Source: a virus
DNA length: 64,000 bases
Direction: 5' to 3' (one strand)
IMG/VR virus record: IMGVR_UViG_3300036398_004744
Location: 1-64,000 of that record
Shown: positions 1 to 64,000 of the stretch, piece by piece
Position numbering within the stretch: position 1 is the stretch's first letter
How the letters are laid out: each line of letters opens with the position of its first letter
Notes under the pieces: generated by a model
Seen by the model: the letters and a program-made list of their open reading frames with translations, nothing else
What the model was told of the DNA's origin: nothing
The model's database searches: none
Program-made: the position numbers and the translations under genes

Positions 1-2
1 TC

Positions 3-1634
3 AACGGGTCTGTCCAGTTCTACGCCGATCTCCCGGTCACCGTCGGGACCCCGCCCGTCAACACCGCCTACCTCGTTCGCGAGGACTCCGGCGTCTGGTT
101 CATCAACCGGAAGCCCGCCGGCATCTACGTCAGGCTCTTCAACAACGGGACCCTGGCCGACTGGGACTATGCCGGAGAGTTCCCCTCGGTCAACGACAGC
201 CAGTATTTCAGGATCTACGATACGGTGGACCCCACGAAGGAACTTGCCTTCGATGTCTCTGGAATATCTTCCGGGACCACCAGGACCCTCGATGCGCCGA
301 ATCGTGACGGAAGAATCGCCGTCTCCGACTACCGCCTCTTGAGCGCCAACGCGAACGCCGTCACCGGAGACAAAGTCGCCGCCGATACGACCAGCGCAGC
401 ATGGACGCTCACCCTGCCCGCGACCCCGTCGAATGGCGACACCGTCACCGTGCTCGACTATGCGGGAACCTTCGACACCAACAATCTCACCATCGCCCGC
501 AACGGATCGAACATCGAATCCTTGGCCGAGGATATGACCTGCAATGTCGAGGATGCCGCTTTCACGCTGGTCTTTGTTGGTTCCACGGTGGGGTGGAAAG
601 TTGTTCCCTATTTCGGCAACAAGACCAACTTTGCTTCGCCTGATCCGATCGGTAGTTCGGTGCCGAATACGGGGAGATTCACAACCCTGACGGCCAACAA
701 CGGCACGATCACGGCATCCGCGCCTGTGCTGGATTTGGCGCAGACTTGGAATGCCAGCGGGACGACTTTTACTGGGCTAAACCTCGCGCTGACTAATACG
801 GCAAGTGCCAGTGCAAGCGCATACTTGAGCTTTGCTCTTGATGGGTCGCAGGCATTTTCAATCAGGCGCGGCGAATCAACCACCCCTGCAACTATTATCA
901 CTTGCGGCGGGAGCGGACTTACGTGGACGGCTCGCACCCGCACAGGAGCGGGAGTAGGCGTTAATTTTAGCGGCATTGTTGGCATAGGAACCAACATTCA
1001 ATTCGGGACTGGATCTTCAACCACAGGCGGTGACGTTGTTTTGACGCGAGACGACGCCGCAAACACCCTCGCCCTCCGAAATGCGGCCAACGCCCAAACC
1101 TTCAACATCTACAACACCTTCACCTCCGCCACGAACCACGAGCGACTGCGTCTTGCTTGGGCAAGCAATGTCGCCATCCTCGGCACGGAGAAGGGATCGG
1201 GCGGCGGGACGGCGAGGAATCTTGAAATTCAGACAGACGGTATTACGCGAATCTCATGGAGCGGGGCCGTTGGCAATACCGCGATAGGCGCTGGTCTTGC
1301 TTTAATATTTAACGAGCGCGTTCGGCTTATCCCTTCTGGTGGTGACGGCATACTTCGTTTGACGAACATTGGCGACAGTGGATTTGACCGCCTCCAATTC
1401 GGCGGCACAACCAGCAGTTTCCCCGCGCTGAAACGCAGCAGCGCCATCCTGCAAGCCCGTCTGGCCGACGACAGTGGCTACACGACAATGGACGCACAGC
1501 TTCGCGCACAAGGCACAGCACCCGCCACGACAGGAGCCACCGGCACGGCGGGCGACATCCGCTATGACGCCGACTACATCTACGTCTGCACGGCGACAAA
1601 CACATGGAAACGCGCAGCCATCGCAACGTGGTAA
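3..1634 (+). CDS. Tail fibre protein, 5' end cut by window edge
   Basis: Reading frame 3 is open from the first complete codon, so the gene begins before the window; the GTG at 225 is internal. The visible N-terminal part (residues such as YADLPVT and YLVREDSG, then DWDYAGEFP) looks like the particle-attachment or shaft domain of phage fibres. The rest is Thr/Ala/Asn-rich beta repeat sequence. Two modules are shared with the next gene: SFTTLTANNGT-ASAPVLDLAQTW and NAQTFNIYNTFTSATNHER. It ends with a short domain (GDIRYDADYIYVCTATNTW) of the kind found at fibre tips, in which a tyrosine-rich strand precedes NTWKR. Role inferred: host recognition at the virion surface. An 8-base gap precedes the paralogous fibre, and no Shine-Dalgarno is seen there. 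Confidence 0.8.
   Translation, partial: NGSVQFYADLPVTVGTPPVNTAYLVREDSGVWFINRKPAGIYVRLFNNGTLADWDYAGEFPSVNDSQYFRIYDTVDPTKELAFDVSGISSGTTRTLDAPNRDGRIAVSDYRLLSANANAVTGDKVAADTTSAAWTLTLPATPSNGDTVTVLDYAGTFDTNNLTIARNGSNIESLAEDMTCNVEDAAFTLVFVGSTVGWKVVPYFGNKTNFASPDPIGSSVPNTGRFTTLTANNGTITASAPVLDLAQTWNASGTTFTGLNLALTNTASASASAYLSFALDGSQAFSIRRGESTTPATIITCGGSGLTWTARTRTGAGVGVNFSGIVGIGTNIQFGTGSSTTGGDVVLTRDDAANTLALRNAANAQTFNIYNTFTSATNHERLRLAWASNVAILGTEKGSGGGTARNLEIQTDGITRISWSGAVGNTAIGAGLALIFNERVRLIPSGGDGILRLTNIGDSGFDRLQFGGTTSSFPALKRSSAILQARLADDSGYTTMDAQLRAQGTAPATTGATGTAGDIRYDADYIYVCTATNTWKRAAIATW
1089..1144 (+). repeat. Fibre DNA repeat, copy 1
   Basis: 56 bases encoding NAQTFNIYNTFTSATNHER, in the first fibre gene. 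Differs from copy 2 at one base by eye. Such repeats allow recombination between the two fibre genes. Confidence 0.85.
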
Positions 1635-1642
1635 AATAGACT

Positions 1643-2920
1643 ATGGCCAACCTTTCGACATACTACCCCGCTCCGATCACCGCCGCCGATCTCGGCCTAG
1701 GTGCGGGCAGCAACGCGACCTTCGGCTCGATCCAGAATACGCCGATTGGGAGCACCACGGCATCCAGCGGATCATTCACCACGCTCACCGCCAACAACGG
1801 CACGCTGACGGGAGCGTCCGCGCCGGTGCTTGATCTGGCGCAGACTTGGAACAATGCGGCGGTGACGTTCACAGGGTTACGGTTCAACGTGACGAATACG
1901 GCCAGCGCGGCGGCGAGCAAGCCTTTTGACTTTCAGATTGGCGGCACAAGCGTTTTAGAAACAAACGCCGTTGGGCTGACTGTCGCTCGTCGTCTTGGCG
2001 CATCGACGTTTGCGAACGCATTTGAAGTCCGACGTGAAAGCTCATTGATCTTCAGCGTGCGCGACGATGGTGCTATTTCTGGAGCAAACGGCATGAATGC
2101 AAATAGTGCTGGAGCATGCGCTATTCATCCAGCTTTTGGTGTAATGCTGTCTTCTAATTTGCCAGTTGTGTGGTCAAATAGTGCAACAACGGCATTTACC
2201 TCTACCGATCTGTTCCTCCGCCGCGATGCCGCAGGCGTCCTCGCGCAATACAACGGCACCAACGCCCAAACCTTCAACATCTACAACACCTTCACCTCCG
2301 CGACGAACCACGAGCGCGGCTTCCTCAAGTGGAGCAGCAACGTGTTTCAGATCGGCACGGAGGCTGGGTCTGGCGGTGGGACGGCGAGAACGGTTGAGTT
2401 TCCCTCCACCACTAATTTTACGGGTCAATTTCGCGTTGGTGTCGGGACGGGCAATGCCAGTCTTCGGCGCGGCGACGGAGTCACGTTTTTAACAGCGAAC
2501 TATAACACCTCGTTCAGTTTTCTTGCTCCGCAATTTATCATTGGCGCAGATGGAACTGGTGGGCCTGTTCATTTTTTCTGTGCAGGCAATGGTATCTGGG
2601 AACAACGCAACACCACGAACGCCCAGACTTTCCGCATCTACAACACCTTCACCAGCGCCACCAACTTTGAGCGCCTCAATCTCCGCTGGGCCAGCAACGA
2701 GCTAATCATCGACGCCGAAGCAGGAAGCGGCGGCGGCACCCTGCGCGGCATCAAGATCGGCAGCGCGACCTCCTCGCTGCTTGGATTCTACGGCGCAACG
2801 CCCGTCGATCAACCCGCCACCGTAGCCGACCCCGCAGGCGGCGGCACTATCGACACCGAAGCCCGCACCGCAGTCAACGACATCATCGACCGCCTCCAAG
2901 AACTCGGCCTCATCGCGTAA
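1643..2920 (+). CDS. Second tail fibre protein, paralogue of the preceding fibre
   Basis: A 425-residue beta-repeat protein. Residues about 24-80 repeat the SFTTLTANNGT and VLDLAQTWN module of the upstream gene, and two copies of the NAQTF-IYNTFTSATN module follow (near residues 207-260 and 325-370). The C-terminus (IDTEARTAVNDIIDRLQELGLI) is predicted helical, as in fibres that end with a trimerisation or chaperone-docking helix. The DNA is also repeated (see the repeat entries), so this pair probably arose by duplication and can recombine. The ATG at 1643 is the first in frame after the previous stop. Function is inferred from composition and repeats, not from a catalytic motif. Confidence 0.8.
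   Translation: MANLSTYYPAPITAADLGLGAGSNATFGSIQNTPIGSTTASSGSFTTLTANNGTLTGASAPVLDLAQTWNNAAVTFTGLRFNVTNTASAAASKPFDFQIGGTSVLETNAVGLTVARRLGASTFANAFEVRRESSLIFSVRDDGAISGANGMNANSAGACAIHPAFGVMLSSNLPVVWSNSATTAFTSTDLFLRRDAAGVLAQYNGTNAQTFNIYNTFTSATNHERGFLKWSSNVFQIGTEAGSGGGTARTVEFPSTTNFTGQFRVGVGTGNASLRRGDGVTFLTANYNTSFSFLAPQFIIGADGTGGPVHFFCAGNGIWEQRNTTNAQTFRIYNTFTSATNFERLNLRWASNELIIDAEAGSGGGTLRGIKIGSATSSLLGFYGATPVDQPATVADPAGGGTIDTEARTAVNDIIDRLQELGLIA
2261..2316 (+). repeat. Fibre DNA repeat, copy 2
   Basis: The same 56 bases as 1089-1144 apart from one change, in the second fibre gene. Confidence 0.85.
2618..2673 (+). repeat. Fibre DNA repeat, diverged copy 3
   Basis: A diverged 56-base relative encoding NAQTFRIYNTFTSATNFER in the second fibre gene. 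Confidence 0.75.
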
Positions 2921-2926
2921 AACTTT

Positions 2927-3235
2927 ATGTTAACCAACCCAACACCCATAACCGTCGAACCCATCCCTGCGAAGGTGTTCGATAAACTCCATGTCTATAC
3001 GCTCTCGGCCATCCAGCCGACAGCAGACAGCGGATCAATAACCGTCGAGTTGCTCCCCGCAACCGCAGACGGCGAACTCGCCAACGGTAGCCTCGTCCAA
3101 AAGATGACCGCGCCGTTGAGTCCCGAAATCATGGCAGCGGTTCCCGAACTCGCCGCCGCTTTTGCCGCAGTCCTCGCCGCGATTCCCGCGACCCAAGCGT
3201 ATCTGGCCAGCCAACAGGAGCAGCCCAATGAATAA
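2927..3235 (+). CDS. Small hypothetical protein following the fibres
   Basis: 102 residues starting at ATG 2927, six bases after the fibre stop. The N-terminal half is beta-like (DKLHVYTLSAIQ, SGSITVELLPA) and resembles a small carbohydrate-binding or coat-like domain. The C-terminal half is Ala-rich and helical (ELAAAFAAVLAAIPATQAYL). I do not recognise a family. Its position directly after two fibre genes and before the lysis cassette makes a fibre-associated structural or assembly-chaperone role possible. It overlaps the next gene by eight bases. Confidence 0.6.
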   Translation: MLTNPTPITVEPIPAKVFDKLHVYTLSAIQPTADSGSITVELLPATADGELANGSLVQKMTAPLSPEIMAAVPELAAAFAAVLAAIPATQAYLASQQEQPNE

Positions 3236-3395
3236 GACCGTCACACTCACCGAGGCGGAGGCCAAGATCGTCATGCAGTGCCTCGACATTGCGACCAAAG
3301 CGGGCGGCTTGAACGCAGCAGCGGGCATCCTGCCGGTGGCGATGAGTATCGAAAAACAACTCACCCAACAACCAACAGAGGAGAAACAACAATGA
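3228..3395 (+). CDS. Very small helical protein (55 aa)
   Basis: The start is ATG 3228, not an upstream alternative, because a GGAG lies just upstream and the ATG overlaps the previous stop. The protein is mostly one amphipathic helix (LTEAEAKIVMQCLDIATKA) plus a Gln/Glu-rich tail. There is no signal peptide or membrane segment. Small proteins of this kind are common beside lysis genes in podovirus-like phages, but I cannot assign a function. Its TGA overlaps the next ATG, so translation is probably coupled. Confidence 0.55.
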   Translation: MNKTVTLTEAEAKIVMQCLDIATKAGGLNAAAGILPVAMSIEKQLTQQPTEEKQQ

Positions 3396-3568
3396 ACATC
3401 AACGACATCATCCAGACCCTGACCCGGCTCAATTGGCTCGAGGTCATCGTGGCCCTCAACGGCCTCATCGTGGCCCTGATCGCGATCTTTGCGCTCATTC
3501 CGGGAGAACAGCCTGAGAAGACGCTGCGGGCGATCGCGGCCTTCGTCGGCCGCTTCTCGCGCAAATGA
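3392..3568 (+). CDS. Small membrane protein, holin candidate (58 aa)
   Basis: One strong hydrophobic segment (about residues 18-38, VIVALNGLIVALIAIFALIP) is followed by a basic tail ending GRFSRK. Single-pass small proteins placed just before an endolysin are the usual form of class III or pinholin-type holins. Holin sequences diverge too far for recognition, so the assignment rests on size, topology and position. It sits in an ATGA-coupled chain with the genes on both sides. Confidence 0.5.
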   Translation: MNINDIIQTLTRLNWLEVIVALNGLIVALIAIFALIPGEQPEKTLRAIAAFVGRFSRK

Positions 3569-3726
3569 AGACGGCGCTCGTGGTCATCATCCTGGCCTTC
3601 ATCGTGGCAGCCCTGCTCTCGGGCTGCGTGACCCCGAAGATCGGATTCGGCTATGACTTTCTCAACCAGAGAGTCACCGTCTCGGTCGAGCCCGGCGGCA
3701 AGCAGGTCGTGAAGCCCGAGCGATGA
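3565..3726 (+). CDS. Small lipoprotein in lysis cassette, outer spanin candidate (53 aa)
   Basis: MKT is followed by a hydrophobic stretch and the lipobox LLSGC, with the lipidated Cys at residue 21. The mature part is only about 33 residues. A lipoprotein coupled by ATGA to a holin-like gene upstream and to the endolysin downstream is where an outer-membrane spanin subunit (Rz1 type) would be. No inner spanin with a coiled coil is visible beside it, so it could instead act alone or have another role. The lipobox supports a Gram-negative host. The ORF is under 60 codons and is easily missed. Confidence 0.5.
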   Translation: MKTALVVIILAFIVAALLSGCVTPKIGFGYDFLNQRVTVSVEPGGKQVVKPER

Positions 3727-4304
3727 AAAAGACGCAGATCCAGATCCTCCAGGAGTCGGTCGGGGTCGAACCCGACGGCTTCTGGGGACCGAAGTCCATC
3801 CTGGCCTGCCAGCGCCATCTTCGGGCCCTCATGCCGAGGCCGAATCCGTGGCCGAGGCAGGATCAGAAGAGTCTCACGGCGTTCTACGGCCCGGCGGGCT
3901 CGGTCTCGACCGCCCGGATCTCGGTTCCCTACAGGATGTTTCTCTACAACGGGCCGGAGACCATCCGGACGCTGGCAGTCCACGAGAGGCTCGCCCCCAG
4001 TCTTTCTCGAATTCTCAACGAGCTCGGGAAGCGCTACAAGACCGACGAGGCCAGGACCGAGGCCGGGGTCAACCGCTACTTTGGGATCTATGCCAACCGC
4101 AACATGCGAGGCGGAACCCTCCCGAGTCTGCATGCCCGGGCCGCCGCGATTGATCTCGACGCGAGCCGGAATGGCCTCCACGCGCACTGGCCGACCAGGG
4201 CCCACATGCCGCTCGACGTGATGGAGATCTTTGCCCGTGAGGGCTGGCTCTCCGCGGGAGCCTTCTGGTCGAGAGACGCGATGCACTTTCAGGCGACACA
4301 ATAG
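3723..4304 (+). CDS. Endolysin, M15-type peptidase with peptidoglycan-binding N-terminus
   Basis: Residues 1-35 resemble a peptidoglycan-binding repeat (LQESVGVEPDGFWGP). The C-terminal domain carries the metal-binding pattern of family M15 D-Ala-D-Ala or L-Ala-D-Glu peptidases: SLHARAAAIDLD (His137, Asp144) and the W-x-x-D-x-MHF signature with His188. The enzyme would cut peptide stems of peptidoglycan in the periplasm. At 193 residues it is a normal size for phage endopeptidase lysins. There is no signal peptide, so export through the holin-like protein encoded upstream is expected. It is coupled to the lipoprotein gene by an ATGA overlap. Confidence 0.85.
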   Translation: MKKTQIQILQESVGVEPDGFWGPKSILACQRHLRALMPRPNPWPRQDQKSLTAFYGPAGSVSTARISVPYRMFLYNGPETIRTLAVHERLAPSLSRILNELGKRYKTDEARTEAGVNRYFGIYANRNMRGGTLPSLHARAAAIDLDASRNGLHAHWPTRAHMPLDVMEIFAREGWLSAGAFWSRDAMHFQATQ

Positions 4305-4316
4305 GAGGAAACATCC

Positions 4317-5327
4317 ATGAAAAAAGAAACCACCGACACCAACTGGGGCAAGGTCGCGCAGGCGGCCCACGCCGCCGACCACCAGACCAGACTGGCCGAG
4401 ACCCAGGCCCAGCTCGAGGCCGAACGGAAGGCCCACGCCGAGACGGTCAAGACGCTAGAACGTGCCCGCACGGCCGGGAAGAAAGCCGTCCAGGTGCCGA
4501 GGCCCTCGAGCCCCAGGGCCGGCAAGGGCGACATCGTCGAGGTCATCTTCTCCGACGTGCACGGCAACCAGGTCGACCCCGCGGCCTTCTCGGCGCTGCT
4601 CGGTGATCTCAAGATCCTGCGCCCCGACCGGATCTTCATCGGGGGCGACTTCATCAACTGCGGCGGATTCCTGGCCGAGCACCACGTCCTGGGCTACGTG
4701 TCCGAGGCCGACGACAGCTACGAGGACGACATGGCAGTCGCCAACGGGCTGCTCGACGCGATCATGGAGTCAAGCTCCTGCCCGGACATCCACTACCTCG
4801 AGGGCAACCATGAGTGGCGCGTCGAGCGCTGGGCCCTCACGCAGCGACTCGCCCACCACAAGGACGTCGAGCTGCTGCGCAAGACCTTCTGCGCCGAGCA
4901 CGTCCTGCGCCTCAGGGAGCGCGGCATCCGCTACTACCGGCAGGGCCACCTCCACGAGGGCTGCGACACGCCGGGCTGGGTGAAGCTCGACAAGATGTTC
5001 TACGTGCACAAGATCAGCAACTCGAAGGACGCGGCCGATGTGGCCCTGGCCAAGGCCGGCGGCAACATCTGCTACTTCGACACCCACCGGGCGAGCTTCA
5101 AGCCCAAGCACATTCCCGGCATCGGCCTGGTCAGCGCCTGGAATCCGGGCTGTCTGTGCAAGCGCCAGCCTCTCTACGCCAACACCCGGCCGACCGAGTG
5201 GACCCACGGCTACCTGGTCCGCTTCATCTCCCGGGCCACGGGCAACTTCAGCATGTTCAACGTCACCATCAACGCCGGAGAGAGCTATGCCGGCATGCTA
5301 CTGAAAGGAAACCGCACAGATGCCTAA
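4317..5327 (+). CDS. Calcineurin-like metallophosphoesterase
   Basis: Residues 22-52 form a probable coiled coil. The phosphoesterase core follows: SDVHGN (Asp80, His82), GGDF (Asp111) and GNHE (Asn164, His165), then a His in FYVHK. The last usual block GHTH appears as FDTHR, with the final His kept and the Gly-His lost. It therefore probably binds two metals, but substrate choice may be altered. The family includes phosphodiesterases, nucleotidases and protein phosphatases. Placement after the endolysin and before tail genes is seen in several phages, but the role is not known. A good Shine-Dalgarno (AGGAGG) precedes ATG 4317. Confidence 0.85.
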   Translation: MKKETTDTNWGKVAQAAHAADHQTRLAETQAQLEAERKAHAETVKTLERARTAGKKAVQVPRPSSPRAGKGDIVEVIFSDVHGNQVDPAAFSALLGDLKILRPDRIFIGGDFINCGGFLAEHHVLGYVSEADDSYEDDMAVANGLLDAIMESSSCPDIHYLEGNHEWRVERWALTQRLAHHKDVELLRKTFCAEHVLRLRERGIRYYRQGHLHEGCDTPGWVKLDKMFYVHKISNSKDAADVALAKAGGNICYFDTHRASFKPKHIPGIGLVSAWNPGCLCKRQPLYANTRPTEWTHGYLVRFISRATGNFSMFNVTINAGESYAGMLLKGNRTDA

Positions 5328-5766
5328 CTGGAAATCCATACTGGAAAAACAAAACGCCGCGGCCTATGCATGGCCGAGGGGCTGGTCGAGCCGCGACGAC
5401 GTGGCCGAACAGCTCGAGTGCAGTCCCGAGAGAGTGGCCTCGCTTCTCGCCCCCGGCATCCGTGCCGGCACGGTCGAGCGCCAGGACTTCACGGTCTGGG
5501 ACAACAAGCTCAAGCGCCTGGTCCGGATCACCGGCTACCGGGAGCTCGGCAAGAACGAGACGCCGGTCGCGGCAGATCTCAAAAAATCTGACGAGCCCAC
5601 GCCCGCAAGAGAGCCGATGGAGGGCTCCCGGGTGCGCCGACGCCGCGGCTCCGGGAAGGTTGGAATTCTGTCGAAGGATGGAAAGCGCTGGAAGATCACG
5701 TGGCCCCACTGCAAGCCGACGTATCCCTCAGGCAAGGCATTCGGGAGGGATCTCGACATCCTGTGA
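5320..5766 (+). CDS. Hypothetical protein with helix-turn-helix-like N-terminus
   Basis: 148 residues. Residues 20-55 (SSRDDVAEQLECSPERVASLLAPGIRAG) have the spacing of a winged helix: a helix, a turn and a recognition-like helix followed by a charged strand. The C-terminal third is basic (RVRRRRGSGKVG) and may contact nucleic acid. The start overlaps the phosphoesterase end by eight bases. A DNA-binding role is suggested but unproven; a small structural protein is the alternative. Confidence 0.6.
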   Translation: MPNWKSILEKQNAAAYAWPRGWSSRDDVAEQLECSPERVASLLAPGIRAGTVERQDFTVWDNKLKRLVRITGYRELGKNETPVAADLKKSDEPTPAREPMEGSRVRRRRGSGKVGILSKDGKRWKITWPHCKPTYPSGKAFGRDLDIL

Positions 5767-5769
5767 GCC

Positions 5770-6204
5770 ATGACGCGGCTCGTCGCCAGGCCAGACTCGT
5801 GCCCGGAGTGGATCCGGGACACGATCCTGCGTCTTGACCAGCTGTGCTTTCCTGCCGACTGGCGCGTCCGCGTCGAGGGCTGCTACTGGTGGATCGAGGA
5901 ACAGGACCGGACGCCTGTCGCCTATGCCGCTCTGCGTCCCTGCACGGCCAGGCACAACGCCGGACTGGGATTTCTATCGAGGGTCGGAGTCCTGCGAGAC
6001 TGGCGAGGCCAGGGACGGCAGAAGGAACTCATCCGGAGACGCGTCGCCCAGGCTCGCCGAGTCGGACTGAAAGAACTCGTGACCTACGTGGTTCCATCAA
6101 ATCTTGCGAGCGCGAATTCGCTCATTTCCTGCGGCTTCCGGCTGTATTCTCCCCACCACGTCTGGGGAGGCAGGAGTGCCCTCTATTTCCGAAAGATTCT
6201 TTGA
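5770..6204 (+). CDS. GNAT family N-acetyltransferase
   Basis: 144 residues with the GNAT acetyl-CoA-binding motif A: a beta strand (SRVGVL) followed by RDWRGQGRQKELI, matching the R/Q-x-x-G-x-G/A pyrophosphate loop near residues 77-83. A later N-x-x-S-x-x-x-x-x-x-CGF stretch matches the usual end of the fold. Substrate unknown: it could acetylate a small molecule, a host protein or a virion protein. It sits between the lysis and tail modules. A second, degenerate GNAT-like protein lies at 14179. Confidence 0.8.
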   Translation: MTRLVARPDSCPEWIRDTILRLDQLCFPADWRVRVEGCYWWIEEQDRTPVAYAALRPCTARHNAGLGFLSRVGVLRDWRGQGRQKELIRRRVAQARRVGLKELVTYVVPSNLASANSLISCGFRLYSPHHVWGGRSALYFRKIL

Positions 6205-6273
6205 CTTCTGCGCGGCAATCTGTGATGTCAGAATGTTCCATCGAGAGATAACTTTGCACAACGAGTCACGATC

Positions 6274-6600
6274 ATGATCAATCTTGGAAAATCTTCAGAA
6301 TCCGCCGGCATGATCGAGATGGTCTCCGCGATGCCGGATGAAAAAATGACCTATCCGTCTCTCTACATCTCTGGAAGAGAGGGAATCGACGACGCGCCCG
6401 ATGTCGGGACCGAGGGCGAGGCCACGATCCGCTTCAGGATCGTCTCAAAGACCGACTCTGAGGGCCCGAATGGAAAGACCTCATCGCTTGATCTCGAGGT
6501 CATGGGAATTGAATTTGGAGAGGTCTCCGAGGACGGCGAGGATGAGATCGAGAAGGGTCTCCGCGAGTCCGAAGAAGAAACCGAGGACGAGGAGGAATGA
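6274..6600 (+). CDS. Acidic hypothetical protein
   Basis: 108 residues. A beta-rich centre (YPSLYISGR, EATIRFRIVSKT, SSLDLEVMGIEF) is followed by a strongly acidic tail (GEVSEDGEDEIEKGLRESEE). The 69-base gap before it contains no clear Shine-Dalgarno. It lies directly before the tail adaptor and is coupled to another small gene, so it is likely a virion or assembly protein. No family recognised. Confidence 0.6.
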   Translation: MINLGKSSESAGMIEMVSAMPDEKMTYPSLYISGREGIDDAPDVGTEGEATIRFRIVSKTDSEGPNGKTSSLDLEVMGIEFGEVSEDGEDEIEKGLRESEEETEDEEE

Positions 6601-6602
6601 CC

Positions 6603-6875
6603 ATGGATGGAATGACCAACACAATGGCCGAGGAGCCAGAACCGCAGATTCAGCTGACGCTGCCGAGATCAACGTTTGACCTTGCCAAGGGATTCCTGGC
6701 CGGCATGAACCAGGCGATTGGGGCGGCCGAGGCAAAACTCAAGGCCGACGAGAAGGCAATGAAGGCCACCGCGACGATGGATGAGGTCATGGCCACGGGT
6801 GCCGATCTTGCCGGATTCGGCGACGAACTTTCTGCAATGTCCAACAGCCGTCTCGGCATCTCGCCAGTGGCATGA
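6603..6875 (+). CDS. Small hypothetical protein before the tail adaptor (90 aa)
   Basis: Two in-frame ATGs exist. The one at 6603 is preferred because GGAGG at 6591-6595 is 7 bases upstream, whereas it is only one base from the ATG at 6597. The protein is helical (FDLAKGFLAGMNQAIGAAEA) with acidic and Met-rich stretches. No family recognised. Its neighbours are an acidic protein upstream and the tail adaptor downstream, which suggests a head-tail or assembly role. Confidence 0.55.
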   Translation: MDGMTNTMAEEPEPQIQLTLPRSTFDLAKGFLAGMNQAIGAAEAKLKADEKAMKATATMDEVMATGADLAGFGDELSAMSNSRLGISPVA

Positions 6876-6881
6876 TCTGGC

Positions 6882-9857
6882 ATGTTCGTCTCGGAGATCA
6901 TTGATCAGGTGATCGAGGTTCTCGGTCGATGCGATCGGCAGAAGGCCCTTCGCCGCATCTCCGAGGCAGTTCGAGCCCTCCAGGACGAGGGCGACTGGGC
7001 CGCGAACATCGGGGCCCTGGACATCATGACCCTCTCTGACGGTCAGACCGTCACTCTTCCCCGCGAGGTGGAGACTCCGCTGGCAGTTGCCGTCAATGGC
7101 ATCCCGGCCTTCATGCGAGACGAATTTTTTCGCTTCCATCTCAATGGCGACGGCCTGACAGACGACCACGTCGTCCCGTGGGCATGGGACGACTCTGGGA
7201 CCGTGCCCTCCTTCATGGACATCGGGACTCCCGGTCCCCTGATCGCCCGCTGCGACTCGGAGGCCGACATCGGCGTCGTCGTGCGTGTCCTTGGGACAGA
7301 CGCGAATGGCCGAGAACTTCGTCAGCAGCTCGAGAATGGCGACTGGATCGACGGGACCGAGACTTTTGCAGTCAACGTCGCGGGAGCTCCCACGGCCGCC
7401 CCGACCTCTGTCCCGTTTCTTCGCCTCTTCGAGACCACGCCGACTGGTCTGCTGGTCTCCGGGACGGCCCACGGTCTCGCCACGGCCGCCCAGATGCAGG
7501 TGCAGCTCGCCTCCGGGTCGATTCCTCAGCCCCTGATCAACGGGGCATTCTATTTCATTCGAGTCATCGACTCGACCCGCGTCCTGCTGTATGCCACGCG
7601 ACTCGACGCCCAGACAAGCCAGAGACCGATTCTGTTTTCGACTGTCGATCCCACGGCCGCGATCACGCTACGAGAGACTCGGGCCGTCCGGACCAGAACC
7701 TGCTTCGTGACCTCAGGAGCCAACCTCATCTCGGAGGGAGATCTCGTGGCCTTCACCGGATCACCGCTTCCTCTGCCGTTTGAGGCCTCTCGGACCTATG
7801 CCGCGTCTCCCGTCGCCACAGACCGCTTCATTGTTTATGGCGACGACAATGACCGCGAGAATGCCACGAATCCGGTCAATGCCACGACGCCCGGAACGTC
7901 TGTCGAGGCGCGCATTCTCAAGCCGATGTATCCGCTGACCCAGCTGGCATTCACGCTGGAGCACAACTTTGTCACGGGAGACCAGGTGACGGCCGCAAAT
8001 TCCGGAGGAGAACTTCCACAGCCCCTGATTGCCAACACGCCATACTTTGTCAGGGCCCTGAGCGCGACGACAGTGTCGCTCCACTCCACGTCGGCCGACT
8101 CGTCCACGGGAGCCAGCCCGATCGCGCTGACGTCTCTCGGAGTCGGCACCAATTCTCTCGTGAAGCTCATCGCGGCGACTGTTGCCGGCGGCGGGAGCAG
8201 CACCGTGACGACCGCGAGCCCGCACAACCTGAGTGCCCCCAGCGGGGCGGGCGCGACTGCCACGGCCGTGCTCTCGAGTCAGACGGTCGTGGCCATCTCG
8301 GTCGGGGCCGGTGGGAGCGCCTACAACGTCTCACCAAAGGTCACCATCTCGGGAGGCGGGGGCACCGGCGCAACGGCCGAGGCAATCGTCGCGGGCGGGG
8401 CCGTCGTGTCGATTCGCGTCATCACCGGAGGAACTGGCTACACCTCGGTGCCGACGGTGACTTTCACGTCGCAGGGCGGGAGCCTGGTTCGCTTCACGAC
8501 CAACGGGACACTTCCAGATCCCATCAAGGCCGAGACGGTCTATCGCGGCGAGGCCCCGCTGACCGCGACGACATTCTCGCTCAACGACACGATCCCGAAC
8601 CCGGTCGCGATCAGCTCTGGCGGCGCTGGACAGCTCTATGTGGTCATCTCGAGATCATTCTCGGTGGGATTTCTTCCGCAGTGGTCGGTCGACGCGACGG
8701 CCCTCTCGACGGGCGATGCCGTCCGATTCTACACGCCCGGAATTCTGCCGGGAACTGCTCCGTCGCAGGTCGACCAGTCGACTCTCTACTATGTCCGCAA
8801 GATCAGCAACTCGCTCGTTGAGATCTATGACTCGGCCGTCAACGCAAACGCGGCTCCTCCCACGGTGACAGGAAGATTCTCAGCCACGACCGCCGGCGCC
8901 GAGACGCTGTATCTCTCGAGGGCAAGATCAGTGACCGTGTCGCCCCGAGACAACAGCCTCGATGTCGATTTCACGGCGTTTCTCGAGAACCTCACGATCG
9001 TTCGCTTCACGACCACCGGGACACTGCCTGCTCCCCTTGCAACCGCGACAGACTACCGGGCCAACGTGGTGGGAGACACCATCGAGGTCTACACGACAGG
9101 AAACGTCCTGATTCCGCTAACGACCGTGGGATCTGGAACTCATGAGATGTTGATCTCTCGCTCAATGACGGCCCCGGCCGCGACGTCGCTCGACATTCCA
9201 GACCATGGATTTGCCACGGGAACCGCTCTCACGGCGGTGACGAGTTCGGCGCTTCCGTCGCCACTTCTCCCATCGACCACCTACTATTTCAGGTCCATCG
9301 ACGACGATCAGGTTGAGCTGTATCCGTCACAGGCGCAGGCAAATGCCGCTCCCGCGACGGCCGGGCGCATCACCTTTCTGTCGTCTGGAACCGGGACCCA
9401 GCGAGTCGTTGTTTCTCGCGCCCCGGTATCTGTCAGGACCGTCTCTTCCATCGAGAAGCCGGTGACCGACGGATACATCCGACTCTATGCCTGGGACACG
9501 TCGAGAACTGGAAACATTGCGCTCCTCGGAGACATCCATCCCACCGAGACGGTCCCCGCATACCGCCGCATCAGGGTCAGCAAGTCGGCCACGTCTGTCC
9601 GCCTCAAGTATCGCCGCCGCGCCTTCGACGTGCTGACCGAGAGAGACTTCATCAATCTGGATTCTCGCATGGCGATCCTAATGATGGTCCAGTCGCAGGA
9701 ACTGCTCTTCAAGAAGTTCATCGCCGAGTCGGAGCAGTATCGCCTGATCGCGGTGGAATACCTCAACAAGAGAAACCGGGCGCTCGACGGACCGCGTGCC
9801 CCAACATTCCAGATCAACGCCGACGTGACGACCAGGCCAGACGACTGGATGGACTAG
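6882..9857 (+). CDS. Tail tubular protein A-like adaptor, enlarged by repeat domains
   Basis: 991 residues, against roughly 200 for typical podovirus adaptors. The N-terminal 120 residues (SEIIDQVIEVLGRCDRQKAL, then EGDWAANIGALDI) and the C-terminal 150 residues (KYRRRAFDVLTERDFINLDS, KFIAESEQYRLIA) look like the split helical adaptor domain. Between them lie about seven degenerate copies of an ~85-residue beta module with the pattern HG-TG-LP-PL-TxYYVR-ELY (residues about 190-850). One copy (near 465-530) carries the inserted GTGATAEAIVAGGAV and GGTGYTSVPTVTF repeats known from phage fibres. It is followed directly by the nozzle gene. Adaptor assignment is inferred from these ends and gene order. 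Confidence 0.7.
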   Translation: MFVSEIIDQVIEVLGRCDRQKALRRISEAVRALQDEGDWAANIGALDIMTLSDGQTVTLPREVETPLAVAVNGIPAFMRDEFFRFHLNGDGLTDDHVVPWAWDDSGTVPSFMDIGTPGPLIARCDSEADIGVVVRVLGTDANGRELRQQLENGDWIDGTETFAVNVAGAPTAAPTSVPFLRLFETTPTGLLVSGTAHGLATAAQMQVQLASGSIPQPLINGAFYFIRVIDSTRVLLYATRLDAQTSQRPILFSTVDPTAAITLRETRAVRTRTCFVTSGANLISEGDLVAFTGSPLPLPFEASRTYAASPVATDRFIVYGDDNDRENATNPVNATTPGTSVEARILKPMYPLTQLAFTLEHNFVTGDQVTAANSGGELPQPLIANTPYFVRALSATTVSLHSTSADSSTGASPIALTSLGVGTNSLVKLIAATVAGGGSSTVTTASPHNLSAPSGAGATATAVLSSQTVVAISVGAGGSAYNVSPKVTISGGGGTGATAEAIVAGGAVVSIRVITGGTGYTSVPTVTFTSQGGSLVRFTTNGTLPDPIKAETVYRGEAPLTATTFSLNDTIPNPVAISSGGAGQLYVVISRSFSVGFLPQWSVDATALSTGDAVRFYTPGILPGTAPSQVDQSTLYYVRKISNSLVEIYDSAVNANAAPPTVTGRFSATTAGAETLYLSRARSVTVSPRDNSLDVDFTAFLENLTIVRFTTTGTLPAPLATATDYRANVVGDTIEVYTTGNVLIPLTTVGSGTHEMLISRSMTAPAATSLDIPDHGFATGTALTAVTSSALPSPLLPSTTYYFRSIDDDQVELYPSQAQANAAPATAGRITFLSSGTGTQRVVVSRAPVSVRTVSSIEKPVTDGYIRLYAWDTSRTGNIALLGDIHPTETVPAYRRIRVSKSATSVRLKYRRRAFDVLTERDFINLDSRMAILMMVQSQELLFKKFIAESEQYRLIAVEYLNKRNRALDGPRAPTFQINADVTTRPDDWMD

Positions 9858-9860
9858 GCC

Positions 9861-12800
9861 ATGCAATCTCCCGCGATAACCCAGGGACGGCTCGTGAGTG
9901 TTGACGCCGGATGGATGTCGGGAATGAACTCTGTCCGGCATCCGTGGTTTCTTCGGCAGGATCAGTATCGGCGCGGGGTCAACGTCGTCAACCGCGGCGG
10001 CGTGATTCAGACGAGACCCGGATTTCGCATGCGGCTCACGCTGCCCGAGGGAAACCTGCAGGGAATGGCCCATTTTCAGATCACCAAGAACGGACGCCGC
10101 GACGATCATCTCGTCTTTGCCGTCGACGGCAAGATCTATTTTGCGCCGTTTCCTCTTGAACAGCCGAGATTCTGGGAAGAATTTCGTCTGAAGAATCTGC
10201 AGTTTTCTGCAGACGTGGACATGATCCATTTTGCGGTCGCCGAGAAGACCGTCACCACCGCGCCCGACCAGACGCTGCAGATCGTGCCGTCGCATAATGT
10301 GCTGATGATCCAGGACGGCGTGACCCCGGCCGCATACTGGGACGGAGAAGAATCGCGGCACCTCGTCGAGGCGGCCCCGAGTCTCGAGACCCCGACCGGG
10401 ACCTGGATGACCTTCTCTGGGGGACGTCTCTGGGTCGCGCGCGGCAATGTTCTTCTGGCGTCTGATCTGTTTGATCCGATCAAGTTCACCGAGCGAGTCG
10501 AGGGCGAGGGCCGAGGCGATTTTTCTTTCCCGAAGCAGATCACCGGAGTCACAAGCTTCATCGGAGACGAGCGTGTCGAGGTCGTCGTGGTGTTCACTGA
10601 TGAGCGCAGCGAGATCGTGCTCTCTGGCATTCGAGATCGCGCCCAGTGGGCCACGACCCAGGGAATGCAGTCAATCCTGTTCCCGAGCACCGGATGCGTC
10701 GCGGGACGAAGCGTTGTGTTCCAGGCGGGTCTCATGTGGTGGTATAGCTCTGGAGGACTCGTGGCCTCTGACGCGGCGGCCTCGAGCAACCTGACGAGCC
10801 AGATCAACTATCGAGACGCCGAGATGGCCTTCAGCAAGCAGTTTCTCAACGATGACTCGTCGATGATCTGCGGTCTCAGCTTTGAGAACTACCTTCTCAT
10901 GTCGATGCCGATCGGGCAGAATCTCAACTCTGAGACGTTCGTGCTCGACTATTCTCCCCTGAGCGAATTTTCTTCTGAAAAAATCCCGGCGTGGTCTGGA
11001 GTGTGGACGGGGATCCGCCCGATCCAGTGGGCATCTCCCGTGATCAATGGAAAGCGGCGCGCCTTCGCGGCCTCGGTCGACTACCGGGCTCTGTCTGACG
11101 GAAGCCACAACCATGTCTGGGAGGCGTTCATGCCCGAGAGAGAAGACACCTTTTTTGAACTGGGCAGCGACTTCACGAGGATCGACTTCACAAGGCCAAT
11201 CTTCTGCGAGTTTGAGACCCGCCTCATGGGAGACGGCCACGATCTCAAGTCCTTCCAGTATGCAGACATCAATCTGATGGAGATCGCCGGAGACGCGTAT
11301 GTCACGGCAGACTACCGCGGAATTCGCGGTGCCTACAAGCCAGTTCTCTGCAAGCGCATCATTGCCCCGATCACGGCCGCCTCGGCGGGAGCCGACATTC
11401 CGCCTTCCGAGCTTGATGTTCTCGATGGACTCAAGAAACAGAGTCGACGGGTCACGACAGAGAATGCCCTGCCGACCGACGGCTGCCCGACCTGCGAGTC
11501 CGAGTATTCTGAAAACATCGACAAGGCCTTCAGCATTCTTGTCCGGTGGTGCGGCCAGATGGCCGTCGAGTCGATTCGTCTCTTCATGGAACCGTGGGCC
11601 GAGCGGGCAGAGGGCCGCTGTGAGGAGGACGAGACCAGGGTCTGTCTCGTCGGAGAGGACGGCAGGAACCACATCTACAGTCGCGAGGAGGGATTCGTGC
11701 CTCTCGAGGATCTCTATGAGGTCGGCGGCAACGCGTGGGCCTCGACGAGGTCCTCGACCGTCACCCTGACCTGTCCGGCGGGGTCTGTCACGACCGGACC
11801 GCTCACGGTCACGGCCACATCGACATATCGCTCGCGAATCTCTCAGGCAGATGCCGATGTCCAGGCTCTCGCGTCTGCCCAGACGGCCGCCCAGGCGCAG
11901 GCCGATTATCTCAGGACAATCTATCCGTGCTACTATGACTCGGTGCAGTCCGTGACCCGCCACTGTTATTCTGAACTCAACGATGATGCCCTGGCAATGA
12001 CGAGACTGTCTGATGGCCGCGTCATCCTTGGGGGTCAGTTCTGGAGAGACAACACGACCAACCAGGGCAAGATCACCGAGAGAACTTCCGGCGGCATCAG
12101 GAGCCTGACCTTCACGCAGGGAGACGGCTTTGTGTCGAACTTTGGAGCCGAGCCGAGTTCCGAGCAGATCAACGTCCTGCTCAATGACAGCAACGGCATC
12201 TACGCCCTCGGAGAATTCAGCGAATACAACAACGTCGCGAGGACCAGGATCGCCCGACTGACATCCTCCGGGGCGCTCGACACGACCGTGACATTTGGAA
12301 CCGGATTCAACACGGCACCGACTGCCGCGTGCATTCTTCCGTCGGCACTCACCGAGGTTTCGACTGTCCAGGTCGCAACGGCGTCTGGCAGTGGTGGCAA
12401 GTATTTTGATCTTGGAGATGCCAATGGTCCAGTCCGCGTCTGGATGGACAACAACAATACCTCAACTCCTCCAGCAGCTCCGTCGGGTGGCCGTCTGCTT
12501 GAGGTAGACATGTCGGCCGGTCTTCCGGAGATCACCCGAGTCACCACCCTTGCCGACGTGGCCGGATCTCTTGATGAGGCATATTTTGTGCTGCATGACG
12601 CGGCCGCGACAACCGTGGCGGTCTGGTTCGCGCACTCCGGAGGATCCACGGCCCCCACGGGATACACAAGAAACCTGAAGGTCGACATCAACAACAATGA
12701 CTCGGCCAACACGGTCGCGACCAAGCTCAGAAACGCGGTCGACGCGGATGCCCAGTTCTCGGCGGCCGTGAGCGGAAACCAGGTGACCATCACGAACGTC

Positions 12801-13889
12801 TATATTGGAGTCGTGGCAGACGTAGTTGATGGGACAGACCCGACCGGATTCACGTTTCTTGTGACCCAGCAGGGCGTGAACATTGACACGGCCTCGCAAC
12901 TCGCAACGAAGATCCAGCTTGCCGTCGACGCAGATGCCCAGTTTGTTGCGACAGTTTTGACCGACACCGTGACAATCACGGCCGCCTCGGCCGGCCACCG
13001 GCTTCATGTCACCGAGCCAGATTCTGGCACCTATTTTGTGGTGGACACCACGGCGCTTGGGACGTCTGCCGGATCTCTCATCGTCGGTGGAACATTCACC
13101 ACATACAACTCCGTGGCCGTATCAAAGCCAATTGTTCTGATCGAGGCAAACGGAACAAGAGATGCCGACTATCTCCCGACGGGCTTCACGAAGATATTTG
13201 CCCTGATCCCCATCACGGGGAATCTTGTCTATGCGGCCGGATACGAGTCTGTCGCCGGAAAAGTCCGCGTGGCGAGACTCCTGTCGACCGGCATCGAGGA
13301 TCCGGCATTCACGCCGTATGAGGTCACGGTCGCCGATCCAGGGTTTGCCTCCATGGCCCTCCAGTCAGACGGCAAGATCATCGTCTCATTTGACGGTGCC
13401 AATTCTGCCAAGGATCTCGTGAGACTCGGGACCAACGGATCTGTCGACGCGACCTACAACGTCGGGACCGGACTCGACACCGCGGCCCGAGCCATTCTCA
13501 TCCTCGCAGATGGAACCGTCATTCTCGGGGGCAATTTCACGACCTACAACTCTGTCGCCGTCCCGCGGATCGTCAAGACGACGGCCCTGGGAGCGGCTGT
13601 CGGGGCGTTCAATCCGGGCACGGGATTCAATGCGACGGTCCGAGCCCTCATGCTTCCCTCGACCGGGACCTTCTTCTTTGCTGCCGGCGACTTCACGTCC
13701 TACAATGGCAACACGGACTCCTATGAGAGATTTGGCCGTGTCGACCAGACCACGGGAGCCGTTCTTCAAACGCGCCAGACCGTGAACGTCACCGGACGCC
13801 ATCGTGGCACGGTCTCTCAGATCGACTCCAACACCCAGGCGCTTGCCCTCGCCAACGCCCGCGCCCTCACTGAACTTCCCTGCACCTGA
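9861..13889 (+). CDS. Tail tubular protein B-like nozzle with C-terminal propeller
   Basis: 1,342 residues. The first ~640 (GWMSGMNSVRHPWFLRQDQY, RGGVIQTRPGF, DGVTPAAYWDG) match the layout of podovirus nozzle proteins. After this come a DUF5977-like segment (TYRSRISQADADVQALASAQ), delta-60-type repeats (GGxFTTYNSVA, ALQSDGKIIV, LDTTVTFGTGF) and two copies of an ~85-residue module with TKLRNAVDADAQF / TKIQLAVDADAQF. A last, shorter DUF5977-like stretch ends the protein (TVSQIDSNTQALALANA). Delta-60 repeats normally build beta-propellers, so the tail tip probably carries a propeller that could bind the host. Starts three bases after the adaptor stop. Confidence 0.7.
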   Translation: MQSPAITQGRLVSVDAGWMSGMNSVRHPWFLRQDQYRRGVNVVNRGGVIQTRPGFRMRLTLPEGNLQGMAHFQITKNGRRDDHLVFAVDGKIYFAPFPLEQPRFWEEFRLKNLQFSADVDMIHFAVAEKTVTTAPDQTLQIVPSHNVLMIQDGVTPAAYWDGEESRHLVEAAPSLETPTGTWMTFSGGRLWVARGNVLLASDLFDPIKFTERVEGEGRGDFSFPKQITGVTSFIGDERVEVVVVFTDERSEIVLSGIRDRAQWATTQGMQSILFPSTGCVAGRSVVFQAGLMWWYSSGGLVASDAAASSNLTSQINYRDAEMAFSKQFLNDDSSMICGLSFENYLLMSMPIGQNLNSETFVLDYSPLSEFSSEKIPAWSGVWTGIRPIQWASPVINGKRRAFAASVDYRALSDGSHNHVWEAFMPEREDTFFELGSDFTRIDFTRPIFCEFETRLMGDGHDLKSFQYADINLMEIAGDAYVTADYRGIRGAYKPVLCKRIIAPITAASAGADIPPSELDVLDGLKKQSRRVTTENALPTDGCPTCESEYSENIDKAFSILVRWCGQMAVESIRLFMEPWAERAEGRCEEDETRVCLVGEDGRNHIYSREEGFVPLEDLYEVGGNAWASTRSSTVTLTCPAGSVTTGPLTVTATSTYRSRISQADADVQALASAQTAAQAQADYLRTIYPCYYDSVQSVTRHCYSELNDDALAMTRLSDGRVILGGQFWRDNTTNQGKITERTSGGIRSLTFTQGDGFVSNFGAEPSSEQINVLLNDSNGIYALGEFSEYNNVARTRIARLTSSGALDTTVTFGTGFNTAPTAACILPSALTEVSTVQVATASGSGGKYFDLGDANGPVRVWMDNNNTSTPPAAPSGGRLLEVDMSAGLPEITRVTTLADVAGSLDEAYFVLHDAAATTVAVWFAHSGGSTAPTGYTRNLKVDINNNDSANTVATKLRNAVDADAQFSAAVSGNQVTITNVYIGVVADVVDGTDPTGFTFLVTQQGVNIDTASQLATKIQLAVDADAQFVATVLTDTVTITAASAGHRLHVTEPDSGTYFVVDTTALGTSAGSLIVGGTFTTYNSVAVSKPIVLIEANGTRDADYLPTGFTKIFALIPITGNLVYAAGYESVAGKVRVARLLSTGIEDPAFTPYEVTVADPGFASMALQSDGKIIVSFDGANSAKDLVRLGTNGSVDATYNVGTGLDTAARAILILADGTVILGGNFTTYNSVAVPRIVKTTALGAAVGAFNPGTGFNATVRALMLPSTGTFFFAAGDFTSYNGNTDSYERFGRVDQTTGAVLQTRQTVNVTGRHRGTVSQIDSNTQALALANARALTELPCT

Positions 13890-13891
13890 CC

Positions 13892-14182
13892 ATGCCAAGG
13901 GCCACCTCAGTCACGCTCTTCAACGGAACGACTCCGAACGCCTTCGTGAGTCCGTTCTCCGACCGTCTTCCGATGTCGTTCTATTCGTCGATCACGGTCC
14001 CCAACATGCCGACTCAGGCATGTCTTCCGTGTGCCATGACCGGATACTCGACGTCGACCGTCAACCAGTTCATCCAGGATCTCGCCTCGGAGATTCCACT
14101 TCCGCTCTCAAACAGCATCTCGACCTCGCAGACGCTGCCGACCATCCCGCCAGAACCCCAGCCACCCACATCCGTATCATGA
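13892..14182 (+). CDS. Small hypothetical virion-module protein (96 aa)
   Basis: A Pro/Ser/Thr-rich protein with one CxxC (ACLPCAM) and a long disordered tail (LPTIPPEPQPPTS). ATG 13892 follows the nozzle stop after two bases and its TGA overlaps the next ATG. No family recognised. Position suggests a tail or ejection-related structural role. Confidence 0.55.
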   Translation: MPRATSVTLFNGTTPNAFVSPFSDRLPMSFYSSITVPNMPTQACLPCAMTGYSTSTVNQFIQDLASEIPLPLSNSISTSQTLPTIPPEPQPPTSVS

Positions 14183-14565
14183 AGACCAGATTCATCGACG
14201 TCAGCCCGTATTCCGACGACTTCAAGAGAATGCAGCAGTTTGCCAGGACCTTCGACCACGAGATCGGGCACTGGAAGAACGGCAAGGTCGTCGCCTTCGA
14301 ACGAGACGAGAAGACCTTCGGCTATGCCGACATCGTCTATCTCCCGGTCGCGTTTCCGGCGTTTCATCCCGAGGTCGCGACGCCGCGTGGGATCATGGAC
14401 GTGGTGAACGGCTGGAAGGCCGTCGCGCAGCTCAGCCACGGGGGCGAGGGCTGGATCGGAGTGCCCCTCGATGAGACCCGGAAGACATTTCCTGCGCAGA
14501 TGTTGGAGAACATTGGATTCTCAAAGATGAACCGCGAGATTTACTTGCTCGACAGAACCAGTTAG
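14179..14565 (+). CDS. GNAT-like protein, probably degenerate (128 aa)
   Basis: The start is ATG 14179, which overlaps the previous stop (ATGA). A longer reading that begins upstream would be out of frame with the genes before it. The strand-helix order and the end (AQMLENIGFSKMNREIYLLD) resemble the last part of the acetyltransferase fold (GF-M-EI-L), but the acetyl-CoA loop is not obvious (GIMDVVNGWKAVAQL in its place). It may be a structural GNAT relative. Small acetyltransferase-like proteins next to internal virion proteins occur in podoviruses. Confidence 0.5.
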   Translation: MKTRFIDVSPYSDDFKRMQQFARTFDHEIGHWKNGKVVAFERDEKTFGYADIVYLPVAFPAFHPEVATPRGIMDVVNGWKAVAQLSHGGEGWIGVPLDETRKTFPAQMLENIGFSKMNREIYLLDRTS

Positions 14566-14567
14566 AT
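14540..14567 (+). promoter_or_regulatory. Promoter before the 14578 gene
   Basis: TTTACT at 14540-14545, a 16-base spacer, TTAGAT at 14562-14567, then exactly 10 bases to ATG 14578. No Shine-Dalgarno lies in that leader. Spacing matches the minus-strand promoter family, although the GGCAGCC palindrome is not present here. Confidence 0.5.
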
Positions 14568-14577
14568 TTCACACGAC

Positions 14578-15345
14578 ATGGGCGGAGGATCACCATCAGT
14601 TCAATACGCGCAGCCACTCGAGGGATACGAGGCCGGAATGCGTGGCCAGCTCGCTCTCGGAAGATCTCTTGCCGAGGCGGCCGCCGGAACATCCCCGGAA
14701 CTGATGCGGGCCGACATCCCGTATCTCCAGGAGACCGCCAGGCGCGAGGCGATCATCAACGCCATGAACGCCGCGGCGCTCGAGAGGGAGATGACCCCGG
14801 AGACCGCCAGGATGCGGACGGGTCTGCGCCAGCAGCTCGAGCAAGATTTTGCGGGAGGACCGAGCCGCGAACTGTCCAATCTGTGGCTTCGCCAGGGACT
14901 GTCAGACGTGATCGGGACCGGTGCGCGGACCGAGTCCGGATTTGCCCGCTCGGCACTCGCCGACCGCAGTCGTCGCGACTACTTCGCGAACAGACAGAAC
15001 CTGCAGGACCGCGTCGCCACGTATCTCGCCGCAAATCCCATGCCGGTCGCCGGAATCGATCCCGGATCACTCGCCGGAATCGTCAGCCAGGTCTCGGCCG
15101 ACAACATCAATCTTCGCAACGCGTATCAGCAGCAGGTCCTCGGATACCTCGGAGCCCAGGCACAGAATGCCTCGAACGCGTTCCAGCAGCAGACACAGAT
15201 GGAGATGGCCCGCAGGTCGCAAAACGCGGCGGCCGCCAATGCGGCAAATGCCGCGGCCGCCTCGAATCGGGCATCTCTCTTTGGAGCGGGAATCGGCGCC
15301 GGCGGCGCCGTTGCCGGCGCAGGAATCACGGCCCTCGCCCTATGA
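14578..15345 (+). CDS. Internal virion protein, first of the Met-Gly-Gly group
   Basis: 255 residues beginning MGGGSPS. Long Ala/Gln/Arg-rich helices (RREAIINAMNAAALEREM, QQQTQMEMARRSQNAAAANA) end in a glycine-alanine hydrophobic segment (GAGIGAGGAVAGAGITALAL). A helical body with a membrane-active tail is typical of podovirus ejection proteins that leave the capsid with the DNA. Transcription probably restarts at the promoter at 14540. The TGA overlaps the next gene's ATG. Confidence 0.6.
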   Translation: MGGGSPSVQYAQPLEGYEAGMRGQLALGRSLAEAAAGTSPELMRADIPYLQETARREAIINAMNAAALEREMTPETARMRTGLRQQLEQDFAGGPSRELSNLWLRQGLSDVIGTGARTESGFARSALADRSRRDYFANRQNLQDRVATYLAANPMPVAGIDPGSLAGIVSQVSADNINLRNAYQQQVLGYLGAQAQNASNAFQQQTQMEMARRSQNAAAANAANAAAASNRASLFGAGIGAGGAVAGAGITALAL

Positions 15346-16172
15346 CGCTCGACCGAAGGGTCGAGGTCGCGGTCGACTTTCTTGACCGCATGCTGAAGAC
15401 GGCAAGGAATCCGGTCATTCTCTGGTCGGGCGGCAAGGACTCAATGGTGGTCCTGCACATGCTCAAGTTTCTCATGAAGAGGGAGCTTCCCGTCGTCTGC
15501 TGGAGAGAACCGTGGATGCCCGAGAAGCTGCGATTCATCAACCGGATCATCGACGAGTGGAATCTCGAGGTCCATGACTATGCCCCATCTGCCGTCAGTC
15601 TCTGTCGAGGAAAAGAGAGCCGGATCGACATCATGGAATGCTACCAGGTCAGCTCGGCAGTTCAGAAGCCAGAATACATCATGGTGGCTCGCGGAACGAT
15701 CGTGCCAGAGGAGGGACGACCGTTTCTTTGTGCACTCGAGACGTTTCTCTCTCGTCCCCTCGGGACATTCAACTTTCCGTGGGACTGCATGGTCATGGGC
15801 CACAAGTCCTCGGACGACGATCCGACTGTCGGAAAAGTTCCCCTGCAGGTCGACCGACTCCAGCTCGAGAATGCCGGGACGATCCTCTATCCGATCCGGG
15901 AATGGACCGACGATGACGTCTTTGAATACCATGAGAGGCACTCGGTGCCGCACGACGAGACGCGCTATGACGTCAAGAACCGGCAGGTTCTCAAGAAGAA
16001 CTCGACGAATTCCGACTATTTTCACACCTGCACGAAGTGCTGCGACCCGACCTCGGCCTCCTTTGTCAGGTGTCCCAAGTATGGCATCGACGTGAACAAC
16101 GTGTCACACCGGGTGCCCTGGGTCGAGCCCAACTTTGCCTACTGCGGACTCAACCGCGAGGATTCTGCATAG
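15342..16172 (+). CDS. PAPS reductase-family PP-loop protein
   Basis: 276 residues. The PP-loop ATP-binding motif SGGKDS is at residues 29-34, after ILW, as in phosphoadenosine-phosphosulfate reductases and related sulfotransfer or adenylating enzymes. Later blocks (PIREWTDDDVFEYHERHSVP, and CTKCCDPTSASFVRCPK with several cysteines) match the family. The start at 15342 overlaps the upstream stop. Such genes recur among the virion genes of podovirus-like phages. Its substrate is unknown: sulfate assimilation, or thiolation of nucleic acid, are the options. It lies in the middle of internal-protein genes, so late expression is expected. Confidence 0.8.
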   Translation: MTLDRRVEVAVDFLDRMLKTARNPVILWSGGKDSMVVLHMLKFLMKRELPVVCWREPWMPEKLRFINRIIDEWNLEVHDYAPSAVSLCRGKESRIDIMECYQVSSAVQKPEYIMVARGTIVPEEGRPFLCALETFLSRPLGTFNFPWDCMVMGHKSSDDDPTVGKVPLQVDRLQLENAGTILYPIREWTDDDVFEYHERHSVPHDETRYDVKNRQVLKKNSTNSDYFHTCTKCCDPTSASFVRCPKYGIDVNNVSHRVPWVEPNFAYCGLNREDSA

Positions 16173-16182
16173 AATTTTCTGG

Positions 16183-16211
16183 TTCTGAATCCTGGCAGAA
16201 GCGAGTTACAT
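16183..16211 (+). promoter_or_regulatory. Promoter before the 16222 gene
   Basis: TTCTGA at 16183-16188, a 17-base spacer containing CCTGGCAG, TTACAT at 16206-16211, then exactly 10 bases to ATG 16222. Same architecture as the early promoters. Confidence 0.5.
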
Positions 16212-16221
16212 TCTCAGAGAC

Positions 16222-16578
16222 ATGGGAGGAGCAAACAAGGCATTCGAAAGAGCCGGAAAGGGCGCCAGCATCGGTGCCTCTGAGGGCTTTTCTGGAGGAG
16301 GACTCGGTGGCCCGGCTGGATCTGCCTATGGAGCACTCGGAGGCGCCGTGTTTGGCGGACTCGACGGCGCCGTGAATGGCCCGATCTACCGCGCCAAGAC
16401 CGGCGGATCCTCTGGATTCGGATCATCCTTTGACCGCATGATGCAGGGCGCGACGACCGGAACGGCAGACGGCAGCGCCTTCGGACCGTGGGGCGGCATC
16501 GGAGGCGGAGTCGCCGGCGGATTCAGCGGCCTGTCGAACAGTCCAGCCTTTCAATATCGAGTCGGAGGAGGATACTGA
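16222..16578 (+). CDS. Glycine-rich Met-Gly-Gly protein (118 aa)
   Basis: Begins MGGANKA. Glycine, serine and alanine dominate (GFSGGGLGGPAGSAYGALGG), with alternating small and hydrophobic residues such as GGIGGGVAGGF. This resembles membrane-inserting glycine-zipper segments. No catalytic motif. Likely a minor virion or ejection protein, on grounds of position between other internal proteins. Confidence 0.55.
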   Translation: MGGANKAFERAGKGASIGASEGFSGGGLGGPAGSAYGALGGAVFGGLDGAVNGPIYRAKTGGSSGFGSSFDRMMQGATTGTADGSAFGPWGGIGGGVAGGFSGLSNSPAFQYRVGGGY

Positions 16579-16579
16579 C

Positions 16580-16990
16580 ATGGGAGGAGCATCCGCATCT
16601 GCCGCACCTGCGGCCTCGGCCGCGGGCGGATACGCCAGCAAGGGGGCCATGTCGGCCGCGACGGTCGGCGGAACGACCGGCAGCAACGTCTCCGGGATGG
16701 GATGGGTTCCGAAGGCACAGGCGGCCGGCTCTGGCGGGACAAACTACATGGAACTCGCAAAACTCTTTGGCGGCGTCCTCGGAGACTCATCGGGTCAGTT
16801 TGGAAAGGCCGTGGCTGGCCAGCAGTACGGCCTCGGCGGACAGTCCGTCTCGAGTCCGTTCGTGCCGCCGGGACCGTTTCCGTTCGCGGGACTGACTCGG
16901 GAGATGCCGCGAGTCCAGTCGAGAGGTTTTCGTCTTGCCAGCGCGTCCGCGGGACCGCTTCAGCAGACAGGAATGGGATATTCAATCTGA
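16580..16990 (+). CDS. Met-Gly-Gly protein, Ala/Gly/Ser-rich (136 aa)
   Basis: Begins MGGASAS one base after the previous stop. The N-terminal 50 residues are low complexity, followed by a short helix (NYMELAKLFGGVLGDS) and a Pro/Phe-rich segment (SPFVPPGPFPFAGL). No family. Part of the run of small virion-module genes with a common MGG start. Confidence 0.55.
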   Translation: MGGASASAAPAASAAGGYASKGAMSAATVGGTTGSNVSGMGWVPKAQAAGSGGTNYMELAKLFGGVLGDSSGQFGKAVAGQQYGLGGQSVSSPFVPPGPFPFAGLTREMPRVQSRGFRLASASAGPLQQTGMGYSI

Positions 16991-16994
16991 GACC

Positions 16995-17444
16995 ATGGGA
17001 GGAAGCCGACAGGGATTCGGGGCGATCGCGCAGATGCGCGAGCGGATGCAGAATCGTGTTCAACAGCAACAGGCCGCGGCCAGGCCGGCTCCTGCCCCGG
17101 TGCCCGCCCCGGCCCCAGTTTCGGCACCGGCGCCCGCCCCGACTCCGGCACCAGCTGAACCCCCTGCTCCCGAATACACCCCGTTCCGCTCATTCGCGGT
17201 TCCTGATTTTGGATCTCAGCTCTATGGACAGTCCGGAGCAATTCCACGCGAAATTTCTGAATCATCTGGCATGACTCCGTCACGTCCCAGACTTCAGTCG
17301 ACTGGATCAAGGAATCCAACCGCGGGCGGACGTCTCTCGAGATCAACCGGATCATCGCCGACAACGGCGGGTCCGATCACGCCGGTTCCCAATGTCTGGA
17401 ACTCTGCGAACGCCAGCATGGCAGCTGGCGCCGTCGCTCTATGA
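16995..17444 (+). CDS. Met-Gly-Gly protein with Pro-Ala linker (149 aa)
   Basis: ATG 16995 (MGGSRQG) is chosen over an upstream in-frame codon because it matches the MGG starts of the neighbours and follows the previous stop directly. A helix (AIAQMRERMQNRVQQQQ) leads into a proline-alanine repeat (PAPAPVPAPAPVSAP) of about 40 residues, a typical rigid linker, then a disordered Ser/Thr tail. Likely a structural tether within the virion. Confidence 0.55.
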   Translation: MGGSRQGFGAIAQMRERMQNRVQQQQAAARPAPAPVPAPAPVSAPAPAPTPAPAEPPAPEYTPFRSFAVPDFGSQLYGQSGAIPREISESSGMTPSRPRLQSTGSRNPTAGGRLSRSTGSSPTTAGPITPVPNVWNSANASMAAGAVAL

Positions 17445-17477
17445 AAACGCCAACAACTAGAAAGAGAGGATAACATC

Positions 17478-17981
17478 ATGGGAGGAGGAAGAGGAGGAGG
17501 ATCAGCACCGCCGCCACCGCCACAGCCTGACTGGGCTGGGATCTTTGCGGCCGAGCGCGCGGCAAATCAACGACTCATGGACCAGCAGCGAGCCGAGGCC
17601 GAGGCGCAGAGACAGCGCGAGGCACAGCAGCGCCAAGAAGAAGAGGCGCGCCGCATGCAGGAACAACACAACGTCCAGCAGAAGGCCCGCGACGAGGCGG
17701 CAATGACCGATTTCACGAAGATGAAGCAGGCGGCGGCCGCACAGGCCGTCGGAGGAGTCGGCTCTGTCACCCCGACATCGTCTCGTGCCACGGCACCCGG
17801 ACTCACCCCGACGTCTGCCATGTCGACGTCTCGTCCGATGTCGTCTGGAACGTTTGCCCCGAGTCCGACGGCCCCGGCGGGTCCGGCGGCCCCGATGGCC
17901 GGCAATCTGCCAACCGCGCCGGCACAGGTCGGCCTCGGAGGCGGCGGATTTGACTTCCTGAGACAGTATTTCTCGAGGTAA
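17478..17981 (+). CDS. Met-Gly-Gly protein with coiled coil (167 aa)
   Basis: Begins MGGGRGGGSAPPPPPQP. Residues 25-75 are a charged coiled coil (RANQRLMDQQRAEAEAQRQR). The remainder is disordered Pro/Thr/Ser/Ala, ending in GGGGFDFLRQYFSR. A Shine-Dalgarno-like GAGAGGA precedes the ATG. It sits directly before the two largest internal proteins. The role is inferred to be structural or in ejection. Confidence 0.55.
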   Translation: MGGGRGGGSAPPPPPQPDWAGIFAAERAANQRLMDQQRAEAEAQRQREAQQRQEEEARRMQEQHNVQQKARDEAAMTDFTKMKQAAAAQAVGGVGSVTPTSSRATAPGLTPTSAMSTSRPMSSGTFAPSPTAPAGPAAPMAGNLPTAPAQVGLGGGGFDFLRQYFSR

Positions 17982-17984
17982 CTC

Positions 17985-19397
17985 ATGGCGATTCAGACCG
18001 GCGGCTTCAACGTGGCGCGGGGCGGAGGGGCTCAGATTCAGCTCGCCGCCCCGGCGCCGCTGTCGTTTGTGTCTGGAAGCACCCTTGCCCCGGGAGACAT
18101 CGGGGTCAACGCCATCACCGAGGGATCGCGTCTCGCGACGGCCAGCCTGCTGTCCGGGGTCAACGTGGCCCTCGAGAGCGTGCTCGGTGCCGGTCTCGGG
18201 ATTCTTGAGAGAAGGCAGAAGCGCGACGAGGACGAACTTGCCCATGAGCGCGCCCTTGAGATTGCCCGCGAGCGCAGTCTTCTCGGAAACGTTCTCAGTC
18301 CGCTTGACCGCGAGCGCCTGCTCGGGCAGCGCCTGCAGAACATCGAGCAGATTCGCGAACTCGAGGATCCCTATGCCGAGTTTCTCGGTGAAAAGGGCCC
18401 GTCGCCACTTGGCGACATTCCTGACCCAAATCTTGGTCTGAGACCCGAGGATCTGCCCCTTGAGCCGTTCGACCCGAATGCGCCCGAGAACGTCGAGCCA
18501 GAACTTCCGTCGGGCGACGTTCCGCTCCCGCCTCTTCAGGGAGCCCGTCCTCCCGGCGAGGAACCCGCGCCCGGCGCCGCCCCAGAGGGTTACACGACGG
18601 CGGGCCCGGGAGGAATGCTTCTGGTGGTCCCGATTCCGGCAGAATCTGGCGGGGGCCGCATGATCATCAACCGGGCCACCGGGGCCACGACGATCGACAA
18701 GGGAGCCGGCGGGCGGACCGAGACCACGGCCTCTGGACTTCCCGAGGAACTCAAGGATGAACTCCGTCTCAAGGGCGTGACCGTCAACGCCAAGGGCGAG
18801 GTCTCGACCACCTACGAACCGAGCACGGCCGACGCGGACCAGGAGAAGGAGATCAGCACGATGCAGTCGAGCATCGAGCAGGCCAACCGCATCGTGCGAG
18901 ACATCGACACGATTGTCGATACCGCGCAGGAGGCCAGACTCCCGGCGACTGGAAAATTTTCTGACTGGATTGCCACGCTGCCCGTCACCACCGGAGCGAG
19001 TGACGTCCGAGCCCTCATCAAGAACATCGAGGCAGACGTGGCCTTCAAGACGCTGGCCGACATGCGGCGCAACAGCAAGACGGGTGGCGCGCTCGGAGCC
19101 ATCTCTGACCGAGAACTCGCCCTTCTCGCGGCCGCCGAGGGCTCGATCAATCCATCTCTCAGCTGGCCAGTCTTCAAGCGCAACCTGCAAGACATCAGCA
19201 ATGCTCGCAAGGAGCTGATCAAGATGTGGGGCGGCAAGCTTGCCTCGATGGGTGCCGGCACGTCGCAGTTCGACCTGACTGCCGAGATCAACAGTCTCGC
19301 CGAGCAGCTCGATGACATGCCCGACAGGAATTCTGAGGAATATCGCGCCGGGAGAGAACGGCTCAAGGAGCTGGTTCGCCGCCAGAGAGGACAATGA
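17985..19397 (+). CDS. Internal virion protein (470 aa)
   Basis: N-terminal beta-like region (FNVARGGGAQIQL), a coiled coil (ERRQKRDEDELAHERALEIA), a Pro-rich linker, then a helical domain. The stretch around residues 340-390 (NIEADVAFKTLADMRRNSKT, GGALGAISDRELALLAAAEG) is a block I recognise from internal or tail-associated proteins of many phages: a GGALG-SDRE-L core followed by helices. Its place before the giant protein fits the second of the podovirus ejection proteins. No enzymatic motif seen. Confidence 0.65.
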   Translation: MAIQTGGFNVARGGGAQIQLAAPAPLSFVSGSTLAPGDIGVNAITEGSRLATASLLSGVNVALESVLGAGLGILERRQKRDEDELAHERALEIARERSLLGNVLSPLDRERLLGQRLQNIEQIRELEDPYAEFLGEKGPSPLGDIPDPNLGLRPEDLPLEPFDPNAPENVEPELPSGDVPLPPLQGARPPGEEPAPGAAPEGYTTAGPGGMLLVVPIPAESGGGRMIINRATGATTIDKGAGGRTETTASGLPEELKDELRLKGVTVNAKGEVSTTYEPSTADADQEKEISTMQSSIEQANRIVRDIDTIVDTAQEARLPATGKFSDWIATLPVTTGASDVRALIKNIEADVAFKTLADMRRNSKTGGALGAISDRELALLAAAEGSINPSLSWPVFKRNLQDISNARKELIKMWGGKLASMGAGTSQFDLTAEINSLAEQLDDMPDRNSEEYRAGRERLKELVRRQRGQ

Positions 19398-19400
19398 CCC

Positions 19401-22400
19401 ATGGCCGTTCTCGAGGAAGTCATCGGCGAGGTCACGTCTGAGACCAGGCCAAAATCCGGCATGGTCGGCGGAGTCTCGCGCGGCGCCGTCGGGCGTCGCC
19501 GCAAGAAGAAGCCCGCATCGATCCTCGACGAGGTCACCGAAGAGGTGTCGAAGGAGCCGGTCCCCGAGGGTGCCCTGGCCCAGGTCATGCGCGAGACCGA
19601 GACCGATCCCGAGACCGTCCGCCGCATGCGGGCCGAGGGACAACCGCTCACGACCGATCAACAGCGCATCGCCTTCGAGGCCGAGCGGGCGAGGCCACTG
19701 ACCGACGTTGCGCTCGGTGCCGCGGGCGCCTTCATTCAGGCGGCTCCGCAGACCGCCGGACAGCTTCTGAGGGGAACTGCCAAGTTTGCATACGAGGGAG
19801 TCGGAAAACCTCTCGGCGAGGCCGTTCTCTCCGGACTGATCCACGAGCCAGGATCCGATGAACAGGAACAGGCCGTCAGACGGGCATTTCGAGGAGCAAA
19901 CAGTGCCGTGCGCTCGCTCGCGTCTGGCGTGGCTCAGGACATAGAAGAAACGGCCAATGCCGCGATTCGTGCCGGATATTTTGGAACCAGCATCACTGAC
20001 CGTGCCGCCGAGAAACTCGGACTCGTCACGCCAGAACAATCTTTCAACAACTATCTTGCTCGCGAGGACATGCGCCGCGGCGAGGCCGAGGACATTCAGG
20101 AGAATCCCGATCGTGCCGCGACGATGTTGGCCAGGAATCCGCTCGCCGGGACCGTGATCGAGGGAGCCGCGATGCTGTCTGGACAGGGAGCCCTGACGCC
20201 GGAGGCGAAACGGGCCGCTCTTGCCGGATACGAAGAATCTCTGCTTCAGGAGGCCAAGTTCAGACCAGACGAGGACATCTCGATGCTCGGCGAGGTCCTG
20301 TCTCCGGTCGGTCTTCCGGCCAGGCTGGTGAAGCCCGTCACGAGCGCGCTCGGCGGAACCATGGAGGCCGCGGGCGGACTCGCCGTGCGAGGCGTGACGA
20401 AACCCACGATTCGCGGCGTCAATCCTCTCGAGGGAGTCGGCATCGGGATCCGGAGGGTCGGCGAGGGAGCCGAGAAGGTCGGAGCAGGCATCAGCCAGGC
20501 AATCACGGGACGTCCCGACACCTTCCTGGCGGCACCTGGCACGATCGTCTCGGCATTCACCAAGAGACCCGGACAGCTGGTCGAGGGAGTCGGTAGGACC
20601 ATGCGAGATGTCGGCCGCCAGATCGACGAGGGTGGAATCCGGGGACGGACCGGCATCGTCGAGCGGCTCGGAAGAGACCCCGCCTCGGCCGACTGGATCC
20701 GCGACCTCTTTGGACCCGGCGCACAGAAGCGGCTCGAGAAGATGGAGCGCAAGAACAAGCAGCGCGTCGCCGAGGGCAAGCCCGAGATCAAGCCGGGACG
20801 CGGCGGGGTCATGCGAGCCCGCACCGCCGACTACGGTCTGCGTCTCGCGAACAGTCTCACCAAGTCGGGTGTCTCTGGCGCCGCGCTGAACGGTATCATC
20901 GGGGCAGCCGACATCGAGACCGCAGAAGAATTTGGCCGCTCCACCGGCGTGGGCTTTGGCATCGGCTCCTACATGGCCGGTCGCGTGCCCGAGCGCATCG
21001 GGGCAGCCCTTGATCCGACAACCGGCCTTGCCACAAAGATCGACCGGGTGACCGAGATCGACCCGCTCGATCGTCGTCTCGACGAGGATGCCGATCTCAA
21101 GCGCTTCCGGGCGACGGCCGATCCGGAGCTTGTGCGGCAGGTTGAAAAGCTCTCGAGCCCAGAGGAACAGGTCGCGTCTCGCATGCGAGAGCTCGACGAT
21201 CTGTTCCAGCGCAAGGCCGAGGCCGACTATGCCGAGGAAGACACGGCCGAGCTCGATGCCGTCATCACCCAGAAGGCCGATGAACTGTCGGCCCTGCAGG
21301 AGAGCACCAAGGATCTGACGCAGGAAGACCGCGACGAGCGCCGCCGGGCCGTCGAGCTCATCATGGCAGACGGCCTCGATCTTCTTAAGTCAAACGGCAG
21401 GGCCGCGGGTCTCAACGGCGTGAACGTGAAGATTCTTGACCCGTCTCAGATCGAGTCGTTCATTCGCGAGCGCTGGGGACAGAATCTTGAACAGGCCGAG
21501 GCGATCGTCACACAGCTCGGAGGCCGCACCGATCTCAGTCCATCCGAGGAACAGTCACTCCTGCGTGCCAACCAGGCCGTCCAAAAATTTCAGGAGCAGG
21601 TGCAGCTCTGGCCGCAACAGACGGGGTTCGCGCTGTCAGACTCCGACCAGGCCGATGCCCCGGCCCATCTTCGGATGGCCAACATCGGGGCCCCGACGAT
21701 CGTGATGAACACCGAGCAGCTGATGCGTGATCCGCGCCGCGTGGGTCTTCGTTATCTGCTGCAGCACGAGAGCAACCACATCCTTGAGCAGTTTCGCGAG
21801 GTCCAGGAGATGCAGCGTCCGGTGAGAGACCTGTGGTTCGGCAAGCGAATCGTCCGTCCCGACGGCACGGTGCTCGAGGCAACCCCGGGAATCATCACCG
21901 ACGACTGGATCAACGACGTTGGAATCCCGATGTATGCCGAGCGACTCTACGGTCCCGGAGGCGAGACCAAGTTTCGTGATTCTTTCGCGTCGCCGCAGCA
22001 GGCCGTCGAGTATGTCCGTTCCGAGCTCATGTCCGAACTGTCGGCGCTGTCCGAGACCGGCTATTCCACGATCCGCGAGGCACTCGATTCGCCTGGTCAG
22101 GCCGTTGTCGACCGTCTTCTCATTTCTCGAAAAAATTCCATGCTCGGGCGACTCCGCCAGGCCCTCGAGGCCATGGGGGTCGAACTCGACTCAAAGGGAG
22201 ACGTGAAGTCCGTGATCTTTGGAGACCAGGCACCCTTTGATCCCGATGCCCTGGCGATCATGCGCCAATACAAGAGAAACCTTCGCGAGTTCAATGACAT
22301 GCTCACCTATGCCGGCGGCACCACCGAAGGCGAGGTCGAGATCAGCGTCACTGAGCTGATGACAAACCGGGCCCTGCAGGAGGCATACAAGGATGATGTC

Positions 22401-25400
22401 ATCTGGGACAAGGAGACCATTCTTGATGTCCAGGATGACGAGGGAAACACCGTCGCCCAGATCGTGATTCCCGATGACCCCACGATCGATTCTGCCACCG
22501 GAGAATACCGAATCGCCAACGGACAGCTCGTCGATGAGAATGGTAGTGCCCTGCAGCTTACCCCGACCATCGACCTGTCTGGTCTTCCGGATGGCGCGCG
22601 GGCCTCGATTGACAGTCGCATCGCGCGCAACCCCGACGGCAGTCCCAAGATTCTGACAAACAAGGAGATTCAGGCGAGGGCACGTCAGCGCGATCAGATG
22701 ATCAAGGACGCGGTCGACAACGCCCCAGAGGACGGCTTCGAGGGACGACTTCGAGACACCGGAAACGGGAGCTATCGCGGGGTCATGAGTCCGTCGCAGC
22801 TCGAGGCCGTCATGGCACTGCCCAACAGCGTGATTTCCCCGTCTCTCAAGAAGAACATAGCCGCCTTCAACGAGGTGCTTCAGAAACGCGACGGGACTCG
22901 CATCCTGATGGAATATCAGGCGGCCCTCCGCGGCGGAAGGTATCGGGCCCTCAGTCCGCGCATCCGCGACGTCGTGCCGATTGGGTATCAGTTCAGCAAG
23001 CAGGGCAACTTTCTGGCCACGACCATCTCGGTCAGCCGCATGTTCGATAAGATGAATCTCTGGTCACAGAAGCGGCCAGAGAATCTCAATCTCTGGGGAC
23101 GCGATCTCGGCAAGTTCTGGGAGGACGTGACCCGAGTGCTCGACAACCACAACCGGGGACTGGCTGGACAGACCGGACTCGACGTCGATCCCGACATCGC
23201 GATGCAGAAAAAGAACCGCATCAACGACTTTTTCAATCTGTTCACCAAGGAGACTGAGTCGCTGAATCCATCGAGGACCACGCTCCCGGCTCGCCGCGGG
23301 AAGGACTCGGCAGACCGCCTGATCATGTCGGCTCGCATGGACCGCATCAACCAGATGCAGATCAGCAACGCCCAGAAGCTTCCTGTCGACTACGGCAAGA
23401 TGCTCGTCAATTTCTTCCCAGAGAACGAGGCACGGTCGCTTCGTCTCGACCAGTTCCAGGATGCTCCGGTCGAGAACGACATTGTCGGCGGCGCCATGCC
23501 TCGGTTCCTTCCCGGCATCCGCTACACCTCGCTTCCCGACGATCCCAAGAAGACCATGGCCGACTTCTATATGCTCAACGCCATGATCACGACCCCGCCG
23601 ACCGGATGGAGCATGGGCAAGTTTGGCGGCGAGGCCACCATGTATGCTCCCTCGGCAGACCCGACCGGGCGCTATGCCGGAGTCCGCGCCGAGAAATACC
23701 AGGACGCCCTCGACGAGGCCAAGCAGACGCTCATCCCGACCCTGCACAGCAAGATCCAGAAGGCACTGCACTTTGCGGTTGCGGCAGAACTGCGGCATGC
23801 GATTCCAAAGAAACAGCCGACCGACCTGGCCGAGTCTGAATTCTATCAGGAATACATGCGCCAGTATGCGATCCAGGGAGCGGGCATGCCAGATCTCAAG
23901 AAAGAAAAGGGGCCACGCCGTTTTCAGAGCGAGCATGAGGGCTATCGGGCCTCTTTCATTGCGATGGAAAATGCCCGCAAAAAACTCGGCATGAGCATTG
24001 CCGACGTGGCCCTGTTTGCAGAACAGCTTTATCGCCGCGGGAGCTGGTCGTCAAGCTACGGCGGAAACCCGTGGGGCGACATCGCGGCCCATCTTGCCAA
24101 GATGTCTGATCCGAGCTATTCTACCGAGCTGGTTCGTGCCGTCGTGACCGACGAGAATGGCCGCATGCAGATCATCGAGACCAACGAGTTCCGCGACCCG
24201 GGCGCCTACAGCGCCATGTTCCAGGAGATCGATCGGGCCTACGACCTGCAGCACAACACGAACACGGTCTTCAACAAACTCAAGAAATACTACATGGGAG
24301 CCGAGGGATACGGCTGGATCGCCAAGATGCTTGACTTCAAGGCCAATGTGGCCAATCCCCGCGAGCTGCGCGGCCTCGTCAGCGGCACCATGGGGAAACT
24401 GGCCGACGCCTGGTTCGCCGACATGCGCGCCGACGCGCCCCTCACCCAGGATCTCGAGGCCAGGGTCGTCGAGCAGCTTCCAGAGTCGTTCATTGACAAC
24501 TTGGATCCGTCTCAGTCTCCATCCCAGTTTCCTGAGATGCTCAAGGATCTGGTCGCAGACTACTACCGCAAATCCTCAAGCGGAGTTCGGCGTGAGAATC
24601 CCTTTGAAAACATCGCCAACGCGGCCGAGGGCATCTTTCGCAACAATGGCGGAAAGAGCGACGACTGGAAGGCGATCAAGAAAGACCAGAACGCGCACAT
24701 CGGGATCATCCTTGACGACCATTTCGGCGATCTCGGAGTCGCGAGGACCGATGCCACCAAGCTCTTCCGCATGTTGCTCGTCGAGGGCCGGGATCCCAGA
24801 GTCACTGGCAAGAAGCCGTCTCCGTCTGATGTCCCGAAAGTCGAGACCAAGCTTTCCAAGCCGAAGCCCATGGCCTACCAGAACTGGTTCATGGGAAATG
24901 TGTTCCAGCCCAAGCTTGACAAGTCGACTCCCTCGAATCTCAATGAGTTTGTTGTCGGTCTCTTGTTTAACGGATTCAATGGCCTGAAGCTTGGCGATGT
25001 CACCGTCGTCAATGCCGGCGGTTCTGGTAAGGCAGTGACTCTCAAGGTCTATGTCGGAGACTCCGTGGCTGAGGGCAGCCTTGCCACCACGGCCCAGATT
25101 CCAGGCGGCAAGAAGCGTGACATCGTCGACTGGCTCGCCGAGTATGCGCTCATGCGCGCCAAGATGAACGGTTACGGCAATGTCATGGACTGGATGCAGC
25201 AGAATCTGAAGGCCGAGATGAAGCCGCAGATGCCCGTGCAGAGTGAGGGAATCAGCAATCTTCTTGAGAATCTTCCGTGGGCCGCGAGAAACAGAGTCAA
25301 TCAACTGCTTGAGAATCTGCAGGATCAGGAGTGGGTTGACACCAACCTCGCGAATCTTCCGCCGTCCGACATCGACGCCTCGGCTGATTTCGTGGAGTCG

Positions 25401-27656
25401 CTCTTGCTTGGAAACTCTGAGGGTCTTGCCAAGGCAAAGATCATTGACGCACTTAGCCCCAACGACGTCGAGGCTCTCGGCAAGTATCTCTACGACGTCG
25501 GCAAGTGGGCATCCGACAAGCTTGAGAAGCGCAAGGCGGCCGACATGGTCGAAGAGGTCGAGGAAGAGGGGCTGACCCTGGATTCTCCGGCAGTCGGATA
25601 TGCCAAGGCAGACGACACCCTCATGACCGTCGCCGAGGCGGCCGCCATGGTCGGACCGTTTGAAGAGGGCGAGATCGGCGGGACCAACCACGTGTATTTC
25701 ACGACGAACTCGGGCACGGCCGTGACAAATCCATACGAGGACGAGCAGGGCGATCCGTTTGTGACCGAGTGGGCGCCCGGCAACAAGACGGCCATCATGC
25801 AATACTGGGCCGACAACGGAGTCCTTCCGTCTGTCTCCGAGACGGCCCTGGCAGTCTTCGATGCCGCGAATCCCAGCCACCCGTATCTGAAACCCTCGGA
25901 GAATGAGGCGGATCCCGTGATTCTTGCCGACTCCGACGCACTGATGAAATTTGCCGACAATCTGGGAGTGACGCTTGACGACGCGCAGGCCACCAAGGAT
26001 GGCAAGTGGAAGTCCGTGGTTCTCACGAACGGCCAGGGAGACGAGGTCAAGATCGTCAAGCAGGTCGCGGAGGACGGAATGTATCAGTTCATCAAGGACG
26101 ACAAGAACTTTGCGATCGGGCCGTTCGCATACGTCATCCGAGAGGCCGCGAAGTATCTGAATCAAAAAAGTCCGGGGAAAAAAGACGAGACCGCGGCCCA
26201 GAAACAGGCCATGGAGTTTCTCAATGACGCGCTGCTCGACGAGCCAACCACGATCGACGGAAACACATGGGAGCTCGAGGGCATCGAGGACGACTCTGGT
26301 GAAATCACCGCGGCCGTCGTAAAACTCAATGGCGTTGCCGTGTCAAACACCATTCCGTTTGAGCCAGAGACGGCGACCCCCATGATCGGTCCTAAGGGAA
26401 TCTACGACGACTATTTCGCGCTTGACTGGATGAAGGACTGGAAGGCACCCGAGGCCCAGTCGCTCCTGACTCCGGAGCAGGACTTCACGATGCAGGCGGC
26501 GGCCCAACTCATGGACCCGGACATCGAGGTCGTCGAGGTCGGCGGCAAAAAGTTTGCAAAGGGCGTCACGCAGTCTGGATCTGTGGCAATCTCTGCTTAC
26601 AACAAGGACAATGAAGTTCTCGGCATCATCCCGATCCAGGGATCGCAGAACATGGAGCCCATGGATCTCGAGGCGGCCATCTATGAGGCCCTGTCGACAC
26701 TCGGGGCCACGTCTGCACCAGAATCCAAGACCAAGACGCCTGAGATCACGACGCAGATGATCAACGAGGCCGCCGAGGCCCTGATGAACGACGAGACGAC
26801 GTCGCTCGGCAAATACACGTTCGAGCCGATCGCCTCTGGACTCGGAGGAACCAGGGTCAACATCTACGTCGAGCCCGGCATGGAGGACTCGGTCGGCTAT
26901 TTCATGCTCGACCCGGGCGAGTATCGCGAGCCCTCGGACATGCTCGACGCGTTCTACGACAAGATCAGCGAGTTTCTCGAGAACAATCCCGACTCTGATG
27001 AGGGCGGTGGCGGCACGGGGCCCGGGGCCAAGTTCATGCCGGCGGGCTTCTATGATCCCGATGAGGATGTCCCGTCTCTCCGCCAAAAGGCCTGGATCAC
27101 TCCGGATGGCGAGATCGTGAACGTGGATCCGGGATCCGAACACCGCCTTGTTGCCCGGTCGTTTTATCCCAACGCCGAGTCCGACGAAAAGGCCCAGATG
27201 GCCGCCGAGGATGAGGGTTATCTGCGAGTCGTCCGGCAGGGCAGCCGCGTCAACGTGGGCGGACGGACTCCGAACTCATCCCAGAGGGACACCCTGACGA
27301 GACTGCGACTCGATCATGACTATGAGATTCAGGATGATCGCGGACGTTCCATGGCGGCCAGATTCATGCCCGCGGGCCCATCCGGATCATCCCAGGATGA
27401 CCAGGGTCTTGCCGGAGTCACGGGACCAGACGCTGACCGGGGGCCTCTTTCGGGGGCCAGATTCATGCCCGGCTACAACCCCCGCTACACCGATGACGAC
27501 GGCAACTTTGACTTTGGCCTGTATTCCGAGGACAAGCGCAAGACCATCGCCTATCTGCGAGACCGCATGGGCATCACCCGGAAGGACTTTCCCGATGAAG
27601 AAGAGTGGAAGCGCACCATCCGTGAGACGATGCGAGACGTGATCCGCGGCGGCTAG
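19401..27656 (+). CDS. Giant internal virion protein with HExxH motif (2,751 aa)
   Basis: The largest gene of the window. The first ~700 residues are helical with Gly/Ala hydrophobic stretches. LLQHESNHILEQF at residues 786-798 is a zincin HExxH motif (His789, Glu790, His793), and YVRSELMSELSAL about 85 residues later may give the third metal ligand. Long charged helical regions follow. Residues about 2070-2540 hold four degenerate ~90-residue alpha/beta repeats. The C-terminus has three short A-K/R-FMP motifs near residues 2543, 2654 and 2687 around an ITPDGEIV module. Size and position fit a podovirus ejectosome protein. I found no RNA polymerase motifs. The peptidase is inferred; it could act on cell wall or virion proteins. 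Confidence 0.7.
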   Translation: MAVLEEVIGEVTSETRPKSGMVGGVSRGAVGRRRKKKPASILDEVTEEVSKEPVPEGALAQVMRETETDPETVRRMRAEGQPLTTDQQRIAFEAERARPLTDVALGAAGAFIQAAPQTAGQLLRGTAKFAYEGVGKPLGEAVLSGLIHEPGSDEQEQAVRRAFRGANSAVRSLASGVAQDIEETANAAIRAGYFGTSITDRAAEKLGLVTPEQSFNNYLAREDMRRGEAEDIQENPDRAATMLARNPLAGTVIEGAAMLSGQGALTPEAKRAALAGYEESLLQEAKFRPDEDISMLGEVLSPVGLPARLVKPVTSALGGTMEAAGGLAVRGVTKPTIRGVNPLEGVGIGIRRVGEGAEKVGAGISQAITGRPDTFLAAPGTIVSAFTKRPGQLVEGVGRTMRDVGRQIDEGGIRGRTGIVERLGRDPASADWIRDLFGPGAQKRLEKMERKNKQRVAEGKPEIKPGRGGVMRARTADYGLRLANSLTKSGVSGAALNGIIGAADIETAEEFGRSTGVGFGIGSYMAGRVPERIGAALDPTTGLATKIDRVTEIDPLDRRLDEDADLKRFRATADPELVRQVEKLSSPEEQVASRMRELDDLFQRKAEADYAEEDTAELDAVITQKADELSALQESTKDLTQEDRDERRRAVELIMADGLDLLKSNGRAAGLNGVNVKILDPSQIESFIRERWGQNLEQAEAIVTQLGGRTDLSPSEEQSLLRANQAVQKFQEQVQLWPQQTGFALSDSDQADAPAHLRMANIGAPTIVMNTEQLMRDPRRVGLRYLLQHESNHILEQFREVQEMQRPVRDLWFGKRIVRPDGTVLEATPGIITDDWINDVGIPMYAERLYGPGGETKFRDSFASPQQAVEYVRSELMSELSALSETGYSTIREALDSPGQAVVDRLLISRKNSMLGRLRQALEAMGVELDSKGDVKSVIFGDQAPFDPDALAIMRQYKRNLREFNDMLTYAGGTTEGEVEISVTELMTNRALQEAYKDDVIWDKETILDVQDDEGNTVAQIVIPDDPTIDSATGEYRIANGQLVDENGSALQLTPTIDLSGLPDGARASIDSRIARNPDGSPKILTNKEIQARARQRDQMIKDAVDNAPEDGFEGRLRDTGNGSYRGVMSPSQLEAVMALPNSVISPSLKKNIAAFNEVLQKRDGTRILMEYQAALRGGRYRALSPRIRDVVPIGYQFSKQGNFLATTISVSRMFDKMNLWSQKRPENLNLWGRDLGKFWEDVTRVLDNHNRGLAGQTGLDVDPDIAMQKKNRINDFFNLFTKETESLNPSRTTLPARRGKDSADRLIMSARMDRINQMQISNAQKLPVDYGKMLVNFFPENEARSLRLDQFQDAPVENDIVGGAMPRFLPGIRYTSLPDDPKKTMADFYMLNAMITTPPTGWSMGKFGGEATMYAPSADPTGRYAGVRAEKYQDALDEAKQTLIPTLHSKIQKALHFAVAAELRHAIPKKQPTDLAESEFYQEYMRQYAIQGAGMPDLKKEKGPRRFQSEHEGYRASFIAMENARKKLGMSIADVALFAEQLYRRGSWSSSYGGNPWGDIAAHLAKMSDPSYSTELVRAVVTDENGRMQIIETNEFRDPGAYSAMFQEIDRAYDLQHNTNTVFNKLKKYYMGAEGYGWIAKMLDFKANVANPRELRGLVSGTMGKLADAWFADMRADAPLTQDLEARVVEQLPESFIDNLDPSQSPSQFPEMLKDLVADYYRKSSSGVRRENPFENIANAAEGIFRNNGGKSDDWKAIKKDQNAHIGIILDDHFGDLGVARTDATKLFRMLLVEGRDPRVTGKKPSPSDVPKVETKLSKPKPMAYQNWFMGNVFQPKLDKSTPSNLNEFVVGLLFNGFNGLKLGDVTVVNAGGSGKAVTLKVYVGDSVAEGSLATTAQIPGGKKRDIVDWLAEYALMRAKMNGYGNVMDWMQQNLKAEMKPQMPVQSEGISNLLENLPWAARNRVNQLLENLQDQEWVDTNLANLPPSDIDASADFVESLLLGNSEGLAKAKIIDALSPNDVEALGKYLYDVGKWASDKLEKRKAADMVEEVEEEGLTLDSPAVGYAKADDTLMTVAEAAAMVGPFEEGEIGGTNHVYFTTNSGTAVTNPYEDEQGDPFVTEWAPGNKTAIMQYWADNGVLPSVSETALAVFDAANPSHPYLKPSENEADPVILADSDALMKFADNLGVTLDDAQATKDGKWKSVVLTNGQGDEVKIVKQVAEDGMYQFIKDDKNFAIGPFAYVIREAAKYLNQKSPGKKDETAAQKQAMEFLNDALLDEPTTIDGNTWELEGIEDDSGEITAAVVKLNGVAVSNTIPFEPETATPMIGPKGIYDDYFALDWMKDWKAPEAQSLLTPEQDFTMQAAAQLMDPDIEVVEVGGKKFAKGVTQSGSVAISAYNKDNEVLGIIPIQGSQNMEPMDLEAAIYEALSTLGATSAPESKTKTPEITTQMINEAAEALMNDETTSLGKYTFEPIASGLGGTRVNIYVEPGMEDSVGYFMLDPGEYREPSDMLDAFYDKISEFLENNPDSDEGGGGTGPGAKFMPAGFYDPDEDVPSLRQKAWITPDGEIVNVDPGSEHRLVARSFYPNAESDEKAQMAAEDEGYLRVVRQGSRVNVGGRTPNSSQRDTLTRLRLDHDYEIQDDRGRSMAARFMPAGPSGSSQDDQGLAGVTGPDADRGPLSGARFMPGYNPRYTDDDGNFDFGLYSEDKRKTIAYLRDRMGITRKDFPDEEEWKRTIRETMRDVIRGG

Positions 27657-27686
27657 TCTCGACAATTTCTGCCAAGAAGTTTGCGA

Positions 27687-27714
27687 TTTACTCCAGCAGC
27701 CCCCTGAATAAACT
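27687..27714 (+). promoter_or_regulatory. Promoter before the 27723 gene
   Basis: TTTACT at 27687-27692, a 16-base spacer beginning CCAGCAGCC, TAAACT at 27709-27714, then 8 bases to ATG 27723. The sequence resembles the early promoters, with half of the palindrome kept. It lies in the 66-base gap after the giant gene. Confidence 0.45.
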
Positions 27715-27722
27715 ATTCTCAC

Positions 27723-28292
27723 ATGGCCATTCTGGATACCGCAAAATATCGTGACCGGGTTCTCGACGGGCTCACGCAGATCGATGGACGCCTCGTCTCG
27801 GCATCGAGCACCTCGGGATTTGGAATGGTGCTCAACAATTTTCGCACACGAATCGTGCGCTTCACTCCCGTGGTCGACACCGCGGCTTATGGCTCTGGTG
27901 ACGTGCTCTTCAACACGACGGCCGTGACGGTCGCCGACACCGCGGCCACGACCCGCGGAACGATTCTTTCGGCCAGCGTCATCGACCGCGACGACGAGGC
28001 GAGTCAGACCATCACTCTCTATTTTCTGCGCACGGCCGTGACCTTTGGCACTCTCAACTCGCCTCCCTCGATCACGGATGACGGCGCGAGCGAGATCATC
28101 GGGACTGCCACGGTGACGACGGGCACCGACCTCGGCGGATGCCGATATGGCGAGTCCAGCGGACTCGTGCTTCCGTTTGAACTCCCGGCCAATCTTCTCT
28201 ATGTCGCGGCCACGACGGGCGGCACGCCGACCTTCACCAACGCGAACGACATCCGGATCCGCCTTTCTCTGCAGATAGAGGCGCCGGTCTAA
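27723..28292 (+). CDS. Hypothetical structural protein (189 aa)
   Basis: All-beta composition (NNFRTRIVRFTPVVDTAAYG, TRGTILSASVIDRDDE, QTITLYFLRTAVTFG, NDIRIRLSLQIEAPV). Proteins of this layout, which describe a deviation or fluctuation-like beta-sandwich, are common minor virion or fibre-associated proteins. It sits between the giant internal protein and a fibre-like protein, with its own promoter candidate upstream. No enzyme motif. Confidence 0.6.
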   Translation: MAILDTAKYRDRVLDGLTQIDGRLVSASSTSGFGMVLNNFRTRIVRFTPVVDTAAYGSGDVLFNTTAVTVADTAATTRGTILSASVIDRDDEASQTITLYFLRTAVTFGTLNSPPSITDDGASEIIGTATVTTGTDLGGCRYGESSGLVLPFELPANLLYVAATTGGTPTFTNANDIRIRLSLQIEAPV

Positions 28293-28296
28293 GACG

Positions 28297-29556
28297 GTGC
28301 CGCTGCCATTCAGCAGAAACTCGGCCGCGGCTCGTCCCACGTTTTCGCGAGACTTTGCCGGTGTCAAGACTCTTGATCACGGAGTCGGCCCCGCCATCAC
28401 ATTCACACGCGCCGACGCCACCACCTGCGCGACCTTCTTCGACGCCAACGGCGTCCTTCAACTTGCCGCCGCCAACGTCCCAAGATTCGACCACGACCCC
28501 GCGACCGCCGGAAATCCGTCACGCGGGCTGCTCATCGAGGAGGCGCGGACGAATCTATTGGTTCGCAGCGCGGAGTTCACCGACGCAAGCTGGGCAAAAA
28601 CCAACGTTACCGCATCAGATGGTCAAGCTGCCCCAGACGGCACGACCAACGCCGATGGCATTTTTGAAACCGCAACCACCGGCATCCATGAAACCCGCCA
28701 GTCTGTTTCCATCGCTGCAACCGCAACGCACACATATTCAGTGTTTCTAAAAGCTAATGGCAGAAACTTCGCAACTGTATATGTGAGAGAAACGGCAAAC
28801 AGTGGTGCAACTTATGTCAGTGTTGTGGTTGACTTGTCAAACGGAAGTATATCGGGTTCTCCTGTTGGCACCGCAACCGTCACAAGCGTTGGCAATGGAT
28901 GGTATCGCGTCGCGGTTTCTGCAAGTATTGATGCAGGCACACGCTTTGCGCAGATCCGCTTGCGCGAAGACGCCAGCACAACGTCTTACGCGGGCGACAT
29001 CACCAAAGGCATCCTCGCATGGGGCGCCCAACTAGAAGCAGGCGCCTTCCCCACCAGCTACATCCCGACGACATCCGCCGCCGCCACCCGCGCAGCGGAC
29101 AGTGCTGCCGTTACGTCGATCTCCAGCTTCTATAATCAAGCGGAGGGGACGCTGTTTGCGGAAGCAAGCGTCTATGCCAGAAAAAATCCCGGGGCGCAAG
29201 ATGTCTACAGTTTTGCGATCGCCCAGACAAATCGCATCGGAATAAGATACGTGAATGCTAACATAAGCGCCGGGATTGCTGTTGCTGACACGAGCACATT
29301 CGGATTTGGGGTGACAGGATCTGTCAACATTGTCTACAAAACGGCATTGGCCTACGCCGTCGACAATAGCGCCGCTTCAATAAACGGGTCGGATGCCACG
29401 ACCGACACTGACGTCATCTTGCCGTCCATTTTGACGGGCATGTTCATCGGACGAAGAAGCGGCACAGCGACCGATTTTCTGAATGGTCATATACGTCGCA
29501 TCGCCTACTGGCCCCGCCGCTTGAGCAACAGTTTGCTCCAGCAGCTGACGGTCTGA
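28297..29556 (+). CDS. Tail fibre or spike with concanavalin-like C-terminus (419 aa)
   Basis: GTG start at 28297, four bases after the previous stop; no ATG fits. The N-terminus (LPFSRNSAAARPTFSRDF) and the block around residues 78-115 (GLLIEEARTNLLVRSAEFTD, ASWAKTNVTASDGQ) are widely shared fibre modules. The centre is a jelly-roll-like beta domain (HTYSVFLKANGRNFATVYVR). The C-terminal 150 residues (EGTLFAEASVYA through GHIRRIAYWPRRLSNSLL) resemble a laminin-G or concanavalin-like lectin fold. Role: probable carbohydrate-binding receptor protein. Its stop converges with the minus-strand gene one base away. Confidence 0.75.
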   Translation: MPLPFSRNSAAARPTFSRDFAGVKTLDHGVGPAITFTRADATTCATFFDANGVLQLAAANVPRFDHDPATAGNPSRGLLIEEARTNLLVRSAEFTDASWAKTNVTASDGQAAPDGTTNADGIFETATTGIHETRQSVSIAATATHTYSVFLKANGRNFATVYVRETANSGATYVSVVVDLSNGSISGSPVGTATVTSVGNGWYRVAVSASIDAGTRFAQIRLREDASTTSYAGDITKGILAWGAQLEAGAFPTSYIPTTSAAATRAADSAAVTSISSFYNQAEGTLFAEASVYARKNPGAQDVYSFAIAQTNRIGIRYVNANISAGIAVADTSTFGFGVTGSVNIVYKTALAYAVDNSAASINGSDATTDTDVILPSILTGMFIGRRSGTATDFLNGHIRRIAYWPRRLSNSLLQQLTV

Positions 29557-29557
29557 G

Positions 29558-29689
29558 TCACCGCCGGCGGTCCGTCCGTTCCCAGGCCAGGACCACGGCC
29601 AGCCCCAGTGCGATGAACACCAGGGCTGGCCAAAAGTTCCAGGCGATCTGTAGGAATCCCCGCAGGATGATGAGAATGTCGGGGTCCAT
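29558..29689 (-). CDS. Small membrane protein (43 aa)
   Basis: MDPDILIILRG followed by one transmembrane segment (WNFWPALVFIALGLAVVLA) and a basic end (WERTDRRR). ATG 29689 lies two bases after the upstream stop. Longer in-frame readings are Arg/Pro-rich and implausible. Last gene of the early arm. Function unknown; membrane location is likely, and the positive tail suggests a cytoplasmic C-terminus. Confidence 0.5.
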   Translation of the reverse strand: MDPDILIILRGFLQIAWNFWPALVFIALGLAVVLAWERTDRRR

Positions 29690-29691
29690 GG

Positions 29692-30414
29692 TCAGGCTGC
29701 GATCTTGGAGGTGAAGTCGATCGAGGCGCCGACTCGGCGGCCGTGCTCGTGGGCCCCGGCGTCGTGGCTCGCGCGGCTGCGGCTGCGCGACTTCTTGAGG
29801 TCCATGTTCTGGTCGACCCACTCATTGATGCGCTTTTTCTTGTCGGCGATCACGATCGCGAAGCGGTCCTGCTCCTCCTTCTTGAAGCGGCGCATGGCCG
29901 CCTGACGGCCGTGGGTCGACTCGTTGATGAATCCATCGGCGACTCCGCGGAAGAACGAGTTGGCCGTCGTCGTGTTCCACGATTTGCCAGTCATCTTGAG
30001 GTGGTGGTTGAGGCCGTTTTTCATCGCGTCATAGACGAGTGGCAGCGCCATGCGGGCGGCCTCGATGTCGAGCGACTCCCCGACGAAGATGTAGACGTGC
30101 CGGTAGCCGCCAGAGCGGCCGACGGTCAAGTCCCACTGCGCCGAGTAGACGACCTTGACGTCGAAGACCTGGTGGATGACGGCGGGGATCCAGCGATCCT
30201 CGTCGCGCTTCTTGCGGCCGGTGTTGACGGACACCTTGTTGATGGTCTCGGCCTCGCGTGCCTCGCCCACCTGCATCTGTTCGATGCCGTGGCGCGTCAT
30301 CAGCTCGCGTGCCTTGCGAAGAGCGACCTCCATCTCGTTGGCCGTGGCCCCGCTCGAGGGATCGGCCATCTTGAAGAGGTTGCGGATTTTTTCGATGATG
30401 TTGGATGTGTTCAT
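29692..30414 (-). CDS. DUF2786 protein (240 aa)
   Basis: The N-terminal block IEKIRNLFKMADPSSGATAN, EMEVALRKARELMTRHGI is the DUF2786 signature found in phages and plasmids. The rest is alpha/beta (DLTVGRSGGYRHVYIFVGES) with a basic, His-rich tail. Function of the family is unknown. ATG 30414 is chosen because the promoter at 30425-30452 ends 10 bases before it; an upstream start would lie inside that promoter. It is preceded by a strong terminator, so it forms its own transcription unit with the small membrane gene. Confidence 0.8.
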   Translation of the reverse strand: MNTSNIIEKIRNLFKMADPSSGATANEMEVALRKARELMTRHGIEQMQVGEAREAETINKVSVNTGRKKRDEDRWIPAVIHQVFDVKVVYSAQWDLTVGRSGGYRHVYIFVGESLDIEAARMALPLVYDAMKNGLNHHLKMTGKSWNTTTANSFFRGVADGFINESTHGRQAAMRRFKKEEQDRFAIVIADKKKRINEWVDQNMDLKKSRSRSRASHDAGAHEHGRRVGASIDFTSKIAA

Positions 30415-30424
30415 GACAGGACCT

Positions 30425-30452
30425 AGTCTACCATGGCTGGCAGCCAAGTAAA
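30425..30452 (-). promoter_or_regulatory. Early promoter A
   Basis: On the minus strand: TTTACT (30452-30447), a 16-base spacer containing TGGCTGCCAGCCA, TAGACT (30430-30425), then 10 bases to ATG 30414. The spacer carries a perfect odd palindrome (TGGCTG-G-CAGCCA in plus orientation). Confidence 0.65.
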
Positions 30453-30460
30453 CCCCAAAA

Positions 30461-30505
30461 AGCAAAAAAATGAAAAAAAAATAGGGGGCCCCGGAGGGCC
30501 CCCCT
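30461..30505 (-). terminator. Intrinsic terminator after the DUF932 gene
   Basis: On the minus strand an 8-bp perfect stem GGGGGCCC / GGGCCCCC with a TCCG loop is followed by TA and nine T. It ends the DUF932 unit and lies immediately before promoter A. Confidence 0.85.
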
Positions 30506-30524
30506 TGGCTGAGGTTTTCGTGGA

Positions 30525-31379
30525 TTATTCGGCGGCCAGCATCTCCTTGCGGAACTTCTGGAGGCCGTGGGTCCCGCCGGCGAGCAGGGCCTCGGCACCG
30601 GCCCAGAGGCGGCGGTTGACGAGGGTGTCCATGTGGAAGGACGTGACCCCGCGGCTGCGACGACCCAGGCGAGTCTCGATGCCGCCCTTGATGACGTTCT
30701 CCTGGACGCGGTTGAACACGGTCCAGAGGTCGTCGTGCTTGTCGACGTCGCGGCGGGCGACGAGAACGTCCTTGGCCTCGATGGGCATGTCGGCATAACC
30801 CTTGTAGCGGGCCTCGATCGCGAACTTGGCATACATGCTCTGCTCGATTTTGTTCAGCCTCCGCTCGCGGAAGGCCTCGACGCGGCCCTCGGACTCATCG
30901 AGCAGCTTGGCCATGTTGGCGATCATCAAGCGGACGGCCTCAGAATCGAGCGACACGTGGGTCGCGACGAAACTCGAGGCCATGCCCGAGGCGACGACCA
31001 TGCCGTTGCTGCAGACCAGGCGGTAGAAACCGGCCATGGCCGACAGACGGCGAGTGCGGTCGTGGCTGTTCTCGAGGATGACGCGCGGGGCGGACTCCAG
31101 CTTGCCCGACTGCAGCTTCTCGAGGTGGTTGCGGTGAAACAGCTCCACGCGGTGCTGCCCGGTGATCCCGGCCTCGCGGCGCTGGCGCGCATTGACCGGC
31201 ACGAAGCCGTGGTCGCGCAGGACCGGGAGGACCTCGGACGTGCTCACGAACGTGTAGCGCTCAGAGACGTCAGGGGCGGGTTTTTTCGCGAAGATCGCCG
31301 GGGCGAGTTCACGGAGGCGGGTGTCGTTCAGTTCTCCCAGGAGGACCTGGGCCGTAGTTGTGTTTGCAGTATTGCTCAT
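30525..31379 (-). CDS. DUF932 phage/plasmid-like protein (284 aa)
   Basis: From ATG 31379 the protein reads MSNTANTTTAQVLLGELND. It contains the DUF932 features: an early strand-helix (YTFVSTSEVLPVLRDHGF), HRVELFHR, and the block GFYRLVCSNGMVVASGMAS with a following HVS. The family is widespread on phages and plasmids and is of unknown biochemical role. A longer N-terminal reading is excluded by promoter B, whose -10 ends 10 bases before this ATG. It is a single-gene unit flanked by its own promoter and terminator, which suggests high or separately timed expression. Confidence 0.85.
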   Translation of the reverse strand: MSNTANTTTAQVLLGELNDTRLRELAPAIFAKKPAPDVSERYTFVSTSEVLPVLRDHGFVPVNARQRREAGITGQHRVELFHRNHLEKLQSGKLESAPRVILENSHDRTRRLSAMAGFYRLVCSNGMVVASGMASSFVATHVSLDSEAVRLMIANMAKLLDESEGRVEAFRERRLNKIEQSMYAKFAIEARYKGYADMPIEAKDVLVARRDVDKHDDLWTVFNRVQENVIKGGIETRLGRRSRGVTSFHMDTLVNRRLWAGAEALLAGGTHGLQKFRKEMLAAE

Positions 31380-31389
31380 AACGAGGGCT

Positions 31390-31418
31390 AATATAGCTGG
31401 CTGCCAGGCACGTGTAAA
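31390..31418 (-). promoter_or_regulatory. Early promoter B (best match)
   Basis: On the minus strand: TTTACA (31418-31413), a 17-base spacer containing the perfect palindrome CTGGCAGCCAG, TATATT (31395-31390), then 10 bases to ATG 31379. Closest to sigma-70 consensus of the set. A GC-rich hairpin without a U tract lies just upstream at the end of the helicase gene. Confidence 0.75.
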
Positions 31419-31464
31419 CCCCAGAATGAAACTTTTTTCAACTTTTTTCGGGGCCCTCGGAGGG

Positions 31465-33579
31465 CTACTTTTTGGCCCCCTCGGGGAAGATCGTGTAGGA
31501 CTTCTTGCCCCCGATTCGAACCGAGACCACCCCGCGGCCCTGGGCCTCGAGCTTGCCGAGCTGGATGCCAAACCACCTCGCCGAGTTGCGCCCGACGATG
31601 TTGCGCAGGCTGTCATAGAGGAAGATGTCCTGCATGAGAGCTGTCGCGGTTCCAGACCATGCCTCGTTCTCGCCGTTGCGAGATCTCTCAAGCATGAAGG
31701 CCGACAACACCTCGTCGAGGACCGCCGCGTCCGTGCTCTCGCCGGCCGCGAGCCGCAGTTCTGGATGGTGGTATCCACGGATCCCGTAGCGCGCCTGTTC
31801 TGAGATGCATTCCTCTGGCACATCGAATTCAACGAGCCACGCGGCAAGATAGGGAAGCTCTCTCGTGATCGTGTCCTGGAGGACGTGCCTCTCGGGAAAC
31901 ATCTTGTCGACGGTGGCGGCCCTGAAGAGCATGATCTTGTCGAGGATCGACGTGTCGAGATCAGGCAGGATGCGGAGCGACTCGGCATCGAGGTTTCCGG
32001 TGATGATCACGCGGCCAGTCCACTCGACCATGACCGAATCCTGGAACTTGGCATGGTATTCAAAGGTCGTGTTGGCCGTGACCTTCTTGAGCAGGCTCGA
32101 GAACTTCTTGTGGTCTGCCGAGCTGTCGCCGGGCGTCGCGTCGTCGACCGACCACAGGCCGTGATGGAACAGCTCCTTGTTGAACGAGGATGCTCCCAGA
32201 AGAAACTGGGTCGCGTCCTGGTGACCTCCGACCAGACCAGAGACGATCCTGTTGGACAGCAGGGTCTTGCCCTGCCCGGGCTCACCGGCGATGAACAGGG
32301 CCTGTCCCTGCTTCGGGGCCCCGTCGAGCGCCGAGCAGTAGAACCTCTTGAGCCACGACAGAAAATAGAGCAGCTGCTCGTCGTTGTCAAAGAACTTCTC
32401 AAGAAATCCACTGAGCCACGGGAAACGGTCTCCCCAGTCGGCGATCGATTCGGCCGGCCTGAGTGGCATGACCCTGGCCGTGTTGAGGACTCGCTTGCCC
32501 ATGAACTCGATCATGCCCGGCGGCAGGTAGACGAACGGGGCCGCTCCCACGACGCGCCTGTGCTGGTCGACCGTGAAGAGCGCGTGCTCGACTTCTGAAA
32601 AGGTCGCGTTCTTTTCTTTCTCGGCGGCCAGCCCCTGCTCGACCTTGAGCCAGCGACCCATCTCCCTCTCGGCACGCGCCTCCCACTTGCCGTCGGCCGA
32701 CTGATACCAGTAGTTCTTGCCGTCATACCAGACTCCGTCGATCACCTCGCTGAGCCTGCTCGACGTGAACTGCTCAACGAAGCGACTTCCGAAGATCTTC
32801 GACCACGGCACGAAGCCAGACGAGCCGGTGAAGCACTGCATCCCGGTCGGTCTGACGATCGCGGCAGTCGGGTTGTCTGCCATCGGGTCCCAGAACCGCA
32901 CTCCTCGAGATCCCTCAACAAACGGCCCGTTCCAGCGGCCGGGAAAGCGCTGGTGGAGCTCGTTCTCGAGCACGTCGAGCGGGATCGAGTCGCCGGTCCA
33001 CTTGACCGACTCGGATGACTTCAGCATCCAGCCCTCGACGACCGCGGCATCGAGAGGAGGGGCCCCATCGATCTCCATCCAGTCGCGGCCGACGTCGTAG
33101 TAGATGGTCGGGTTGAGAAAGGCCGAGTCAAAGTCAAAGCCGGGCAGGAGGCCACGCAGGTCAAGCGACTTGGCGGCCGCCCGGAGTGTCTTGATCAGGA
33201 CAGACCCAGACGCGACAAGGACTGGCCTGTCAAGGATCCACACCAGCCGGGCTCCCCCGGATGGCGTCCTGTGGGCCCAGGTCGGCGGAGTGGCATCGCA
33301 CCTGCCCAGCATTGACTCGAGGTCAGAAATGTCAATCTCGGAATCGTAGTCGGCCACCAGGGCGTGGATGGAATGGACCGGATTTGCGTCCTTGTGCAGC
33401 CGCAGGCTCGGGATGAGCCCCGTGAAGCCGCAATAGAGGCAGTGCTCGGTCGTGTCCTGGGCGAGCCATTCCTTGTAGAGCCGCTTGGTCTTGAACTTGG
33501 GCACCTCGGGAACAAACTCCCAGGGCCTGAGCATCTCCACGTCCTGCGTGACGAGATTCGTGATGCACGGGAACTTCAT
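31465..33579 (-). CDS. D5-like primase-helicase (704 aa)
   Basis: The N-terminal region has a primase-like acidic motif, ALVADYDSEID (Asp77, Asp79), followed by HRTPSGGARLVWIL, as in archaeo-eukaryotic-type primases with the PriCT or VirE-like fusion. The C-terminal region has a Walker A GEPGQGKT (432-439) and later blocks (LWSVDDATPGD, GRVIITGNLDAESL) of SF3/D5 helicases. A C-terminal winged-helix-like tail (GIQLGKLEAQGRGVVSV) is typical. Role: unwinding and primer synthesis at the phage fork. Its start overlaps the stop of the upstream gene. Confidence 0.85.
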   Translation of the reverse strand: MKFPCITNLVTQDVEMLRPWEFVPEVPKFKTKRLYKEWLAQDTTEHCLYCGFTGLIPSLRLHKDANPVHSIHALVADYDSEIDISDLESMLGRCDATPPTWAHRTPSGGARLVWILDRPVLVASGSVLIKTLRAAAKSLDLRGLLPGFDFDSAFLNPTIYYDVGRDWMEIDGAPPLDAAVVEGWMLKSSESVKWTGDSIPLDVLENELHQRFPGRWNGPFVEGSRGVRFWDPMADNPTAAIVRPTGMQCFTGSSGFVPWSKIFGSRFVEQFTSSRLSEVIDGVWYDGKNYWYQSADGKWEARAEREMGRWLKVEQGLAAEKEKNATFSEVEHALFTVDQHRRVVGAAPFVYLPPGMIEFMGKRVLNTARVMPLRPAESIADWGDRFPWLSGFLEKFFDNDEQLLYFLSWLKRFYCSALDGAPKQGQALFIAGEPGQGKTLLSNRIVSGLVGGHQDATQFLLGASSFNKELFHHGLWSVDDATPGDSSADHKKFSSLLKKVTANTTFEYHAKFQDSVMVEWTGRVIITGNLDAESLRILPDLDTSILDKIMLFRAATVDKMFPERHVLQDTITRELPYLAAWLVEFDVPEECISEQARYGIRGYHHPELRLAAGESTDAAVLDEVLSAFMLERSRNGENEAWSGTATALMQDIFLYDSLRNIVGRNSARWFGIQLGKLEAQGRGVVSVRIGGKKSYTIFPEGAKK

Positions 33580-34061
33580 ACTCCGACGCAGCCGATGGAG
33601 CGGTTGATGATGACATTGCTGAACTTCTCAAGTTCCTCGGTCGTGCAACCCATGGCATTGGGATGCCGGGCTTCCACGATGCGGGCTCCCAGAAACTGAT
33701 CATCCCAGAAAAACAGCGGCATCTCCTGTCGAAGCCGGTCAATGCCCGCGGCCGCGCGCCTTCCGAGAACCCCGATGGTCTTCGGGCGCTGCTCGAGAAT
33801 GACTCGCAGCATGTGCTCGTGGTCGGGATCTCCGGCGGCCCGGTGGTCGCCGAGCAGGGGCTGAGGATGGGCGTTGTCCCACCAGATGTCGTGAAACATC
33901 GGGCCGAACAGGCCAAGAAGGCGACGTCCGGTCATCGTCGTCGCGAGAAGTTCGCGGCGGAAGTGGACATCGTGTTGGTATGACTGCAGGATCTCTGGAT
34001 CTGTCTCAGGCGGAAACCATGGGTTCTGCAGGAAGATGACGGTGGTGTGGGCGAGGCTCAT
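33576..34061 (-). CDS. Hypothetical protein, possible uracil-DNA-glycosylase-like fold (161 aa)
   Basis: First gene of the unit behind promoter E. It begins with a strand ending NPWFPPETD and has a conserved-looking IWWDNAHPQPL and, near the end, EARHPNAMG. A strand with an NP loop early and an HP-type loop late is the general plan of the uracil-DNA glycosylase superfamily, but the canonical catalytic motifs are not clear. Treat this as a weak fold guess. It is coupled to the primase-helicase by an ATGA overlap, so a replication or repair role is plausible. Confidence 0.45.
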   Translation of the reverse strand: MSLAHTTVIFLQNPWFPPETDPEILQSYQHDVHFRRELLATTMTGRRLLGLFGPMFHDIWWDNAHPQPLLGDHRAAGDPDHEHMLRVILEQRPKTIGVLGRRAAAGIDRLRQEMPLFFWDDQFLGARIVEARHPNAMGCTTEELEKFSNVIINRSIGCVGV

Positions 34062-34071
34062 GACGGGCTCG

Positions 34072-34100
34072 ATTGTAGGTGGGCTGGCTGCTATTGTGAA
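34072..34100 (-). promoter_or_regulatory. Early promoter E
   Basis: On the minus strand: TTCACA (34100-34095), a 17-base spacer with GCAGCCAGCC, TACAAT (34077-34072), then 10 bases to ATG 34061. Confidence 0.65.
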
Positions 34101-34109
34101 ACGAGGATC

Positions 34110-34967
34110 TCACCGAGCGAGTTCTTTCCAGTTTTCTGACGACCCCCAGGGCTCGGCGACCTCGGAGAGATCCGGATACCGGCACTCATAGGACTCCACG
34201 AGCTCGGGATTCTTCCCAGAGTCGACGATCTCCCAGATGCAGTTGCGAGACTGTCGCGGGAACATCGGGGCAAAGATCGTGGCCAGGTAGTTGGTGTCGT
34301 AGTAGCCACGAAGACGCTCAAAGATCTCGCGCTGGGCCGGCGTGAATTCTTCCTTGTAGTCCTTGATCGAGGCAAACGTCCCATGAACGGCCTGGATCAT
34401 CCAGCCCTCGCGCTCGAAGACGGCCCCGAGAGTCTCGTGGCGCATCTCGTTGACGTGGTTGTCGGCGCAGGTCTTGACGTCCCAGCAGGGAGTCGAGATG
34501 AACGCGCGCCCGTCCTTTTTCAGCATCTCTCTGAACGAGTCGAGCATGCGGAGCATGTGCTCCGGCTCGACGTGCTCAAGGACCTCGAGACACACAATGA
34601 TGTCGACCTGGTTGGCAAACTCGTCGGTCGCGTCGCAGATGTCGGTCTTCTCGTATGCCTCGAGCGGAAACTTGCCCGAGTGGAACACCTCGATCGCCTC
34701 GTCAAGAATCGGTCCGACGTCGATCCCAATGTATCTCTTCGGGATGTAGCGCGAGCTGTAGAGCGTCTTCGCCATCGGAAGCTCACGGCCGCAGCCGACG
34801 TCGAGAATGGTCGCCTCGGCATACGCCTTGCCCTCTGACAGGCGGCGCATGATGTGACTCCACCTCAGACAGTGGGCGATGTAGTCGCGATGCAAGAATC
34901 CGCGTTTCTCGGCGGTGTCGAGCGACAAGAATGTCGTGTCTACGGTTTTTCCTCTTTTGTTTGCCAT
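34110..34967 (-). CDS. Class I SAM-dependent methyltransferase (285 aa)
   Basis: Motif I ATILDVGCGRELP (residues about 52-64), then YIGIDVG, DIIVCLEVLEHVEPEHML and a following LKKDGRAFISTPCW give a complete class I methyltransferase core. It lacks the DPPY or PC motif of a standard DNA base methylase, so the substrate may be a nucleotide, sugar, lipid or protein. It closes the nucleotide-metabolism operon directly after a thymidylate-synthase-like enzyme, which makes a role in base or nucleotide modification worth testing. Six bases separate it from that gene. Confidence 0.8.
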   Translation of the reverse strand: MANKRGKTVDTTFLSLDTAEKRGFLHRDYIAHCLRWSHIMRRLSEGKAYAEATILDVGCGRELPMAKTLYSSRYIPKRYIGIDVGPILDEAIEVFHSGKFPLEAYEKTDICDATDEFANQVDIIVCLEVLEHVEPEHMLRMLDSFREMLKKDGRAFISTPCWDVKTCADNHVNEMRHETLGAVFEREGWMIQAVHGTFASIKDYKEEFTPAQREIFERLRGYYDTNYLATIFAPMFPRQSRNCIWEIVDSGKNPELVESYECRYPDLSEVAEPWGSSENWKELAR

Positions 34968-34973
34968 GACGTT

Positions 34974-35831
34974 TTATTTTGTGGGTTGGTTGTTTGTGTT
35001 CAGGAGACGATCCTCGAAAGACTTGAAAAATCCATGAGGCTCGTTGAGATTCGGAGTGACGGAATACTCGCCGATGATCGCGGCGAGGTAGCCGTGGACA
35101 AAGCCGTGCTCGATCCGGTGGCCGGCGACGGCATCAAAGTCATGTCCCTCTGACCAGTCATGGTTGTGCCAGCCGGCCAGAGTCTCGAGATCCTTCTCAT
35201 AGATGTGGTGAGATCCGGCGTTGAGATGCAGGGTGCCGAGCTGGAGGTCCATGCCCTCATCGCGCAGCGCCTCGAGAATGTGCCACGACAGCATCGAGAA
35301 ATTGAAGACGTCATACGGAAACCCGAGCCAGACGTCGCTCGATCTCATCGTGTCGACGCAGTGGAGCAGTCCGTCACGGATCAGCCACTGGACGGCCACC
35401 GTGCAGGGCACGTCCTTCGTGTGGGGCGGATTCTCTCTCCAGATGGTGAGGACGGCCTGGCGCGTGTCGCGATCTCTCTTGAGCGTGTTCACGACGTATT
35501 CGACCTGCCGCGCGATCTTGGGTCCGTAGGCCCCAAAGAATGTCTCTCCGTCGTCGGAAAACTTCTTGATGGCCCGGCAGTATTTCCCGATCGATTCGAC
35601 GTCGCGGCGGCCGGCAAGAATCCACCAGGCCTCGGCCGCCATGAAGCGGTAGCTCAGCCGGCGCTTCTTTGTCAGAACGACCGGAAAGGCCATGTCGACT
35701 GCCACCGTGTTGTTGATGATCTCGCGGACCGGCATGCCGCGTGGACTGTATCGACGGCCGTTGAGAGACACGTCTGCGATGAGCTGGAGCCACGCCTCGG
35801 TGGCGGTCTTTGGGATCTTGTCGTTGTTCAT
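34974..35831 (-). CDS. Thymidylate synthase family enzyme, probably dCMP hydroxymethylase or methylase
   Basis: 285 residues with the family core: catalytic Cys143 in VPCTVAVQWLIRD, MRSSDVWLGFPYD (Arg163, Asp166) and HHIY (His209, Tyr211). The residue 31 positions after the catalytic Cys is Asp174. Thymidylate synthases have Asn there (N177 in E. coli), whereas T4 dCMP hydroxymethylase has Asp179, also 31 after its Cys148. This predicts dCMP rather than dUMP as substrate, giving 5-hydroxymethyl- or 5-methyl-dCMP. The surrounding MRSND-GF-ND of T4 aligns well. It lies between a nucleotide kinase and a methyltransferase. Ordinary thymidylate synthase remains possible. Confidence 0.8.
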   Translation of the reverse strand: MNNDKIPKTATEAWLQLIADVSLNGRRYSPRGMPVREIINNTVAVDMAFPVVLTKKRRLSYRFMAAEAWWILAGRRDVESIGKYCRAIKKFSDDGETFFGAYGPKIARQVEYVVNTLKRDRDTRQAVLTIWRENPPHTKDVPCTVAVQWLIRDGLLHCVDTMRSSDVWLGFPYDVFNFSMLSWHILEALRDEGMDLQLGTLHLNAGSHHIYEKDLETLAGWHNHDWSEGHDFDAVAGHRIEHGFVHGYLAAIIGEYSVTPNLNEPHGFFKSFEDRLLNTNNQPTK

Positions 35832-36514
35832 TTGATGAGATTCAGTTCGTTGAGAAGAAGCATGCGGTCGCGGACCAGGTCCTCGGCCTGCACGTTGAAG
35901 TCGGTGGCCTCAAGCATGGCCGAAGCGATGTCCTGAACGTCCTGGACGTGCATGGACATGTCATGAGACGTCTGTCCCATCTGTTCGTAGTCATAGAGGT
36001 GCGCCATCAGGGGACGGGCGTTGCCGAATCCACGTAGTGTCTCGCAGTGGCCGAGATTGGTCGTGGTGTGGTCGGTTCCGTGCCACCAGTCGAAATAGCC
36101 GCAGACCAGGTCGCGGTAGCGGTCGTCTGGCTCATACATCTCATGACGCTCTTCTCGAGAACGGCGCAGCGACTCGAACATCCGTTCGGGGCTCGAGAGC
36201 AGGCAGACGACGTAAGTGACCCCGAGGCACGACATGATCTGGTCAAGGCGGGCCGCCTCGGCAACGAGCGGAGATCCGCCACGGTAGGCGGCGGCATACA
36301 GCTGCTCCGAGGGCCAGTGTCTGTCGATCAGAACTGGCTTCTCGATTGACCAGTGGACTGCCAGGGCGAGAGACATCGCCTGATGCTCATACATTCTCCT
36401 GCGCAGCGGCAGATGCAGGTAGCGGGCCCCGGTCTGGCGCATGTATTCGTGTCCCCACGTCGTCTTGCCGACGGCATCGGGTCCCTCAAGGACAATGATC
36501 GGGTGGCGCTTCAT
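35828..36514 (-). CDS. Deoxynucleoside monophosphate kinase, thymidylate-kinase-like
   Basis: 228 residues. The N-terminal P-loop LEGPDAVGKTT (residues 9-19) matches the thymidylate kinase form, and LIDRHWPSEQLYA is the D-R-x-x-S block that positions the base. The protein would phosphorylate a dNMP to dNDP in the cytoplasm. Because it is ATGA-coupled to the thymidylate-synthase-like gene, a modified dCMP is a reasonable substrate guess. The C-terminal 60 residues are helical and less conserved. Confidence 0.8.
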   Translation of the reverse strand: MKRHPIIVLEGPDAVGKTTWGHEYMRQTGARYLHLPLRRRMYEHQAMSLALAVHWSIEKPVLIDRHWPSEQLYAAAYRGGSPLVAEAARLDQIMSCLGVTYVVCLLSSPERMFESLRRSREERHEMYEPDDRYRDLVCGYFDWWHGTDHTTTNLGHCETLRGFGNARPLMAHLYDYEQMGQTSHDMSMHVQDVQDIASAMLEATDFNVQAEDLVRDRMLLLNELNLIK

Positions 36515-37002
36515 AGGGTCTGGATCAGGCGCTTGGCGACGGTCCTGAGAACTGGCTGAAGAGAACTCGCGAACATCGCCGGCTTTCCGTCGAGCATTGG
36601 ATTGGGTGAGGAGAGATCGTCGAGATGCATGAAGACAAGGTAGTCGTGCTTGTCGGGCTCGACGTTGCGGGCGACGAGCTGGAGGTCACGGACGGCAACA
36701 GACCATACACCGATCACCCAGTCCAGACCATCTCCATTGTCATTGCGGTAGATCGTCTGAAACTCGACACGGAAGCAGTTGTCTGGCTCGATTGCCATCT
36801 CCTCGCGGAGCTCACGAAGAAGACCCTCCTCAAACGGCTCGCCGTGCTCAAGAAGTCCCGCCGGGGTCGACAGGCAGTTCTTGGCAGAGCGAACGCGGTC
36901 GCCGCGCCACATCATCGCCACCATCCGAGTGACCGGATCATAGGGCACGGCCATGACCGTGAAGTGCGGCAGCGGGTCTGGAAGTGATCTTGGCTCGGTC
37001 AT
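36511..37002 (-). CDS. Nudix hydrolase (163 aa)
   Basis: A perfect Nudix box GX5EX7REUXEE runs from Gly49 to Glu68 (GLLEHGEPFEEGLLRELREE). The domain would hydrolyse a nucleoside diphosphate linked to another moiety, or a (d)NTP, with metal bound by the box glutamates. In this operon it may sanitise the dNTP pool or remove unmodified or damaged nucleotides. It overlaps both neighbours by four bases. Confidence 0.85.
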   Translation of the reverse strand: MTEPRSLPDPLPHFTVMAVPYDPVTRMVAMMWRGDRVRSAKNCLSTPAGLLEHGEPFEEGLLRELREEMAIEPDNCFRVEFQTIYRNDNGDGLDWVIGVWSVAVRDLQLVARNVEPDKHDYLVFMHLDDLSSPNPMLDGKPAMFASSLQPVLRTVAKRLIQTL

Positions 37003-37181
37003 GACTGGGCCCTCTTCTCAAGGTAGTGGTCGGCCGCCTCGATCGCGAGATCGATGGCCTTGGTTGGGTTGACGCTGATCTTGCCCGACAGGATTCCGGC
37101 GGCGCAGAACATGACAAGCACGTCGCGCATGTTGACCTCGTCGATGTCGGGTGACTTCTTGGTGTTGTGGTTTGGGTTCAT
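36999..37181 (-). CDS. Small hypothetical protein (60 aa)
   Basis: Read from ATG 37181 (MNPNHNTKKSPDID), which overlaps the polymerase stop. Mostly helical (MRDVLVMFCAAGILSGK, AIDLAIEAADHYLEKR). Small proteins with this helix pattern are common in phage replication operons. No function can be given. Confidence 0.55.
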   Translation of the reverse strand: MNPNHNTKKSPDIDEVNMRDVLVMFCAAGILSGKISVNPTKAIDLAIEAADHYLEKRAQS

Positions 37182-38947
37182 TTGAGATAGTGCGGACTCG
37201 CGTGGGCCTCCGAGTCGAGAGCGATTCCTGGCATCCATTCACATTCCTGGGCCATGATCTCTCTGACGGTCTCGAGGGCGTCGTCGACCTGGTCTGCCGG
37301 GATCTCGTCGGTCACGACCTCGTCGTGCACGGCGAAGAGAGTCGGGATTCCGGCCTCCTCGATCTTGAGAAGCTTCTCGTAGAAGCAGTCGCGGGCCGTC
37401 GCCTGGATGATGTTTTCCACTCCAAGACTTCCCCACATGCGGTTGACCCGGCCGGTCGCCAGGGTGGCGGTGAGCTGCCCCTTGTCGCGGCGGACGTCGC
37501 GGTAGCGCATCGTGTTCCATGACGGCAGGTCGATCTCGAGGTCCTGGCCAACGGACGTCTCGAACCTGCGCTGGATGCGGTTCCAGAAATCCACGATGAG
37601 CCGCTCCTTGCGGCGGAAGTCGCCGACCTGCAGCTTGGCGTCTCTGAGAGAGATTCGGTGGCCATACTGGTTCCAGCAGTAATCGACGAAGCGCTCGGCG
37701 CCGCAGCCGTAAGAAAGACCAAGGACGCGCATCTTGCACATCGCATAGAGGTTGGGATCCTCCTTCTTCAGGCTGGCGCCCTTCCAGTTGAGTGTCTGAA
37801 TCGCGTGGACCTGGTAGACCGAGATGCCACGGTTGATCATCTCGATCTTGCGCTCATCGTTGACGAGCCAGGCAAGGGTCCGCGGTTCGATCTGTGCCAG
37901 GTCGGCAATCACGATCTGGCCGCCGTGCATCGCGTGGATGGCGCGGCGCATGTCGACTCCCTCGAAAGGATCTCGCTGAAATCCCTGGACGTTGAAGCCC
38001 TGGTCTCCGCTGGTGCGCTTGGTGTGGGCTCCGCAGTATTTCTGGCTGAAGTCGATCCGGCCGTCTGGGCGGATGCGGTCACGCATCGTCATGAGCTTGG
38101 TCATGAGAAGATTGGCCTTGCGATACCGGCGCATCTCGCGCACCCACGGGATCTCGGGATGCTCATCTTCCCAGCGCTGGCAGTCGGTCGAGTCCTCGGC
38201 GAGCGACTTGGGTGGCGTGATCCCGAGCTTGCGGCACTCCTCGGCGACGGCGATCGGAGAGAGGACGGCGCGCTCCTCGGCCTTGCCGTTGGCCCAGGGC
38301 AGGAGGTTCCTGGCCTCCCAGCAGGCGCGGTCGAGCGTCTGGATCGACCGGTCGAGATACTCGCGATCGGCAGGAAGTCCGCGCAGGCACTGCCGGGTGG
38401 TCATGAGACTGATCTTCTTCTCGGCGTCTGGCCACAGATGCGCGTGGGACTCCCAGATCTTCCAGCACCACTCGGCGTCGCGCTCGGCATACTCGACCAC
38501 CTCTCGCCAGTCGGGACTGACCCGTAGTTCTCGGTGGGTCTTGTTCTCCATCTTCTTGCGGGCATCCTTCGATACGTCGACATTGAACATTGCGAGGCAG
38601 GCCTTCTTGAGATCTCTGGGATGCCCGAGCCAGCATGACAGATTCGCGGTGCAGTGCCATTCCGATGGATCGATGTCCTGGACCTCTGGATGCAGTTCCT
38701 GATGGCGTCGCCAGACGCGGGCATCGAACGCGGCGTTGTGGCTGACCCAGGTCCGGTCGTTGATCGATGCCCAGTCAAACTCTGATGGATGGCCGACAAA
38801 CGAACCCTCCTCGGCGTGGACTGCCACGAGATAGATCTCGACGTCAGGATGCCGGAGATACTGGTCGACACCCATGTTGCGCAGTCCGATCTTCTTCTTA
38901 GGAAAGAAGCTGGTCTCGAAGTCGACGGCGACGTGGTCTCGTGTCAT
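37178..38947 (-). CDS. Family A DNA polymerase with 3'-5' exonuclease
   Basis: 589 residues from ATG 38947. Exonuclease motifs: DFE (Asp9, Glu11) and YAERDAEWCW (Asp157). Polymerase motif A is IADLAQIEPR (Asp349), motif B is KMRVLGLSYG (Lys405, Tyr413), motif C is HDE (541-543). The residue equivalent to Phe762 of E. coli Pol I is Leu409. There is no 5'-3' exonuclease domain, as usual for phage enzymes. It replicates the phage genome with the primase-helicase encoded downstream. The upstream in-frame extension is Arg-rich and overlaps the next gene, so it is rejected. Confidence 0.92.
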   Translation of the reverse strand: MTRDHVAVDFETSFFPKKKIGLRNMGVDQYLRHPDVEIYLVAVHAEEGSFVGHPSEFDWASINDRTWVSHNAAFDARVWRRHQELHPEVQDIDPSEWHCTANLSCWLGHPRDLKKACLAMFNVDVSKDARKKMENKTHRELRVSPDWREVVEYAERDAEWCWKIWESHAHLWPDAEKKISLMTTRQCLRGLPADREYLDRSIQTLDRACWEARNLLPWANGKAEERAVLSPIAVAEECRKLGITPPKSLAEDSTDCQRWEDEHPEIPWVREMRRYRKANLLMTKLMTMRDRIRPDGRIDFSQKYCGAHTKRTSGDQGFNVQGFQRDPFEGVDMRRAIHAMHGGQIVIADLAQIEPRTLAWLVNDERKIEMINRGISVYQVHAIQTLNWKGASLKKEDPNLYAMCKMRVLGLSYGCGAERFVDYCWNQYGHRISLRDAKLQVGDFRRKERLIVDFWNRIQRRFETSVGQDLEIDLPSWNTMRYRDVRRDKGQLTATLATGRVNRMWGSLGVENIIQATARDCFYEKLLKIEEAGIPTLFAVHDEVVTDEIPADQVDDALETVREIMAQECEWMPGIALDSEAHASPHYLK

Positions 38948-39657
38948 TCGCTCATTTCCTCCTGTGGCGCAAAGCGGCTCTGCAGGACGGTGTAGCCGCC
39001 GGCAAGGGCCTCGTCGTATCTCTTCTGGGCCCAGTCTGGAATCTCGTCCTCGATGGGCCACATGAAGCGCTGAAGCGTGCTCTTGAATTCTGGCTCGCGG
39101 TCCTGCTGTTTTTCTTCGATCGAGTGCAGCATCGACGCGACCCTGGCGATCTCGGCAGAGCCGGTCGCGAACATGCGAGCAAGCATGTCGTCATGCATCG
39201 TGCGAATCTCGATGGCGCGCAGATGGAACGGCTCGGCGGCCCGCATGACGATGTCCTCATGGAGTCCAATGAGCGACATCCAGTGTCCGCGGCGCTGAAA
39301 CTCTTCGGCCATCGACTGCCAGGCCTTGCGGGCCTCGGCCTCGAGAGAAGTCGCGCCGGCGTCGGACGTCTCCTCGACAGAGACACAGACGGCCGGATTC
39401 TCGGCGGCGGCCCGCCAGATCCATGGCTCAGACCTGGTCGTCGGTCCCCCGATGATGACATTGGTGACGTCGAGACGAGGAATCGTCGCGACATCGGTGA
39501 GGTTCGCGAGAAACCTGTAGATGACCCCGATCGGCTGGCGGTTCTTCTTGAACTCGCAGTCGGTCACGAGGACACGATGGACATGAAATGGAAGATGCGG
39601 AAGAAGCATGAAAGTGGGGCAGACGTTTTGGCCGCGGTCTGCCAGCGCGGGTGTCAT
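38944..39657 (-). CDS. Hypothetical protein upstream of the polymerase (237 aa)
   Basis: An N-terminal alpha/beta part (HVHRVLVTDCEFKKN, VIYRFLANLTDVATIPRLDV, TNVIIGG) is followed by long helices (LEAEARKAWQSMAEEFQRRG, ARVASMLHSIEEKQQD). The start is uncertain: ATG 39657, ATG 39610 and a TTG at 39702 are all in frame and none has a Shine-Dalgarno. No family recognised. It is ATGA-coupled to the polymerase, so a replication accessory role is likely. Confidence 0.5.
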   Translation of the reverse strand: MTPALADRGQNVCPTFMLLPHLPFHVHRVLVTDCEFKKNRQPIGVIYRFLANLTDVATIPRLDVTNVIIGGPTTRSEPWIWRAAAENPAVCVSVEETSDAGATSLEAEARKAWQSMAEEFQRRGHWMSLIGLHEDIVMRAAEPFHLRAIEIRTMHDDMLARMFATGSAEIARVASMLHSIEEKQQDREPEFKSTLQRFMWPIEDEIPDWAQKRYDEALAGGYTVLQSRFAPQEEMSE

Positions 39658-39706
39658 GAGCTGCCGGGCGCGCCACTGCAAAGAGGACGCCCGGTCACCC
39701 AAATGT

Positions 39707-40666
39707 TTATCCCAGACTGAGGACCCACTCGGCGAAGCCCGGATCCTTGTGGCGTCCGAGATTCTTGAAGTTGGCCACGGTCACGATGTTTCCGGACTTC
39801 TGCTTCTCACGGCTGCAGGTGAGTCCGAGCATGAACATGCGGGTATCGGGGATCAGGCTGGTCTGCGACTGAGTCATCAGCCAACGCGCCGCCGTGGCCG
39901 CACGATAGTTGACGCCGGTGAACTTCATTTCGGCCAGACAGAACTTGCGCTCCGCGTGCTCGAGGCTGAAGATCGGGTCTGGCTCGATGTATTCGGGCTG
40001 CTCGAGCAGGAAGAGGCAGAACAGTCCCGGGTCGGCCGTGGGAGGTTCCTTGCCGTCCCAGTTGGTCGAGAATCCGGCGCTCTCCGCGTCCTTCGGCGAG
40101 TCGAAGATCATCGGGGTGACGCCATCCTTGTATTCTTCATCGGTCAGGCGCTGGATGAACTTCTTGCGCCCGGTCATGAGGATCAGGTTGAGCGGGTCGT
40201 AGCCCTTGTCCCACACGAGGACCTCGCCATTGACGACGATTTGTCCGACGGTGAAACCCTTCGACTCGAGATCCGAGCTGTTGGACTGCACCATGTTGAC
40301 GCGCGGGCGCATGAGATCGCGCTCGGAGATGGCTCCGTCGATCTGACCCATCGCCATGGGGCGGTAGGACACGACGGCCGTCTCGGATGCGACATCGTCC
40401 TCGTCTGCCTCGATGATGGGCTGGCGAGTCGCCAGTTTCTTCGATGGCGCGGGAGCCGGCTCGACCTCGGCCTCGATGATGTCCTCATCGGGTTCCGGGG
40501 CGAGTGCCTTCTTGGTGATCAGGCGCTTCGCGGGCTGTGCAGCGGGCTGCGGTGTTTCGGACACCTCGGGTGTCTCGACTGGTGTTTCCTCGGCGACGGG
40601 CGCGTCGGATGTCTTCGGAGTCTCGGCCGTCTTGCGACGGAGAGACAGTTTCTGTATCAGTGCCAT
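39707..40666 (-). CDS. Hypothetical replication-module protein, possible ssDNA-binding protein (319 aa)
   Basis: The first ~100 residues are disordered, Pro/Glu-rich and acidic. The folded part begins ISERDLMRPRVNMVQSNSSD, then FTVGQIVVNGEVLVWDKGY and LNLILMTGRKKFIQRL. Proteins with the 'D-L-PR-N-VQ ... G-I-v-n' start followed by a beta domain occur next to polymerases in many podovirus-like phages and may coat single-stranded DNA. No standard SSB is visible elsewhere in the window. I give this only as a positional hypothesis. Confidence 0.55.
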   Translation of the reverse strand: MALIQKLSLRRKTAETPKTSDAPVAEETPVETPEVSETPQPAAQPAKRLITKKALAPEPDEDIIEAEVEPAPAPSKKLATRQPIIEADEDDVASETAVVSYRPMAMGQIDGAISERDLMRPRVNMVQSNSSDLESKGFTVGQIVVNGEVLVWDKGYDPLNLILMTGRKKFIQRLTDEEYKDGVTPMIFDSPKDAESAGFSTNWDGKEPPTADPGLFCLFLLEQPEYIEPDPIFSLEHAERKFCLAEMKFTGVNYRAATAARWLMTQSQTSLIPDTRMFMLGLTCSREKQKSGNIVTVANFKNLGRHKDPGFAEWVLSLG

Positions 40667-40667
40667 T

Positions 40668-40949
40668 TTATTTGGTTTCCTTGGTTTGTTGTTCTTGCTG
40701 TGTTCGGATCGTCATGATCCTGTCGAGCCAGTCGCCGACTCGGTAGTTGCCGTCGCCGATGGCGTCGGTGTCCCTGTCGTCGAGCTGGATCGAAAATTTT
40801 TCCTCGAGCATGAGCTGCACCTCGATGAGGTCGAGATCAAGCAGCCCAAGGTCGTCGAGCATGTCGGTGTCTTCGGTGATGATGCCAAGTTCTGGCAGCA
40901 TCTCGTGCAGAACCTCGTGGAATTTTTGCATTGCCTCTTCTCTGCTCAT
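40668..40949 (-). CDS. Acyl carrier protein-like, lacking the phosphopantetheine serine (93 aa)
   Basis: From ATG 40949: two acidic helices with DMLDDLGLLDLDLIEVQLML, EEKFSIQL. This aligns with the carrier-protein core E-D-L-G-A-D-S-L-D-T-V-E-L, but the serine that receives phosphopantetheine is Asp38 (codon GAT). The fold seems intact while holo-ACP formation cannot occur at that site. Carrier proteins bind many partners through helix II, so it could be a decoy or a structural subunit. It is encoded between a Cas4-like nuclease and a possible ssDNA-binding protein, with ATGA overlap to the former. Confidence 0.75.
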   Translation of the reverse strand: MSREEAMQKFHEVLHEMLPELGIITEDTDMLDDLGLLDLDLIEVQLMLEEKFSIQLDDRDTDAIGDGNYRVGDWLDRIMTIRTQQEQQTKETK

Positions 40950-42109
40950 GATTTTTTCCCCCTGCTCAGTTGTGCATAGCGCACTCTGGCGCCGTGCTGG
41001 ATTAGTCCGGTCTCGTGGAGCCGGTCGACCGCGAGCGACTGCATGCCGCCCTTTTCCCCGGTCTTTGCGTGCTGGCCGACAAGCTGCTTGATCTTCGTGA
41101 CCGAGACATCGCATGCCGACAAGAACTCGTCAAACGTGACGCCAAATTCAGACTCCAGGAGCTTCGCCGTGGCGATCGGATCGACGATCGAGGTGTCGCC
41201 AGATTTCTCGACGATCGTGACTCCCTCGGACAGTCGACCCGCGTCGTGAACTGCGAGCACAAAGCGCTTGAACTTCTTGAGATAGTCCTCCATGGGCTTC
41301 ACCCAGCGAAACGCCCTGACGACCTCCTCAGGATCGGCGGTCTCTGGCGACTCAAGACTCGTGAGAGGCACGATCTCGTGGCCAAACAGGTCTGCGTCGT
41401 TGGCGAGCTTGACCATGTAGCTCTGCCACGCCGAGCAGCTGGCCTGGCGGGCACAGAAGCCGCAGATGTCTGGATGCGGACGGAGCATGTCGTTGTCCTG
41501 TGTCTCCAGCCACCGATGCCGGCGACGGACGATGGCGCCGACCTGCGACACGATCACCTCGTAGTCCTTCTTGCGGGTGAAGAGATGCGTGTCGTCGACC
41601 TTCAGGGCGGGCTGAATCAGGCGGACTCGGATCTTTTCGATGGTCGGAAACAGGATGAACAGGCCGAGGGCATAGGCCCTGAACTGAATGTTCTCTGAGA
41701 CGTGGTCGACCTCCCAGCGGCCAAACTTAAAGTCGATCAGCTCGACTGAGACCGGCTCATGATCGGCATCGGCCTCGAGCACGATCACGCGGTCGGCGTG
41801 CCCCTTGTCGAAGTCACGGAACTTGAGGGGTCGAAAGTCGAGCTCGACCTCCTTGAGGGGCTCATAGGGTGACTGACTCTCGGCGTCGGCGAGCAGGGCG
41901 AGTGTCTGTTCTGCGACCTCGCGGTCCTCGTCTGGCAGCGTGGCAGGAATCTTGCCGGTGTCCATGACCTCGTGTAGCGTGGTTCCGCGAGCGGCTGCCG
42001 CAGACGGCGTGTCGTCGGACTCGTAGCCAGGACAGATCTGCAGCGGTTTCAGCCTTGACGGGCTGATCCGCGAGTGGCCTCGTGACGTGTGATCAACCTG
42101 GGAGTTCAT
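40946..42109 (-). CDS. Cas4-like / DUF2800 PD-(D/E)XK nuclease (387 aa)
   Basis: RGTTLHEVMD gives the early His45, KGHADRVIV gives Asp106, and ELIDFKFG gives the D-x-K catalytic pair (Asp126, Lys128), followed by NIQFRAYALG. The cysteines in HPDICGFCARQASC, with Cys26 upstream, could hold an iron-sulfur cluster as in Cas4 and AddB-type nucleases. Expected activity: single-strand exonuclease or end processing in recombination. The start overlaps the dCMP deaminase end by 17 bases. Confidence 0.82.
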   Translation of the reverse strand: MNSQVDHTSRGHSRISPSRLKPLQICPGYESDDTPSAAAARGTTLHEVMDTGKIPATLPDEDREVAEQTLALLADAESQSPYEPLKEVELDFRPLKFRDFDKGHADRVIVLEADADHEPVSVELIDFKFGRWEVDHVSENIQFRAYALGLFILFPTIEKIRVRLIQPALKVDDTHLFTRKKDYEVIVSQVGAIVRRRHRWLETQDNDMLRPHPDICGFCARQASCSAWQSYMVKLANDADLFGHEIVPLTSLESPETADPEEVVRAFRWVKPMEDYLKKFKRFVLAVHDAGRLSEGVTIVEKSGDTSIVDPIATAKLLESEFGVTFDEFLSACDVSVTKIKQLVGQHAKTGEKGGMQSLAVDRLHETGLIQHGARVRYAQLSRGKKS

Positions 42110-42569
42110 GGGAATCGACGAGGCGAGCGATGTAGCTCTTGATGTGGATGAGTGGCATGTGGATCAGTTCGACGCCGTATTCGTCAAGGATCTCCATGCC
42201 GGCGACGTCGCGCGGATAGGTCAGACCGTAGACGACACGCCTGACACCGTGCGCGATGAGATTGAGGGCGCAGGGGCCGCACGGGATCGTCGTGCAGGCG
42301 ACGGTCCTGACGGCGCCGCGGTGAGTCAGACTGCAGAGATTGGATTCCGCGTGCACGACAAACTTGCGGCGCTGCTCGTTGTTCTGCCACCAGTCGTCGC
42401 TGACGTCCCAGCCAGATGGGAGTCCGTTGTAGGCTGTGGCAATGACGCGGTTCTCATGGTCGAGCGCGACGGCTCCGACCTTGCGACTGGGATCCTCGGA
42501 ACGGAGCGCGGCGGCGGAGGCAAGAAGCATCGCGTATTCGTCGATGGTGGGTCTAAGATGTGGGCTCAT
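42093..42569 (-). CDS. dCMP deaminase (158 aa)
   Basis: Zinc-binding deaminase motifs HAE (73-75) and PCGPC (Cys97, Cys100), with the N-terminal YAMLLASAAALRSEDPSRKV typical of dCMP deaminases of the ComE type. It converts dCMP to dUMP, supplying dTTP synthesis and controlling the dCMP pool used by the thymidylate-synthase-like enzyme of the same operon. ATG 42569 is chosen because promoter C ends 10 bases before it. First gene of the largest early transcription unit. Confidence 0.88.
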   Translation of the reverse strand: MSPHLRPTIDEYAMLLASAAALRSEDPSRKVGAVALDHENRVIATAYNGLPSGWDVSDDWWQNNEQRRKFVVHAESNLCSLTHRGAVRTVACTTIPCGPCALNLIAHGVRRVVYGLTYPRDVAGMEILDEYGVELIHMPLIHIKSYIARLVDSHELPG

Positions 42570-42579
42570 GACGGTGTGA

Positions 42580-42607
42580 AGATTATCGTGGCTGGCTGCC
42601 AAGTAAA
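42580..42607 (-). promoter_or_regulatory. Early promoter C
   Basis: On the minus strand: TTTACT (42607-42602), a 16-base spacer with TGGCAGCCAGCCA, TAATCT (42585-42580), then 10 bases to ATG 42569. An inverted repeat TTTTCTG-TG-CAGAAAA lies just before it and may end the upstream unit. Confidence 0.65.
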
Positions 42608-42636
42608 TGCATATTTTCTGTGCAGAAAACTTTTCA

Positions 42637-43182
42637 TCACTCGCAGGAATAGATCTCGCTCTGCAGGCGAAGCCGCGGCACTCCCCGAGACGCATCGGTG
42701 AAGCTGCGGTCCTCAAAGAGAACGCGGTTCGTCGGCTGAATCGTGAGGCGGTCGTTGTCGAGCCAGATGAACATGAATTCCTTCGCCTGGTCGGGCGCGT
42801 CGGAAAATCCGTCGCCGATCGGGACTGCCGTGAAGAGATACGTGCCCGGATGATCTTCTCCCTTGATGATGGCATCGCACCTGAGGCCACGGAGATAGGT
42901 GTATTCGGTCGCGTGCCAGTCGTATCCGTAGCAGTCCCACAGCTCGGCGTCGTCGATCTCCCAGTCGGTCTCGGGATTCTCGCTGAACGCGATCGCGTGC
43001 GGGGGCACCGATCTGTAGACGGCGCCCGACTCGAACACGACGTTGCAGCCCCAGGCACGACCCGGGATCGAGACGAGACCGAACCAGACGGCGGGCACGA
43101 AGCCGCACGGCTCCTCGTGGGTGAACCTCGAGTCGACCCAGACATACTGGTGACGCGGCAGTGATCCGATCTGGCAGTTCAT
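42637..43182 (-). CDS. Hypothetical protein, all-beta (181 aa)
   Basis: ATG 43182 (MNCQIGSLPRH) overlaps the upstream stop. The sequence is Trp- and Tyr-rich with acidic loops (WEIDDAELWDCYGYDWHATE, EFMFIWLDNDRLTI). It looks like a compact beta domain. Not recognised. Last gene of the chain that begins at promoter D. Confidence 0.6.
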   Translation of the reverse strand: MNCQIGSLPRHQYVWVDSRFTHEEPCGFVPAVWFGLVSIPGRAWGCNVVFESGAVYRSVPPHAIAFSENPETDWEIDDAELWDCYGYDWHATEYTYLRGLRCDAIIKGEDHPGTYLFTAVPIGDGFSDAPDQAKEFMFIWLDNDRLTIQPTNRVLFEDRSFTDASRGVPRLRLQSEIYSCE

Positions 43183-43370
43183 GGAGTCTCTGGATGAAGC
43201 TGCCACTCTGTCTGCGACGGAGGAACCGGTCTGCTGCACAGTGGACAGAGACTGAGATCAGGCTCTGGACGATGGCGAGATCCGAGATGCAGGATCGCGA
43301 GCGACACGGCGGCGGCCCAGAACAGGCACAGCGCGGCCAGAACGGCATTGAGACTGAATCCCCGCATCAT
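43179..43370 (-). CDS. Small membrane protein with CxxC (63 aa)
   Basis: One transmembrane segment (VLAALCLFWAAAVSLAIL), then a short soluble part with CPLC. Two ATGs (43370 and 43367) are possible. Coupled by four-base overlaps to both neighbours. Function unknown; the CxxC could bind metal. Confidence 0.5.
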   Translation of the reverse strand: MMRGFSLNAVLAALCLFWAAAVSLAILHLGSRHRPEPDLSLCPLCSRPVPPSQTEWQLHPETP

Positions 43371-43567
43371 GACACCATCCTCCGCAGTGCCTGCCTGACC
43401 GTGAGGTCACGCAGGTGTTCCATGGCCGCATGGCGTGTCGGAAACACGCGGTCTCCAAGCATCCAGCGTCTCTCGTGTTCGCAATAGTTGAATCCCGCGG
43501 CATGAAGCCTTGGGCACTCACTGGCCCTGTCGAGCCAGCCAACGATTCGATCAATCATTTTTTTCAT
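43367..43567 (-). CDS. Small hypothetical protein (66 aa)
   Basis: A charged helical protein: MKKMIDRIVGWLDRASECP, then WMLGDRVFPTRHAAMEHLRD. It overlaps the helicase stop upstream and the membrane gene downstream by four bases each. No family recognised. Confidence 0.5.
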   Translation of the reverse strand: MKKMIDRIVGWLDRASECPRLHAAGFNYCEHERRWMLGDRVFPTRHAAMEHLRDLTVRQALRRMVS

Positions 43568-44925
43568 ATCATTCCCTCCATGTTGAGTTCACCGTCTGTC
43601 AGCAAGGAAAGATTCTCGAGTCGGCGCTCCACGGCCCTGGCTATCTTCGACTCGATGCCAGTCGACGAGTAGACGATGCGCTGGACGACGGGACTCTTTG
43701 CGCCAGACCGGACCGCCCGACCAAGGACCTGGATGAGGGTCACGGCCTTGTAGGTCGGAAACACGATCACATGGCGAGGTCTCGACCCGTGCGTGTCGTG
43801 AAGATCGATCGATTCAGACCCGGCATCGACCTGGCAGACCAGGACCCTGACCAGGCCAGACTGGAAATCATGCACGGCCGCCTCCTGGTCGCGCCGAGAC
43901 CTCTTGCCGTCGAGCACCCTGTGGTCAATCGTGCCGAGACGCTCGGAGATGACCTGGATCGTCCTGGTGAACTGGACAAACACGATGACGGATTCGCCCT
44001 CCTCGTGCCGGTCCTCAATCTCCTCGATCAGGGCCGGGACCTTGAAGAGCTCGGCGCGCTGCCGATCTCGGATCGCGAGAATGCCGGGACTGGGATTTCC
44101 CTCGTGTCGCTCCACGTCGGCCTGCTCGTCGTCGTCGACCAGACTGAGCCAGGGTCCGAGCCAGGACGGCGGGGAATCTGGAAGATCCCACAGCTCGACC
44201 GTGGTCTGGGCCTCGGGGAACTGTCCGGCCTCAAAGAGATCTTTCTTGCGGAGACGGAGTCCCCAGCAGTCGGGACCGTCAAAGAGAGTCCGGTGGATGT
44301 CGCCGAGCACTCGGTCACGGTCTCCCTTGCGAAAGTAGAGGCCTCCGAACGGACTGCGCACGCAGCCGTTCCTGCGGCACCAGTTCCAGAAGTCGTTGTC
44401 GAGACGATGCATGCCGGTGCAGAAGCCGAGGGCTCGCATCTTGAGAGGCGAGTCTGCCGGAGTCGCAGAGAGGCCGAGCACGAGAACGTTCGGATTTCGC
44501 TGCGCCGCGATGACGAGCTCGGCGTTCTGGCTCTTGAGACCTCCGCCGGCGTGGATCTCGTCGATGATGAGGATCATCGGATGGGGCATGACAAAATTGA
44601 AGGCGCGGACGCGGCCGAGTCGGTTGCGGATCGGGATGAAGTCCTCGTTGCGGCCGCCGCGGGCCTTTTCCCAGCTCATGACAAACTCTGGCACGATGCC
44701 GAATTGCCCGAGGGCGACCTTCCACTTTGTGATGGCGCGGGCGCGGCAGATCACGGCGATCCGCGGAATGTGCCCGTCCTGGTCTTCGAACTCGAGTGCC
44801 GTGGCAATGGCCGTGAAGGTCTTGCCGATGCCGGTGTCAGAGGCATCAAGGGCAAAACCCCTCTCAGAAAGAATCTCCGAGAGTCGGCGGGCAGCCTCCT
44901 GCTGGTATGGGCGGAACTCGGCCAT
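43564..44925 (-). CDS. SF2 (SNF2-like) helicase (453 aa)
   Basis: From ATG 44925 (MAEFRPYQQEAARRL). Walker A SDTGIGKTFTA (residues 29-39), motif II IIDEIH (Asp122-His125), motif III LGLSATP, and C-terminal motifs (VIVFVQFTRTIQVI, DLHDTHGSRPRHVIVFP, QVLGRAVRSG) of the recombinase-type helicase fold. The DEIH box and 450-residue size match phage DNA repair or replication helicases. The long upstream in-frame extension is Arg-rich and overlaps two other genes, so it is rejected. Confidence 0.87.
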   Translation of the reverse strand: MAEFRPYQQEAARRLSEILSERGFALDASDTGIGKTFTAIATALEFEDQDGHIPRIAVICRARAITKWKVALGQFGIVPEFVMSWEKARGGRNEDFIPIRNRLGRVRAFNFVMPHPMILIIDEIHAGGGLKSQNAELVIAAQRNPNVLVLGLSATPADSPLKMRALGFCTGMHRLDNDFWNWCRRNGCVRSPFGGLYFRKGDRDRVLGDIHRTLFDGPDCWGLRLRKKDLFEAGQFPEAQTTVELWDLPDSPPSWLGPWLSLVDDDEQADVERHEGNPSPGILAIRDRQRAELFKVPALIEEIEDRHEEGESVIVFVQFTRTIQVISERLGTIDHRVLDGKRSRRDQEAAVHDFQSGLVRVLVCQVDAGSESIDLHDTHGSRPRHVIVFPTYKAVTLIQVLGRAVRSGAKSPVVQRIVYSSTGIESKIARAVERRLENLSLLTDGELNMEGMI

Positions 44926-44927
44926 GG

Positions 44928-45086
44928 TCAGATGTTGCTCCAGTCGTGGCCGCAGCAGCGGTCGGCGTCGTGCTCGAGACGCTTCTCTTCCTCCCACTCG
45001 GCGTCCTCCTCTGGCGTGCGTCGCGGGCGGCTGCCACGGCATGGGATCTCGTCTGGCAGTCTCTGGGTGTCTTCGGGCGTGCTCAT
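44928..45086 (-). CDS. Small acidic Cys-containing protein (52 aa)
   Basis: ATG 45086 overlaps the upstream stop; the stop is two bases before the helicase start. Sequence features: RRTPEEDAEWEEEKRLEHD, then DRCCGHDW. Too short for family recognition, but the coupling on both sides supports a real gene. Confidence 0.5.
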   Translation of the reverse strand: MSTPEDTQRLPDEIPCRGSRPRRTPEEDAEWEEEKRLEHDADRCCGHDWSNI

Positions 45087-45337
45087 TGTTTCGTGGGATC
45101 GAGCATCTCGTGGATGCGGTCGTTGACAAACTCGACGCAGCCGCGGGCGAGCTCGCCCTGCAGCATCGCGCCATGCGACAATCCGACCATGAAGGCCAGA
45201 TGGAGCGCCGAGTCCATGTGGTCAGACATGTCCTCGGTGTGGTGCGCAAACAGCGTGTCACGGTAGCTCTCCCACGCCTCGGTCGGACTGAGAGTGAAAG
45301 TGCCGATGAACTTGGGATGTGGCTTGGAATCGCTCAT
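45083..45337 (-). CDS. Small hypothetical protein (84 aa)
   Basis: MSDSKPHPKFIGTFTLSP is followed by His-rich helices (LFAHHTEDMSDHMDSALHLA). ATGA overlaps upstream and downstream. No function recognised. Confidence 0.5.
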   Translation of the reverse strand: MSDSKPHPKFIGTFTLSPTEAWESYRDTLFAHHTEDMSDHMDSALHLAFMVGLSHGAMLQGELARGCVEFVNDRIHEMLDPTKQ

Positions 45338-45594
45338 GACTGGCTCCGGTTCTGTCGTATCCTGCGGAGAAAGGCATTGACACTCTTGTGAGTCCTGAAG
45401 AACATCGTGTTCTTCTTTGCGTCGGAGTCGCTGAGTCCGAGCCGGTGGACTGCCCAGGCAGGACGTCCGATGTCCTCCTCGCAGTGGTCACGGTCAAAGA
45501 GATAGCCATCCTGATTGATAAACTTTCTGGCAATGTAGCCGGCCTCCTCGTCGATGAGAACCTCGAGGCAGGGTGTGGTGTCGGTGGTGGTCAT
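45334..45594 (-). CDS. Small hypothetical protein (86 aa)
   Basis: ATG 45594 (MTTTDTTPCLEVLID) overlaps the stop of the gene before it. Alpha/beta composition with an acidic centre and a basic end (FFRTHKSVNAFLRRIRQNRS). A longer upstream reading would run through the neighbour out of frame. Not recognised. Confidence 0.5.
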   Translation of the reverse strand: MTTTDTTPCLEVLIDEEAGYIARKFINQDGYLFDRDHCEEDIGRPAWAVHRLGLSDSDAKKNTMFFRTHKSVNAFLRRIRQNRSQS

Positions 45595-46094
45595 GGCCTG
45601 CTGAGGATCGGGATCTCCGAGTTGGGGCTGATGCGCTCGATGCGAGGACGACCGAGCACGCTGCGCGTGTCGCCGTCTCTGGTCGTGATCTCGCGTGGCT
45701 GGCGAGGCAACTCGAGGTCTGCCGAGCAGTCGCTGACGCGGACGACACGAGCGCGGATTCCGTAGTAGTCGACCAGGTCTCCCTCGCGGAGCCGCGTGTT
45801 GAGTGGCACGACTCGCACGCGGTTCATCTCGAGCAGACTCGGGCGGTCTGACTCGGACGGAGCCGGCGGAGGAGGCAGCCTGTCGATCAGCGGCACGGTC
45901 TTTTTGCAAGAACTGGCTCGCAGGACACCGGTCGCGCCGGCATCGAAGATGCGACGATACATGCGACGTCCTCTGACCATCACGATCGGCAGGTTATACT
46001 TGTCTGACCAGTCGACGTAGGTCGCTGGCGTGAATTCTCCGTTGATCTTGACTGCACACGGAGAGCCTGTGGTTATTGCGGGTTTTTGACTCAT
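45591..46094 (-). CDS. Hypothetical early protein (167 aa)
   Basis: First gene after promoter D. The N-terminal part is beta-like (SPCAVKINGEFTPATYVDWS), then a Pro-rich linker, then another small beta domain (RLREGDLVDYYGIRARVVRV) that resembles an SH3- or KOW-like barrel. No enzyme motif. It may bind nucleic acid or protein. Start at 46094 is set by the promoter, which lies 10 bases upstream. Confidence 0.55.
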   Translation of the reverse strand: MSQKPAITTGSPCAVKINGEFTPATYVDWSDKYNLPIVMVRGRRMYRRIFDAGATGVLRASSCKKTVPLIDRLPPPPAPSESDRPSLLEMNRVRVVPLNTRLREGDLVDYYGIRARVVRVSDCSADLELPRQPREITTRDGDTRSVLGRPRIERISPNSEIPILSRP

Positions 46095-46104
46095 GACAGA
46101 GAGG

Positions 46105-46133
46105 ATACTACCAAGCTGCCAGCCACATGCGAA
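46105..46133 (-). promoter_or_regulatory. Early promoter D
   Basis: On the minus strand: TTCGCA (46133-46128), a 17-base spacer with TGGCTGGCAGC, TAGTAT (46110-46105), then 10 bases to ATG 46094. It follows directly after a terminator. Confidence 0.6.
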
Positions 46134-46146
46134 TCTTTTTTTTTTC

Positions 46147-46211
46147 AAAAAAATTTTGGCCGGGGAGGGAGGGATCGAAGCCCACGACGATCAGAACTCC
46201 CTCTCCCGGCA
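46147..46211 (-). terminator. Intrinsic terminator with large loop
   Basis: On the minus strand a 13-bp stem with one bulge (GCCGGG and GAGGGAG pairing with CTCCCTC and CCCGGC) encloses a 25-base loop with an inner GATCG/CGATC pair, followed by AAAA and seven T. It ends the unit that starts at 46857. The 3' arm also looks like the T-arm and acceptor end of a tRNA. Confidence 0.75.
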
Positions 46212-46221
46212 CGGGTCGGCC

Positions 46222-46470
46222 TCACTTCTTCCTCTTGTCTCTCGGTGACGCGGGGTCCTTTCGCCGGTCCGAGCTCTTGCGAGTCTTTCCCCAGCGAGCC
46301 TCGGCCCCGCGTATTCCTCCGAGTCGACGTCCGGGATGTCCTGCGCCGACCAATCCTCCGATGCGGCCTCGAATCGATGCCATCTCGACGACGGTGAATT
46401 TTCCCTTCTGCAGAACGGCGCGCAGGCGCGCGACCTCTGCCTCTCGTTCCTTGTCAGTCATGATGGCCAT
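46222..46470 (-). CDS. Small basic protein (82 aa)
   Basis: MAIMTDKEREAEVARLRAVL forms a helix; the rest is Gly/Arg/Lys-rich (GIRGAEARWGKTRKSSDRRK). A GGAG eight bases upstream supports ATG 46470. Strong positive charge suggests nucleic-acid binding. It is followed by the terminator at 46147-46211. Confidence 0.55.
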   Translation of the reverse strand: MAIMTDKEREAEVARLRAVLQKGKFTVVEMASIRGRIGGLVGAGHPGRRLGGIRGAEARWGKTRKSSDRRKDPASPRDKRKK

Positions 46471-46565
46471 TTGTTGTTCTCCTTCTCTCTGAATGCGAGC
46501 CAGCCGCCGAAGAGCAAAAGTCCTGCCCAGGAAACGACGAGTCCGATCACCGCAAAGACACGCAT
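46458..46565 (-). CDS. Tiny membrane protein (35 aa)
   Basis: MRVFAVIGLVVSWAGLLLFG followed by GWLAFREKENN. One transmembrane segment with the positive end inside. It begins one base after the previous stop and overlaps the next gene by 13 bases. Such microproteins are common in phage early arms, but the call rests only on packing and hydrophobicity. Confidence 0.4.
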   Translation of the reverse strand: MRVFAVIGLVVSWAGLLLFGGWLAFREKENNKWPS

Positions 46566-46566
46566 G

Positions 46567-46857
46567 TCAGTCGTCCTTCATTCCGTCGTCGAACCACGAG
46601 ACGACGAGAGCATCGATGGTCTCGGAAGAGACGAGGAGCAGCATGTAGTCGCGGATCTGGGTGAACGTGGTGAGGTCACGCATCTGAGAACGGAGACGGC
46701 GCTTGGCCGCCTCGTCCTCGAAGGTGTCGATGAATGTCCGAACGAGACTGCGTGTCCGGTGATTGTAGGGGGACTTCATGACTCCGCGATCAACTGGGGG
46801 AGCGTCGGGAATCTGGTCGGCCGTCACTGGGCCCTTCTGTGGTTGTGTCTTTTTCAT
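46567..46857 (-). CDS. Small hypothetical early protein (96 aa)
   Basis: Start at ATG 46857 (MKKTQPQKGP) fits promoter F. The C-terminal half is helical (HRTRSLVRTFIDTFEDEAAK, FTQIRDYMLLLVSSETIDAL) and ends acidic. No family recognised. Confidence 0.55.
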   Translation of the reverse strand: MKKTQPQKGPVTADQIPDAPPVDRGVMKSPYNHRTRSLVRTFIDTFEDEAAKRRLRSQMRDLTTFTQIRDYMLLLVSSETIDALVVSWFDDGMKDD

Positions 46858-46867
46858 GACAGGCTGC

Positions 46868-46896
46868 CATTTAATCCGCAACTTCTGCGATGTAAA
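46868..46896 (-). promoter_or_regulatory. Early promoter F
   Basis: On the minus strand: TTTACA (46896-46891), a 17-base spacer, TAAATG (46873-46868), then 10 bases to ATG 46857. Here GGCAGCC lies in the leader instead of the spacer. The spacer holds one copy of a 13-base direct repeat. Confidence 0.5.
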
Positions 46897-46922
46897 CAAG
46901 AAGACTGCTAACTTCTGCGATG
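46880..46922. repeat. Two direct copies of a 13-base repeat
   Basis: AACTTCTGCGATG occurs at 46880-46892 and again at 46910-46922, 30 bases apart, about three helical turns. One copy lies inside promoter F, so a regulator could bind both and control that unit. Confidence 0.6.
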
Positions 46923-47675
46923 AATTGCCACGCAGAACTTGTCAGGTTCGGGAAACTCGACTGTCGAGACCGAGTAGAGATGGCGGTCGTCAGACTCGCG
47001 TAGCGCGATGGCCTGGCAGCGTCGCTCAAGCTCCTTGAGTGAAAGGCCGCGCGAGAGCGGGTCAAGAAGCACCGAGTCGCCGGCGCGAAGAGAGCGCATC
47101 TGTCGGTGATTGATTCCAGAGACATGGGATCGGTCGTGCAGGTTCTCAGAAGATCTGGCCCAACTGACGTCATCAGACCGGCCCTCGAGAATGCAGTCGA
47201 TGTCGCGGCAGAAGTCGACGGCGCCGGGAAGCCGAAGGATGTCGGAGCGGTCAGAATCCCACTGTCCCCGATTCTCCCTGATGAGCTCAAGAAGTCCTCG
47301 AAGCGGGACCTGTCCGATCATCGCGAGGATGAACGGAACGATGAATCGGTCGTGCGAATCCTCTATCGCCGGGCAGTCGCGTTCGGAGGCGGCGCGGAGA
47401 GCCAGGACTCGCTCGTCCTGCTGTCTGATCCAGGAGACTCCGAACATGGCGGCCATGGTGGCCTGCCAGTTGAGCCGGGCAGACGACCAGAACTGTCGAA
47501 GCCAGCGACGGGCCGTGTCGTGGACGAGCGAATCGGGAGTGCTGGTGAAGAAAAGGAGGACCATGTAGGCCATGGCGCGTGAGGGACGGGCTCGTCGCCA
47601 GACGTGGCTGGAGTTGCGGAGAGTGCGGCCGGTCATGGGGAAGTGGACGGTGATGTGGTCAGATGGAGTCTTCAT
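46908..47675 (-). CDS. Hypothetical first early protein (255 aa)
   Basis: The first gene leftward of the divergent control region. N-terminal part is basic and aromatic (SSHVWRRARPSRAMAYMVLL); a helical centre (SLVHDTARRWLRQFWSSARL) leads to a C-terminal stretch (LDPLSRGLSLKELERRCQAI, RHLYSVSTVEFPEPDKFCVA). It encodes no motif that I recognise. Being first and alone behind promoter G, it could be an early regulator or host-takeover protein. Stop TAG at 46908. Confidence 0.6.
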   Translation of the reverse strand: MKTPSDHITVHFPMTGRTLRNSSHVWRRARPSRAMAYMVLLFFTSTPDSLVHDTARRWLRQFWSSARLNWQATMAAMFGVSWIRQQDERVLALRAASERDCPAIEDSHDRFIVPFILAMIGQVPLRGLLELIRENRGQWDSDRSDILRLPGAVDFCRDIDCILEGRSDDVSWARSSENLHDRSHVSGINHRQMRSLRAGDSVLLDPLSRGLSLKELERRCQAIALRESDDRHLYSVSTVEFPEPDKFCVAIHRRS

Positions 47676-47689
47676 GGTGTCAGAGAAGC

Positions 47690-47718
47690 ATCATAGCGCG
47701 GAATGGCAGGTGCCAGAA
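47690..47718 (-). promoter_or_regulatory. Early promoter G
   Basis: On the minus strand: TTCTGG (47718-47713), a 17-base spacer, TATGAT (47695-47690), then 14 bases to ATG 47675. TGGCA-CC-TGCCA, an inverted repeat, spans the -35 end and spacer. Confidence 0.5.
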
Positions 47719-48001
47719 CTGTTTTTTCACACGACTGCCCATGGCACAGAAAAGAGTTGTTGACCACAAATGACTTATGGCAAAATGATCCGGTAATCGA
47801 ACAAAATGGGAAAAGCTATAACGGGGCAATTTTTTAGGCATGCAAAAAAAGTGGTTGAAATCTAAAAAAACAGAAAAGCATTCAAATACCTATTAACTTC
47901 TTTCTAATATATTCTATATTAACTACTTATCTTTGTGACTTAATGATATTTGAGTAATTCTAGATCTTCCACTTAGTCTTGTCCTGTATTCTGAACTACT
48001 T
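47719..48001. other. AT-rich divergent control region, possible origin
   Basis: The longest stretch without a convincing gene. It separates leftward early genes from rightward genes and is visibly AT-rich, unlike the GC-rich rest, with A runs (47840-47880) and TATTAACT repeated at 47891-47898 and 47917-47924 in an ATAT-rich setting. Such a region could hold rightward promoters and a DNA-unwinding element of a replication origin. No iteron series was seen. Confidence 0.5.
47893..47920 (+). promoter_or_regulatory. Candidate rightward promoter
   Basis: TTAACT at 47893-47898, 16 bases, TATATT at 47915-47920 on the plus strand. It would drive the resolvase-terminase unit. The surroundings are AT-rich, so chance matches are likely. 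Confidence 0.35.
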
Positions 48002-48073
48002 ATGCCCGAGATTGTCTCCAAAGAAACTCCAGGTGTGCCTCGATGGCATTCTGATGTAGCATCCGAGCCATGA
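48002..48073 (+). CDS. Possible 23-residue leader ORF
   Basis: ATG 48002 opens MPEIVSKETPGVPRWHSDVA and ends with a TGA that overlaps the ATG of the resolvase gene in the ATGA arrangement used throughout this genome. No Shine-Dalgarno is obvious. It may be a leader peptide or a real microprotein; coupling is the only support. Confidence 0.35.
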   Translation: MPEIVSKETPGVPRWHSDVASEP

Positions 48074-48552
48074 AACACGTGATCGGGGTAGATCCGGGCA
48101 GGCACGGGGCAATCGCAGTCCTCGATCCAGAGTCGATGGCAATCGTGAGTCTGCACCAGATGCCCGAGACAGACCGGGAGGTGGTAGAGCTTGTTCGAGA
48201 AAAAATGAACAAGGCATCCCATCTCTTCATCGAGCAGATCCCGAAGTTTGCGGGCGAGAACCGGTCTGCTGCCTTCATGGCAGTGCTCTATGGAAACTAC
48301 AAGCTGGTGTGCGGGGCGGCTCTCATGCACGGCGGGTCTGAGCTGGTCGAGCTCTCGCTTCTGAAGTGGATGAATCTGACTGTCGAACAGTCACGGAGAG
48401 AGCGTGAGCGTTCTGCGAGGAAGCGGCAACTTCTGGATGCCGCGAAGAAGATCTGGCCCAGGACCCGACTGACCCTGCAGACCTGCGACGCCCCGCTCAT
48501 CGCGAGGGCCGGGATTCTTCTCAGCAGAGATGCGTTTACTTCGAAGGAGTGA
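48070..48552 (+). CDS. RuvC-like Holliday junction resolvase (160 aa)
   Basis: RNase H-like fold with GVDPGRHGAIAVLD (Asp8), LFIEQ (Glu55) and a C-terminal TCDAPLIARAGILL (Asp140), the acidic triad of the RuvC family. The K-R-x-x-L-L-D-A-A helix before it is also typical. It would resolve branched DNA before packaging, and it lies directly before the terminase genes. Size fits phage RuvC-type enzymes. Confidence 0.85.
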   Translation: MKHVIGVDPGRHGAIAVLDPESMAIVSLHQMPETDREVVELVREKMNKASHLFIEQIPKFAGENRSAAFMAVLYGNYKLVCGAALMHGGSELVELSLLKWMNLTVEQSRRERERSARKRQLLDAAKKIWPRTRLTLQTCDAPLIARAGILLSRDAFTSKE

Positions 48553-48570
48553 CACGGCCATCTTCTGACC

Positions 48571-49068
48571 ATGGCGAGCAGAGCAGCAAGACGACTCACC
48601 CCGCAGCAGCGTGAATTCATTGAGCTTCACGTGCTCGACGGGCTCCCGATGTATCGGGCCTATCTCCTCGCCTTCGATGACGTCATCGCGGCCAAATACA
48701 ACGGGAAGATCACGGCGGGTTCTGCCTGTCGGGCCGGCGGAATCATTCTCCAGAAGGAACATGCCAAGACCTACGTCGAGGAACTCAAGGCCCGCGTGGC
48801 CGAGCGCGCCCAGCAGAAACGCTTCCTGAGTCTCGATGAAAAGCGCGAATTTCTTGCCAGGCTCGTTCGAACTCCGATCGGAGACATCGACGAGGAGTCC
48901 GAGCTGGCCGAGGAGGTGCGCACCTCCACTGACGGCACGACGTCGGTAAAGGTTCCCTCCAAGCTCAAGGCGCTCGAGCTCGACGCCCGCATCATGGGAG
49001 AATTCAAGGATTCGGTCAGACTCGACGTGTCTGAGAAGGTGCTCAATCTCGCAGAGAGCTTCGCATGA
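48571..49068 (+). CDS. Terminase small subunit (165 aa)
   Basis: N-terminal helix-turn-helix-like region (RRLTPQQREFIELHVLDGLP, MYRAYLLAF) of the terminase small subunit type, then helices (HAKTYVEELKARVAERAQQK) and LARLVRTPIGDIDEES. It recognises phage DNA and loads the large subunit. ATGA overlap with the large terminase gene supports the call. Confidence 0.78.
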   Translation: MASRAARRLTPQQREFIELHVLDGLPMYRAYLLAFDDVIAAKYNGKITAGSACRAGGIILQKEHAKTYVEELKARVAERAQQKRFLSLDEKREFLARLVRTPIGDIDEESELAEEVRTSTDGTTSVKVPSKLKALELDARIMGEFKDSVRLDVSEKVLNLAESFA

Positions 49069-51005
49069 GCGTCGTCCGCACCCGCTATGCCAAGACCGGG
49101 GTGCGAAAGAAGAAGCGCTCCGAGGTGACGCCAGAGGAGTCGGCATCGATCGAGCAGGCACTCGACGGACGGCAGTATCTCGAGCATGCCTATGCGATGA
49201 GAGAGGCCCACCAGAAGACCGGAGACCTGTTTGGACCGACCGAGTATCTGCTTCGCTACTGTGTGAAGAACCCGCCAAAGGAACAGATCCGCCTCGCCAG
49301 CCACGAGTGCGAGTATCTCATCTGGAGATACATCCAGAAACTTCTTGATCTCGACCAGTATCAGGCGGCGGCCATCGTCTGCTGGGGGCCAGAGCTCTTC
49401 ACGCCAGAGCCGCACTGCACGAAGCTGGTGTGGAACGGACTCAGAGACCATGCCAAGAACCTGATCATGGGAGGAGGATCGCTCTCCAAGTCGTATTCCG
49501 GTGCCGTGTTCTTTGGCCTCGATTTTCTTCGCGATCCCGAGTGGACCTGCATCAAGGTCATGTCGGTCACCCGGCAGCACGCGGTCACCAACGTCTTCGC
49601 GCACATCAAGAACCTGCTCGCCAACGTCCTCGTTCCTGTCCCGAATCTCTCGATCAAGGCCGAGTCAGTCAGGGTCAACAACGACGACAAGCAGGGAATC
49701 CATCTCACCTCGATCCCGATGGGAGACGACGGCAAGGGACGCCTGCGAGGCTTTCACCCGGTTCCTCGTCCAGTCCCTCATCCGCGGTTTGGCAAGCTCA
49801 GTCGCATCGCCCTGATTCTTGACGAGGCAGAGGAGATTCCAGAGGGCGTTTGGGAGGATGTCAACAACGTGCTCCTGACTGAAGAAGCAGACAACAGCCA
49901 CGTCAGGGTGTTTGCCGCCACGAACCCCAAGGACCGCAACAGCAAGTTCGGAGTCCTGGCAGAACCCAAGAGAGGATGGGCATCGATCGACATCGACGTC
50001 GACGAGACCTGGGAATCTGGCCGGGGATACAACGTCATCCGACTCGACGGGGCCAAGTGCGAGAACGTCACCGAGAAAAAAGTCATCTATCCTGGCCTGC
50101 AGACCTGGGAGGGATTCGAGCGACTTCTCAAGCTCGGGTCTGACAACCCAGAGTATTTCACAATGGCGAGGGGATGGTTCCCCGAGTCGTCTGCCTCGGT
50201 CGTCATCGTCAACGAGTCGATGTTCGAGAGGGCCAAGGGTCTCTATACCTTCTCAGGCCCGACAGTCATGGCAGCCGGGATCGACCTCGCCTTCGAGGGC
50301 AATGACCTTGCCTTCTTCACGGCCGCAAGATTCGGCCAGGCGATCGGATGGACAGACATGCAGGGTTCGTTCCAGCGCTTCAAGTCTGAGCGCCGCGTCA
50401 TCCAGGTCGAGCAGCAGATCAGTCTCGACAAGAGAGACACGATCGAGCAGACCAGGGCGATCATCCGCCTGAGCAATGACATGGGAGTCAAGCCCAGGTG
50501 GCTCGCGGTCGATCGGACCGGCAACGGCACCGGAGTCCATGATGCCCTCAAGTCGATGTTCGGTCCCGATGTCTTCGGGGTCATGTTCAGCTGGGCTGCC
50601 TCAGACACTCGCATTCTTGACGACGACTCAGAGACCTGCGCCGAGCGCTACAATGACGTCGTGACCGAGATGGCGTTCAGTGTCCGCAAGTTCATCGAGA
50701 CAGACCTTCTCAAGCTCAACCCGGGAATCAACTGGAACCAGCTCGGCCGCGAGACGGTCACTCGTCGCTACACGCAGGTCGGCCGCGGTGTCCTCAGACT
50801 CGAGCCCAAGAAAGACTTCAAGAAGCGCCACAATGACGTCTCGCCTGACCGCTTCGACAGCCTGCTTGTCGCAGTTCACGCGATCCGCATGAACGGCGGC
50901 ATCTCTGGCCGCATGGTCGAGGAGGCGCGCGTGCCGGCACCGAGACCAGAGCGCGTCGAGCACGGAATCGTCGACCAGCTCGACTTCATCGACATGACCG
51001 ACTAG
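49065..51005 (+). CDS. Terminase large subunit (646 aa)
   Basis: ATPase: Walker A-like GGGSLSKS (136-143), Walker B IALILDEAEEIPEG (acidic residues near 253-256) and a coupling motif AATNP. Nuclease: GIDLAFEGND (Asp407) and VDRTGNG, then SPDRFDSLLVAVHAIR near the C-terminus. This is the packaging motor that cuts and translocates DNA into the prohead through the portal encoded downstream. It is somewhat longer than many terminases, mainly at the N-terminus. Confidence 0.9.
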   Translation: MSVVRTRYAKTGVRKKKRSEVTPEESASIEQALDGRQYLEHAYAMREAHQKTGDLFGPTEYLLRYCVKNPPKEQIRLASHECEYLIWRYIQKLLDLDQYQAAAIVCWGPELFTPEPHCTKLVWNGLRDHAKNLIMGGGSLSKSYSGAVFFGLDFLRDPEWTCIKVMSVTRQHAVTNVFAHIKNLLANVLVPVPNLSIKAESVRVNNDDKQGIHLTSIPMGDDGKGRLRGFHPVPRPVPHPRFGKLSRIALILDEAEEIPEGVWEDVNNVLLTEEADNSHVRVFAATNPKDRNSKFGVLAEPKRGWASIDIDVDETWESGRGYNVIRLDGAKCENVTEKKVIYPGLQTWEGFERLLKLGSDNPEYFTMARGWFPESSASVVIVNESMFERAKGLYTFSGPTVMAAGIDLAFEGNDLAFFTAARFGQAIGWTDMQGSFQRFKSERRVIQVEQQISLDKRDTIEQTRAIIRLSNDMGVKPRWLAVDRTGNGTGVHDALKSMFGPDVFGVMFSWAASDTRILDDDSETCAERYNDVVTEMAFSVRKFIETDLLKLNPGINWNQLGRETVTRRYTQVGRGVLRLEPKKDFKKRHNDVSPDRFDSLLVAVHAIRMNGGISGRMVEEARVPAPRPERVEHGIVDQLDFIDMTD

Positions 51006-51006
51006 C

Positions 51007-51606
51007 ATGAATGTGATCGAATCCATGGTGATGCCCGGAGGATGGCACAAGCCCGAGAAGGACCGTCTCGGCCGCGACATGCCCGAGCCCATCCGTGCCC
51101 CGACCTATCGAGCCCTCATCGATGCCGTGATCAAGTTCAGGGCCGACAACGTCATTCCGATCGGAGACGTCAGGGCCGAGATCGACGAATACATCTGCAA
51201 GAATTTCCCGCGCATGTGCCACCAGTTCGAGGGAGTGGCCCGGATCGAGGTCGCGCATTCCGTGTCGCCGATCCGCACTCTCACAGACGAGATGATCCAG
51301 ACGATGGACAGGCAGATCCAGGATCACTCGACCGAGAATCTCGAGCTGAAGCAGGAGGCGCAGAGACGCGCCAATGTCTGTGCGGGCTGCAGGTTCAACG
51401 TCAGGTGGAACAGCAACTGCGGCTCCTGCGTCGAGGCCGTGAACCGCATGTCGGCGATCCTGCGAGCGGGTCAGACAGTCCACCATGAGCGAGAACTTCG
51501 CGCCTGCCAGATCCTGCGCCACGAGAACAGGTCTGCCGTGTGGCTGCGCATGGACAAGATCGGCACGAGTCCAGATCTTCCTGGATACTGCTGGGCGAGG
51601 CGATGA
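51007..51606 (+). CDS. Hypothetical protein with C-terminal zinc-finger-like cysteines (199 aa)
   Basis: N-terminal half is helical with CKNFPRMCHQFEGVARIEVA. The C-terminal half has CAGCRFNVRWNSNCGSC, plus two further cysteines, suggesting a zinc site. It starts one base after the terminase stop and overlaps another Cys-rich gene. Not recognised. It may be a packaging or head-assembly accessory. Confidence 0.6.
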   Translation: MNVIESMVMPGGWHKPEKDRLGRDMPEPIRAPTYRALIDAVIKFRADNVIPIGDVRAEIDEYICKNFPRMCHQFEGVARIEVAHSVSPIRTLTDEMIQTMDRQIQDHSTENLELKQEAQRRANVCAGCRFNVRWNSNCGSCVEAVNRMSAILRAGQTVHHERELRACQILRHENRSAVWLRMDKIGTSPDLPGYCWARR

Positions 51607-51854
51607 GTTGCAAGAGGTGCCGCATGGAGATCACGACCAAGGGAATCAAGAACTTTGCCGGAGCCGTCGGGAGAGCCGCCGAGCGTGTCGCTCGCAGGGA
51701 GATCCTGCTTGTCGATAGTTCTACGAAGAAAAAAAGGCTGTCTGTCTGCGATCAGTGCGAGTATCGATCGGACATGCAATGCTCGGTCTGCGAGTGTTTT
51801 ATCCTTGCCAAGACCATGCTAGCTTCTGAATCCTGCCCGAAGGGAAAATGGTGA
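51603..51854 (+). CDS. Small zinc-ribbon protein, DUF6171-like (83 aa)
   Basis: Pairs CKRC, CDQC and CSVCEC followed by a final CPKGKW match the spacing of the small DUF6171-type rubredoxin-like proteins. ATG 51603 overlaps the previous stop. Two consecutive Cys-rich genes between terminase and portal are notable. Function unknown. Confidence 0.65.
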   Translation: MSCKRCRMEITTKGIKNFAGAVGRAAERVARREILLVDSSTKKKRLSVCDQCEYRSDMQCSVCECFILAKTMLASESCPKGKW

Positions 51855-51857
51855 ACA

Positions 51858-54146
51858 ATGCCAAACGACGCTTCAACAGCCGATATAGTCGACCCGCAGA
51901 CGGGGTCCGTGCTTCCGGCAGTCCTGACCTTCGATCAGGCCTATCAGACCTACAAAAACTTCACGCAGGACAACCGGGAGCGCAACAACAAGAACGCGGC
52001 GATCGCTCGCAAGATCAACGGCGAGCAGCCGTGGAATCCGCGCAAGCTGCGAGGCGCGGGGCAATCCTGGCGGAGCAATCGGCCCACGGGATTCATGTCA
52101 TCCCTGATCAAGCGTCTGACTCCTCCATACCGGCAGGTGGTCGACCAGCTCCCCCTCTTGACCTACAGCCGCTTTCCGAACGAAGCTTCCGGAACCGAAG
52201 CCTTGGAGGATACTTTCCGAACGGCAATCACGGACTGCATTCGTAAGTGGACAGGGTGGCCTGATTTCCTCTCTCAGCTCATCGACGAGAACCTGACCTA
52301 CGGCTATGCCGCAGTCGGTCGGGAAGACGAGTTCACCTGGAAGCCGAAGATGTATCGGTCCGACGAGGCCCTGTTCTACGTCGGCTGCCCGCAGGAATCC
52401 AATCGAGTAAAGATCTGGGGCCTCAAGGAGGATTTCTTTGTCGACGACATCGTTGACACGATCCGTGATCCCGAAGTCGCCTCTCTTGCCGGCTGGCGCG
52501 TCGAGAATCTTGTCAAGAAGCTCAACACGTCGACCAAGCAGTTCGAGGACCGGGCCAACACCGAGAACGAGCGAGTCTACGAGGACCTGATCCGCGAAAA
52601 CAACCTCGCCAGCAGCTTCACCTCGTCAATCCGCGTCGTCAAGGCCGGCCACATCTTCGCGACCAACCCGGCCGGCGGCGTCGATCACTACATCTTTGAC
52701 CGCGAGGACGGCGTCCCGCTGTTCTTCCGCCGTGCTCGCTATGACAAGATGGAGCAGTGTCTGAGTCTTTTCTCTGCCGAGGTCGGTGACCGCACGCTCC
52801 ATGGTTCTCGCGGAGCGGGCCGCGCACTCTACAACACGCACGTCTCGGTCGAGCAGGCGCGCAACCTCATCCAGGACGCCCTTCACCTCTCTGGCCTGAT
52901 GGTCCTGCGCCGCACGAGCAGAGCCGGTGCCGGTTCTGTGGAAACCCCGAGTCTCACCGTCAACCATCCGTTTGCGATCGTCGGCGAGGGCTACGAGGTT
53001 CTTGAGAAGGTTTCCTTCGAGATCAATTCGGAGGCGTTCTTTGCACTCGACCGCCACGCGACGATGCAGGCCGAGATCGCGGTCGGCGCCTTCATGCCCG
53101 GACAGATTCTTGACCAGCAGGGACAGCGCCGCACGGCGTCAGAGGTGAACTACACGGCCTCGATCGACGCGCAGATCCGCGCCGGGATGCTGTCTCGCTT
53201 CGCCGACCAGATGTTTGCCCTCATCGACCAGCTGCAGCGCCGCATCTGCCGTGCCGACATTCTTCAGTTTTCAAACCAGGTCATGATCGAGTCAAGACAG
53301 ACCGGTCTGACCCCGATCTTTGACATCGAGACCTGGACGTCTCTTGAGTCCGTCGGAGAGTCTGCCATGTATTTCTTTGTTGAGATTCCACGGTCGCTCG
53401 ACACCGATGCCGTCGAGGCAGTCCTCGAGATGCTGGAAAAGGGAATGACCGTCTCGCAGATCGCGATTCTTGCCAACTCGTCGAGCCGCGCGAGCGTCGA
53501 GGATGCCATCGCGTCTCAGTCCGGTGTCCTCGAGATGATCGTGAGCCGCTATTCCGCAGACCCGACCATCGACACGGTCGAGCTCAAGCGCCGTGACATC
53601 GCCTCCAAGCTCGGAGGAGCGGCCGCCGAGCGCCTGCTCAACGTGGATCTCAGTCCCCTTTCTGCCCTCAAGCAGCACCGCCAGCAGCTCATCGAGCTGA
53701 CCACTCTTCTCAACGGGACTCCCGTGCCAGTCGACACCACCGACGACGACATGGTCCATCTCAACACGATGCTGAGCCGGCTCGCCCCGCTCCTGTCTTC
53801 TGAGATGCCGCTCGACTCCAGCGCCCAGATGCTCGAGGTCGCCCTGCAGCACGCCGACCAGCACGTCCAGTCTGCCCTCCAGAAGGGAATCAAGCCCGCC
53901 ATGCTCTCAGAGATCACTGGAATTCTCGAGGAGGCGCGTGCCCTGATCCAGGGTCCCACGACCGAGGGGCGTGCCGCCGCGGCCGTCGCGCCCGCGACCT
54001 CTCCGGGTGCGGCCCCGGTGACCTCCGTCTCTCCGTCTTCTGCCGCGCCCGCGGAGACCACGCCCTCCGGCGTGGCCGGAGGAATTCAGTCTGCCGTCGC
54101 TTCTGTCGCGTCGCCCGCGCGTCCCACCCCGCCCGCAGGAGGATGA
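51858..54146 (+). CDS. Portal protein (762 aa)
   Basis: Position after the terminase, size and sequence plan fit a podovirus portal: N-terminal YKNFTQDNRERNNKNAAIAR, a beta-rich wing (FFVDDIVDTIRDPEVASLAG), a long central helix region (GRALYNTHVSVEQARNLIQD), and VGAFMPGQILDQQGQRRTAS before a helical crown. The last ~70 residues are disordered Ala/Pro/Thr-rich (AAAVAPATSPGAAPVTSVSP). It forms the twelve-fold vertex ring for packaging and ejection. Confidence 0.82.
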   Translation: MPNDASTADIVDPQTGSVLPAVLTFDQAYQTYKNFTQDNRERNNKNAAIARKINGEQPWNPRKLRGAGQSWRSNRPTGFMSSLIKRLTPPYRQVVDQLPLLTYSRFPNEASGTEALEDTFRTAITDCIRKWTGWPDFLSQLIDENLTYGYAAVGREDEFTWKPKMYRSDEALFYVGCPQESNRVKIWGLKEDFFVDDIVDTIRDPEVASLAGWRVENLVKKLNTSTKQFEDRANTENERVYEDLIRENNLASSFTSSIRVVKAGHIFATNPAGGVDHYIFDREDGVPLFFRRARYDKMEQCLSLFSAEVGDRTLHGSRGAGRALYNTHVSVEQARNLIQDALHLSGLMVLRRTSRAGAGSVETPSLTVNHPFAIVGEGYEVLEKVSFEINSEAFFALDRHATMQAEIAVGAFMPGQILDQQGQRRTASEVNYTASIDAQIRAGMLSRFADQMFALIDQLQRRICRADILQFSNQVMIESRQTGLTPIFDIETWTSLESVGESAMYFFVEIPRSLDTDAVEAVLEMLEKGMTVSQIAILANSSSRASVEDAIASQSGVLEMIVSRYSADPTIDTVELKRRDIASKLGGAAAERLLNVDLSPLSALKQHRQQLIELTTLLNGTPVPVDTTDDDMVHLNTMLSRLAPLLSSEMPLDSSAQMLEVALQHADQHVQSALQKGIKPAMLSEITGILEEARALIQGPTTEGRAAAAVAPATSPGAAPVTSVSPSSAAPAETTPSGVAGGIQSAVASVASPARPTPPAGG

Positions 54147-54151
54147 ACTGA

Positions 54152-54418
54152 ATGAGCCCCGTTCCATGGTCTTCAGAGGACTCGACGTCCCTGCGTGAAT
54201 TCTTCCGCCGTGTCCCGCGTGAACGAATTGCCGAGGTGATGCGAGACATGTGTCCGGCCGTCGTTGATGCCGAGACAGTTCTCAAGAATGACGCCGAGGC
54301 CGTCGCCCGAGTGGCCGCGATGCGTGCCGGCTGGGACGACTACGAGAGAAATTTCTTTGCGCTCGCCGACGTTCAGCGCCGCGAGCAGGTCAACCCCGAA
54401 TACCGAGACATGACATGA
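54152..54418 (+). CDS. Small hypothetical protein (88 aa)
   Basis: AGGAGG lies nine bases before ATG 54152. The protein is helical (LREFFRRVPRERIAEVMRDM, DYERNFFALADVQRREQ). It sits between portal and scaffold genes and overlaps the next gene by four bases. No function recognised. Confidence 0.55.
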   Translation: MSPVPWSSEDSTSLREFFRRVPRERIAEVMRDMCPAVVDAETVLKNDAEAVARVAAMRAGWDDYERNFFALADVQRREQVNPEYRDMT

Positions 54419-54588
54419 AAGGTGCCGACAAGGTAAAGAGCGCCGCCGCAGGCCTCTACGCAAACATTCACGCCAAGCGCCGCCGGATCAAGGCGGGTTC
54501 TGGCGAGCGGATGAGAAAGCCGGGATCAAAAAAGGCTCCCTCTGCCAAGGATTTTCGTGACTCGGCCAGGACGGCCAAAAAGAAATAA
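54415..54588 (+). CDS. Small basic protein of a common phage family (57 aa)
   Basis: MKGADKVKSAAAGLYANIHA is followed by KRRRIKAGSGERMRKPGSKK and SAKDFRDSARTAKKK. The R-I-K-x-G-S-G-E-x-M-R-x-P-G and A-x-x-F-x-x-S-A-x-T-A-K pattern recurs in small proteins between portal and capsid genes of many phages. Highly basic, so nucleic acid or scaffold binding is likely. ATGA-coupled to the previous gene. Confidence 0.65.
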   Translation: MKGADKVKSAAAGLYANIHAKRRRIKAGSGERMRKPGSKKAPSAKDFRDSARTAKKK

Positions 54589-54593
54589 AGATT

Positions 54594-55886
54594 ATGTCAG
54601 CAGAAAAACCAGTGACCAGCGAGGGCGTGCCCCAGGAACTTGACCTCGGGCATGTCGAACCACCCACACAGGACAACATGAACAGCCTCGACGAGGCGAT
54701 GCGAGCGGCCGGAATTCTTGATCCGGGAGAAGAGATGCCCGAGACCTCGGCGGCCCCTCTGTCCGATGAGAAACCGGCAGATCAGCCGCCCGCCGACGAG
54801 CCGCCCGTCGATGAAAAACCTGCCGACGAAAAGCCAGCCGAAGAAAAGGCCCCAGAGCCGTCTCCGGAGGACGTCGCGAGAGAACTCGAGCAGATCGATC
54901 TCGACGCGATTCAGCCGCCGGCAGACATCAGCCCCCGCAATCTTGTCAACTTCGACAAGCTGCGAGACGTCGCGCGTCATTTCAAGGCGCAGGCATCCCG
55001 TGCCGCGGAGATGGAGCAGCAGCTCGCCGAGGTCCAGAAGAACCAGGCACAGGTCCCCGACGAGGTGCTCAACGAACTCACAGAACTCCGCCTCATGCGA
55101 AAACTCTGGGACACCGAGAACGACCCCGAGTTCAAGAGGCAGTTTGACGAGCAGATCGGCAACATCGACAACGACGTTCTCGCCATCCTGCGCAAGAACG
55201 GCCTGCCAGAGGACACCGAGAAGCAGCTCAGACAGCTCGGCCTCGACAGGGTTTCTCCCAAGTGGTGGGAGGATTCTGTCCTCGACAAGCTCTCGTTTGT
55301 CGATCAGGAGCGCATCCGCAAGCGTCTGGCCGAGCGTGCCGACCTGTCAGAGAACCGTTCCAAGACGATCGAGAAATTTCAGGCAGACCGCGAGGCCTAC
55401 GGCCAGTATCTGCAGCAGCAACAGGAGCAGCAGCAGTATCAGGCCGAGCAGCAGATCTTCACGCACGTCGACCAGATGACTGAAAAGGTTCCGTGGGCGC
55501 GGTATCAGGAAATTCCTCCTGGCGCCAAGCCAGACGAGGCAAAGAGGATCACCGAGCACAACAAGACGGTCGAGGAACTCGAGACGCGTTTCCGCGAAGC
55601 CCTGTATCCGCAGACTCCGCAGGCGCGCGCCGAGGTCGCGGCAGCCGCCGTCGCGAGCGTCAAGCTCGCCGAGTCAGTCACTGATCTCGGGTCTCGTCTT
55701 CAGGCCGCCAACGAGCGCGCCGAGAAGGCAGAAAAGGCTCTTGAGGCAGTCCGAGCGGCCGGCAAGGCACCATCTGCCCGCCAGGGCGGACGCAAGCCCG
55801 CCACCGAGTCGGCCGATCCCAACAAGCTCTCTGACGAGGATGCCATCGAGGTCGGCCTCATGGCCGCCGAGTCTGCCATGTCATGA
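54594..55886 (+). CDS. Scaffolding protein (430 aa)
   Basis: The N-terminal part is acidic and Pro/Glu-rich (KPADQPPADEPPVDEKPADE), then long charged helices (NFDKLRDVARHFKAQASRAA, EMEQQLAEVQKNQAQVPDEV), ending near residues 380-420 with ERAEKAEKALEAVRAAGKAP. This disordered-plus-coiled-coil plan and the place between portal and capsid genes are typical of phage scaffolds that shape the prohead and then leave. Its stop overlaps the first glycosylation gene. Confidence 0.75.
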   Translation: MSAEKPVTSEGVPQELDLGHVEPPTQDNMNSLDEAMRAAGILDPGEEMPETSAAPLSDEKPADQPPADEPPVDEKPADEKPAEEKAPEPSPEDVARELEQIDLDAIQPPADISPRNLVNFDKLRDVARHFKAQASRAAEMEQQLAEVQKNQAQVPDEVLNELTELRLMRKLWDTENDPEFKRQFDEQIGNIDNDVLAILRKNGLPEDTEKQLRQLGLDRVSPKWWEDSVLDKLSFVDQERIRKRLAERADLSENRSKTIEKFQADREAYGQYLQQQQEQQQYQAEQQIFTHVDQMTEKVPWARYQEIPPGAKPDEAKRITEHNKTVEELETRFREALYPQTPQARAEVAAAAVASVKLAESVTDLGSRLQAANERAEKAEKALEAVRAAGKAPSARQGGRKPATESADPNKLSDEDAIEVGLMAAESAMS

Positions 55887-56710
55887 GCCACACCGGACGA
55901 ATCGACGGGATCGACCCCGACGATCTCGATCTCGGGCCCACGACCGTCATCCAGACCCAGGCCCCGCTGGGCTGGAAGCAGGAGGCCGAGTGGCTGGGCC
56001 GGGATCTGTTTGTCGGCTTTCCGTGCTACAAGCAGACCAACCCGGCCACGGCCTGGTGTCTTCTCGCGATCGCGCTCGATCTCGGCAAGGAGAAGGTCAG
56101 GTTCGACATGCAGGTCGGCGACGCGATGATCTACCACGCCCGCAACGAGCTTGCCATGAAGTTTCTTGCGACCCAGGCCCAGTGGCTCCTGTTTCTCGAC
56201 GACGACATGATTCCTCCGATCGGACGCCCAGATTTTCTTCGGGCTATGTGCCGACTGCCAGACTCGTATCCCACGGCTCCCACGGCGCTCCACGTCGCGC
56301 ACCGACTCATGGGCCATGGTGCCGACATCGTTGGAGCCACCTACTTCACCAGGCATCCCCGGGGACGCGCCGTCAACAGTCTGGCGCTCGACCAGACCTA
56401 CCGGGCGAGGGCGGCCTCGTTCCACGATGGCACAATGCCCTGCGACTGGATCGGGACCGGATGTCTGCTCATCCACCGTCGGGTGTTCGAGACGATGCAG
56501 ACCAAGTTTCCAGAGCTCAATCCGACCAACCCCGAGATGCCGTTCAACTTCTTCCAGCCAGAGAATGATGGCCGAGGAGAGGACATCGCCTTCTGTGCCA
56601 GGGCAAAAGAATGCGGATTCCAGCCGCATGTCGACACGATGCTTCACGCACTCCATGTCGGTCATGGGGTCTATGGCATGCACACTTCAGCCCTTGACGA
56701 GGTCCTATGA
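55883..56710 (+). CDS. GT-A glycosyltransferase (275 aa)
   Basis: FVGFPCYKQTNPATAW opens the nucleotide-sugar domain; LLFLDDDMIPP (Asp106-Asp108) is the metal-binding DxD region; ENDGRGEDIAFCARAKECGF is the acceptor-side ED motif. It would transfer a sugar from a nucleotide donor in the cytoplasm. First of four coupled genes inserted between scaffold and capsid genes. Likely targets are virion proteins or the host surface. Confidence 0.8.
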   Translation: MSHTGRIDGIDPDDLDLGPTTVIQTQAPLGWKQEAEWLGRDLFVGFPCYKQTNPATAWCLLAIALDLGKEKVRFDMQVGDAMIYHARNELAMKFLATQAQWLLFLDDDMIPPIGRPDFLRAMCRLPDSYPTAPTALHVAHRLMGHGADIVGATYFTRHPRGRAVNSLALDQTYRARAASFHDGTMPCDWIGTGCLLIHRRVFETMQTKFPELNPTNPEMPFNFFQPENDGRGEDIAFCARAKECGFQPHVDTMLHALHVGHGVYGMHTSALDEVL

Positions 56711-57363
56711 AGATTCTGCCAAACAACATCGCTGTCATCGAGCACGACACCCACATCTCGGCGTGGGTCGAGCAGGCAGGTCGTCTCGACCACGACCAGT
56801 ATGCTCTTCCGGTCATCCTCGAGCACATCAGGCCAGGAGACTGGGTCGTCGACGCCGGAGCCTTTATCGGAGACCACACGAGAGCCTATCTCGACCGGGT
56901 CGGCCCAGACGGGCATGTCGTGGCCTTCGAGATCAATCCTGAGGCCCTCGAGTGTCTCGAGCACAACTGTCCAGAGGCGATCCTCGTGAAGGGAGGCCTC
57001 TCTGACCAGGAGCGGCTGATCGGCTATGCCCAGGCCCTCAATGCCGGAGCCGGGCACGTCGTTGAGACCCCGGGAGAGATCCACCTGATCCCGCTCGACG
57101 CGATCAACCTCGAGAGATGCGACTTCATCAAGCTCGACATCGAGGGATGCGAGCTCGAGGCACTTCATGGCGCCGTCGACACGATTCGCCGATGCCGCCC
57201 GTCCATGTGGATCGAGGTCAACAAGCACGCTCTCGAGAGGCGCGGCACCACGCCAGACCAGCTTCTTGAGTTCATCGGGTCTCTCGGCTACACGACGAGG
57301 TCGTTTCCGCCCGAGCGAGGCCTCCAGTATGACATCCTATGCATCCCGTCGCCGACATCCTGA
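56707..57363 (+). CDS. FkbM-type methyltransferase (218 aa)
   Basis: Motif I GDWVVDAGAFIGDHTRAYL (near residues 44-62) and VVAFEINPEALECLEHN are followed by the FkbM signature CDFIKLDIEGCELEALHGA. The family methylates hydroxyl groups, often on sugars. Set between glycosyltransferases, it probably caps the glycan made by this cassette. Overlaps the next gene by 25 bases. Confidence 0.83.
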   Translation: MKILPNNIAVIEHDTHISAWVEQAGRLDHDQYALPVILEHIRPGDWVVDAGAFIGDHTRAYLDRVGPDGHVVAFEINPEALECLEHNCPEAILVKGGLSDQERLIGYAQALNAGAGHVVETPGEIHLIPLDAINLERCDFIKLDIEGCELEALHGAVDTIRRCRPSMWIEVNKHALERRGTTPDQLLEFIGSLGYTTRSFPPERGLQYDILCIPSPTS

Positions 57364-58031
57364 TCAGGACCTATCCTGGCGACTTCTGCTGGCTGTGGCA
57401 CTGCCTCGACCAGATCAGACGTCACGCCAGGGGATTTCGAAAGGTGCACATCGTGGTGCCAGAGGGAGACTCAGGTCCTCTCCGACACCTGACCGAGGAG
57501 ATCATCCATGAATGTCCCCGCTATCAGGACGACTATCTCGGGCAACAGATCACCAAGATGCTGGCCGACACGTTCACGGATGCCGATCTGGTCATGCACA
57601 TGGATTCAGACGTCATGCTGACCAGAGAGACGTCGCCAGGTGATTTCATGGAAGACGGCCGGGTCGTCCTGTGTCACGAGTCCTATGAAAAGACGGGCAG
57701 CCCGTGGCAGCCGGTCGTGGCCGAGATTCTTGGATGGGCCCCAGAACATGAATTCATGCGCCGTCATCCCTTCATGTATCCCAGGTGGCTCTACGGCGAG
57801 ACGCGCCGGCTGATCGAGCAGATCCACGGGATGCCATTCGAGGAGTATGTCATCTCTCGTCCCCGCCGGAGTTTCAGCGAATTCAACGTGCTCGGAGCCG
57901 TCGCATGGAAGTATTTTTACGGCCAGTTTGTCTGGCGTCTTCCGGAGCAGGGGCGGGTCCATGCCCGCCAGTTCTGGAGCTGGGGAGGAATCGATGCGGC
58001 AAGGGCCGAACTCGAGGAGACACTGAAATGA
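57339..58031 (+). CDS. Glycosyltransferase-like protein with DxD (230 aa)
   Basis: PVADILIRTYPGDFCWLWHC followed by KVHIVVPEGD and ADLVMHMDSDVML (Asp89-Ser-Asp91) has the strand order and DxD of a GT-A enzyme. The later ISRPRRSFSEFNVLGAVAW fits an acceptor loop. Start ATG 57339 lies inside the previous gene. Donor and acceptor unknown. Confidence 0.72.
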   Translation: MHPVADILIRTYPGDFCWLWHCLDQIRRHARGFRKVHIVVPEGDSGPLRHLTEEIIHECPRYQDDYLGQQITKMLADTFTDADLVMHMDSDVMLTRETSPGDFMEDGRVVLCHESYEKTGSPWQPVVAEILGWAPEHEFMRRHPFMYPRWLYGETRRLIEQIHGMPFEEYVISRPRRSFSEFNVLGAVAWKYFYGQFVWRLPEQGRVHARQFWSWGGIDAARAELEETLK

Positions 58032-58780
58032 GCCGCCTTCTCTACATTCTTCAGGTCTGGCACGGCGACGTCGACATGGCAACCGAGGTGGCAAGACTCC
58101 ACGCCGAGATCACCGACGGAACCCCGTATCAGGACGTCGACGCCATGCTCGTCTACCGCAGGGACTGCCCGAGACCGAGGGAGCTCGAGGAACTGCTGGG
58201 CAAATCTTTTTCAGTTGTTCGTCCGTATCGGTCGAGGCGCCATGAGACCGGATTTCCGGCGGGTCCCAACGGCGTCTGGTGCGACATGATGCAACACGTG
58301 GCCGCGATGCACCGGTCAAGCGAGTGGAACTATGACTGCGTCCTGACGACCGAGGCCGACGCGGTCCCGCTTGTCCGCGACTGGCCGCAGAGACTTCTTG
58401 CCGCGTGGGACCGGGCCGAGTCCATGGTGGCTGGATGCTGGCATCCAAACGGCGAGCACCGGGTCGGGCACATCAATGGCAATGCCCTGTTTGATCCGCT
58501 GACCGTGACGCTTGACCCGCGCCTCGCGGGGTGCAGCACGAGAGTCGCCTGGGACACCTACCTGGCAAACGTGTTTCATCAGCTCGGGTGGGAGGACATC
58601 CCAGAGATCAGAAATCTCTACCAGGCCCGGAACGTCGAGCCCTTTGTCTTTGAGCATCTCCTGAAGGACGACTGCGCGTGGCTCCATGGCGTGAAGGACT
58701 CAACCGCGCGCGACTGGGTGAGGCGGCGCCTGGTTTCTTCGCAGAAAAAAAGCTTTTCTATTCTCCCGCAGCGAGGATAA
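58028..58780 (+). CDS. Probable glycosyltransferase-like protein (250 aa)
   Basis: From ATG 58028 (MSRLLYILQVWHGD). The core YDCVLTTEADAVPL resembles the acidic metal-binding site of GT-A folds (E-x-D instead of D-x-D), and GHINGNALFDPLTVTLDP is like a conserved region in phage-borne transferases. Coupled to the previous gene by ATGA. Last gene before the capsid gene. The fold call is moderate. Confidence 0.6.
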   Translation: MSRLLYILQVWHGDVDMATEVARLHAEITDGTPYQDVDAMLVYRRDCPRPRELEELLGKSFSVVRPYRSRRHETGFPAGPNGVWCDMMQHVAAMHRSSEWNYDCVLTTEADAVPLVRDWPQRLLAAWDRAESMVAGCWHPNGEHRVGHINGNALFDPLTVTLDPRLAGCSTRVAWDTYLANVFHQLGWEDIPEIRNLYQARNVEPFVFEHLLKDDCAWLHGVKDSTARDWVRRRLVSSQKKSFSILPQRG

Positions 58781-58793
58781 CTTGCCCCTGCGA

Positions 58794-58850
58794 TTGATCG
58801 CCGAAAGCGATCGGGGAGCCGCGGTCCAGCCGCTGCAAACAGGCCGCACA
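58794..58850 (+). other. Structured leader before the capsid gene
   Basis: The 163-base gap between the glycosylation cassette and the capsid gene holds a GATCGC-CGAAA-GCGATC hairpin (about 58797-58813) and a second GCGG/CCGC stem. No T run follows, so a terminator is unlikely. It may be a 5' leader or mRNA-stabilising structure for the capsid transcript. Confidence 0.4.
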
Positions 58851-58943
58851 CAGTCCTAACGTGCCGAGGACAGAGAGAACGACGACGCGTCTGAAGACAC
58901 GTTGCCATTCAAACCTAAACCTCAGTTAGAAAGCACAAGCAAT

Positions 58944-60152
58944 ATGCCTAATGATTGTATTGATCTGTCGGCCGTACAGAATTTCGCGGCCAAGGACGTC
59001 AACCGTATTGTCGGCCAGATCGCAAAGGTCCTGGCTCGCAAGAGTCCGTATATGAACGTCCTCAAGGGCGGAACCATTCCGAACGTCTCGGATGTCGTCC
59101 GCTCAGTCGTGCAGGAACGCGCCGTGATGAACGCATCGCTCTCAGAGCCCTCGTTCACCAACGACGTCGAACTCTGCGGTGTCGGCGCCGACCCGGATGA
59201 AGTCGGCTCGACCGAATACCAATATCAGCTGCAGTCCCTCCGTGGCCGCGGTCCTCGCGTCTGCGTGAAGACCAGTCGCACCGCGTTCAAGGGAGCCTAT
59301 CTCCAGGCCCAGATGGCCCTGGAAAAAGGAATCCTGCAGATCATGAACTCCGACATCCGCGCCACGCTCCTGCGTCGCTCCGGTGTCAAGTTCGTCGCCA
59401 AGAAGGGCGTCTCCTTTGACAATCTTGTCACCGGCGATTCTCAGCAGATCGACACTCCGTTCTACAACTCGCTGCCCGACGCACAGATGAACTTCCGCAC
59501 GCTCTACAAGCTCGGAACTCTCCTGCGCGAGGATCTCCTCGCGGAGCCCTTCGGCACCGAGCGTGGTGACTTCTTCATGGTGATCGCATCGATCGACCAG
59601 ATCGAAGCCTTCCGCAACGATGCAGACGTCAAGGAAGACCTGCTCTACGTCACGGCCGGTTCGTTCCGCCTCGGCAATGAGGCCCTCACGGGCTATTCGT
59701 TCCAGGGGTATCGCGGATTCGCCCTTGGCGTCGACAGTCAGCCTCTCCGCTTCAACGCCCTCAACGGTTCTGGTCAGCCCATCCTGATCGAGCCCGAGAT
59801 TGGCGTGTCCGTCACCAACGGCAAGGGTTCTCGTCGCAACCCCGCGTGGGTCTCGGCGCAGTATGAGATCGGCTTCCTCGTTGCCGGCGACAGCTTCTCG
59901 CGGCTCACGCCCGAGCGCTACACCGGCGAGGGATCGTTCAAGTTTGCGCCTCAGCTCCACATGGGCGAGCTCGAATGGGTCGCGCAGCGTGACAACGACT
60001 GCAACCTGTTCCTCGACTACGGGCAGCACATCTACCAGATCAGCCGGGCATACCAGCCGATCCGGCCGCATGCCGTGGTGCCTTTCGCCTACAAGCGCTG
60101 CACCTTCGACACCGGCCTTGAGACCTGCTTGACCAGTTCAACGGGACTCTAA
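58944..60152 (+). CDS. Major capsid protein (402 aa)
   Basis: ATG 58944 (MPNDCIDLSAVQNF) is preferred over an in-frame TTG 42 bases upstream. The order of an N-arm, a long spine helix (FKGAYLQAQMALEKGILQIM) and beta regions (SFRLGNEALTGYSFQGYRGF) fits an HK97-fold podovirus capsid protein. The assignment rests on this and on its place after the scaffold. More T-ending codons (GTT, GGT) than neighbours hint at high expression. A strong hairpin follows the stop. Confidence 0.82.
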   Translation: MPNDCIDLSAVQNFAAKDVNRIVGQIAKVLARKSPYMNVLKGGTIPNVSDVVRSVVQERAVMNASLSEPSFTNDVELCGVGADPDEVGSTEYQYQLQSLRGRGPRVCVKTSRTAFKGAYLQAQMALEKGILQIMNSDIRATLLRRSGVKFVAKKGVSFDNLVTGDSQQIDTPFYNSLPDAQMNFRTLYKLGTLLREDLLAEPFGTERGDFFMVIASIDQIEAFRNDADVKEDLLYVTAGSFRLGNEALTGYSFQGYRGFALGVDSQPLRFNALNGSGQPILIEPEIGVSVTNGKGSRRNPAWVSAQYEIGFLVAGDSFSRLTPERYTGEGSFKFAPQLHMGELEWVAQRDNDCNLFLDYGQHIYQISRAYQPIRPHAVVPFAYKRCTFDTGLETCLTSSTGL

Positions 60153-60169
60153 TCTGGTTCGATACATCG

Positions 60170-60214
60170 GGGAGGGGGCCAGCGGGCAATGGTGGGAAGC
60201 CCCCTCTCCGATAA
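60170..60214 (+). other. Strong hairpin after the capsid gene
   Basis: TCGGGGAGGGGGC pairs with GCCCCCTCTCCGA around an ~18-base loop, right after the capsid stop. It lacks a T tract, so it is probably an mRNA-stabilising or attenuating structure rather than a full terminator. Confidence 0.5.
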
Positions 60215-60240
60215 TCGACCCAGAAAAGAAAACCTGAGAC

Positions 60241-60597
60241 ATGTTCAAGGACTCCAGCCTAGATCCGGCCGTCTATCTTCCCGGCGCCACGACGCTGCGG
60301 GACTATGCGACTGACCTCGAGGGACGAACATCCTTTGTCCGTCGCAGCAACCTCAGGTCTGACAGTCCCCCGACCCAGTTCGACGACGCCAATCGAGGTT
60401 ACCGCCGCGGTTCTGTCTGGCTCCAGGACTACCAGCAGACCCAGATTGTCTGGATGTGCATGGACTCGACGCCGGGAGATGCCCGCTGGGCGGCCTTTGC
60501 CTACGGTCAGGCGCCCCTCACCTTTCCCTTCGACATGGGTTTTGTGGTTGACACGGTCATCATTTTTACATACGATCTTGGGGGACTGACCGCATAG
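60241..60597 (+). CDS. Small fibre-type virion protein (118 aa)
   Basis: An N-terminal part (LDPAVYLPGATTLRDYATDL) precedes the block GYRRGSVWLQDYQQTQIVWM, CMDSTPGDARW. That G-x-x-x-G-S-x-W ... x-C-x-D-x-T-x-G-x-A-x-W pattern is a repeated tip domain of tail fibres. As a stand-alone gene beside the spikes it may be a fibre subunit or adaptor. Confidence 0.6.
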   Translation: MFKDSSLDPAVYLPGATTLRDYATDLEGRTSFVRRSNLRSDSPPTQFDDANRGYRRGSVWLQDYQQTQIVWMCMDSTPGDARWAAFAYGQAPLTFPFDMGFVVDTVIIFTYDLGGLTA

Positions 60598-60599
60598 CC

Positions 60600-63041
60600 A
60601 TGGCAAACATCCTACAGCTCAGACGCGGCACGACCGCACAGAACGATGCCTTCACCGGCTCAGTCGCCGAGGTCACTGTGGACACTGACCGCGACAGTCT
60701 TCGAGTCCACGACGGCGTGACCGTCGGCGGCAAGGAGATCGCAGACCTCGCCACGGCGATTCCGCTTCTCACCGACGCGACCACGGTCGGCCCCGCAGAT
60801 GAGTTTGTTGTCCGTCAGTCTGGCATCGTCAAGAGGGCCACGTCAAACGAGTTTCTTAACGGGACGGGAACGGTCACTGCCACCGGTAGCACGACCGGGC
60901 GAACTCTTGCCACTCGCTTTGCCGACACCATCAACGTCAAAGACTTCGGCGCGATTGGTGATGGTGTGGCTAACGATACGGCGGCGATACAGGCCGCCAT
61001 CACCGCATCTCCCGTTGTCATGTTTCCTGCCGGAAACTATTTGCTGACATCTGCCATTTCTGTTCCAAGCAACAGAACCATTATTGGAACATCCGCAAAT
61101 CTTATATTTGACGGATCTGCGCGTAACTGCGTCACGCTTTCAAGCGTCAGCAACGTGCAGATTGAGGGGCTAACAATGACCTCAAGTGCAATTGCTCCAA
61201 ATAGCACATTCGCGTCAATTAACATTGTTGCTTGCTCTAATGTTTCAATTCGCGAGTGTTCTGCCATTGCGGCAAATCTTATACGATGCACCAGTTCAGG
61301 AGCCAATTATGCCGCCGTGATCGCGGACGAGTCTGATCCTAATTTTAATTGCAGCAGAGATATAAAAATTGTTGATTGCGAAAGCGCGGGGGCTGGGGCT
61401 GTTGGAACGGCCATAAGCGTCAGATATTCAATACGATGGTCTATCAACAACTGCAGAGTCTTCAATTGCAGGCATGGCATAGATTTTTGGGGCGGGGACA
61501 GCAATCCGGCTGTAAACGGCGCGTTGGTCAACGAGCGCAAGAGTCAACTCGGAGTAATAGCCAACTGTATTGTTCATAACGCGAGTCTAGGAGGCATTTG
61601 GGGATCAATGGGACAAAATATCAGCATCACAGGGTGCGTTGTTGAAAATTGCGGCGATGTAGGCATTGATTTTGAGGGCTGCTTTGACTGCTCTGCCACT
61701 GGCAATAGCGTTTACAATGCAACTAATGGTGGATTGACTATTTTCTTCCTAAACAGAAACATCACGTTTTCTGGTAATTCTGTTGTGCAACCAGCAGAAC
61801 GTCCCTGTCTTCGCGTTTACAATTCGGGACTGAGCGCAGACAACAAGTCGCTTGTCGTTACCGGCAACACGTTCCGAAGCGAAACAGGCATTTCGGCAGT
61901 AGATTGTAACAGCGGCCCAGTCGAGAGCATTGTTGTCGTTGGAAACATTTTTCAAAACGTGCGGCTTGCTCCTTCTAGTAACAATTCTCGCTATGTGACT
62001 GTCAGCGGAAACTCCTTGTTGTTCACGATCAATAGTTTGAATGCCGTCACGGCGGGCACATGCACAATCACCATCGCCTCGCCAGCGGTCATTACCAAAA
62101 CGGCGCACGGGCTGCTGGCCGATACGCCTGTTGTTTTCAGCACAACTGGGGCGCTGCCGACCGGACTGACGGCGGGCACGATTTACTACGTCCTCTCGTC
62201 GGGACTGGGCGCCGATTCATTTGAAGTCAGCACAACGGTCGGCGGATCGGCGGTCAATACAAGCGGGAGCCAAAGCGGCACGCACACGGTGACAGTAGTT
62301 TCCGCCTTTGCGGGCATCTTTGTTAATGCCCTTAACGGCGGAAACGGTGGAAGAAGTTTTATCGGAAACAACACGGTCATTTCGACTGCCACGCAGCCAG
62401 CAGGATCTCAGGGCATCAGCGTGAGACAAACAGATTTCAACCAGTTTGGAAGACACTTCATCACTGGCAACATGATCAACGGGTTTCCCGTCGATATTGA
62501 AACTGACAACGCGGGAAGCAACGCCGGAAGATTTGGACGCTTTATCATCACCAACAATTCGCTTGGAACTCCGTCCTACGTTCGCACCGAAACTGGCGCG
62601 GCCAATTCTGTGGTTTTTATCAAAAACAACAATCACAATGGCGAGTATTGGCCAAACGCGGTCCCGACGACCGGAAGATGGGATGCCGGCACGATTGTCT
62701 ACGATGACACTCCGTCTGCCGGTGACACGGTCGGATGGGTGTGCGTCACCACCGGTGAGCCCGGGACGTGGCAAAAATTTGGCGGCATCAATCTATCTGG
62801 TTCCGCGACGTTCAATCCTGGCAACCTGATCGACGGCGACGGCGAAACAACTACCGTCACCGTCACTGGAGCCGCCCTTGGCGACTATGCCGAGGCCAGC
62901 TTTTCGCTCGACCTGCAGGGCATCACGGTCACGGCGTGGGTCAGCGCGGCTGACACCGTCAGCGTCCGCTTCCAGAATGAAACGGGAGGCACCATCAATC
63001 TCGGCAGCGGAACTCTCCGCGCCCGTGTTTTCAAACCATGA
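60600..63041 (+). CDS. Tail spike with Mtd-like N-terminus and beta-helix (813 aa)
   Basis: Residues 1-50 (LQLRRGTTAQNDAFTG, EVTVDTDRDSLRVHDG) match the N-terminal domain of the major tropism determinant type. NVKDFGAIGDGVANDTAAIQ (about residues 115-135) opens a pectate-lyase-like right-handed beta-helix to about residue 460, with repeated NCxV and SGN turns. A module HGLLADTPVVFSTTGALP (near 497) resembles the repeats in the tail adaptor. The C-terminus (PNAVPTTGRWDAGTIVYDDT) is a common fibre end domain. Likely depolymerase or receptor-binding spike. The centre is lower in GC than its flanks. Confidence 0.8.
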   Translation: MANILQLRRGTTAQNDAFTGSVAEVTVDTDRDSLRVHDGVTVGGKEIADLATAIPLLTDATTVGPADEFVVRQSGIVKRATSNEFLNGTGTVTATGSTTGRTLATRFADTINVKDFGAIGDGVANDTAAIQAAITASPVVMFPAGNYLLTSAISVPSNRTIIGTSANLIFDGSARNCVTLSSVSNVQIEGLTMTSSAIAPNSTFASINIVACSNVSIRECSAIAANLIRCTSSGANYAAVIADESDPNFNCSRDIKIVDCESAGAGAVGTAISVRYSIRWSINNCRVFNCRHGIDFWGGDSNPAVNGALVNERKSQLGVIANCIVHNASLGGIWGSMGQNISITGCVVENCGDVGIDFEGCFDCSATGNSVYNATNGGLTIFFLNRNITFSGNSVVQPAERPCLRVYNSGLSADNKSLVVTGNTFRSETGISAVDCNSGPVESIVVVGNIFQNVRLAPSSNNSRYVTVSGNSLLFTINSLNAVTAGTCTITIASPAVITKTAHGLLADTPVVFSTTGALPTGLTAGTIYYVLSSGLGADSFEVSTTVGGSAVNTSGSQSGTHTVTVVSAFAGIFVNALNGGNGGRSFIGNNTVISTATQPAGSQGISVRQTDFNQFGRHFITGNMINGFPVDIETDNAGSNAGRFGRFIITNNSLGTPSYVRTETGAANSVVFIKNNNHNGEYWPNAVPTTGRWDAGTIVYDDTPSAGDTVGWVCVTTGEPGTWQKFGGINLSGSATFNPGNLIDGDGETTTVTVTGAALGDYAEASFSLDLQGITVTAWVSAADTVSVRFQNETGGTINLGSGTLRARVFKP

Positions 63042-63057
63042 CCCCATCCCCATTCCA

Positions 63058-64000
63058 ATGCCCATAGCAAGTCAACTACAGCTAAGACGCGGGACGACCC
63101 CGCAGCACGCCGTCTTCACGGGTGCTCCCGGAGAGGTCACCGTCGACACCGACAAGAAGACGACCGTCGTGCATGATGGATCGACCGCCGGCGGATTTCC
63201 GCTGTCTCGCGAGTCAGTCATTGCGACTGGCTCTGTCACTCGCCGGTCAATCTCCGATCGCCTTGCCGGTATGCTCAGTCCGAGAGATTTTGGCGCCGTG
63301 GGTGATGGCGTGACAGATGATACCGCCGCCTTGCAGGCATTCTTCAGTCATATTGCCACAAATGATGTGGGTGCGGCCAACGCAAGCGGGACATATCTTG
63401 TTTCTGTTGGAATCACATTTGGATCCGATGACGCGGTTATAGCCACGCGCAACATTTATGGCAACATGACCCTCAATGCCGGAGCGGCCATTGACACCAT
63501 GTTCACGCTCAATGGATTTCCTCAAGGAACTTGGAGCGGAACCATCACCGTCAACGGGACAGGCAGCACTTCCTATTCTTCACGAACATGCCGCCGCGGA
63601 ATCTTGGTAAAACGCTGCAGGGCTGGTTCACTCGATGTCGTCCAAGCCAACAACTTTAGTCAGCACGGAGTTTATGTAATTGCCACTTCACCGGACAACA
63701 ACAACTTCCTTAACATGGGCCGCGTTTCGTGCGTCAACATTGGAAGCGCACATCCCGGCGGATCAAATCTTACAGCCAACTGGTCTTCTCCCACCAACAG
63801 CGGTTCCGGCAACAGCGGTGGGCAACGCACGACCATTACCGTGGACACGCTGCCGCCAACCACGGTTGGGCCTAACGGCGAAAGCCCGCTGGCCGTTCGC
63901 GTCCGCACTTACACGGGAACCGGAACGTATGACCCGCCAAGTCTGGCTCCGAACTCCAGCGCCACGACAGTTATTACCGTCACAGGAGCCGCGCGCGGAG
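63058..64000 (+). CDS. Second Mtd-like tail spike, 3' end beyond the window
   Basis: ATG 63058 opens a frame that stays open to the last base. Residues 1-45 (LQLRRGTTPQHAVFTG, EVTVDTDKKTTVVHDG) copy the N-terminal domain of the preceding spike, and PRDFGAVGDGVTDDTAALQA again opens a beta-helix-like domain. The rest is Ser/Thr/Asn-rich beta sequence. The gene is a paralogue with a divergent body. The receptor-binding end is not seen. Confidence 0.75.
   Translation, partial: MPIASQLQLRRGTTPQHAVFTGAPGEVTVDTDKKTTVVHDGSTAGGFPLSRESVIATGSVTRRSISDRLAGMLSPRDFGAVGDGVTDDTAALQAFFSHIATNDVGAANASGTYLVSVGITFGSDDAVIATRNIYGNMTLNAGAAIDTMFTLNGFPQGTWSGTITVNGTGSTSYSSRTCRRGILVKRCRAGSLDVVQANNFSQHGVYVIATSPDNNNFLNMGRVSCVNIGSAHPGGSNLTANWSSPTNSGSGNSGGQRTTITVDTLPPTTVGPNGESPLAVRVRTYTGTGTYDPPSLAPNSSATTVITVTGAARG

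What the first reader, a model, noticed from the sequence alone, without database searches (positions are those of the whole stretch)
30425..47718. A promoter regulon that seems to make near-leaderless early mRNAs
Seven minus-strand promoters (30425, 31390, 34072, 42580, 46105, 46868, 47690) lie in the breaks between overlapping gene chains. In six of seven the -10 hexamer ends exactly 10 bases before the ATG, with no Shine-Dalgarno between. RNA start 6-8 bases after a -10 would leave a 2-4 base leader. The first gene of each unit would then be read from a nearly leaderless mRNA while later genes depend on ATGA coupling. Two late promoters (14540, 16183) share the same 10-base distance. This is a striking fixed geometry for a whole early arm.
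Basis: partly seen in the sequence, partly recalled or inferred. Interest (0 to 1): 0.8.

Follow-up and report, generated by a model that had tools for sequence, protein, structure and literature searches.

The report
Phage regulon of near-leaderless early mRNAs
This uncultured phage and its relatives start their early gene units from matching promoters that place the start codon about three bases from the predicted RNA end, with a shared switch-like DNA site inside most of them, so one regulator may control a whole set of messages that lack a normal ribosome-binding leader.

Summary
The core observation is real and stronger than reported. Six of the seven early promoters (30425, 31390, 34072, 42580, 46105, 46868) have a -10 ending exactly 10 nt before the ATG and no Shine-Dalgarno. 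The seventh (47690) and the two late sites do not hold up. A weight matrix built only from relatives ranks the six 1-5 and 7 among 2103 ATGs. Across 22 promoters in six records (61-68% DNA-polymerase identity to the window), the -35 starts 38 or 39 nt before the ATG every time, and G(-3), T(-2) and A(+4) are invariant (GTC/GTT-ATGA).

Best explanation: host RNA polymerase starts at G(-3), giving 5'-GUC-AUG-A mRNAs with a 3-nt leader, and a regulator, most likely a phage repressor, binds the spacer element. Neither RNA ends nor regulator has been shown. Leaderless phage genes and promoter operators are known separately; I found no report of a clade-wide regulon combining both with a fixed initiation context. 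The host is unknown.

The parts
30425..30452 (-). Promoter 1: -35 TTTACT (30452-30447), spacer TGGCTGCCAGCCATGG with operator (30446-30434), -10 TAGACT (30430-30425); predicted start G at 30417; ATG at 30414 (DUF2786 protein, 29692-30414)
   Evidence: same promoter in near relatives and in G006
31390..31418 (-). Promoter 2: TTTACA, 17 nt with CTGGCAGCCAG palindrome, TATATT; predicted start G at 31382; ATG at 31379 (DUF932 protein, 30525-31379)
   Evidence: conserved in G006 (51% protein identity)
34072..34100 (-). Promoter 3: TTCACA, 17 nt with AGCAGCCAGCC, TACAAT; predicted start G at 34064; ATG at 34061 (161-aa protein of unknown function)
42580..42607 (-). Promoter 4: TTTACT, 16 nt with TGGCAGCCAGCCA, TAATCT; predicted start G at 42572; ATG at 42569 (dCMP deaminase, 42093-42569)
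   Evidence: a promoter of the same kind heads the deaminase gene in G006 and G015
46105..46133 (-). Promoter 5: TTCGCA, 17 nt with TGGCTGGCAGC, TAGTAT; predicted start G at 46097; ATG at 46094 (167-aa protein)
46868..46896 (-). Promoter 6: TTTACA, 17 nt with CGCAGAAGTTGCG, weak -10 TAAATG; a TGGCAGCC copy lies between -10 and ATG; predicted start G at 46860; ATG at 46857 (96-aa protein)
   Evidence: in G004/G008/G010 the spacer carries GTGGCAGCCAC instead
30483..30504 (-). Terminator-like hairpin (9 pairs, then T9) between the DUF932 gene and promoter 1, separating two units
47690..47718 (-).
   Evidence: no operator, -10-like hexamer not kept in relatives, not among the top matrix hits

Best explanation
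The early arm of this uncultured phage is expressed as several separate units. Each begins at a sigma-70-type promoter (TTTACW, 16-17 nt, TANNNT) read by host RNA polymerase. RNA starts at the invariant G three bases before the ATG, giving 5'-GUC(U)-AUG-A with a 3-nt leader that cannot hold a Shine-Dalgarno. The first gene is translated by leaderless-type initiation, and many following genes by ATGA stop-start coupling. One regulator, most likely a phage-encoded repressor, binds the GCAG-centred element inside the spacer and shuts the set off, or holds it off, together. Shown by sequence: fixed geometry, start context, conservation, repeated spacer element. Inferred: the RNA start, translation from the near-terminal AUG, the repressor, and the early timing.
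For: A matrix trained only on relatives ranks the six promoters 1-5 and 7 of 2103 ATGs. In 22 promoters from six records the -35 start is 38 or 39 nt from the ATG; T(-16) 21/22, A(-15) 18/22, G(-3) and T(-2) 22/22, C(-1) 20/22, A(+4) 22/22, against GT in 9/95 and A(+4) in 35/95 for other genes with gaps of at least 40 nt. Picked by -35/-10 geometry alone, 20 of 23 heads still have GTC/GTT. G(-3) lies 7-8 nt after the -10 and follows a pyrimidine in 21/22, the usual place for a start (general knowledge). GCAG/CTGC is in 18/22 spacers against 2.2 expected; the window element at up to 2 mismatches falls in these promoters in 10 of 11 strand-hits. Its position in the spacer varies, which suits a repressor better than an activator. 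ATGs are true starts: homology begins at residue 1 and changes just after the ATG are synonymous or in-frame. In G004 a different gene follows promoter 1 at the same distance. TANNNT about 10 bp before starts is the published in-silico mark of leaderless genes (PMC3160421).
Against: No RNA data. The -10 sits about 4 bp further from the ATG than the leaderless peak reported for bacteria (first T about 12 bp upstream, PMC3160421), so near-leaderless, not leaderless. In mycobacteria an RTG at the very 5' end was found necessary (PMC4633059); how 3-nt leaders work in this unknown host is open. No repressor gene was found in the window: no helix-turn-helix family in the early proteins scanned, and fold searches on two candidates were empty. 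Four of 22 spacers lack GCAG. The 22 promoters were partly chosen by eye and some records are close relatives.
Confidence: 0.72

Rival explanations
1. The short -10 to ATG distance is simply how this host's promoters work: the host uses many leaderless genes, and the phage promoters are ordinary host-type promoters without a regulon of their own.
For: Leaderless genes exceed 20% in Actinobacteria and Deinococcus-Thermus (PMC3160421). Many window genes lack a clear SD.
Against: Other phage genes with upstream gaps lack this geometry (91 of 114). The spacer element and the GTC/GTT-ATGA context are specific to this set. The set is absent from phages with related polymerases at 46% identity or less.
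Confidence: 0.15
2. The spacer element is the site of an activator or of a host regulator sensing the cell state (in the way LexA boxes lie inside SOS promoters), not of a phage repressor.
For: Spacer operators occur with host regulators; the pattern scan itself returned many prophage contigs with a CTGTATATAAATACAG element, which looks like a LexA box, inside a similar promoter.
Against: The element drifts between relatives (GCAGCCAG, GCAGTYAG, GCAGAAGTT, CTGCCATC) as expected of a phage-encoded partner. Its position shifts within the spacer, which an activator would not tolerate easily.
Confidence: 0.25
3. The GTC/GTT-ATGA block is a second protein-binding or RNA-processing site and the real RNA start lies elsewhere; the short leader is a by-product.
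For: G(-3), T(-2) and A(+4) are more conserved than most -10 positions.
Against: G(-3) lies at the normal distance from the -10, so no other start is needed.
Confidence: 0.12
4. Chance or gene-calling artefact.
For: The two late sites and 47690 are of this kind.
Against: Shuffles give 0.2 against 6, and the held-out matrix recovers all six.
Confidence: 0.02

Closest known systems
Leaderless ('TA-led') genes of bacteria (PMC3160421; review PMC9031893)
   Same: TANNNT a few bases before the start codon and no Shine-Dalgarno
   Different: Here the -10 is about 4 bp further away (predicted 3-nt leader), the genes form one phage set, and a GTC/GTT-ATGA context is invariant; in mycobacteria no sequence beyond the start codon was enriched (PMC4633059)
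Leaderless repressor mRNAs of temperate phages (lambda cI; PY54 cI and cro, PMC4488713)
   Same: Phage promoters abutting the start codon, with operators nearby
   Different: Those are one or two regulator genes; here at least six unit heads, including nucleotide-metabolism genes
Cluster O mycobacteriophages such as Corndog (PMC4351075)
   Same: Several sigma-70-type promoters, some predicted leaderless, and a repeated dyad element
   Different: Three of the eight or nine Corndog promoters are described as leaderless and most copies of the 17-bp repeat are away from promoters; here the element sits inside them
Start-Associated Sequences (SAS/ESAS) of Cluster K mycobacteriophages (PMC3203893)
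   Same: A repeated, oriented motif at fixed short distance from start codons of non-structural genes across related phages, some with inverted repeats upstream
   Different: SAS holds an AGGAG Shine-Dalgarno core; here there is none and promoter elements fill the region
Repressor operators repeated in phage genomes (Cluster A stoperators, PMC9283540, PMC6550527) and LexA boxes in promoters
   Same: One short element repeated in several promoters
   Different: No cognate protein found here; in the window the close matches (up to 2 mismatches) lie almost only in the promoters, and the element varies between relatives

Membership tests
Leaderless (TA-led) genes | TANNNT about 10-12 bp before the start codon at operon heads | tested here: met
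   Hexamer ends 10 nt before the ATG in the six; first T at -16 in 21 of 22, about 4 bp further than the reported peak
Leaderless (TA-led) genes | No Shine-Dalgarno | tested here: met
   No SD-like match longer than 4 bases before the six starts; AGGT at 30414 lies just after the -10
Leaderless (TA-led) genes | RNA begins at the start codon | tested here: inconclusive
   Predicted start is G(-3), a 3-nt leader; not measured
Sigma-70-type promoters | -35 and -10 hexamers about 16-18 nt apart | tested here: met
   16 or 17 nt in the six window promoters
Repressor-operator regulon | Common operator in several promoters of one genome | tested here: met
   TGGCTGSCAGCCA-like element in five spacers and a variant in the sixth
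Repressor-operator regulon | Cognate DNA-binding protein | tested here: inconclusive
   No helix-turn-helix family in the window early proteins scanned; G015 has a weak HTH protein heading one unit, without homologs in the other members searched
Repressor-operator regulon | Binding and repression | not testable with these tools
   needs binding and reporter assays
Cluster K Start-Associated Sequences | GGGATAGGAGCCC-like motif with Shine-Dalgarno core 3-7 bp before starts | tested here: not met
   No AGGAG core before the six starts

The most novel reading that the evidence does not exclude
The 5'-terminal sequence GUCAUGAG is itself a dedicated signal: a phage clade gives all messages of one regulon an almost identical near-leaderless 5' end, so that a phage factor or an altered ribosome can favour or shut off these messages as a class, on top of transcriptional control through the spacer element.
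Probability: 0.2. Interest if true: 0.85.

Novelty: new variant of a known kind. Interest (0 to 1): 0.6.

Why it matters
Leaderless translation in phages is known mainly from single regulator genes. A whole early regulon built this way, kept with one-base precision while the proteins diverge to about half identity, suggests that near-leaderless starts are under selection. It gives a natural set of messages with one fixed 5' end for testing how short leaders are read, and a sequence tag for finding units of the same regulon in uncultured phages. If a repressor binds the spacer element, the differing elements among relatives could also define immunity groups.

Tried and rejected
Late promoters 14540 and 16183 and early 47690 were rejected by comparison with relatives. 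A further late candidate found by the pattern scan (27687) could not be tested because no relative held has the gene. Host assignment failed: no DNA match in phage records; protein matches there were distant and spread over many hosts or absent; two scans of bacterial and archaeal genomes found no relative. Candidate regulators at 46222-46470 and 46567-46857 were folded with shallow alignments (pLDDT 75.8 and 77.5); Foldseek against the PDB gave nothing below E = 1. A collection-wide pattern scan found the clade's own members plus apparently unrelated contigs, mostly one prophage gene with a LexA-like box. An activator of the MerR type was considered and set aside because the spacers are 16-17 nt, not about 19 (general knowledge of MerR promoters).

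Full report
What the window is. The window is 64 kb of a 66,573-bp uncultured phage record. Structural and packaging genes lie on the plus strand. The minus-strand arm from 29.7 to 47.7 kb carries replication and nucleotide genes: a primase-like protein, thymidylate synthase, a DNA polymerase, an exonuclease, dCMP deaminase and a helicase. No match exists in the phage record collection at DNA level and no host could be assigned.

The observation. For six of the seven, exactly 10 nt lie between hexamer and ATG. The spacers are 16 or 17 nt. No Shine-Dalgarno precedes these starts. Random sequence of the same dinucleotide content gives 0.2 such sites against 6, and none with GTY-ATGA against 5. 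Promoter 46868 has a weak -10 (TAAATG), but relatives keep the same sequence. Promoter 47690 and the late sites do not stand.

Are the ATGs real starts? In relatives, homology begins at the first residues. Between window and near relatives the dCMP deaminase gene changes AGC CCA CAT CTT AGA to AGT ATC CAT CTT CGC, partly synonymous, directly after the ATG; the 30414 gene differs by an in-frame insertion. In G004 a different gene has been placed directly behind promoter 1 with the same 10-nt distance (loci L004 and L180), so promoter and start context move as one block.

Conservation. Scans with the DNA polymerase found relatives at 61-68% identity: G006, G012, G013, G014, G015 and G016. With gene calls made the same way for all, their operon heads show the same promoter: for example G015 1363, 8511, 20141, 21098, 22160 and 62323, G006 16882, 22625, 26236, 38712 and 39694, G014 11471 and 13674, G016 5830 and 18256. 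In 22 such promoters the -35 start is 38 or 39 nt from the ATG without exception. G(-3), T(-2) and A(+4) are invariant, C(-1) is 20/22, G(+5) is 19/22. This set was partly picked by eye, so two checks were made. Choosing by -35/-10 geometry alone still gives GTC/GTT at 20 of 23 heads. A matrix trained without the window puts the six window promoters at ranks 1-5 and 7 of 2103 ATGs. The full matrix also found members outside its training set: G012 21287 with G013 4840 and G014 1634, G015 16036, and L135 6110, scoring 23-33. The best score in 446 kb of unrelated loci was 9.0, and phages with polymerases at 46% identity or less had no comparable hit. The feature is therefore specific to one clade.

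The spacer element. Five window spacers carry TGGCTGSCAGCCA-like sequence, the sixth GCAGAAGTTGCG. With up to two mismatches, 10 of 11 strand-hits in the whole record fall at these promoters. Across the 22 promoters GCAG/CTGC is in 18 spacers against 2.2 expected, with variants by phage: GCAGCCAG in the window, GCAGTYAG in G006, GCAGAAGTY and CTGCCATC in G015. At promoter 46868 near relatives carry either GCAGAAGTTGCG or GTGGCAGCCAC at the same place, as if one operator type had been exchanged for another. The distance from the -35 to the element differs between promoters. This is what an RNA-polymerase-blocking repressor tolerates and an activator usually does not.

Mechanism. The G at -3 sits 7-8 nt after the -10 and follows a pyrimidine in 21 of 22, which is where RNA polymerase normally starts (general knowledge). 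The predicted mRNA is 5'-GUC AUG AGC. Published surveys take TANNNT about 10 bp before the start codon as the mark of leaderless genes, peaking near 12 bp for its first T (PMC3160421); here it is 16, hence 'near-leaderless'. Reviews define leaderless initiation as 70S ribosomes binding an AUG at or near the 5' end (PMC9031893).

What is new. Single leaderless phage genes, promoters with internal operators, and repeated start-associated motifs are all known (PMC4488713, PMC4351075, PMC3203893). The combination in one clade-wide regulon with an invariant GTC/GTT-ATGA context was not found in the papers searched (seven completed searches of an open-access library, so absence is weak evidence). 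The novelty class is a new variant of a known kind.

Limits. No RNA, protein or binding data exist here. The regulator is unidentified; one weak HTH protein heads a unit in G015 but has no homolog in the other members searched. The near relatives are not independent of each other, and 'early' is inferred from gene content.

Noticed in passing
46857-46896 (minus): The spacer of this promoter carries CGCAGAAGTTGCG in the window and some relatives but GTGGCAGCCAC in G004, G008 and G010; a further CGCAGAAGTT copy lies just upstream. Possible operator (immunity-type) exchange.
   Followed up: partly
42614-42629 (minus): Palindrome TTTTCTGCACAGAAAA directly upstream of promoter 42580, kept as TTTTCTGCGCAGAAAA in relatives; it contains the same CTGC/CAGAA words as the other operator type.
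   Followed up: no
L116:2323-2682 (G015 62323-62682): 119-aa protein with weak RepB/HTH_6 hits heads its own unit with the regulon promoter; candidate autoregulated regulator.
   Followed up: partly
45591-46094 (minus): Only the first ~49 residues of this 167-aa protein are shared with larger proteins with weak AAA-ATPase hits in G013, G014 and G015, which also have the regulon promoter; the rest of the protein differs.
   Followed up: no
47840-48010: AT-rich non-coding stretch in the divergent region between the early arm and the packaging genes, with several promoter-like sites on both strands; candidate first promoters or replication origin.
   Followed up: no
58944-60152 (plus): 402-aa protein, 77-86% identical among the clade, the most conserved of all the genes compared, yet without a match in Pfam, PHROGs or phage records; possibly the major capsid protein.
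   Followed up: partly
L004 after position 6852 (G004): A different ~108-aa gene (MSTQNTQTGTG...) stands directly behind promoter 1 in this relative at the same 10-nt distance, with the usual DUF2786 gene further on and without this promoter.
   Followed up: partly
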